Shown here piece by piece: positions 1 through 24,883 of a stretch of DNA of 24,883 nt. The stretch is from a virus, in the IMG/VR virus record IMGVR_UViG_3300042924_000357, positions 1 through 24,883 of that record; one strand, given 5' to 3'. The notes under the pieces were generated by a model that saw nothing but the letters and a program-made list of their open reading frames with translations, ran no database searches and was not told the DNA's origin. Numbering within the stretch: position 1 is the first letter of the stretch; each line of letters opens with the position of its first letter. A program made the position numbers and the translations under genes.

Positions 1-50
1 AGAACTGCTCACATTAAGCAGTGTGTTTCAAAACATAGAAAGGAAGTCCA

Positions 51-69
51 CAATGGCGCTAACCCATTG
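51..69. repeat. Short inverted repeat CAATGG/CCATTG
   Basis: CAATGG (51-56) and CCATTG (64-69) form a 6-bp stem with a 7-base loop. The left arm contains the ATG of the possible 22-codon ORF at 53-121, so the hairpin would cover that start codon if the ORF were translated. A similar 6-bp stem, ACTGCT/AGCAGT, lies at 4-22. Stems this short can occur by chance. Confidence 0.3.
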
Positions 70-130
70 CACAGTCCTAGTCCCGAAAACAAAAAAGGCC
101 ACTTACAACTGCGCTCGGTAGGAACCTTAA

Positions 131-156
131 CTAATGACTCTTCGACTGATCATTAG
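131..156. repeat. Inverted repeat CTAATGA/TCATTAG
   Basis: Perfect 7-bp arms CTAATGA (131-137) and TCATTAG (150-156) are separated by 12 bases. No T-run follows, so this does not look like an intrinsic terminator. It could be an operator-like dyad or an RNA hairpin in the intergenic region. Function is unknown. Confidence 0.35.
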
Positions 157-307
157 GTAAAGCGGAACGCATGTATAAATGGCCTCGATTATTGCTTCCT
201 ACGGCAACGCTTGAATTATAAGCACATCTTTTCAGGTTGTGTCAAGCGGTATCAAAAAATATTTTCGGCAATAAGTACTTTTGGCATATCCGGGGTACGC
301 CGCAAGC

Positions 308-423
308 GTTTAAACATCAACAGCGTAACCCGGCGGAGGGTTTTTATGCGTTTAAACGTTTCCTGCTGGCCAACTGCTGTGTTTTACGCACCTGTTGTAT
401 TTTGCTGCGGTTTTGGTTTAAAC
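308..423. repeat. Cluster of three GTTTAAAC palindromes in non-coding DNA
   Basis: Exact GTTTAAAC copies occur at 308-315, 350-357 and 416-423, the first two preceded by GC (GCGTTTAAAC). These belong to a family of at least 21 exact copies in the window; the other positions are 2339, 2989, 3544, 4343, 4808, 5048, 5667, 7587, 8127, 8711, 9243, 11682, 12824, 14090, 14444, 16293, 16887 and 19651 (first base). This is the densest cluster and it is outside coding sequence. Confidence 0.85.
327..345 (+). terminator. Weak terminator-like hairpin
   Basis: AACCC (327-331) can pair with GGGTT (338-342) around a 6-base G-rich loop, and the T-run 341-345 overlaps the 3' arm. Orientation would stop transcription coming from the left of the window toward the convergent RusA-like gene. 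The stem is only 5 bp, so this is a tentative call. Confidence 0.3.
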
Positions 424-449
424 TTAGGCACTCTCTCCTCAGCAGTTGC

Positions 450-899
450 CTATGTTGAGCTTAAGCCCTTCCGAGTTTTCTTGGTGGGGCTTTTTTTTGG
501 GGCTACCTCAGGGATCTTCTCAATGATGATCTCTGCCCTAGGGTTCTCAGGGTCTAGCCCCCAGTAGCAATGCCTCTCCTTAACCTGACGATCGTTCTCA
601 TATATAAGACCCTGCATCAGGTCTAGGATCAGGCTCTCATCCAAGTCGGGTCGCCTTGAGGCATAGAAAATATGCAGAGTAACCCGCAGATCCCCTGTCA
701 TTAGTGTAGGTAGTTTCCCGCACTGTTGCTTAAATGCATCAGAGTAACTTAATGCTTTAGCAGACTTAATCAGTCTAGACATACCACCGAAGCGTACAAC
801 CCTACGAGAATTTGCTTTCGAAGCTGGCTCACCAAAAATAATTTGTGATAGCACTTGCAATTCTTGTGTAACATCACTATCATTGTGTTTCGGATTCAT
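450..899 (-). CDS. RusA-like Holliday junction resolvase
   Basis: 149 aa. RusA-family enzymes are small dimeric endonucleases that resolve Holliday junctions and branched phage DNA using an acidic metal-binding cluster. Seen here: beta-strand LRVTLHIFYASRRPDLDE with Asp85 and Asp87, then LMQGLIYENDRQV with Asp103, then CYWGLDPENPRAEIIIEKI, the usual closing strand; length is typical. The spacing between the second Asp and the ND motif is about two residues shorter than in common RusA proteins, and the conserved DNxxK Lys is not visible (DESLILD instead). A basic tail (residues 135-145) follows. The start has GAGG seven bases upstream. The gene points away from the nuclease at 918, with only 18 bases between the two start codons, and is the only early gene on this strand. 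The family call is fairly sure; activity is inferred. Confidence 0.85.
   Translation of the reverse strand: MNPKHNDSDVTQELQVLSQIIFGEPASKANSRRVVRFGGMSRLIKSAKALSYSDAFKQQCGKLPTLMTGDLRVTLHIFYASRRPDLDESLILDLMQGLIYENDRQVKERHCYWGLDPENPRAEIIIEKIPEVAPKKSPTKKTRKGLSST
855..883 (+). promoter_or_regulatory. Candidate sigma70-like promoter for the early operon
   Basis: TTGCAA (855-860) and TATCAT (878-883) are separated by 17 bases, matching the sigma70 layout with 4/6 and 5/6 matches, and would start transcription about 25 bases upstream of the nuclease ATG at 918. The site is inside the first codons of the divergent RusA-like gene, which is expected because only 18 bp separate the two coding regions. 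This is read by eye only. Confidence 0.3.
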
Positions 900-917
900 A
901 ACAACCTCGGAGAGAAG

Positions 918-1784
918 ATGAAGATAACGAACAAACAGAATCTGCCCGCACCGATAGTGGCTTTGCTCTCACGCAATTACTACAGTAAGGGTGCTTCACA
1001 GTATAGCGTCACTGAGCTAATGTCGCCACCAAAGATCAGAAGGTTACGCGAACAGTACGATGCTGACATGGAGATTGACGTTACCAAAATGATTGCCTCT
1101 CAGCTAGGCACATTCATGCATGGCAAGCTTGAGGCCAAAGAAGTTGAGGGCTACACCAACGAGGAACGCATCTTTACTGAGGTCGATGGCATTGTGATCA
1201 GCGGAGCGATTGATCTGCAACAACAAGTTGAGGGCGGGGTCGTGATCATCGACTACAAGTTCGTCAAGGCTTGGTCAGTCAAGCAAGGCAAGGATGATTG
1301 GACAACGCAGTTAAACATTTACAAGTGGCTAGTGGAATCAGTTAAGCGTGTGCCAGTCAAAGGCCTACAGATCTGCGCGATTATCAAAGACTACTCAGCC
1401 CACGACACCTCAGAGGGCTACCCCGAAGCTGAGGCCGTGATGATTGACATACCTATGTGGGACTCTGTAACCACAGAGGCCTACGTCCGTAAGCGCTTAG
1501 AGATGCACCGCAATGCCAAGGTGAATCATGAATTTGGTGAGGAGCTACAACCCTGCACCGATGAGGAAAGATGGATGAGTGAAACCGTCTTTGCTGTGAA
1601 GAGAGAGGGACGCAAGTCTGCGATCCGTTTATTTAAAACTATTGAAGAAGCCACAGAGTTGGCAGAAAAGGAAAAAGGCTATGTCGAAACCCGCCAAGGA
1701 GAACCCAAGCGCTGCACAGGAGATTTCTGTGGAGTCAGCAAGTGGTGTAAACAGTATCAAGGAGAAATCAATGTCACCGCATGA
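918..1784 (+). CDS. PD-(D/E)XK nuclease, Cas4/RecB-like
   Basis: 288 aa from the ATG at 918, which is preceded by GAGAGAAG; an upstream in-frame start would run into the RusA gene and is not favoured. Nuclease motifs are clear: GTFMHGKLEA (His68), SGAIDLQ (Asp99), IIDYKF (Asp112, Lys114) and QLNIYKW (Gln131, Tyr135), the usual order H-D-DxK-QxxxY. The C-terminus has Cys266, Cys271 and Cys277 (CTGDFCGVSKWCKQY), with Cys213 before them, resembling the iron-sulfur ligands of Cas4 and AddB-type nucleases. Such proteins in phages supply an exonuclease that makes single strands for an annealing protein, and the next gene encodes one. No CRISPR or cas genes are nearby, so it is not a CRISPR adaptation protein here. 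First gene of the rightward operon; its last 14 bases overlap the next gene. Confidence 0.88.
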   Translation: MKITNKQNLPAPIVALLSRNYYSKGASQYSVTELMSPPKIRRLREQYDADMEIDVTKMIASQLGTFMHGKLEAKEVEGYTNEERIFTEVDGIVISGAIDLQQQVEGGVVIIDYKFVKAWSVKQGKDDWTTQLNIYKWLVESVKRVPVKGLQICAIIKDYSAHDTSEGYPEAEAVMIDIPMWDSVTTEAYVRKRLEMHRNAKVNHEFGEELQPCTDEERWMSETVFAVKREGRKSAIRLFKTIEEATELAEKEKGYVETRQGEPKRCTGDFCGVSKWCKQYQGEINVTA

Positions 1785-2469
1785 TTTACTAAAACTTAAC
1801 GTCAACGAGCACACTGAGAAGAAGAATGGCCTGACGTACCTGTCATGGGCATGGGCGTGGGCTGAGGCTCTTAAGGCCGACTCCACTGCATCGTTCATTG
1901 TCCATACGTTTGCTGACAAACCCTACATGGATGTGAACGGCACAGGCATGGTCTGGGTCACCGTCACAATGTTCGGCCAAGGCCGCACTTGCATGTTGCC
2001 AGTGATGAACCACCGTAACCAACCTATCCAAAGCCCTGACGCTTTCCAAGTCAACACGGCCATCATGCGATGCATGACCAAGGCTTTAGCTTTGCATGGA
2101 TTGGGTCTGTACATCTATAGTGGTGATGATCTTCCGCAGTCAGACGATGCCCCCACCACCATGGGTGAACTGACTAAAAAAGAAGATGGGCCAAAGTACG
2201 AGAAGATCATTACCAAGACTGCGCCTAAGCCTGTTGCCAAGACAATTCAGCCTACCGAATGGGATCCCTCGGATGAGAGCCGTAAGTTCTTTACCGAGTC
2301 AATGATTGAGTGGACGACCCACTGCACCACAGTAGCGGGTTTAAACAGCTACTGGAAGAGCAATGAGCTTCAGCTTGATTCGCTGAAGGTTACGCACCCT
2401 CCTCTGTACGAGGAGATATTAAGCCGCTTCAAGACATTGAAGCAACAACTAACTGAGGAAACAAAATGA
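1771..2469 (+). CDS. DUF1071-family single-strand annealing protein (Rad52/ERF-like)
   Basis: 232 aa. The ATG at 1771 follows AAGGAGAAATCA and is preferred to the in-frame start at 1642, which lies inside the nuclease gene and has no visible ribosome site. The N-terminal part carries the family signature: GLTYLSWAWAWAEALK, PYMDVNGTGMVWVTVTMFG, LPVMNHRNQPI, IMRCMTKALALHGLGLYIY and SGDDLP. DUF1071 proteins are phage recombinases of the Rad52-like annealing group that pair complementary single strands, usually with an exonuclease and an SSB. Both partners flank this gene (nuclease upstream, SSB-like protein downstream). The region after residue about 125 is charged and less conserved, with a short helical C-terminal segment. 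A GTTTAAAC palindrome at 2339-2346 encodes Leu-Asn here. The stop overlaps the next start as ATGA. Confidence 0.85.
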   Translation: MSPHDLLKLNVNEHTEKKNGLTYLSWAWAWAEALKADSTASFIVHTFADKPYMDVNGTGMVWVTVTMFGQGRTCMLPVMNHRNQPIQSPDAFQVNTAIMRCMTKALALHGLGLYIYSGDDLPQSDDAPTTMGELTKKEDGPKYEKIITKTAPKPVAKTIQPTEWDPSDESRKFFTESMIEWTTHCTTVAGLNSYWKSNELQLDSLKVTHPPLYEEILSRFKTLKQQLTEETK

Positions 2470-2783
2470 GTACCTACGCAAAGAAACCGTTTGAGACACG
2501 CCCTGATTCAGGCAATCTGTTTGCCGAGCCAGTCAAGAAGACAACCCTGTCCCCTGACTACTCAGGAACGATCGCCCTTAACTTGAAGGACATGACGGCC
2601 ATCAAGACCGAGAACGGCCTGACCATCATCAAGCTATCCGGTTGGAAGAACGTCAGCCCAACCAGTGGCAAGACTTACTTGGCCTTGAAGGTAAACCGCT
2701 TTGTGCCGGAAGAGCAAGGCGGCATCCGTCAAGAGAACCAAGCCCAACAATTCCCTGTCGATGACAACGAAGTCCCATTTTAA
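2466..2783 (+). CDS. SSB-like single-stranded DNA-binding protein
   Basis: 105 aa. Coupled to the annealing gene by an ATGA overlap. The middle is strand-rich (GTIALNLKDM, LTIIKLSGWKN, KTYLALKVNRF), compatible with a minimal OB-fold, and the tail ends in the acidic, Phe-terminated sequence DDNEVPF, very like the DDDIPF tip by which bacterial SSB recruits partner proteins. Position directly after a nuclease and an annealing protein supports a role in coating single strands during recombination or replication. It is shorter than cellular SSB (about 150-180 aa) and I cannot prove the fold by eye, so the functional call rests on tail, strand pattern and context. Confidence 0.65.
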   Translation: MSTYAKKPFETRPDSGNLFAEPVKKTTLSPDYSGTIALNLKDMTAIKTENGLTIIKLSGWKNVSPTSGKTYLALKVNRFVPEEQGGIRQENQAQQFPVDDNEVPF

Positions 2784-2792
2784 GGAGAGATC

Positions 2793-3164
2793 ATGATTAA
2801 CAAAGCAAAACAAATTCGTGGCTACAAGCAAGCCAACCCTACGCACAAGCCAAGTGATATTGCTAAAGCTTGTGGCGCAACTCTTACTTATGTGTACCAA
2901 GTTCTGCACAAGATGCAGAAAAAGACGGTAAAGCCGGTAGCCGCCCAACCAACTGCCGGTCAAGAAACTGTACGCAAAGAGATTATTCGTTTAAACAACG
3001 AGATTGAGAAATGGAAAAATGCTGCTGAGTTTCAGGAGCGTCGAGCCAATGAATGCTTGAAGCACAACCGAGAACTGAAGCTTCACCACAACGGCCTTGA
3101 GTACGTCATCTCTTACCTTGAGTCACGCCTTGGTATCAAAGAACAAGATGGCACTACAGTTTGA
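2793..3164 (+). CDS. Helix-turn-helix plus coiled-coil protein, likely DNA-binding
   Basis: 123 aa with an AAGGAG ribosome site nine bases before the ATG. Residues about 5-42 (YKQANPTHKPSDIAKACGAT then LTYVYQVLHKM) look like a helix-turn-helix: the phrase 'DIAKACGATLTYVYQVL' matches the recognition pattern of small phage and plasmid HTH proteins. A linker (43-60) rich in Lys, Pro and Gln follows, then a charged helical segment (62-115, EIIRLNNEIEKWKNAAEF onward) that looks like a dimerising coiled coil. It may be a regulator or a replication accessory; no operator is evident. A GTTTAAAC copy at 2989-2996 encodes Leu-Asn. The 3' end overlaps the next gene by 17 bases. Confidence 0.75.
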   Translation: MINKAKQIRGYKQANPTHKPSDIAKACGATLTYVYQVLHKMQKKTVKPVAAQPTAGQETVRKEIIRLNNEIEKWKNAAEFQERRANECLKHNRELKLHHNGLEYVISYLESRLGIKEQDGTTV

Positions 3165-3540
3165 AGCCCGTAAGGTAGCGCTCAAGCAAGACCGCACTGG
3201 TTTTATCTTGACGCTCTCTCTGCACCCTGACGAAGTACCGGAAGAGATTCTGCGTGACTTTGTTGGGGCGAGGTATGCCTGTGCGGTGGTTCGCATCCAA
3301 GATGATGAGTCACCCACGCCATACGACAACCGAGTTCAAAAGGCCGGAATGCTTTGCCGTGACCCTGACTTTCAAGAGTTCCTGTCGTGCGACAACGAGA
3401 TAGACGCAACCCACTTGCTGTCTAAACGCTGTGGTATTGAATCAAGAACGGAACTTCATGGCAACGTGGAAGCCAAAGCTAAGTTTGATTTACTCATCCG
3501 TTCATACGAGAAAACGAAGGTAATCGATGACCCATTTTAA
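3148..3540 (+). CDS. Conserved early phage protein with SSB-like acidic tail
   Basis: 130 aa from the ATG at 3148; a TTG start at 3097 would add 17 residues lying entirely inside the previous gene. Strand-rich N-terminus (FEARKVALKQDRTGFILTLS) then helical segments including AGMLCRDPDFQEFL and ATHLLSKRCGIESRTEL, a pattern common in small genes of phage recombination cassettes. The protein ends VIDDPF, another acidic Phe-terminated tail like that of the SSB-like protein two genes upstream. I do not recognise a proven function; a role in the recombination/replication complex is inferred from the neighbours and the tail. The stop overlaps the next gene by 14 bases. Confidence 0.7.
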   Translation: MALQFEARKVALKQDRTGFILTLSLHPDEVPEEILRDFVGARYACAVVRIQDDESPTPYDNRVQKAGMLCRDPDFQEFLSCDNEIDATHLLSKRCGIESRTELHGNVEAKAKFDLLIRSYEKTKVIDDPF

Positions 3541-3835
3541 GAAGTTTAAACCGTTCATGACGTATGTGTCGGAAGACGAACATCTACGCATGAAGAAGTT
3601 TGCCAAGCTTAAGAAGATCACGATGGCTCAAATGATTAGGGAGGCGATTGACAGTCGCCTGTCCACTGGGGATCCATACACATCAGGGTTTAATGCAGGG
3701 ATTGAGAAGGCCATAGCCGTGGTCAATCAAAACAATGCGGCCAAGATGAGATTCCCGTCAGGAAAATCATTTGCTGAACTGATTATCGAAGAGCTTTCGG
3801 TCGAACGCAGACTAGAGGTTCCAAATGAAACTTAG
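3527..3835 (+). CDS. Ribbon-helix-helix (CopG/Arc-like) DNA-binding protein
   Basis: 102 aa; GAAGG lies six bases before the ATG. Residues about 11-46 (MTYVSEDEHLRMKKFAKL then KKITMAQMIREAIDSRLS) have the strand-helix-helix pattern of CopG/Arc-type repressors: a short strand, a helix with charged residues, then 'xxMAQMIREAIDSRL'. Such proteins dimerise and bind short palindromic operators, so it is a candidate reader of palindromes in this genome, although this is speculation. The C-terminal half is helical with no recognised domain. A GTTTAAAC copy lies at 3544-3551 within its first codons, encoding Phe-Lys. A later ATG at 3557 is an alternative start. Confidence 0.7.
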   Translation: MTHFKKFKPFMTYVSEDEHLRMKKFAKLKKITMAQMIREAIDSRLSTGDPYTSGFNAGIEKAIAVVNQNNAAKMRFPSGKSFAELIIEELSVERRLEVPNET

Positions 3836-4040
3836 TGGAACAAGAAACCAATGCAGAGCATGCAATGAATACTTCTCAAGTAACGAGTCGTTTGACATGC
3901 ACCGCATTGGCGAACATGGTAAAGACAGACGTTGTGCCACCCCTGAGGAAATGTTAGCCAAAAAAATGGTTAAGAGCCAACGGGGGTTTTGGCTTAGACG
4001 TGAACGCAAGAAAGAGACATATGAAAATTACACCGTATAA
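3825..4040 (+). CDS. Small C2H2-type zinc-finger phage protein
   Basis: 71 aa. CRACNEYF (Cys10, Cys13) followed by SFDMHRIGEHG (His26, His31) and RRCATPEEM gives a single zinc-finger-like motif, then a basic C-terminus with GFWLRRERKK. The string 'C-x2-C-x3-F-x5-FDxHR-x-G...RRC-x3-EM' is a recurring microprotein pattern in phages. The role is unknown; nucleic-acid binding is likely from the zinc ligands and the basic tail. The ATG overlaps the end of the previous gene by 11 bases and the stop overlaps the next gene by 20. Confidence 0.75.
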   Translation: MKLSGTRNQCRACNEYFSSNESFDMHRIGEHGKDRRCATPEEMLAKKMVKSQRGFWLRRERKKETYENYTV

Positions 4041-4224
4041 CACTGGCAAAGTTTTGATTGGATGCATGTACAAGATACCGCCTCATGAGGTTACGCCTGA
4101 GGAACTGTGGGTTCAATCCACCCTGTTAGGTGAGTCACCTCGCAACGAAGACTTGGTGTGGACGTGCATTTGCATTTTAGCTGTGACTGCGATTGTTCTT
4201 ATGATGAATGTTTACACGCCATGA
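4021..4224 (+). CDS. Small membrane-anchored phage protein
   Basis: 67 aa from the ATG at 4021; an upstream GTG at 4000 is possible but lacks a better ribosome site. The N-terminus (MKITPYNTGKVLIGCMYKIP) matches a small phage protein pattern 'PYNTGKVxIGxxY'. Residues about 46-65 (LVWTCICILAVTAIVLMMNV) form one hydrophobic segment near the C-terminus, so it is probably a tail-anchored inner-membrane protein with its N-terminus in the cytoplasm. The function is not known. It overlaps the zinc-finger gene and shares ATGA with the next gene. Confidence 0.7.
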   Translation: MKITPYNTGKVLIGCMYKIPPHEVTPEELWVQSTLLGESPRNEDLVWTCICILAVTAIVLMMNVYTP

Positions 4225-4427
4225 AGTCAAAAGCTGTTTTAGAGTTTGATTATCCTGAGGATGAAAATGAACTAATGTTTGCCCTGAAAGGTGTAGACAT
4301 GTACGCAACACTGGCCAACATCAAGCTGGCTATCACACGTGAGTTTAAACACAAGGCAGACATGGAGGCCGCGTTGCTGCGAGTGAGAGAACTGACGGAT
4401 GAAATGTTGGCCGAATTAAATAAATAA
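4221..4427 (+). CDS. Conserved small phage protein, hypothetical
   Basis: 68 aa beginning at the ATGA overlap with the membrane-protein stop. The sequence opens with an acidic strand (AVLEFDYPEDENELMFAL) followed by helices (LANIKLAITREFKHK, MEAALLRVRELTDEMLAEL). This 'xxLxFxxPEDxxEL' layout is common in small phage early proteins and no biochemical role is known to me. A GTTTAAAC copy at 4343-4350 encodes Phe-Lys. The neighbours suggest only that it is co-expressed with the early operon. Confidence 0.7.
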   Translation: MKSKAVLEFDYPEDENELMFALKGVDMYATLANIKLAITREFKHKADMEAALLRVRELTDEMLAELNK

Positions 4428-4435
4428 GGACGCAT

Positions 4436-4660
4436 ATGAGAGGCACTGGATTTGGAAATGTTCTTGCGGGCAACATTGCGGCTCTCAGAGGACAACAAAG
4501 AAACGAAAAGCGCATGAGCCAGAAATGGAAAATGTGTTGGAAATGCCAAAAAGATAAATCTCCGGTTGGCGGTTATCTTAGGATTGCGGCAGGGCTACAC
4601 AAGTTTATTTGTAAAGACTGCATGGATGCAAAGGAGAAAGCAAATGGCGAAGCTAAGTGA
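4436..4660 (+). CDS. Zinc-ribbon microprotein
   Basis: 74 aa; AAGGA lies about five bases before the ATG at 4436. The second half carries two CxxC knuckles, CWKCQKD and CKDCMD, spaced by about 24 residues with the internal phrase KSPVGGYL. The same layout (CxxC, K-x-P-x-GG, K-F/W-x-C-x2-C) recurs in the gene at 4992-5174, so the two look like paralogues. Zinc-ribbon proteins of this size usually bind nucleic acid or a protein partner; no specific role can be assigned. An internal ATG at 4514 could give a 48-aa form but lacks a good ribosome site. The 3' end overlaps the next gene by 17 bases. Confidence 0.7.
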   Translation: MRGTGFGNVLAGNIAALRGQQRNEKRMSQKWKMCWKCQKDKSPVGGYLRIAAGLHKFICKDCMDAKEKANGEAK

Positions 4661-4871
4661 AAGAACTGCAAGATTCACTATTGGCATGATGCGTTCAATG
4701 GCCAGTCATGTACCGATTAGCCCGTTTCATTTGGCCGCCGCTGATGAGATGGAACGTTTACTTAAAGAAGTATTGGAATACAGAAAGGCAAACAATGAGC
4801 GAACCAAGTTTAAACATATGGGAAAAAGCGCTGGGCTGGCGCAAGAGGCAGATGATCATGAAGCAACTTGA
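4644..4871 (+). CDS. Hypothetical small phage protein
   Basis: 75 aa. The start at 4644 follows AAGGAG with seven bases of spacing and is clearly better than upstream in-frame starts, which lie in the previous gene. The protein is mostly helical (TARFTIGMMRSMASHVPI, AADEMERLLKEVLEYRKA), with a charged C-terminus. No domain is recognised. It shares 77 bases with the following gene in another frame, so its last 25 residues may be constrained by that gene. A GTTTAAAC copy at 4808-4815 is read as Phe-Lys in this frame. Confidence 0.6.
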   Translation: MAKLSERTARFTIGMMRSMASHVPISPFHLAAADEMERLLKEVLEYRKANNERTKFKHMGKSAGLAQEADDHEAT

Positions 4872-4995
4872 TCCGGTAACCAACCAGATCAGGAACAACA
4901 CCTTAGAAGAGGTGGCTAAGGAATTTGATGCAATGAAGAATGGTGGAGATACCTCGGCAAGCTTTGCCGCTTATGTAAGGAGTATGAAGAAGTGA
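4795..4995 (+). CDS. Hypothetical small phage protein
   Basis: 66 aa if it starts at 4795, where GAAAGG lies six bases upstream. Later in-frame ATGs at 4855 and 4861 would remove most of the overlap with the previous gene and keep the conserved-looking part (IRNNTLEEVAKEFDAMK, GDTSASFAAYVRSMK). That part resembles small phage proteins with a 'GDTxxSFAxYIRxMK' ending. Function unknown. GTTTAAAC at 4808-4815 is read as Leu-Asn in this frame, so the same copy is coding in two frames if both starts are right. Confidence 0.6.
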   Translation: MSEPSLNIWEKALGWRKRQMIMKQLDPVTNQIRNNTLEEVAKEFDAMKNGGDTSASFAAYVRSMKK

Positions 4996-5174
4996 ATGGG
5001 TTTGCCAAACAACAATTAGAAATTGGTAGCAAGCAGCCGACGCATAAGTTTAAACACTGCGACCGGTGTGAAGAAGCCAAGCCCCCAGAAGGTGGCATTC
5101 AGATGAGTCCTAACAAATGGCACTGCGCTTCTTGTTGGGCACACAGGGCTACACGGAGGCCAAAGAATGCCTAG
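4992..5174 (+). CDS. Zinc-ribbon microprotein, paralogue of 4436-4660
   Basis: 60 aa, starting with GTG at 4992 that overlaps the previous stop (GTGA). CDRCEEAKPPEGG followed by KWHCASCWAHR gives two CxxC pairs around a K-x-P-x-GG turn, the same arrangement as the gene at 4436-4660 but with a shorter loop. The C-terminus is basic (HRATRRPKNA). Nucleic-acid binding is plausible; the function is not known. A GTTTAAAC copy at 5048-5055 encodes Phe-Lys just before the first Cys pair. The last 8 bases overlap the next gene. Confidence 0.65.
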   Translation: MNGFAKQQLEIGSKQPTHKFKHCDRCEEAKPPEGGIQMSPNKWHCASCWAHRATRRPKNA

Positions 5175-5355
5175 ACCTAAACCTCCCATGCCTTTGATAG
5201 GCCGTCAGGTTAGGATGTCTGATCTTGAGTGGTTGATGTTTCAAGATCTTGGCGGGGCTGAATGGCTCCGCACTTGGATAAAGAAGAAGGCGAAGTTTCC
5301 GACTCAGCACTACATGTCTAAACTAAAGGAACAAGATGATTCAAAGAGCAGATGA
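5167..5355 (+). CDS. Small phage protein with GGAxWLR motif
   Basis: 62 aa. After a Pro-rich opening (MPRPKPPMPLIGRQVRMSD) comes EWLMFQDLGGAEWLRTWIKK, a pattern like short phage and plasmid proteins with 'xRVxxxExxxFxxLGGxxWLRxxI', which are thought to adopt a ribbon-helix-helix-like fold. No function is established. It overlaps both neighbours (8 and 20 bases), in keeping with translational coupling along the operon. Confidence 0.65.
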   Translation: MPRPKPPMPLIGRQVRMSDLEWLMFQDLGGAEWLRTWIKKKAKFPTQHYMSKLKEQDDSKSR

Positions 5356-5566
5356 TTACCAAATAGATGGCCGACATTACAAAGACATGGATATGCAACC
5401 ATGGTCTGTGATGGAGGCAGTACTAACGCCTGAGGAGTTTGTAGGATTCCTCAAGGGCAATATCATTAAATACGCTATGCGACAGGGGCATAAGGAGGGT
5501 TCTCACGATAGCGAGAAAGCCCGTCACTACGCTCAGAAGCTGGCAGAGTTTCAGGCCTTCCTATGA
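5336..5566 (+). CDS. DUF3310-like phage protein
   Basis: 76 aa; AAAGGAACAAG precedes the ATG. The sequence follows the DUF3310 pattern: HYKDMDMQPWSVMEAVLT near the start, then FLKGNIIKYAMRQGHKEG and KARHYAQKLAEF at the end, comparable to the family's 'HYxxxxxQPxxxIxA...GNxxKYxxRxGxK...DLxKAxxYL'. These proteins occur in many phages of Gram-positive and Gram-negative hosts, often near nucleotide or DNA metabolism genes; the biochemical role is unknown. The stop overlaps the next start as ATGA. Confidence 0.8.
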   Translation: MIQRADDYQIDGRHYKDMDMQPWSVMEAVLTPEEFVGFLKGNIIKYAMRQGHKEGSHDSEKARHYAQKLAEFQAFL

Positions 5567-5775
5567 ACGAGTGTAAACAGGAGTACTGCGATTTTGTAGG
5601 CAGCCTAGCGTTTGAACAGGATGGTGGCTGGAGCTACGAAGTTTGGCAGGCAGCCCAGCAGGCTGCGTTTAAACGACTGGCTGATAGATTCCGCAGCTAC
5701 GGCAACATCGACTACACCGGCAAAGAGATTGCTCAGTACATTGAATTTATAAGTAAACAAGATGTACCGAAATAA
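5563..5775 (+). CDS. Hypothetical small phage protein
   Basis: 70 aa, coupled by ATGA to the DUF3310-like gene. It is helical and aromatic-rich (GGWSYEVWQAAQQAAFKRLA), with no recognised domain. The GTTTAAAC at 5667-5674 encodes Phe-Lys, and a GTGTAAAC variant at 5571-5578 lies in its third and fourth codons. The stop overlaps the HNH-like gene by 14 bases. It is probably real because the frame is tightly packed between two recognisable genes. Confidence 0.65.
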   Translation: MNECKQEYCDFVGSLAFEQDGGWSYEVWQAAQQAAFKRLADRFRSYGNIDYTGKEIAQYIEFISKQDVPK

Positions 5776-6055
5776 ACAAATGCTAGAGCTAGTGCGCTAC
5801 TGCCCCTGTCAGATCTGTGGGGCACAGGATGGGACGGTAGTGGCCGCACACTCCAACCAACAACGCGATGGCAAGGGGATGGGCATCAAAGCCCACGACT
5901 ACCGTATCGCGGCATTGTGCTATGTGTGCCACATGAAGATAGACCAAGGCAAAGACATGACCAAATCGGCTAGGTTTGCGGCATGGGATGAGGCCCACCG
6001 AGGAACCATTGGCTGGCTATTCGAGCGGGGTCATCTCACATTACATTCGCCCTGA
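5762..6055 (+). CDS. DUF1364/YbcO-type HNH-like nuclease
   Basis: 97 aa. Cys-rich zinc-binding residues CPCQICG (Cys14, 16, 19) and CYVCH (Cys53, Cys56, His57) flank the core VVAAHSNQQRDGKGMGIKAHD, with His30 and the DYRIAALC strand. This arrangement is that of DUF1364 proteins such as YbcO of the cryptic lambdoid prophage DLP12, regarded as HNH-like nucleases of the lambdoid nin region where recombination genes cluster. Here it ends the rightward early operon, consistent with a DNA-processing role. The coding end overlaps the end of the convergent polyvalent gene by 20 bases (6036-6055). Activity has to be inferred. Confidence 0.8.
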   Translation: MYRNKQMLELVRYCPCQICGAQDGTVVAAHSNQQRDGKGMGIKAHDYRIAALCYVCHMKIDQGKDMTKSARFAAWDEAHRGTIGWLFERGHLTLHSP

Positions 6056-9000
6056 GTGTATTGATGTTGGCGGTCAAAGCATTCTGAGCTTGGTTGATTC
6101 TCAGAAGAGCCTCCCGCTTGGCATCAGCATCCATGTTAGAGCTACGGATCATGACTTGCATCTGCCGGAAATTTTTCATGGTCTTCTCTAAGTCAAGGAT
6201 GTAGTCCTTATTGGCAAGCAACTTGATGTTTTCTTGCATGAACTTGCCACGCTCTTCAAAGTTCATTGTGCGTTCAAGCAAGCTGGATGTCCGAACAACC
6301 TCGTCTGTAGCGTTCTTTAAATCGTAGTAGCCGGTGACCGTACCTCTGGCCTCTGGATCTAACGCAAAGCGTTTGATAAACGGCAACTGCTCAAAGCGTT
6401 TAGACGCATTAGGGTTCTCGGCATTCATGTTCATGATCCCGTCCAAGGCGCTGACCATGTACATACCCATCGTACCCGTGTAGCCACCGATCAGGTGATC
6501 GATCTTCATGGGCGACATGCCTAAGTTAGAGCCTGCAAAGGCGGCAAGCGATGAGGTTCCGGGGCCAATTTGGAACTCCGGGGCAACGCCTTCCAGACCT
6601 TGGCCAACAATAGGTCTACGTGTAAACAGGGAGAAGTTAGTCTCTGTCTCCACGAAAGGCTTGATGGCTTGCGGTAAGTAGTCAATGGCCAGTGTCGAAC
6701 GCAGATTCCTAGCCATGGAGTCCATAAAGTCTTTGCTTGTATCGTCCCCAAACAATGAAGCCATGATCCGCTCAGGGATCACCTTGAAGATGACACCAAT
6801 CTCAAACGGGATTGGGATCTTGATGCCCAAGGATGGAATAAGCCAGTTGTTATCTTTGGTTTCCTGTTCTTGTTTTTTATACTCTTCATCATCATGGGTC
6901 AGAGTCCAGTACATGGCCGACAGGGCAAACATGGTCATGCCGCGAACAATGAAGCGCTTTTGAATCATGGCTGCATCTTTGTTGTTCATCTCGCCAAACG
7001 ACGCTCTATAAAGCACATCCAGACCCTGCATGCGGGCGTTTAAGAACGGGATGGCCGCAGTCATGATGCGGATGATTGGAGAACTACCCTTGCGGTTAAA
7101 GTTCATCACCTCAAGCGCACGGTGCAGAGCTTCTGCCTCGTTGCCAGTTTCTTCAAGGGTGCGTTTATACACCTCAATCCTTGTCGCCATGTCAGACGCA
7201 GTCGTACCTTTTTCCAAGGCTTCCCACAGGGATGTGGGCGCAGTCATTGGGTTCAGGATACGTTGGAACAAGGTCTTACCTTCGTACTTCTTATTCAGTT
7301 CCTTTTCAAACGCCTTGGCGCTCATCTCAATGTTCTGAGAGAACTCGTAGCCGCCGCCGATACCAGCGTTTAAAAGCGCCTCAAACTCTGGGGATGTGCC
7401 TGCCATGGCCTTGCCAAAGTTTGAAATGGTATCTACGATGGGAGTCATCTTGACCCCGCTTGTTACGTATGCCGCCATTGAGTCACGAACCATGTTAGCC
7501 AACATGAAGCCGGGATCTTTGGTAACCATGTTCCTTAGGAAGTTGGCCGGGCCAGACAGCAAGCCGATGAACGGCAACTCTGGCATGTTTAAACTCTTAA
7601 CAGCGTCAATGAACAGGTGATCGGCCACCTGATACGTAACAACTTGGCCCTTTTCCAGTACCTGTACAGTGTCCAATCCTGTTGGGGCATTGGGACGTAA
7701 ACGCTCGGCCATCTCAATTTCCAAGGCTCGATCGATGGCACGTTGTGCCGCCACGTTCTTCATGCCCATCTGGATAGAAGACTGCGTGTTACGCACAATG
7801 GTTTCTAGGAAGTCGGCCAAAGGAGCTTTGTCTGTGCCCTCTGAGAGTTTCTTAGGCTTCTTGACACCTGAGATTGACTGGAAGATGTTGGGGCCGATAG
7901 TCTTCTCGCCTTCCATCTGACGATAGAACGGGATGTAATCGGAGAACTCAGTGAACCTAGCCTTGTCACCCTCGGATAGAACGCCAGTGTCTACAAGGTA
8001 CTGCACCAAGCCATTGTTAAACGTTGTCCATTCTTTTTGGATTTGATCAAACTCAGGGTGTTTTGCTTCCAAAGCCTCTGCTCGTTTTACATCATCTTCA
8101 GTAAAGATGTCTGGCTTGCCCTGTGCGTTTAAACGAGAGCCACGCTTTACGCCTGCCCAGAACTGGTAAAGCTGATAGATCAGAGGGTCGTTGTATTTAG
8201 ACAACGGGGCAAAGATAGCCACTGGCCCTTTGATCTTACCGCCATCGTTAAACGCTTTGGTCACGCCATTGACGTAGATGGGGATGCCGCCATTGCGGTC
8301 ATGCACACCCAAGACGGATGCAGTAACCCCTGCGGCTAAGTCAGACTGCAAGGCTCCAGCCTCTGCGCTTTCATCAGCCATCAAGGCCGCGCCACCGCGC
8401 TTCTTAACCACTTCCTTGTCTACGTCGGACAGTCGGTTGTAACGGTTTAAAGATCGAGCACGCAGTTCAGAGAAGGTGTCGCCACCCAATGCTTTAGTAA
8501 TGCGCTGAACGTAGCCCTGCTCTTCGCGGGCGGTTGTTGTTTCGTTTACACGGGCTAAAGTGTCTGGGTCGGTTGAGTCGCGCAGGCTGTAGCGCACATC
8601 AGAGTTGTACTTCGTATACGCATTAGTGTTGCCAATATCAGAAGCTTGTTGCAGACTTGCGCGTTCTGTTGATGGTGCTTCTGGTTTGGCTTTGGCTTCA
8701 GCTTTGGCCAGTTTAAACGGAAGCTGGTTAGGGACGACAACTGTATCGCCATCTGTTTTTGGGTCGTACTGAACAAAGAAACCCTCAGTCTTAACCGTGG
8801 CGTTTTTCTCGCTCATGTTGCCTGCTTTATTACGCAAGCCAACAATCACACCTTTACCACCTGAAGCTTCTTTAACAGCACTCTTCTCATCTAAGAAACG
8901 AGCATCGTAATCATCACCATCCAAGACTTGGAACTCCAACCCAGTTTCTGTATCAACCAAAAACCGTGGCAATCCGGACTTAGATGAGAAAGCCATGGCA

Positions 9001-12000
9001 ACGTTTTGCCCATTCTTTAAACGCTCACGCATTGTTGCCCAGTTGTGGTCATACTTACCAGACTTGTCTTTAAAGAACACCTTCTTATCACCAACAATCT
9101 GACCAAAGCCAGTAGATGAATATGTCAAGTGATGGTTGTCGGCAATAGATTCGCTACCTAGTTTTGTGTAGTCATAAAACATTACATCTGGATTGGACTC
9201 GATCAAACCACGGAACATGGTTGGCTTGAAGTCTGATGTAACGTTTAAACGAATAGCAGGAGCGTAAAGTTCTTTCTCAACGTTTAGACGTTTCTTAGTC
9301 TCTGGATCAACTTTGATTTGCGTGGGTGAGGCACACCACTTAGCCAGAGAATCAATCTCACCCTGCAACAAGGTAACAAAAGCTTCTGGATTAACAATCA
9401 GAGCTTCTGTTTTAAGGTACTGCATCATGCGTGCACCGGCACGGAATGCACTCTTCTCAATGTCACCTACGTCTTCTTGAGCCGCGCCGCCAAACATGAA
9501 GTTACCGCCTGACGTTTCGCCAAGGCACAAGCCTTCGCAGATGGCAGAGCGGGGGCATGTGTTGACCTTGTCTGTAATGTTTTGAGCAGAAGCCAGACCC
9601 AAGCCCTGTGAGGCTACGCTGTATCCGTCATAGGAGATGTTGTAGTCACCGATACGGGTCTTCTCTAGCTTGCCATTTTCAGTCAGCAGACTGCCGACGT
9701 TATGTTCTTTCTTTAACAGCTTACGGGCGGTAGAGACAAGCTTGCGACGTTCTGCCGGAGTGGCGGCTTTGTAATCGTTGACGGCTTTAGTAATGCGTTC
9801 TTCATGATCGCCGTAAGAAAACTCATCTGTGATGGCTTCACGGCGACTTTTTTGAATTGACTGTAGCTTCATCTTGTTGGCAAAGTAATCACCTTCTGCC
9901 AACGGAATAAAGAAATCTCTGCGGCCATTGTCATATTCTTCATCAACCTGAAGCTGATCAGGTGTAACGTAAACCAAGACAGTGCTACCGTCTAAATCTT
10001 GGTCAAAGTTACCACGGTTCTTTAAGATCGCATCACCACCAGACTCATTGGTTAAAAATATCAATGCGCGACCGTCAGACGGGATCATCCGGTTCTGTGC
10101 AATACGTAGAGCATTCTCTTTGGTAGTGTGATAATAAACAGTAACCGTTCCGTCCTTATTGATCGGCACGCCCAGCGTTGGATCAAAAGACAGATGCTTG
10201 TCAGGGTTGTAACTTTGTAAAGAATAACGTGGTGAATCCGTAGGCAGTTCATCTATAGGCTCAGACACATACGGCATGATGCCGTTTGCCTTTTCATAAG
10301 CCTTGGCCTGCTTCATTTCCGTCTGATACTCTTTAACGCTCAGGCGTTCAACCCCGCCTTGAGGTTGACCAGCCTTTAATTCCCCACGCTCAACTTGACC
10401 AAATATATCTTCATAAGTTTGGAACCCTGCGTTGTTAAAAGCATTACGTAGTGCTGTGAAGAAGTCCCTCATGCGCTTAAGTAATGCCGCCAACATGCCT
10501 GTCGGGGGTTTGTTATTAGCAAAATCAGCAAAGGCATCAGCAATAGCTTCTTCCGTTACCTTATCCATGTCACCGTTATACAAGTCAACATAGGCATCGT
10601 AGCGAGAGGTCTTCCTACCTTTGTAATCAGCAGTTGTATTCTTTAGGTACTTGGTGATCCACTGGTCTTTAGCCATGCGGGTCAGCGCAGTCCACTGCTG
10701 TGGCGTAAAGAAGTTGAGATCCTTCAGCGCGTGCAATGATTCATGGCGCAGAACCCGGACAGGATCTTTCTCGTTTAAAGCAATCTTAATTAGGCTCTCG
10801 TTGTAGGAGCCTTCTTGATCCATCTTCTCCAAGATGTTCAGTTTGACAGCGCCAAGGCCAAGCTTTTCTAAAACAGGCTTTAACTTAGCTTCAAGATCGG
10901 CCAAACGCTTTCTTGTCTCAGGCGAAATCTTGGCTTCCTCTGCTTTAGCTTTCGCAGCTTTAGCTTCTGTTTCAATGCCCTCCAGAACCTCAGACACAGG
11001 CTTCTGCTCGGCAAAGCGTTTAGCTTCAGCCGCTGTAGGAGCCTTAGGAGTTCTGCGTTCTAGTTCAGCCTGAGCCTTCTTACCCACCGCACGACGGCCT
11101 TGCTGTTGAGCCAACTCTTGCAATTGCTTGTCATCCATGTCGGCCAAGATGCTTTCTTCAGCCGCTTGACGGGATGGGTATGTGGCACGTGCCTGACCCT
11201 GTTCAAACACCGTGAAGCCCTTACGGCCAATTGCTTTGTTGGCGGTTGGCTTAATCTCTAAAGGCGTGATCTTGGGGTCAAGCTTTTGAATCTGTTCTGT
11301 GAGCGAGGCAATTTTTGCCTGCGTTTCTGCAACTAATTTAGCTTGCCGACCAGCCGCCTTTTGGAAGTTGGTTGACTGGCCTTCGCCTCTAGCTTCACTG
11401 CTATCTAAGCGTTTCTGACCAGCTTCAATAGCATTGTTTAACTGCTTAATTTGATTTTCAAAACGCAGTGCCATACCGGCACGAGTGCGCTCAGAGCTTG
11501 CCTTCTTGGCGTTTGCTTCGTCTATGGTGTCGGATTTAGACAACAGAGTGTCACCGGCATACAACTCATAACCTGCTGGAGCCTCACCCTCTTTAAACGC
11601 ACCTTCACGGATGTCAAATCCTTCGGGCAGCGTGGCGGAGGTGGTGGGGGCGGCGATAGCATCTGTTGTAATTTGCCTAACGTTTAAACCACGCTTGGCC
11701 GCCGCAGCGCGGGCAGCAGTCCTAGATGTGTAGGTAGACGGCAAAACATTGCCGCTCTTAGGATCATAGATCTCGTAGCGGGGTGTCTTGATCAGGTCAA
11801 CGTCACCATTCTTAATGGCGGCATCAAGGATAGCTCCCGCATGGGAGTCTTCTGTAAGGTTCGTGTATTCCTTGATAGTCTTGATGACCTCCTTAGGATC
11901 TACAGGAACACCCAGTTCTGCCAATAGGAAGTCAACTCCCTTGATGGCCTTGTCGTATTGCTTCTCATCGTAGCGGCTGGCGTTTGTGCCTTCCGGTAGG

Positions 12001-13622
12001 ATGGTTGAAGTTGTTGCTGCTGGCAGGCTGGCTAATGCTTTAAACGCAGCATGTAACTGCGGCTGCGACATCTGCTCCAGTGCGTTTACACCAGTTGTCC
12101 GGGTTAGGAAGTCCTTAAAGCCTTGAGTTTTGGTGTCAATTTTCTTTAGACCAGCTTGCTCTAGGATTTGGGTTGCGGTGTATTTCTCACCGGCATAACC
12201 AGACTTGGCGGTAATAAGCTGATCCAAGAGGGCTTGCTCTGCCTTGGGGTTCTGTCCCGGCATAGCATCCACAAAGTCCTCAAGCGAGTACTCCTTGAGC
12301 TTGGGAAGTCCAGCTTGCTTGCGGTAATCATCGATCTGCTTGTAGATGTCGAAGGGAACTTCGCTCTTACGGATGTTGCCTAAAGGATTCTTGAGCGGAT
12401 CGGTCTGTACTTCTTCAACGGGGATTTCCTCAGCCGGTGCAGGCAAAGCAATAGCCTGCTGTTGCTCCATTTGCTTTTGGATTTCGTCGGTCTGTTTCTG
12501 AAGAACAGCACGCTCGGCTTCTGCCTTTTGTGCCTCAGCTTGTACTTTTGCATCGGCTTCAGCCTGTTTCCTAGCTTGATCATCAGCTAATGATTGTTTG
12601 TATTGACGTTGCAAATTAGAGACTTGCAAAGGAGAAACGGCAAGGCCAAGGACTGAGCCAACTAAGGCATCATGAGCCACCGTACCGGCCAAGCCGTCAG
12701 TTAAATCTTTTGCTACACCAGCTTGATTCAAAGCGATGTTAGTACCAACTTGTCCTACCGCAGCTTGTGCCGCTTCAGGCAAAGCCTCACCTAGTGTAGA
12801 CGAGGCTACTGCACCAAGCTTCTGTTTAAACTGAGGTGGAGTTAATGATGCTGCGCCTTGGCCTGCGCCAACTTTTCTGGCCGCGTTTGCCAAAATATTT
12901 TCAATACCGAATATGCCTTCCAATGCGCCAGCACCGCCTGCAACGGCTTGTCGAGGAGCGTTTTGCAATGAATAAGCGGCAACCTCTTGGGCTTTCTGTT
13001 CTGCGACTTCTGGAGATTCACCTTGGCTTAACAAGGCCTGTTTAACGGCTTCATAATCTTGGCCCTTCTGACCGCCTACACCCATCAAACCACCAATACC
13101 GCCCGCTCCTCTTGCACCGGCCAGTGCTCTAGCACCTAGGCTTGCGCCTGCGGCCACCTGACCTCCGGGCAAAAATGCACCCGCAACAATTGGGGCGCTA
13201 GACGCTAATGCTTGTAATCCGGTTTGCAAGGGGGCTTCTGTAAAGCTACCCACTTTAGATTTGATGTCACCGCCTGAGCGCTCGATTAACTCTTGGCGAC
13301 GAGCCATTTCTTCTTTACGGGCTGGACTCATGCCTTCATAGGCAGATTGCTGTGCTTCCCCCAAATACTGAGAAGCCGCATTATCAACGCCAAAGATGTT
13401 AGTGAGAGACTGAAGGCCTCCCGCAAAACCTTGCTTAACCGAACGACCCACATCACCTAAGGTGCTAGGAGCACTCTTGGCTTCTTCTAGTTCTTTGGTT
13501 GTCTGTCCTGCAAATGGGTAATTCTGCAATACCAAACCATATATTTGCTGATCAGTAGCGCCTTCTGGGGCGTTTACACGATACTTATTTCCATCTGGTG
13601 CGGTGTATTGATAAATTGCCAT
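6036..13622 (-). CDS. Giant polyvalent virion/ejection protein (metallopeptidase, ART-like, GP88-like, LPD38-like)
   Basis: 2528 aa; last gene of the leftward block, starting 3 bases after the previous stop. Order by residue: 1-40, an N-terminal phage motif (MAIYQYTAPDGNKYRVNAPE); 110-330, Gly/Ala-rich hydrophobic helices likely to meet membrane; 340-395 and 725-930, charged coiled coils; 890-1080, a zincin-like metallopeptidase with HESLH at 960-964 and a downstream EEAIADAFADF at about 1024-1034; 1150-1245, an ADP-ribosyltransferase-like stretch (VYYHTT, IFLTNES, RRDFFIPL); 1300-1630, a Cys-cluster domain (CPRSAICEGLCLG, IRLNVTSDF, MFYDYTK) resembling phage GP88; about 1680-2528, a long helical part resembling LPD38, with one hydrophobic segment near 2215-2235. 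Known polyvalent proteins combine such domains and are injected with phage DNA. Domain identities other than the HExxH site are family resemblance judged by eye. Confidence 0.85.
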   Translation of the reverse strand: MAIYQYTAPDGNKYRVNAPEGATDQQIYGLVLQNYPFAGQTTKELEEAKSAPSTLGDVGRSVKQGFAGGLQSLTNIFGVDNAASQYLGEAQQSAYEGMSPARKEEMARRQELIERSGGDIKSKVGSFTEAPLQTGLQALASSAPIVAGAFLPGGQVAAGASLGARALAGARGAGGIGGLMGVGGQKGQDYEAVKQALLSQGESPEVAEQKAQEVAAYSLQNAPRQAVAGGAGALEGIFGIENILANAARKVGAGQGAASLTPPQFKQKLGAVASSTLGEALPEAAQAAVGQVGTNIALNQAGVAKDLTDGLAGTVAHDALVGSVLGLAVSPLQVSNLQRQYKQSLADDQARKQAEADAKVQAEAQKAEAERAVLQKQTDEIQKQMEQQQAIALPAPAEEIPVEEVQTDPLKNPLGNIRKSEVPFDIYKQIDDYRKQAGLPKLKEYSLEDFVDAMPGQNPKAEQALLDQLITAKSGYAGEKYTATQILEQAGLKKIDTKTQGFKDFLTRTTGVNALEQMSQPQLHAAFKALASLPAATTSTILPEGTNASRYDEKQYDKAIKGVDFLLAELGVPVDPKEVIKTIKEYTNLTEDSHAGAILDAAIKNGDVDLIKTPRYEIYDPKSGNVLPSTYTSRTAARAAAAKRGLNVRQITTDAIAAPTTSATLPEGFDIREGAFKEGEAPAGYELYAGDTLLSKSDTIDEANAKKASSERTRAGMALRFENQIKQLNNAIEAGQKRLDSSEARGEGQSTNFQKAAGRQAKLVAETQAKIASLTEQIQKLDPKITPLEIKPTANKAIGRKGFTVFEQGQARATYPSRQAAEESILADMDDKQLQELAQQQGRRAVGKKAQAELERRTPKAPTAAEAKRFAEQKPVSEVLEGIETEAKAAKAKAEEAKISPETRKRLADLEAKLKPVLEKLGLGAVKLNILEKMDQEGSYNESLIKIALNEKDPVRVLRHESLHALKDLNFFTPQQWTALTRMAKDQWITKYLKNTTADYKGRKTSRYDAYVDLYNGDMDKVTEEAIADAFADFANNKPPTGMLAALLKRMRDFFTALRNAFNNAGFQTYEDIFGQVERGELKAGQPQGGVERLSVKEYQTEMKQAKAYEKANGIMPYVSEPIDELPTDSPRYSLQSYNPDKHLSFDPTLGVPINKDGTVTVYYHTTKENALRIAQNRMIPSDGRALIFLTNESGGDAILKNRGNFDQDLDGSTVLVYVTPDQLQVDEEYDNGRRDFFIPLAEGDYFANKMKLQSIQKSRREAITDEFSYGDHEERITKAVNDYKAATPAERRKLVSTARKLLKKEHNVGSLLTENGKLEKTRIGDYNISYDGYSVASQGLGLASAQNITDKVNTCPRSAICEGLCLGETSGGNFMFGGAAQEDVGDIEKSAFRAGARMMQYLKTEALIVNPEAFVTLLQGEIDSLAKWCASPTQIKVDPETKKRLNVEKELYAPAIRLNVTSDFKPTMFRGLIESNPDVMFYDYTKLGSESIADNHHLTYSSTGFGQIVGDKKVFFKDKSGKYDHNWATMRERLKNGQNVAMAFSSKSGLPRFLVDTETGLEFQVLDGDDYDARFLDEKSAVKEASGGKGVIVGLRNKAGNMSEKNATVKTEGFFVQYDPKTDGDTVVVPNQLPFKLAKAEAKAKPEAPSTERASLQQASDIGNTNAYTKYNSDVRYSLRDSTDPDTLARVNETTTAREEQGYVQRITKALGGDTFSELRARSLNRYNRLSDVDKEVVKKRGGAALMADESAEAGALQSDLAAGVTASVLGVHDRNGGIPIYVNGVTKAFNDGGKIKGPVAIFAPLSKYNDPLIYQLYQFWAGVKRGSRLNAQGKPDIFTEDDVKRAEALEAKHPEFDQIQKEWTTFNNGLVQYLVDTGVLSEGDKARFTEFSDYIPFYRQMEGEKTIGPNIFQSISGVKKPKKLSEGTDKAPLADFLETIVRNTQSSIQMGMKNVAAQRAIDRALEIEMAERLRPNAPTGLDTVQVLEKGQVVTYQVADHLFIDAVKSLNMPELPFIGLLSGPANFLRNMVTKDPGFMLANMVRDSMAAYVTSGVKMTPIVDTISNFGKAMAGTSPEFEALLNAGIGGGYEFSQNIEMSAKAFEKELNKKYEGKTLFQRILNPMTAPTSLWEALEKGTTASDMATRIEVYKRTLEETGNEAEALHRALEVMNFNRKGSSPIIRIMTAAIPFLNARMQGLDVLYRASFGEMNNKDAAMIQKRFIVRGMTMFALSAMYWTLTHDDEEYKKQEQETKDNNWLIPSLGIKIPIPFEIGVIFKVIPERIMASLFGDDTSKDFMDSMARNLRSTLAIDYLPQAIKPFVETETNFSLFTRRPIVGQGLEGVAPEFQIGPGTSSLAAFAGSNLGMSPMKIDHLIGGYTGTMGMYMVSALDGIMNMNAENPNASKRFEQLPFIKRFALDPEARGTVTGYYDLKNATDEVVRTSSLLERTMNFEERGKFMQENIKLLANKDYILDLEKTMKNFRQMQVMIRSSNMDADAKREALLRINQAQNALTANINTLRANVM

Positions 13623-13625
13623 GTT

Positions 13626-15374
13626 TTATCCACTAATACGTTCAACTGTACCGGGAATTTTGGTAACGGGTGCAGCCTTGCCTTCAAGTACAGCGCGATC
13701 TGCCAAAAATTGTTGGATAACCAGATCACGTTGTTTTTGATATTCCTTGTATTTAGACGAACTTGGATCTGTGTTTTGCATCATTTGATCAAGGAACTGC
13801 GTTCTTTCATTCAGCGCCTTGGATGTCGCAGCTTTATCGCGTTGCGCGGCACTCTGATACTGGCCGCTTGCCAGATAAGATGCGGCACGCTCCATAGCCT
13901 CATTAGGTGACATCTGAGGATTTTTACGTTGAATGTCTTCAGCCACTTGAACAAGCTGGGGCAAACGGTTTTGACCGGCGGCTTGGATACTGTTGCCACG
14001 GGCTTGTTCTTTAAGCTTGGCAATGTCCATTTGATTGGAGAATTCTTTCTGCTGCAAGTCCATGCCAATTTTCTCGGCATCCTGCTTATGTTTAAACGCA
14101 GCTTCAAAGTCACCACGCGCTTCAGCACGACGGGCGGCTTCAAGTTCAGCACGCATCTTAGCCATGCCCATCTCTTGTTCACGACGCATCTTGGCTTGTG
14201 CATCGGCACGCTCAAATGCAGCCGCCTCAGAAGCTCCGGCAGACTTACCAAAGCCGCCAAACAAAGCACCAATACCTTTTTGACCACGGGTAGCTTCGCC
14301 TGCGGCAATTAAAGCTTGGAAAAAGTCAGAACGTGTACGAGCTTTTTCTTGTTCTGATACACGGCCACGATCTGTTTCATCCTGTTGAGCCATTTTATTA
14401 AGTAATGCCTCAAACCCAGCCCCCGCAGCGCCGGGATTAGCTTGTTTAAACGCAGCAAGTTCTTTAGAGTAAGCATCTTTGTCAGGTGCTGTAAACGTAG
14501 GTGCTCCGGGCATTTTCATACTGGCAGGAATGCCGCCACCGGCTGGTGCGGGCATTGGAGGCATGGGTGGTGGAGCCACTGAAGCGATACCCATGGGTGG
14601 GCCTGCGTTCTGACGAGCTAGACGAGCAGTCTCTGCCGCGCTCTGATCATCAGGGCTAAATGTAGGCTGGACACGGGCAGCAGCTTGCTGCTGGGCATTA
14701 CGCACTGGGATGCCCATGGTCTTACCCATAGCACCGGCAGGGCCAGTATCGCTGCTAAACGCAGCACGTCTTGCATCGTTTAAAGCGGCATCAGCCGCTG
14801 CGGCGGCTTGTTGAGCAGCAGCAAAACCCTGAGGATCTTGTTGCTGTTGGCGCAAACTGTATTGACGTAAGTTGTTTCTTGCCTCTCTTGCGGCCTGTTC
14901 AGCTTGGTCTACAACCAAATCACCCTCGGCAAAAGCGACAACGCCACCGCCGCCAGCAAATTTAAACATGTCATTGGTTGGCAGGGAAGTCAATCCACCA
15001 CCAGCCATTTGAGGCATCTGTTGAGCCATCTCTGGCATTTCTTCCTCTGGCTGTGGAGGCTGAGGTGTACCTTCTGGCACTGGCTGAGGTTGGGCCATCA
15101 AGCCCTGTTGAAGCTGTTGATTAGACTGCGTTTGTTTAGCTGCACCGGCCTGCATCAAGTCAGCCGCCTGTCCGGTCAGTTCTTTTTCAAGTTTGTCTTT
15201 GACTGTGCCGTCAGGAGGTGTGCCCGTCTTAGCCGATTGTTCCATGCGTTTGCGGCGGTTTAATTCTGCCAAAGCTAAATATGGAGGAACATCAGGGTTA
15301 GTGCCATTGGCATAACCCATGACTACCTGCATGGTTTGGTCTTTAAGATCGTCTTGTATTTGGAGTAGATTCAT
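13626..15374 (-). CDS. Virion-associated protein, probable ejection/internal protein
   Basis: 582 aa. The start follows TAAGGGTTTAAG. The N-terminus (LLQIQDDLKDQTMQVVMGYA then NGTNPDVPPYLALAELNRRK) is a pattern seen at the start of many phage structural proteins. Residues about 90-150 are Gln/Pro-rich followed by a Gly-rich amphipathic loop (MAGGGLTSLP, FAGGGGVVAFAEG). About 345-470 are charged Ala-rich helices likely to form coiled coil (AKMRREQEMGMAKMRAELEA). The C-terminal 80 residues are helical and soluble. No enzymatic motif is visible. Position between the 302-aa protein and the polyvalent protein suggests an internal virion component or chaperone of it. GTTTAAAC copies at 14090 and 14444 encode Phe-Lys. 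Confidence 0.75.
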   Translation of the reverse strand: MNLLQIQDDLKDQTMQVVMGYANGTNPDVPPYLALAELNRRKRMEQSAKTGTPPDGTVKDKLEKELTGQAADLMQAGAAKQTQSNQQLQQGLMAQPQPVPEGTPQPPQPEEEMPEMAQQMPQMAGGGLTSLPTNDMFKFAGGGGVVAFAEGDLVVDQAEQAAREARNNLRQYSLRQQQQDPQGFAAAQQAAAAADAALNDARRAAFSSDTGPAGAMGKTMGIPVRNAQQQAAARVQPTFSPDDQSAAETARLARQNAGPPMGIASVAPPPMPPMPAPAGGGIPASMKMPGAPTFTAPDKDAYSKELAAFKQANPGAAGAGFEALLNKMAQQDETDRGRVSEQEKARTRSDFFQALIAAGEATRGQKGIGALFGGFGKSAGASEAAAFERADAQAKMRREQEMGMAKMRAELEAARRAEARGDFEAAFKHKQDAEKIGMDLQQKEFSNQMDIAKLKEQARGNSIQAAGQNRLPQLVQVAEDIQRKNPQMSPNEAMERAASYLASGQYQSAAQRDKAATSKALNERTQFLDQMMQNTDPSSSKYKEYQKQRDLVIQQFLADRAVLEGKAAPVTKIPGTVERISG

Positions 15375-15383
15375 CTTAAACCC

Positions 15384-16292
15384 TTAGGTCAAATTAAATT
15401 TCTTGAGGGAGTCCATGATGGAACCCATACCGCCAACGGAAGACACTAACGAGCCTAAACCGCTCATCTGGGCTGGTGTAGAGCTAACTGTGGAAATAGG
15501 CAGACCTTGAAGCATGGACTGCAAGTACTGCGTCTTCTTCATTGGATCATCACGTTGTGCGAGGAATTCGTTGTAGTCTGCGCTAATGCCTTGTTGCTCA
15601 ATGCCACGCTGTTGACCGCCTGCCTCAGACATCATGTCAGCCAAAGTCTTGGCTTGGGCTTGCTCAGTATTAAACTGGCCCATGGCTTTGTCGTACGCAC
15701 TTGCGTACCCTGTACCAATAGCTTTGTTCTGCTCTTGGAGCAGATTGCGGTTAGCCTCAGACTCCATGATGGCCTGACGGCCACCGCCATAACCACCGGA
15801 TTGGGTCATCTTGGCTAGGCCGGGCTGAAGGTTGATCTCTGACTGGCGACGTAGTTCTTCCAACTGAGGCTGGAGGACGGACTGCAAGTATGGGTTCATA
15901 TACTGCGAGGCAACGCCAGTTTGGCCGCTAGATTGGCCGCCCATGGGAGCGCCCATACCGCCCATAGGAGCGCCAGCACCTGTCCCAATAGGTTGAGTGT
16001 TATAGATACCGGGAGACATAGCAGGAGGTTGGTACGCACCTGTAGAGCTAAAAGACTGACCAAGCTGGCCGGGGAAGGCCAGATTACCCAAACCTTGGAA
16101 TACTTTGGATTGCAGGCCAGACTCACCCGCAGTCTGTGGGCCACCGTACACAGCATAAGGCTGCTCTGAAATAGCTTGGGCTTTGCCAAGCATATCCGTT
16201 ACATACGGGCCTGCCCACTCAGAAAGAGTCTGTTGATTAGACCCGCCTGTTGAGGGCATGGAGAAAGAAGAAGCTGGTGTAGGAGCGGCCAT
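15384..16292 (-). CDS. Conserved phage virion-associated protein
   Basis: 302 aa. Low-complexity Gly/Met/Pro-rich first third (MGGMGAPMGGQSSGQTG around residues 109-125), then a conserved-looking helical core (SQYMNPYLQSVLQPQLEELR, GGYGGGRQAIMESEANRN, AIGTGYASAYDKAMGQF) and a Gly/Ser-rich tail. This core occurs in structural modules of many podo- and siphovirus-like genomes, without a proven role. The start codon is preceded by TAAGG and then a GTTTAAAC palindrome (16293-16300) that fills the space between the ribosome site and ATG. The 9-base gap to the upstream gene indicates co-translation. Confidence 0.75.
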   Translation of the reverse strand: MAAPTPASSFSMPSTGGSNQQTLSEWAGPYVTDMLGKAQAISEQPYAVYGGPQTAGESGLQSKVFQGLGNLAFPGQLGQSFSSTGAYQPPAMSPGIYNTQPIGTGAGAPMGGMGAPMGGQSSGQTGVASQYMNPYLQSVLQPQLEELRRQSEINLQPGLAKMTQSGGYGGGRQAIMESEANRNLLQEQNKAIGTGYASAYDKAMGQFNTEQAQAKTLADMMSEAGGQQRGIEQQGISADYNEFLAQRDDPMKKTQYLQSMLQGLPISTVSSTPAQMSGLGSLVSSVGGMGSIMDSLKKFNLT

Positions 16293-16301
16293 GTTTAAAC
16301 C

Positions 16302-17261
16302 TTATGCTGGTAAATGTTTGTCAGCCTTGGAATTGGCTGCAACGTTTTTCAAAGTTTTGCCACGAGCTTTCTGGATGCGATCCATCATGGCATATAGTTT
16401 ACGTGCTCCTGCGTCTGTAGATCCATTACCGATCTCAGAAACAATACGGGCTGGAATGACAAACTCACCATCGGCCAGACGGGCTGGTTGGTTCTTCCCA
16501 ATCATCGCAGGGATGTCATCAGACACACCATCGCCCGGCCCTTTAAGGAGGCGACCGCCATCGGAGTAACTGCCCAAAGAACCTAGTCCACCCTGAGCCA
16601 TACCTCCTGCGGCATATTTATCTACAAATAAATTATCATTTGGAGAGGCTGGAGCGGCTGGCGCTACTGGAGCGGCTGGCGCTGCCGGGGCAGCAGCCTG
16701 AGGCGTGTAAACCATAGGGGAGAAGTAGGTCACACCACCTGAACCGGGGCGACGTGCAATGCCTGCGTTTGGCCCCATCGCAGCCTGATAACGAGACTGA
16801 ATATCCGCTACCGGAGCCTTGGTGATTTCAGAAATACGCTGAGGAGAAACGCCGTATTCGTTCATTGAACGAGCAATCATGGCATCGTTTAAACCGGGTC
16901 GCTTTAGATAATCCATGACTTCGGTGTCGGATGGTTTGTAACCCATACCAACCGTGCTTACAGGAGCGGCGTACTGCGTGCGTGAAGCTGTGTACTTTGG
17001 TATGCTTCCTTGATAGCCCTTGAAGCCACCACCCCCACCACCACCGCCAATAGAATTAAGTAAAGCGCCAATGCCGCCAAGACTGGCTAACTGTGCAGTT
17101 GTTCCAGACTTACCAGACAGGATGCCTTTAATGGAATCTAAGATGCCCGGATCGTAATTGATGCTAGACAGGATGTCGGCATTGGACGGAGATGAGCCTA
17201 AATCATTGTAGGCAAACGCATCGTTCCTAGGATCCGCAAAAAAATCGTATTCTTCACCCAT
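16302..17261 (-). CDS. Virion protein with C-terminal DGVSDxIPA motif region
   Basis: 319 aa; start one base after the previous stop, with AGAGG upstream. Features: a Gly run (GGGGGGGF, about residues 73-80); a helical module at about 106-162 (EVMDYLKRPGLNDAMIARSM, NEYGVSPQRISEI, VADIQSRYQAAMG) that resembles the modules of the next-upstream 1978-aa protein; an Ala/Pro-rich linker (AAPAAPAAPVAPAAPASP); and a C-terminal part with GGRLLKGPGDGVSDDIPAMI, ARLADGEFVIPARIVSEIG and GARKLYAMMDRIQ. The last pattern is widespread in phage tail-associated proteins. It is probably a minor tail or ejection component; the exact role is unknown. Confidence 0.8.
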   Translation of the reverse strand: MGEEYDFFADPRNDAFAYNDLGSSPSNADILSSINYDPGILDSIKGILSGKSGTTAQLASLGGIGALLNSIGGGGGGGGFKGYQGSIPKYTASRTQYAAPVSTVGMGYKPSDTEVMDYLKRPGLNDAMIARSMNEYGVSPQRISEITKAPVADIQSRYQAAMGPNAGIARRPGSGGVTYFSPMVYTPQAAAPAAPAAPVAPAAPASPNDNLFVDKYAAGGMAQGGLGSLGSYSDGGRLLKGPGDGVSDDIPAMIGKNQPARLADGEFVIPARIVSEIGNGSTDAGARKLYAMMDRIQKARGKTLKNVAANSKADKHLPA

Positions 17262-17262
17262 A

Positions 17263-20200
17263 TTAGCCTCTTGCTTGAATAATTTGCATTAACTCTTCTT
17301 GCGTCATATTGTTGTCGCCTGAAGACATGATTTGTTGAAGTAACGCAGATATGTCATTTTCGCCGCCTTTTGCTTCTTGTGCAACAGGCATTGCTTGCGG
17401 TGCTTGTTCTGCGCCTGCCTTGGTAACACTTAACTCATGGTACGGAGACATCATCAAATCGCCCGTCGGGGCAACTTGCTGTTTCTGACCACCAAAGTCC
17501 TTGCCGTAATAGAACACACTTGCCAGCGGAGCAACCATAGACTCGCCTCCACCGCCGCTTTGTGGCATCTGCGGTTGCGTTGGTGTGCCCGTCTTCTTGG
17601 GCGGTGTCTTGGTTGGCGGTGTAGTTGTTGTAGGAACTGGCGTAACCGTCGGCGTAACTACTGGCGGTGTCGTTAGAGGTGTTGATGTCAACACATCTGG
17701 TGGCGTGTAAACGCCGGGAATCGTTACATCCCCAACTGTAATTGCGTCAGGCGTAGAAACATTAACGTCTGTTTTAACGGTCGGAGTTGTATCCACCGTT
17801 GGGTTAGTTGTAACCGTGGGATTAGTTGTGACTGTCGGGTTGGTCGTCACCGTAGGATTGGTGGTGACGGTTGGGTTGGTATTTACAGTCGGATTTGTAG
17901 TAACCGCAGCATTGGTTGTTACGGTTGGGTTAGTAGTGACCGCAGGATTGGTCGTAACCGCTGCATTGGTAGTTGCATCAGTTGCAGTATCCGTGGCTGT
18001 ATTCGTGGCTGCGTTGGTAGCGGCATTGGTATCAACCGCTGTATTTGTAACCGTATTGGCTGCTGTGTTGGTTGCAGCGTTTGTGTTTGCAGCCGTGGTT
18101 GTGGCAGTAGCTGTATCAGTTGCAGTGTCTGTGGCTGTATTAGTTGTAACCTTAGCTGCTGTCAAAGCGTTTAAAGCAGCCTGAGCCGCAGCTTTGGCAT
18201 CAGCAGCAGCCTTTGCATCAGCCGCAGTTTTTGCAGCAGCAGCAGCGTCAGCGGCAACTTGCGCGTCAATCTCAGCTTGGGCTATAGCAGCGGCCTGTGC
18301 ATCTGAAGCAGCTTTTGCAGCAGCAACGGTCTGAGCGGCAGCCGCATCAGCAGCCGCTTGAGCATCGGCAGCAGTCTGAGCGTCAATTACAGCCTGAGCA
18401 TCGGCAGCAGCCTTTGCAGCGGCAGCGGCAGCAGCCGCATCGGCGGCGGCTTTAGCATCAGCGGCAGATTTTGCGGCAGCAGCGGCGGCGGCAGCGGCAG
18501 CGGCCTCAGCAGCGGCTTTGGTAGCGGCATCCGCACTAGCAGCAGCGGCAGCAGCGGCCTCGGCAGCAGCCGTGGCGGCGGCGGCATCAGCCGCAGCTTG
18601 ATCGGCAGCAAGTTTAGCGGCAGCGTCAGCCTTTGCTTGAACTTCAGCCGCAAGAGCGGCATCGGCGGCAATCTTGGCATCAAGAGCAGCTTTTGCTTCA
18701 GCCTTAGCTTTAGCTTCAGCAGCGGCTGCGACTTGTGCTTCAATTGCAGCTTTCGTATCAGCGGCCAGTTGTGCAGCGGCAGCATCTGCTTTAGCTTTAG
18801 CATCAATGAGGGCTTGTGCATCGGCAGCCGCTTTGACTTCAGCCGCTATTTCAGCGTCAGTCTTTCCTTTAACTTTAACGTCAGCAGCCTTGGCCACGCT
18901 GTCAGCAGTAACTTTAGAACTCATAGCTGCAACCACATCGCCAATATCTACACCAGCCGCATCCATGGCAGTCACAATGTCAGCTTGTGAAGCATCAGGA
19001 TTGGCTGCAAGCCAGCCGTTAATTGCGTCATACACTTGCTGTTGGCTTGTATTATTAGCCGCTGCATACTGCATTGCTGGGCTAAGATCTATGTTTGATG
19101 TGTCTATCAAGCCAGCATTAGTTAAAGTACTTGTTACATCCTCTGGAGCAACAAAAATATTAGTTTTGGAATCAACCAAGGAACTAATGTTATTACTACC
19201 GTCAAAAGACTTTAGGCCTGCATCGTTTAGCTCTTGTGTAAACGTTTGCTGTACATCCGAAACCGAGTTGGACAGATTAGAGGCGGCATCAATACTTCCG
19301 GTTGTTTTGCCAGCGACAAAGCCACCAACGACACCTTGAGTCAAAGCCTTGTTTAAATCAACCTTGCCGGTCAGGGCGTAATCGGTAATTGCAGAAGTTA
19401 AAAACTCTTCGCCAAACTCAGATCCACCTTCTTTGGCAATGCCAGTTGCACTCTTAGTTGCGGCTTTTTCAACAGACTTAGTGATCTTGTTGATGACCGC
19501 AGTATCCACAATACCGGCTGTAGCCACAGTAACTGCACTGGCAATATAAAACGCAGACATGCCTTCAGCATCTGCTTGAGCGGGTGTTTTGCCTGCTTTA
19601 ATGGCATCACGATACTTGTCGTTGTACGCTGCGCCGCCAGACTCAATGGCGTTTAAACCCATATCTAAGCCAACTGCGCCTAGTTTTCCAAGCAAGCTAA
19701 CCGATTTGAGTGCCAAGCCCATGGGCAAAGCTTCTTGCAATACTTCAATCGCTGCCATGTTAATAGACAGAGGATTTTCGTAAATGGCTTTTGCGCCAGC
19801 AATAATTTTTGCGCCTAGGCCTTCTGCATTGTTAACAGCATTGATAACGTTGGCGTTGGCTTGATTTACCGATTCCAACTGCAAGGATTCGCCAGTACGG
19901 GTCATGGATTGACCGGCATTGGTTAAGGTGTTGTTTGCGCCTGTTAAGCCTACCGCTGCCGCACTACCGCCCACAAAATCAAGCGTTTGACCAGCCGCTT
20001 GCTGTATGTTGGACAAACCTTGGATCACAACATTGGCAGCCGTGCCTTTTCCAAAGACGCTTTCTATTGCAGCCTTTGCTGTAGCGGCTTTTTGCTCGGC
20101 ATTGGCAAGATCTAATGCTTCATTTTGGGCCAGTAGTTTTCTTGTTTCAGAAGCGTATTCATTTGGCCCACTGCCTATGATCCTTGCCAGCGTGTCGTTC

Positions 20201-23199
20201 TGTGCCGCAACAGTGCTAGATGCGTCAGTTTTGGTAGAAAGATTAGATGCGTTTAAAGCAGCAATTGCTTTGTCTGCTGCGGTGATGTTTAAGTCAGGAC
20301 GTTCTGCTGCCGTGGCATTGACAAAACTTTCAGTCTTGCCGGTTGCAGGGTTAAACCAATCAAATTTGGTTCCGGGTGGTAAATCTTTGCGTGCCAAAGC
20401 AAATGCTTCGTTAAACGACGCAGAGTTTTTAATATCGTCTTTAGTGGCTGCTATTTTGGCTTCGTTTAAAGCACTGGTAACTTGTGCATTGGACGTGCCC
20501 ATGGTGTAAGTATTGCCACCAAAGGTAAAGGTCGTTCCGGTTGGGTTGCGTAGTTTAGCTAAATAGGCTGCTTCATCAAGGTTGTCTGCTTCTGCGTTGC
20601 CAATAACAGTATTATTTGCTTTGGCGTTAGCCGCAATTTGAGCGTCAATACCGGCAAACTCACCACCGGCTAGATTAGCGGCTGTAGTGGCGGCACGATT
20701 GTCAGCCGCAACAATCCTTTCTAAATCAGTAATTGTTGCAGCGGCGTTATTGTTGTCAAGGGTGTACGTACCACCACCAAACGTAAATTTATTCAACCCT
20801 GCATTTTGAGCAGCGGTAGCGGCGGCATTGATGTCGCTTGCCCCAGAACCATCAAACGTTAAAGACTGGTTAATTTGATTGGAAATCTGAGTGTCGGTAT
20901 CGTCGGCAAGGTTAAAGTCTGCAAACGATGCTGCGCCTGAATTATTAACTAATCCAGACTTTTGCAACTGAGTTGTAATGTCTTTATTTCCACCTGTTAC
21001 ATCATTTACAGCGGCATTGCCAGCAGCAATGGCTGTACTAATAGCTATCTTGTCTAACGTCTGACCTGATAACGCACCTGTTACAGCTTGAGCAACAAGG
21101 TTTTTATTGGCGTTAGATAGGTCTGCAAAGCCCTCAATATTACCCAGAACCGCATCTACAGCACCGCTTGTTCCGCCTGAAGCCGCACCTGCAAGTACCG
21201 CGTCACCAATGTCTTTACCCGTTAATGCTGCCGTAACCCCTGCTGTTGTAGCTTTATTAAAAGAGTTGGTTAGAGTTTTGGTTAGGTCAGCCGACAGGCC
21301 AAGATCTTTAATAAAAGATGAGCCATCTTTCATAAAGTCCATGCCGGGAATTTGTGCCCCTACATAACTTACTGCGGCATTCTTAATTGCGTCACCAATG
21401 TCGTTGCCGCTTAAAACGCTTATTGCCATGTTGGCCGCAATTTGTTGCGGTAAAGACAAACCACCCGTAGCAATAGCAAGACCAATTTGAGCAATTGGCC
21501 CTAGATCCTGCATTAAGATTGCAAGATCATTAGATGTTGCCGCCGTGGTATAAAAAATAGGATTGCCTTGTGCATCAAATTGCACGTTGTAGCCGGTGTT
21601 TCCTTTGCCTTCAAACGTGCCGCCAAAAGCATTGCCTTTTTGACGTTCACCATATGTAGTGGCAACTTCTTGCCCAGTTAGCTTATTACCAAATACTTCT
21701 TGTTTACCTACAGGAGCCGTGTAAACAAGCTCTGAAGTACCTGAATCTCCGCCACTAAAGACTGTTTCTGACTTAACCAAACTAGGATCAATGGCGTTTC
21801 CATTTTGATCTACGTAACCAATAATTTTTTGTGAATAATATTGTTGACCTTCATTATCAGTTACCAAGTCACCCTGCCCGTATACAGGCTGTACAGCGGC
21901 ATCAACAGTTTTAGTAACCTTGCCAAACTGGTTAATGTCGGTAGCGCCAGTATCAGCAATGATTTTGGCCATATCCCTTGCATTAGCTTCAGCGGAACCT
22001 TTGCCCTCACCTTTCCACTTACTAGTCACGCCTTGGGCTAAGATTTGCTGCGTAATTTTTTCTATGGCAGCCGCTTTGTCCATTGGCGCAGCGGTTTGAG
22101 TTGCAGCAGCTTGGGTTGTTGCTGCTGGTAACGATGCAATACCTGCGGGTTGAGCAACAGCGGCAGGCGCAGCGGGCAAACTACTGTAAGCAGCATTAAC
22201 TTGAGCGGCACTAATTCCCATCCCCGCCGCTGCTGCTGTAATGTCAGCTTTACTGGCGTTAGGATCATTTTTAAGCGCATCAACCAATGCTTGGTTAACT
22301 TCTGCCTGCGTATATGTTTTAGTGGCGGCTGGTAAAGAAGCAATACCAGCGGTAGTTGCTTTAGCTGCTGCGTCGGCCTGCGCCTTAGCAGCGGCATCCG
22401 CTTGTGCTTTAGCCTGTGCATCTGTTTGGGCTTTGGCCGCAGCCGCTTGAGCGTCAGCTTTAGCCTTAGCTTGAGCATCTGCCTGAGCTTTAGCTTGGGC
22501 ATCTGCTTGTGCTTTGGCTTGAATTTCAGCTTGCACTTTCGCGGCAGCATCGGCCCTTGCTTTTGCTTCCGCATCAGCAGCAGCTTTGGCTTTGGCTTCA
22601 GCTTGTGCTTTAGCCGCTGCATCTGCCTGAGCTTTTGCGGCAGCGTCTGCTTGTGCTTTGGCATCGGCCTGAGCCTTAGCATCAGCAGCAGCTTTAGCTT
22701 GCGCCGCAGCCTCTGCTTTGGCTTTATCCGCAGCAGCTTGAGCAGCAGCCGCAGCTTCGGCAGCACGTTGAGCGGCAGCCTGTTGTGCAGCGGTTCTAGC
22801 GGCAGCTTCACGTGCGGCAGCCTCAGCAGCAGCTTTATCGGCAGCAGCTTGTGCGGCAGCGGCTACACGGGCAGCTTCGGCAGCGGCAGCTTGTTGGGCT
22901 GCTTGCTCCCGAACAGCAGCTTCGTTAGCGGCTTGCAATGCAGCAGCGTCGGCAGCACTTTGGCCAGCACCGGGAGCCTGAACTCCAGCACTACCAAAGT
23001 AATTACTAATGTCAGAAACAGAAAAACCAGTGGCGCGGGACAGGTCTGCCATGGAAACACCATTGGCAGCGGCTGCGGCAGCAATGGCAGCAGGATTGCT
23101 TAAGTTGGCTTGAACATAAGCAAGGATGTCTGCATCCGATATGCCACCAGATGGTGCAGTATCTTCGTATTGTGTGCTGTATCTACCTTGAACTGCCAT
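17263..23199 (-). CDS. Giant Ala-rich fibrous virion protein, probable ejection or tape-measure-like protein
   Basis: 1978 aa from the ATG at 23199, chosen because GGAAGG lies seven bases upstream and TAATG couples it to the previous stop; an in-frame ATG five codons earlier has no such site. Order by residue: 21-70, helical module 1; 80-283, nearly pure Ala/Lys/Gln/Asp/Glu with AKAQADAQ-type eight-residue repeats, TolA-like; 295-340, module 2; 540-740, Gly/Ala-rich hydrophobic helices ([21 protein letters not shown]); 802 and 889, twin FTFGGxTYT strands; 1187-1305, a helical module shared with the polyvalent protein; 1376-1428, module 3; 1436-1678, a second Ala-rich helix; 1742-1807, TTNPTV hexapeptides; then a Thr/Pro-rich linker and a short conserved-looking end ([16 protein letters not shown]). 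No catalytic motif is seen. An extended, membrane-touching ejection or tail-interior protein is the best guess. Confidence 0.75.
17776..17973 (-). repeat. Tandem 18-bp repeats encoding TTNPTV hexapeptides
   Basis: Eleven in-frame 18-bp units code for TTNPTV or close variants ([24 protein letters not shown]). DNA units differ mainly at third codon positions, so amplification is not very recent or the protein repeat is under selection. It is followed upstream (17974-18165) by a looser Thr/Asn/Ala-rich stretch. The tract probably forms an extended, non-helical linker near the C-terminus of the giant protein. Confidence 0.9.
18165..18890 (-). repeat. Ala-rich GCN low-complexity tract
   Basis: About 240 codons dominated by Ala with Asp, Lys, Gln and Glu ([20 protein letters not shown] type) inside the giant protein. 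On DNA it is a run of degenerate GCN triplets. It should form one long helix. It also generates long antisense open frames that are not genes. Confidence 0.85.
22350..22960 (-). repeat. Ala-rich tract with eight-residue repeats
   Basis: About 200 codons of Ala/Lys/Gln/Asp/Glu. The clearest register is an eight-residue unit, AKAQADAQ, repeated with changes (24-bp DNA period). The composition resembles the periplasm-spanning helix of TolA. This is the second Ala-rich tract of the giant protein and lies near its N-terminus. Confidence 0.85.
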
Positions 23200-23546
23200 T
23201 ATCCAACCTTCCAATTCGTGCCATCAGAATATACAGGCACAGCGACTGCCCCACCAGTCGCAACGGTAGCCCCAAATGTTGGGCCTAAAGCATCTGTTAC
23301 AAAAGCTCTTGCGCCCTTGCCTGAAGTAACTGCGCTGGGTAGCGTAGCCACCGTGTAATTAGTCAAAGGAGGCACTACGCCAGAGGCCATCAACTGCGTA
23401 GTTAACGCATCAATCCTGTTGAAGTACAGACGCAAGATGTTTAACATCTGGTCAAAATACACACGGTCGTACTCACCCGGAGGAAGCGGCAAGTTAGGTG
23501 CTGCTACCTTGTTTAAATCAAAATCAGTGGTGACAATAAAGCTCAT
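23199..23546 (-). CDS. Small phage structural protein, hypothetical
   Basis: 115 aa, joined to the upstream tail gene by an ATGA overlap and to the giant protein by TAATG. The N-terminal part has [20 protein letters not shown] followed by YFNRIDAL, a pattern common at the start of small phage tail-associated proteins. The C-terminal part ([20 protein letters not shown], then [13 protein letters not shown]) looks like the short beta-rich domain found at the ends of phage tail fibre or receptor-side proteins. It probably belongs to the tail or tail-fibre assembly. Confidence 0.75.
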
Positions 23547-24883
23547 CGTCTGCCGTCCGGTCTGATGTCAATACGGGTAGCACCCAACTGCCATGTAGTT
23601 CCAAGGTTGGTAGAGCTTACCTTTAAGATAAGTTGACGGCCACGGACACGGGTGTTAATCTGCCCTGTAAATCCCTCAGTCACTGTGTACTGAGCGCCGG
23701 TTTGTTTAGTTACATTGCCTGTTACCGCCGTGCCAGTTCCAGAGCCTGAGTTCTGCAAGGGGTAGAGCGTGTAAACGACTTGTGGCGTAGGAGAAGCATC
23801 TGACCCTGAGAATGTTAAGTCAGGCAACATACGATATACAAAGCCAAATCTGTCGCCGTCATCAATGTCAAATTCTGAAGATGAGATGTAAGCCTCAATA
23901 CCTGCGGGCGTACCTGTCTCGTTATTGTCTAAGCCGTATTCTTGATCAACTAAGTTGTAGTTGTACGTAGCGGCAATAGGGAAGTCTCTTAAACCGGAGT
24001 CAAGCCATGCTGTTCGCTCCATAGTGCCGTAATACCAGATTTTTTCAAGATAGTTGTACACCACATAACGATTAGCAACCAAGCTGCCAGCCGCGCAGTA
24101 GAACCACCAGATCTCGTTAAAGCCTTCGTTAGTACCGGCAAACACTTGTTGGTTTTGCTGGAGGTTAATGTCTTGATATACGTACCTGCGGAGGTCGCAT
24201 GGCAGAGTCTGTAAGCGTCCATCGTACAGATAGAACTTATCAACGCCCATCCAGTACACCACACCAGAAGCTTGTGCTGCTGCGTTTTGACCAAGTATAG
24301 AAATGTTGTCACCCATTAACTGACTAGACCAAACCACTGGCGGGCCAATGTACTGTAAAGAATAGATGGCTGAGTCAGTCCAAACCAAGATCTCTTGGCG
24401 GGTTTGGATGGAAGTTATGATGCTTGAGCCGTGTGACAACTGCACGCTACCGGCTTGATTGGTTGCGGAGGGTGTCCAGTTAACCACAGACTCCTGATCC
24501 GACCAACGAATAAGCATAGGATTCTGTATGGTTGTGCCGTAGTCATTACAGCCAAACGCAAACACAAATCGGCTAATGTCAGACACAAAGATAAAGTTCT
24601 GGATAATTGGGCAGTCTGAAGCGCCCGACAAGCTTACGATGTTTACACCATTAGGCATGATGTAATGATCACCAGATTGCGTTCCTGTCGTGGTAATAGC
24701 CGCGCCGCCAACAGTGGCCGCTAAGTTAAAAGTATTACCACTAGAGTTAATGACGTAATAAATAGTTCCGGGGGACAAGCCAGTCGGCAACGCAGACGGA
24801 TAGCCGCTGTTAGTAAGGATGACTGGTGAACCATTTGGTAAGTTAAAAGCGGCAGTAACTACCGCAGGAGAAGCTATGGTGAC
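23543..24883 (-). CDS. gp10-like tail/portal-plug protein, beta-propeller type (partial)
   Basis: The frame is open across the right edge, so the N-terminus is missing; the visible part is 446 aa. A TTG at 24790 is not the true start, because the reading frame continues upstream with a fitting sequence (SPAVVTAAFNLPNGSPVILT). Repeated strand-rich units (FVFAFGCND, EILVWTDSAIYSLQYIG, GVVYWMGVDKFYLYDG, FNEIWWFYC, YVVYNYLEKIWYYG) suggest a beta-propeller, as in P22 gp10-like packaged-DNA stabilisation and other tail-hub proteins. The end ([18 protein letters not shown]) is beta-rich. It is the first visible gene of the leftward structural block and likely sits at the portal-tail junction. The family assignment is by pattern only. 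Confidence 0.6.
   Translation of the reverse strand, partial: VTIASPAVVTAAFNLPNGSPVILTNSGYPSALPTGLSPGTIYYVINSSGNTFNLAATVGGAAITTTGTQSGDHYIMPNGVNIVSLSGASDCPIIQNFIFVSDISRFVFAFGCNDYGTTIQNPMLIRWSDQESVVNWTPSATNQAGSVQLSHGSSIITSIQTRQEILVWTDSAIYSLQYIGPPVVWSSQLMGDNISILGQNAAAQASGVVYWMGVDKFYLYDGRLQTLPCDLRRYVYQDINLQQNQQVFAGTNEGFNEIWWFYCAAGSLVANRYVVYNYLEKIWYYGTMERTAWLDSGLRDFPIAATYNYNLVDQEYGLDNNETGTPAGIEAYISSSEFDIDDGDRFGFVYRMLPDLTFSGSDASPTPQVVYTLYPLQNSGSGTGTAVTGNVTKQTGAQYTVTEGFTGQINTRVRGRQLILKVSSTNLGTTWQLGATRIDIRPDGRR

Follow-up and report, generated by a model that had tools for sequence, protein, structure and literature searches.

An iterated 8-bp palindrome in a viral genome fragment follows a phage SprT-like gene and is probably the recognition site of its product

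The stretch of viral DNA analysed here (the window; 24,883 nt) contains exactly 21 copies of the palindrome GTTTAAAC, with start positions from 308 to 19651 (Table 1), in agreement with the preliminary description, which had reported at least 21 copies over the same span. Their spread is uneven, with 10 copies in the first 6 kb, 11 between 6 and 20 kb and none from 20 to 24.9 kb. Seventeen of the 21 are coding and are read only in the two stop-free frames, Phe-Lys and Leu-Asn, which occur 8 and 9 times, the nearly equal use noted previously. A further 13 copies are of the variants GTGTAAAC and GTTTACAC, which are also above expectation. The sites at 308 and 350 are 42 bp apart.

Table 1. Palindrome sites and variant copies in the window and their state in aligned relatives.
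Feature	Position	State in relatives
GTTTAAAC site, left non-coding stretch	308..315	identical in G009, G012, G024
GTTTAAAC site	350..357	identical in 4/4
GTTTAAAC site	416..423	identical in 2/4
GTTTAAAC site within Sak-like gene	2339..2346	identical in 8/8
GTTTAAAC site	2989..2996	identical in 4/6; remaining 2 have variant GTTTACAC
GTTTAAAC site	3544..3551	exact copy; compared with relatives
GTTTAAAC site	4343..4350	identical in 4/4
GTTTAAAC site	4808..4815	identical in 4/4
GTTTAAAC site	5048..5055	identical in 7/7
GTTTAAAC site	5667..5674	identical in 8/8
GTTTAAAC site within 2528-aa gene	7587..7594	identical in 8/8
GTTTAAAC site	8127..8134	identical in 2/4
GTTTAAAC site	8711..8718	exact copy
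GTTTAAAC site	9243..9250	exact copy
GTTTAAAC site	11682..11689	identical in 4/4
GTTTAAAC site	12824..12831	identical in 3/4
GTTTAAAC site	14090..14097	identical in 4/4
GTTTAAAC site	14444..14451	identical in 1/4
GTTTAAAC site adjoining start of minus-strand gene 15384-16292	16293..16300	identical in 5/5 motif-rich relatives
GTTTAAAC site	16887..16894	identical in 2/2
GTTTAAAC site	19651..19658	GTTTAAAG in 2 relatives
Variant GTGTAAAC, example	1745..1752	
Further variant copies (starts)	4210, 5571, 6620, 8544, 12084, 13572, 16705, 17705, 19236, 21719, 23769, 24641	

The repeat is real and under selection. With the motif masked before modelling, Markov models of orders 1-5 predict 0.45-1.6 copies per strand, far from the 21 observed; the reversed word occurs once in the window and the runner-up 8-bp palindromes three times each. 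Maximal-order Markov z-scores were dropped as uninformative, because the motif swells its own sub-words. The coding copies do consist of ordinary Phe-Lys and Leu-Asn codons, but an origin of the excess in chance or codon usage has a negligible probability, being refuted both by codon shuffling and by conservation. In 2000 shuffles that kept the proteins and their codon usage, the mean was 5.4 copies and the maximum 10, counts that include the 4 copies beyond the reach of the shuffle, and 76 of the 91 sites aligned with relatives are identical, where the behaviour of other 8-mers predicts 20.8. The DNA-level constraint suggested in the preliminary description, which had named retention of position across relatives as a check, is thus strongly supported. 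Variant copies are conserved at 31 of 55 aligned positions in motif-rich relatives, and the site at 16293..16300 is missing from the motif-poor relatives G004, G016 and L016.

The GTTTAAAC load goes with one phage gene and not with relatedness of the structural genes. A structural gene was used to fetch records, and of the 17 that are 38 kb or longer, four with a strong match to the SprT-like family phrog_6361 have 39-54 copies, and the 13 without a match have 0-7; relatives with near-identical structural genes range from 0 to 54 copies depending on the SprT-like gene. (G036 was left out, as its GTTTAAAC copies stem from a 29-bp tandem repeat.) The phrog_6361 profile matches the complete motif-rich relatives of the window (in G009 the SprT-like gene is at 16782-17369), and the Pfam SprT-like matches of these proteins fall below the gathering cut-off. 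The same profile has no match in the window, which is a fragment; the complete relative nearest to it has the gene some 9 kb past the window's left end, and judging from the relatives the window's own phage would be expected to encode it.

Gene-content comparison identifies the SprT-like family as the sole one common to all unrelated motif-rich genome types. A primase-helicase was rejected as the causal gene, since it is missing from motif-rich GC-poor genomes, which still have the SprT-like family, and four relatives with both genes have a variant motif and zero GTTTAAAC. When SprT-like genes were fetched without selection for the motif, 55 of 55 loci (two of them already known) had at least three GTTTAAAC copies. 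Homologues in genomes lacking GTTTAAAC are accompanied by GTGTAAAC or ATTTAAAC in its place, so that three motif alleles join enrichment, conservation and the one-gene association as computational observations. Where the C-terminal zinc ribbon of the homologue is degraded (Eden, CN1, Epa5, L542 and L551), 0-1 motif copies are present; L528 and L540 retain the ribbon and show no motif enrichment. A link between a Q-P-T-R version of the ribbon signature and ATTTAAAC involves too few independent events for significance on the tree.

This dependence on a phage gene bears on two roles considered previously, a host-derived iterated palindrome and an imprint of restriction or methylation. The palindrome is scattered, mostly intragenic and on both strands, and HIP1 (GCGATCGC) of cyanobacteria is likewise an over-represented 8-bp palindrome found mostly in genes. 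However, a palindrome of the HIP1 type would be expected to be independent of a mobile gene, whereas among close relatives GTTTAAAC follows the phage gene and not host lineage, and the motif is present in phages from different bacterial phyla. Scanning bacterial genomes for three close GTTTAAAC copies gave mostly AT-rich genomes and no enriched one among the 119 matches listed, and no methyltransferase family emerged from the gene-content comparison. We therefore consider both explanations very improbable.

Many unrelated phages, as well as a few plasmids, show the same pairing of protein and repeat. Motif-bearing SprT-like loci include those of Arthrobacter, Microbacterium, Streptomyces and Dinoroseobacter phages and of a Magnetospira plasmid. 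Powerpuff has 27 copies of GTGTAAAC (0.13 expected), one of them 36 bp upstream of the start codon of its SprT-like gene, which encodes gp49, and there are 22 motif copies in Cen1621 (0.03 expected), 17 in Warda (0.10), 11 in R26L (0.01) and 16 in the Magnetospira plasmid (0.35). Our literature search gave no account of GTTTAAAC from phages and nothing tying SprT to such a DNA site.

The phrog_6361 protein has an N-terminal minigluzincin (small metallopeptidase) domain, often degenerate, followed by a zinc ribbon with the conserved signature Q-x-T-R...C..C...R...C.C. The HExxH motif is intact in some homologues (HELCH, HEMIH, HELVH) and lost in others, including many motif-bearing ones that keep the ribbon. 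The predicted structure (mean pLDDT 96) matches minigluzincins best, with weak matches of the C-terminus to MCM zinc ribbons, although all of its Foldseek matches are weak (best E 0.036). The SprT/Spartan metallopeptidases and the minigluzincins abylysin and selecase are alike in the N-terminal fold, with HExxH in some members; in the phage protein, by contrast, the active site is often missing, conservation lies in the C-terminal ribbon, and sequence-specific DNA sites are predicted. The pairing of gene and motif strongly supports the earlier suggestion of a protein-binding site, and the SprT-like protein itself is very probably the binder.

The peptidase fold, a weak Foldseek match to CapP, and an HTH-type gene adjoining the SprT-like gene in Warda and Powerpuff raise the alternative that the protein is an ImmA-like protease acting on a partner that binds the motif. 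ImmA-ImmR and CapP-CapH likewise tie a metallopeptidase to phage or defence gene control, but in those systems the target of the peptidase is a separate HTH repressor, and no shared partner was found here. None of the loci searched in freshwater phages, Marky, R26L, Pan1 and plasmids contains Powerpuff gp47 or gp48, and on this distribution the two were rejected as motif binders. With HExxH absent from so many motif-bearing homologues, a protease acting through a partner is quite improbable.

The positions of the sites provide clues to the role of binding. Sites are often just upstream of, or within, the SprT-like gene, and in genomes with very few sites they lie in or directly before it. There are 2.0-2.3 sites per kb between the SprT-like gene and 7.5 kb downstream, and 0.3-0.5 per kb upstream of the gene beyond 2.5 kb. 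Intergenic sites in Warda, Powerpuff and Cen1621 lie between or abut -35/-10-like boxes. Because asymmetric alleles occur in both orientations relative to genes, the signal is in DNA, and an RNA-level motif is ruled out. We propose that the SprT-like protein, a probable transcription regulator, recognises the palindrome, and regard this as the likely reading. The protein would bind dozens of sites over its own genome; those beside or within its gene could confer autoregulation, those on promoters could act as operators, and those packed densely within the genes of its own transcription unit could be stoperator-like roadblocks. Whether its main role would be transcriptional silencing is evenly balanced.

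A different use of binding is suggested by freshwater phages, in which most sites are intragenic and some cluster at about 43-bp spacing away from promoters; a structural or replication role fits this arrangement equally well. The protein could coat or bridge DNA at its sites in a centromere-, iteron- or nucleoid-like manner, serving segregation, an origin or architecture, with secondary effects on transcription. In G035, G041 and G028, non-coding DNA has groups of 3-6 sites spaced about 41-46 bp apart, some four turns of the helix. These groups are consistent with such a role, as are the even spread of sites over the Magnetospira plasmid, the SprT-like gene adjoining parA in two sphingomonad plasmids, and its place in the replication region of freshwater phages. 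However, actinophage sites are placed at promoters and ahead of the gene for the protein itself, and the ParA ATPase partner of a ParABS-type centromere was found in none of 15 motif-rich phages, the freshwater phages included, an adjacent ParA gene being seen in plasmids only. We consider such a primary role unlikely. A packaging or segregation signal, one of the roles listed in the preliminary description, is conceivable. No integrase, resolvase or ParA genes were found in the freshwater phages, and therefore a role in lysogeny cannot be general.

For transcriptional regulation by the SprT-like protein, Powerpuff is of particular interest. This cluster AZ phage forms immune lysogens and no repressor was identified (PMC8758107); the SprT-like protein offers a candidate for the cluster AZ/EH repressor, and with 27 GTGTAAAC copies and a SprT-like gene the question becomes directly testable. 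More tentatively, a widespread and undescribed class of genome-wide regulators can be envisaged, in which a peptidase-derived zinc-ribbon protein and alleles of an iterated 8-bp site in phages of several phyla and in plasmids would provide the missing immunity repressor of cluster AZ/EH actinophages and an early-gene silencer in integrase-less phages. A phage family annotated merely as SprT-like protease or unknown thereby gains a lead to function and a readable DNA code, in that a change in the protein goes with a change of site allele, and site density could help to pick out such phages and plasmids in metagenomes.

The closest parallel is the repressor of cluster A mycobacteriophages such as L5 and TipsytheTRex, with its operators and stoperators (PMC9283540). 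In both systems one phage-encoded protein is paired with more than 20 copies of a short site genome-wide, some on promoters and some intergenic, and the site alleles vary among phages. Cluster A repressors, however, are two-domain HTH proteins, in place of which there is here a minigluzincin domain with a zinc ribbon, and their sites are 13 bp long, asymmetric and oriented with transcription, whereas those described here are 8-bp palindromes or near-palindromes, often intragenic, with asymmetric alleles pointing both ways. Unlike the cluster A repressors, the SprT-like protein is also encoded by integrase-less phages and plasmids.

The 8-bp palindrome GTTTAAAC is present 21 times in the window, at the positions listed in the preliminary description, and the excess survives Markov correction, with 0.45 to 1.6 copies expected under models of order 1-5 with the motif masked. 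Shuffling of synonymous codons within proteins (2000 shuffles) gives a mean of 5.4 copies, including 4 that are beyond the reach of shuffling, and a maximum of 10. The positions are also kept across nine motif-rich relatives, with 76 of 91 aligned sites identical, where the other 8-mers of these alignments predict 20.8. Because the count is neither close to expectation nor explained by codon usage, the constraint acts on the DNA, as had been proposed from the sequence alone. The variant GTGTAAAC/GTTTACAC has 13 copies in the window, and 31 of 55 aligned copies are conserved in the motif-rich relatives. The window itself is a tailed-phage fragment encoding RusA, exonuclease, Sak-like and LPD38/GP88 proteins.

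Relatives were retrieved by a structural gene, blind to the motif. Of the 17 records that reach 38 kb or more, four have 39-54 copies of GTTTAAAC and thirteen have 0-7; one of the thirteen, G002, has none in 38 kb and is 93% identical in the structural protein used for retrieval. A profile search of these records gives a strong match to phrog_6361, a SprT-like family, in exactly the four motif-rich records, and no more than a weak, partial match in G013. Scanning viral contigs for three close copies identified further, unrelated motif-rich phages, and when gene content was compared between 34 motif-rich and 7 motif-poor genomes or contigs, the SprT-like family was present in all long rich genomes except G036, a tandem-repeat record; in G031 the gene lies outside the stretch fetched and was detected by profile, and in G041 it is reduced to a short ribbon fragment. 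The GC-poor G039 and G040 have no primase-helicase. Base 1 of the window aligns at 25,776 in G009, the closest complete relative, and from the location of the G009 gene the SprT-like gene of the window phage would lie roughly 9 kb past the left end of the window. The G036 repeat (29 bp, containing GTTTAAAC) is at both contig ends and is not SprT-linked. Five motif-rich actinophage-like contigs (G028, G029, G030, G038 and G042) encode WhiB-like and amidoligase-like proteins, and their SprT-like proteins have lost HExxH.

Coordinates of motif variants, site clusters and SprT-like loci
Record	Feature	Positions
Window	GTGTAAAC/GTTTACAC	1745, 4210, 5571, 6620, 8544, 12084, 13572, 16705, 17705, 19236, 21719, 23769, 24641
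G009	SprT-like gene	16,782-17,369
G041	Non-coding GTTTAAAC cluster	11931-12163
G035	Non-coding GTTTAAAC clusters	2389-2473, 3734-3821
G028	Non-coding GTTTAAAC cluster	22010-22095
G036	Tandem repeat	15-51, 38239-38507
L559 (sphingomonad plasmid)	SprT-like/parA	7326-8703
L567 (sphingomonad plasmid)	SprT-like/parA	11986-13347

Fifty-five SprT-like loci were retrieved with the protein as the sole criterion, two of them seen before, and all have at least three copies of GTTTAAAC nearby. In GC-rich loci with just three, all are inside the SprT-like gene, and a conserved Phe-Lys codon pair may be a partial cause of this in-gene conservation. Four primase-helicase relatives have the SprT-like gene and no GTTTAAAC; a variant allele takes its place, GTGTAAAC in two of them (13 and 12 copies) and ATTTAAAC in the other two (19 and 18 copies). 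These asymmetric alleles are found in both orientations relative to genes. The dominant allele among 211 SprT-like loci, many of which overlap or stem from the motif-selected scan, is GTTTAAAC in 176, GTGTAAAC in 16, ATTTAAAC in eight and none in 11. Overlap and relatedness among many of the metagenomic loci mean that the counts are not independent. Homologues with degraded ribbons (Eden, CN1, Epa5, L542 and L551) have 0-1 motif copies. ATTTAAAC exceeds GTTTAAAC in four of four distinct Q-P-T-R ribbons, one of them with just a single copy of the motif, a link that falls short of significance on the tree with too few independent events.

The structure of the SprT-like protein is predicted confidently (mean pLDDT 96), with weak Foldseek matches of its N-terminal part to minigluzincins and of its C-terminal 46 residues to MCM zinc ribbons. 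The proposed reading is a zinc-ribbon DNA-binding repressor, which would act by binding its site on promoters and would regulate its own gene. Sites number 0.3-0.5 per kb upstream of the SprT-like gene and 2.0-2.3 per kb in the stretch that starts at the gene and ends 7.5 kb downstream of it, with 0.7-1.0 per kb beyond that; dense intragenic binding could block elongation over the protein's own transcription unit. The non-coding clusters have spacings of about 37-48 bp, mostly near 43 bp (about four helical turns), and this regularity fits an architectural or origin role that the sites may have. No integrase, resolvase or ParA was found in the freshwater phages, and lysogeny is therefore not the common denominator.

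Among described systems, the closest is the cluster A mycobacteriophage array of operators and stoperators (PMC9283540); its protein fold, site shape and orientation rule are different. The proposed link between SprT-like gene and motif was not found in the literature searched (for GTGTAAAC, among the top 25 of 970 matches). Arthrobacter phage Powerpuff (L568) forms immune lysogens, and cluster AZ and EH phages are reported to encode an unidentified repressor, with the SprT-like gene named only as shared DNA processing (PMC8758107); the 27 copies of GTGTAAAC in Powerpuff (0.13 expected), several at promoter-like boxes, are in a phage whose immunity repressor was reported as unidentified. GTGTAAAC is similarly abundant in Cen1621 (22 versus 0.03 expected), Warda (17 versus 0.10), Soondubu (14 versus 0.19), Caron (12 versus 0.02) and Marky (11 versus 0.02), as is GTTTAAAC in Dinoroseobacter phage R26L (11 versus 0.01) and a Magnetospira plasmid (16 versus 0.35). 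Many named replicons have a copy 20-110 bp 5' of the SprT-like start codon, including one of two in Persinger (at -32) and the single copy in ECO1230-10 (at -21). Several intergenic copies in Warda and Powerpuff are directly 3' of a TTGCGYAA...TAGACT promoter-like pair, and those in Cen1621 sit between two promoter-like boxes. In the two sphingomonad plasmids the SprT-like gene is immediately upstream of parA, with three copies of GTTTAAAC at each locus. The Nanhaivirus phages R26L (L556) and Pan1 (L561) both have the motif and the SprT-like gene, and R26L also encodes the 7-deazaguanine synthesis genes QueC, QueD, QueE and QueF.

Follow-up and report, generated by a model that had tools for sequence, protein, structure and literature searches.

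The ejection proteins of podoviruses are among the closest described counterparts of the proteins considered here. Ejection proteins swap domains (PMC8954989), and five kinds of them are released by SU10, a phage whose portal and nozzle plan is related (PMC9509320). The stretch of DNA analyzed here (the window) is the entire IMG/VR virus record of a freshwater-type phage, 24,883 bases in length, and it encodes a giant protein and a 319-aa protein that are like the ejection proteins of P22 (gp7, gp16 and gp20), T7 (gp14–16) and SU10 in gene position, between nozzle-like and DNA ejection proteins. No sequence similarity was found between either protein and the ejection proteins of P22, T7 or SU10. 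Both carry copies of a small helical module, three in the giant protein (A, B and C) and one in the 319-aa protein (D), and the identity, spread and possible role of this module are the subject of this work.

Gene block and carrier proteins

The minus strand of the window encodes, in order, a virion structural protein of 446 aa, a protein of 115 aa, the giant protein, the 319-aa protein, a DNA ejection protein of 302 aa and two further proteins of 582 and 2528 aa (Table 1), and the order from the phrog_3287 protein to the phrog_4287 ejection protein is kept in more than 10 loci. In gene position, the giant and 319-aa proteins match podovirus ejection proteins, being encoded within this nozzle-to-ejection block. 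Two Pfam domains, LPD38 (E 4e-31) and GP88 (E 1e-12), mark the 2528-aa protein (6036–13622, minus strand) as polyvalent-type.

The ATG at 23199, which overlaps the stop codon of the upstream ORF (TAATG), is the probable start codon of the giant protein. The linker between copies A and B is 55% alanine and a second Ala-rich coil follows copy C. These two stretches (residues 77–295, ~22330–22986, and residues 1437–1740, ~17995–18906) are 53–55% alanine, together with Lys/Asp/Gln or Thr, and likely form long helices. After the second of them, around residues 1740–1860, lies a Thr/Pro/Val/Asn-rich region of TTNPTV repeats.

Table 1 Features of the gene block and of the module copies, in window coordinates. 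Giant-protein residues follow the 1983-aa numbering from a TTG; the likely ATG start would lower each by 5.
Feature	Residues	Coordinates	Strand	Basis
Upstream 446-aa virion structural protein, putatively nozzle/hub-like		23543..24883	(-)	phrog_3287, E 9e-51
Giant protein with copies A–C		17263..23199	(-)	ORF from likely ATG
Module copy A	giant 25–76 (N-terminus)	22987..23142	(-)	D-type profile 16.9 bits; family profile 51 bits
Module copy B	giant 301–345	22180..22314	(-)	weakest copy, three helices; family profile 12.9 bits
Module copy C	giant 1389–1436	18907..19050	(-)	first three helices only; family profile 44 bits
319-aa protein with copy D		16302..17261	(-)	ORF; 291 relatives in IMG/VR
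Module copy D	319-aa protein 110–161	16779..16934	(-)	family profile 71 bits
Near-invariant C-terminal motif of 319-aa protein (GPGDGVSDDIPA...LADGEFVIPARIVSEIG)		16371..16571	(-)	alignment + tblastn
Downstream 302-aa DNA ejection protein		15384..16292	(-)	phrog_4287 'DNA ejection protein', E 2e-6

Four copies of one module

An earlier note on this DNA had proposed that four segments of the two proteins are copies of a single helical module of ~50 residues. All four are present, a few residues off the positions given there, and score above every shuffle. A search with a profile built solely from relatives of copy D returned copy D at 100 bits; within the giant protein, the three highest-scoring stretches were copies A, C (12.4 bits) and B (9.7 bits). 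The best scores among shuffled versions of the giant protein were 5.9 bits for full shuffles (n = 500) and 1.3 bits for shuffles that keep local composition (n = 500), and the reversed giant protein gave no score above 0. With the family profile, the best shuffle reached 7.3 bits for the giant protein and 8.8 bits for the 319-aa protein.

Taken alone, copy B has a poor E-value (0.012 against ~2000 sequences). The equivalent stretch is an unmistakable copy in four relatives (L006, L007, L008 and L012), and copy B is 28–36% identical to the copies found in the slot of copy C. That slot is also occupied in L007, L009–L011, L013, L088, L089, L097 and L189. The stretch before copy C (giant residues ~1378–1398) resembles helices 2–3 of a further module that enters the first helix of copy C.

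Spread and exchange of the module in phages

A single-sequence search with copy D finds the N-termini of giant proteins of related phages (L012, E 7e-8; L023, E 3.5e-5). Iterated searching found 54 copies in a first set and, once further IMG/VR loci had been added, 197 copies, of which 148 are unique, spread over 126 ORFs. The carriers are otherwise unrelated proteins of ~600 to 2000 aa with one to three copies each; many copies begin directly after Met-Ala, and tandem copies are linked by Pro-rich stretches. Single modules found no convincing relatives among GenBank phages, where the low-complexity filter of BLAST probably hides Ala-rich copies. The sole GenBank phage found to carry the module is the metagenome-derived MW202710, which was reached only via another domain of the giant protein; its copy, in a 509-aa protein adjoining an SU10-type portal, is clear by profile (E 9e-20), BLAST masking low complexity. 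The module was not seen in the tail protein of EBPR siphovirus 2, and broad alignments gave no conserved stretch usable for contig scans.

The earlier note had also called the module mobile, and this description holds on several counts. In the family of the 319-aa protein, alignment places the module between '...YxGYxGGIPxYTATR...' and '...RRPGSGGVTYFSPM...' in one set of loci (L002, L003, L006, L008–L016 and L038) and shows it to be cleanly lacking in another (L017, L019–L025, L027 and L044); read from these aligned sequences, it is an optional insert with sharp bounds. The N-terminal slot of the giant protein has been refilled as well. Between L188 and the window, the neighboring 446-aa proteins are 97% identical and the modules only 37–39%, and between L013 and L003 the reverse is seen, with modules 88% identical and neighbors only 70%. 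In the 114 pairs whose neighbors share 85% identity or more, the modules are anywhere from 29 to 100% identical (median 50%).

Copy D is followed by the C-terminal motif of the 319-aa protein. The motif also occurs at the tape-measure C-termini of a Caulobacter phage and DSL-LC04 (tblastn, E 1e-4), and L085, L153 and L157 carry it as a fusion with the DNA ejection protein. A motif resembling that of the 319-aa protein ('GE') comes directly after the tandem module copies of tape-measure proteins. Because of gene position, the fusion of the motif to the ejection protein and the parallel with tape-measure proteins, most phage carriers probably belong to the DNA-delivery machinery. Over its last ~110 residues the 319-aa protein hardly varies among its IMG/VR relatives, and this end is similar to the 'GEFV/GEYV' motif at the C-terminus of tape-measure proteins. 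A separate proposal, that the C-terminal region of L105-type proteins is akin to the 302-aa ejection protein, was rejected (hhalign profile alignment probability 0.6%).

Carriers in one Burkholderiales lineage

The module had been thought unique to this virion group, a view that cannot be kept, since copies are present in Burkholderiales prophage tape-measure proteins, in TPS-secreted adhesins and in host proteins of ~250 aa. Among Burkholderiales genomes, 12 of 399 gave matches, several of them weak. Within one family of the order, the module is found in 31 of 125 genomes (21 of the 61 in one of its genera), and in a phylum-wide set of 398 the seed genome was the only match.

The prophage tape-measure proteins carry tandem copies at their end, as in L226 (Pfam TMP_3, PF20155, E 3.5e-25; phrog_2335, E 3.7e-53), where two copies directly precede the C-terminal 'GLAMVHRAEAIVPSS' motif. 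In the TPS-secreted adhesins the module lies close to the C-terminus; they are represented by L138, assigned by Pfam (PF05860, E 7e-34), and by L237 and the partial relatives L137, L233 and L235, assigned by the similarity of their ends. In the filamentous-hemagglutinin-like adhesins at L138:2367–8378 and L237:2122–8298, one clear module is followed by a degenerate half-copy. The third kind of carrier is a family of ~250-aa proteins of one Burkholderiales family, which have an A-type module at the N-terminus, show no obvious signal peptide and are chromosomal in the two loci that were read. Members of this family (L227:8124–8873, L229:7785–8534 and L218–L225) combine the module with a further conserved region, and L224 has two such genes close together. 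The module proteins of L239 and L240 appear, by eye, to have an extracellular domain.

Predicted fold and novelty

The consensus of the module is VTNADILGWLNANPNASDALIAAAMQEAGVSPAQVAAATGAPVADVQSRYQAA. Models were made for copies D and B, copy A standing within the alignment used for the D model and copy C within that used for the B model. The AF2 model of copy D (47 rows, mean pLDDT 91.6) has helices at 5–12, 19–29, 33–40 and 44–55, and that of copy B, built with C-slot rows only and no A or D rows, has helices at 10–23, 29–38 and 43–52 (pLDDT 74). The suggestion in the earlier note that a further helix is attached only in some copies agrees with these models: a fourth helix is present in the model of D and matched by the sequence of A, it is absent from the model of B, and the sequence of C matches only the first three helices.

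Foldseek searches with the module model gave no significant match in the PDB (E > 1), and the best-matching BFVD entries come from uncultured Caudovirales (TM 0.83, rmsd 1.7, E 0.1). With fold matches this weak (Z 6.3 at best against PDB chains), function is therefore not readable from the fold. No curated Pfam, PHROG or NCBIfam model describes the module or the module regions of its carriers, and a literature search found no description of it. The module is an undescribed domain, acidic by sequence and predicted to fold into a helix-turn-helix-like bundle, with three helices as its core and an optional fourth.

Two other resemblances were considered. The N-terminal domain of PEX14 is a peptide-docking domain, and its small helical bundle is similar to copy D (Z 4.9, rmsd 2.9, 52 residues); PEX14 is a eukaryotic peroxisomal protein with 12% identity to the module, and kinship is without support. 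The phi29 gp8.5 head fibre (PF11133/phrog_14753) shares a local similarity of ~48 residues (tblastn, E 0.008–0.06; E 1.6e-5 between phrog_14753 and one module member), strongest over the first two helices of the module. Kinship with this fibre, whose own feature is a trimeric helix-turn-helix supercoil, was rejected, the Pfam score being 13.7 bits against a cut-off of 24.6 and the family profile finding 3QC7 only at E 0.87.

Discussion

We consider it reasonably probable that the four segments are one mobile, previously undescribed domain whose most likely role is that of a protein–protein docking bead in ejection-type and tape-measure proteins. Mobility stands from the earlier proposal of a mobile docking domain unique to one virion group, uniqueness does not, and docking is plausible given the fold, the acidity and the bead-on-a-linker layout. 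How might such a bead work? Each module would be an independently folding acidic unit on flexible Ala-, Pro- or Thr-rich linkers, exchanged as a whole, and it would attach delivery proteins to a partner, either while the virion is assembled or while they are ejected through the envelope. On this reading, both carriers in the window would be packaged and ejected. The partner could in principle be another copy of the module. Copies A and D of the same phage are 30.8% identical, against 29.4% for A and D of different phages, which gives no hint that like docks with like; this idea was rejected, a correlation of A and D distances (r 0.69, n 11) being confounded by gene linkage and by a few divergent loci. 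The copies in secreted adhesins show that the role of the module is not confined to virions.

What, then, are the alternatives to docking between delivery proteins? The helix arrangement invites another reading, in which the module would bind DNA as a helix-turn-helix and so hold the packaged genome in place or mark ejected DNA. The helices modelled for D and B fit such a domain, and the PDB chains nearest to them are mostly helix-turn-helix proteins, but at Z ≤ 6.3 only: ParB/KorB has a similar layout of three to four short helices (Z 5.8–4.4; for copy D, Z 5.8, 57 residues, rmsd 3.3), as has Lrp/FapR (Z 5–6; for copy B and FapR/Lrp, Z 6.3, 52 residues, rmsd 2.3). Single copies also give weak Pfam matches (best, an HTH_AsnC-type model, E 0.00056; HTH_3, E 0.00082), and HTH_26 reaches 17.9 bits in a tape-measure carrier against a cut-off of 22. 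In a scan of 14 copies, however, no such Pfam model matched more than four, and matches at Z below 8 may reflect only a common helix arrangement. Unlike these basic domains, the module is acidic and is carried by virion and secreted proteins, among them adhesins. By sequence, net charge is negative in 125 of 127 copies (mean 2.0 basic against 5.1 acidic residues), and on this ground DNA binding was rejected and is held to be very improbable. A spacer or stalk with no specific partner, kept as an independently folding helical bead on linkers, is less remote and still unlikely. It would accommodate the wide variation in one slot (29–50% identity in the lower half of the close-relative pairs), the change in copy number from 1 to 3 and the Ala- and Pro-rich linkers around the module; it fits poorly with the loop and turn positions conserved across the family (N13-P14, ~90%; G29, 83%; T39-G40, 63–69%) and with the recurrence of the module at defined places, namely the extreme N-terminus of giant proteins and directly before the C-terminal motifs of tape-measure proteins.

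Slightly less doubtful than a spacer is the proposal that the module binds a component of the host envelope (periplasmic, membrane or cell-surface) of the Burkholderiales lineage, such that phage and host secreted proteins share one attachment unit. The strong lineage restriction described above points this way, as do the copies in TPS-secreted adhesins, in tape-measure proteins and in the seemingly extracellular proteins of L239 and L240, and rapid exchange in the slot of the giant protein would suit a variable partner. The lack of an obvious signal peptide in the ~250-aa host proteins argues against it, however, and the restriction could merely reflect local exchange of genes between phage and host. 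With the same reserve, one may picture the module as a lineage-specific docking currency, in which ejection-type, tape-measure and adhesin carriers in one Burkholderiales group would engage a common envelope partner and bead swaps would retune DNA delivery.

The module defines a small and newly recognized domain family in ejection-type and tape-measure proteins, the part of tailed phages that is understood least. It moves as a unit among phages with short tails, prophages whose tails have a tape-measure protein, and host exoproteins. Its distribution also links a group of phages seen almost exclusively in metagenomes to Burkholderiales as their likely hosts. Should a partner be found, the 319-aa protein, in which the copy is optional, would offer a natural comparison of the same protein with and without the module.
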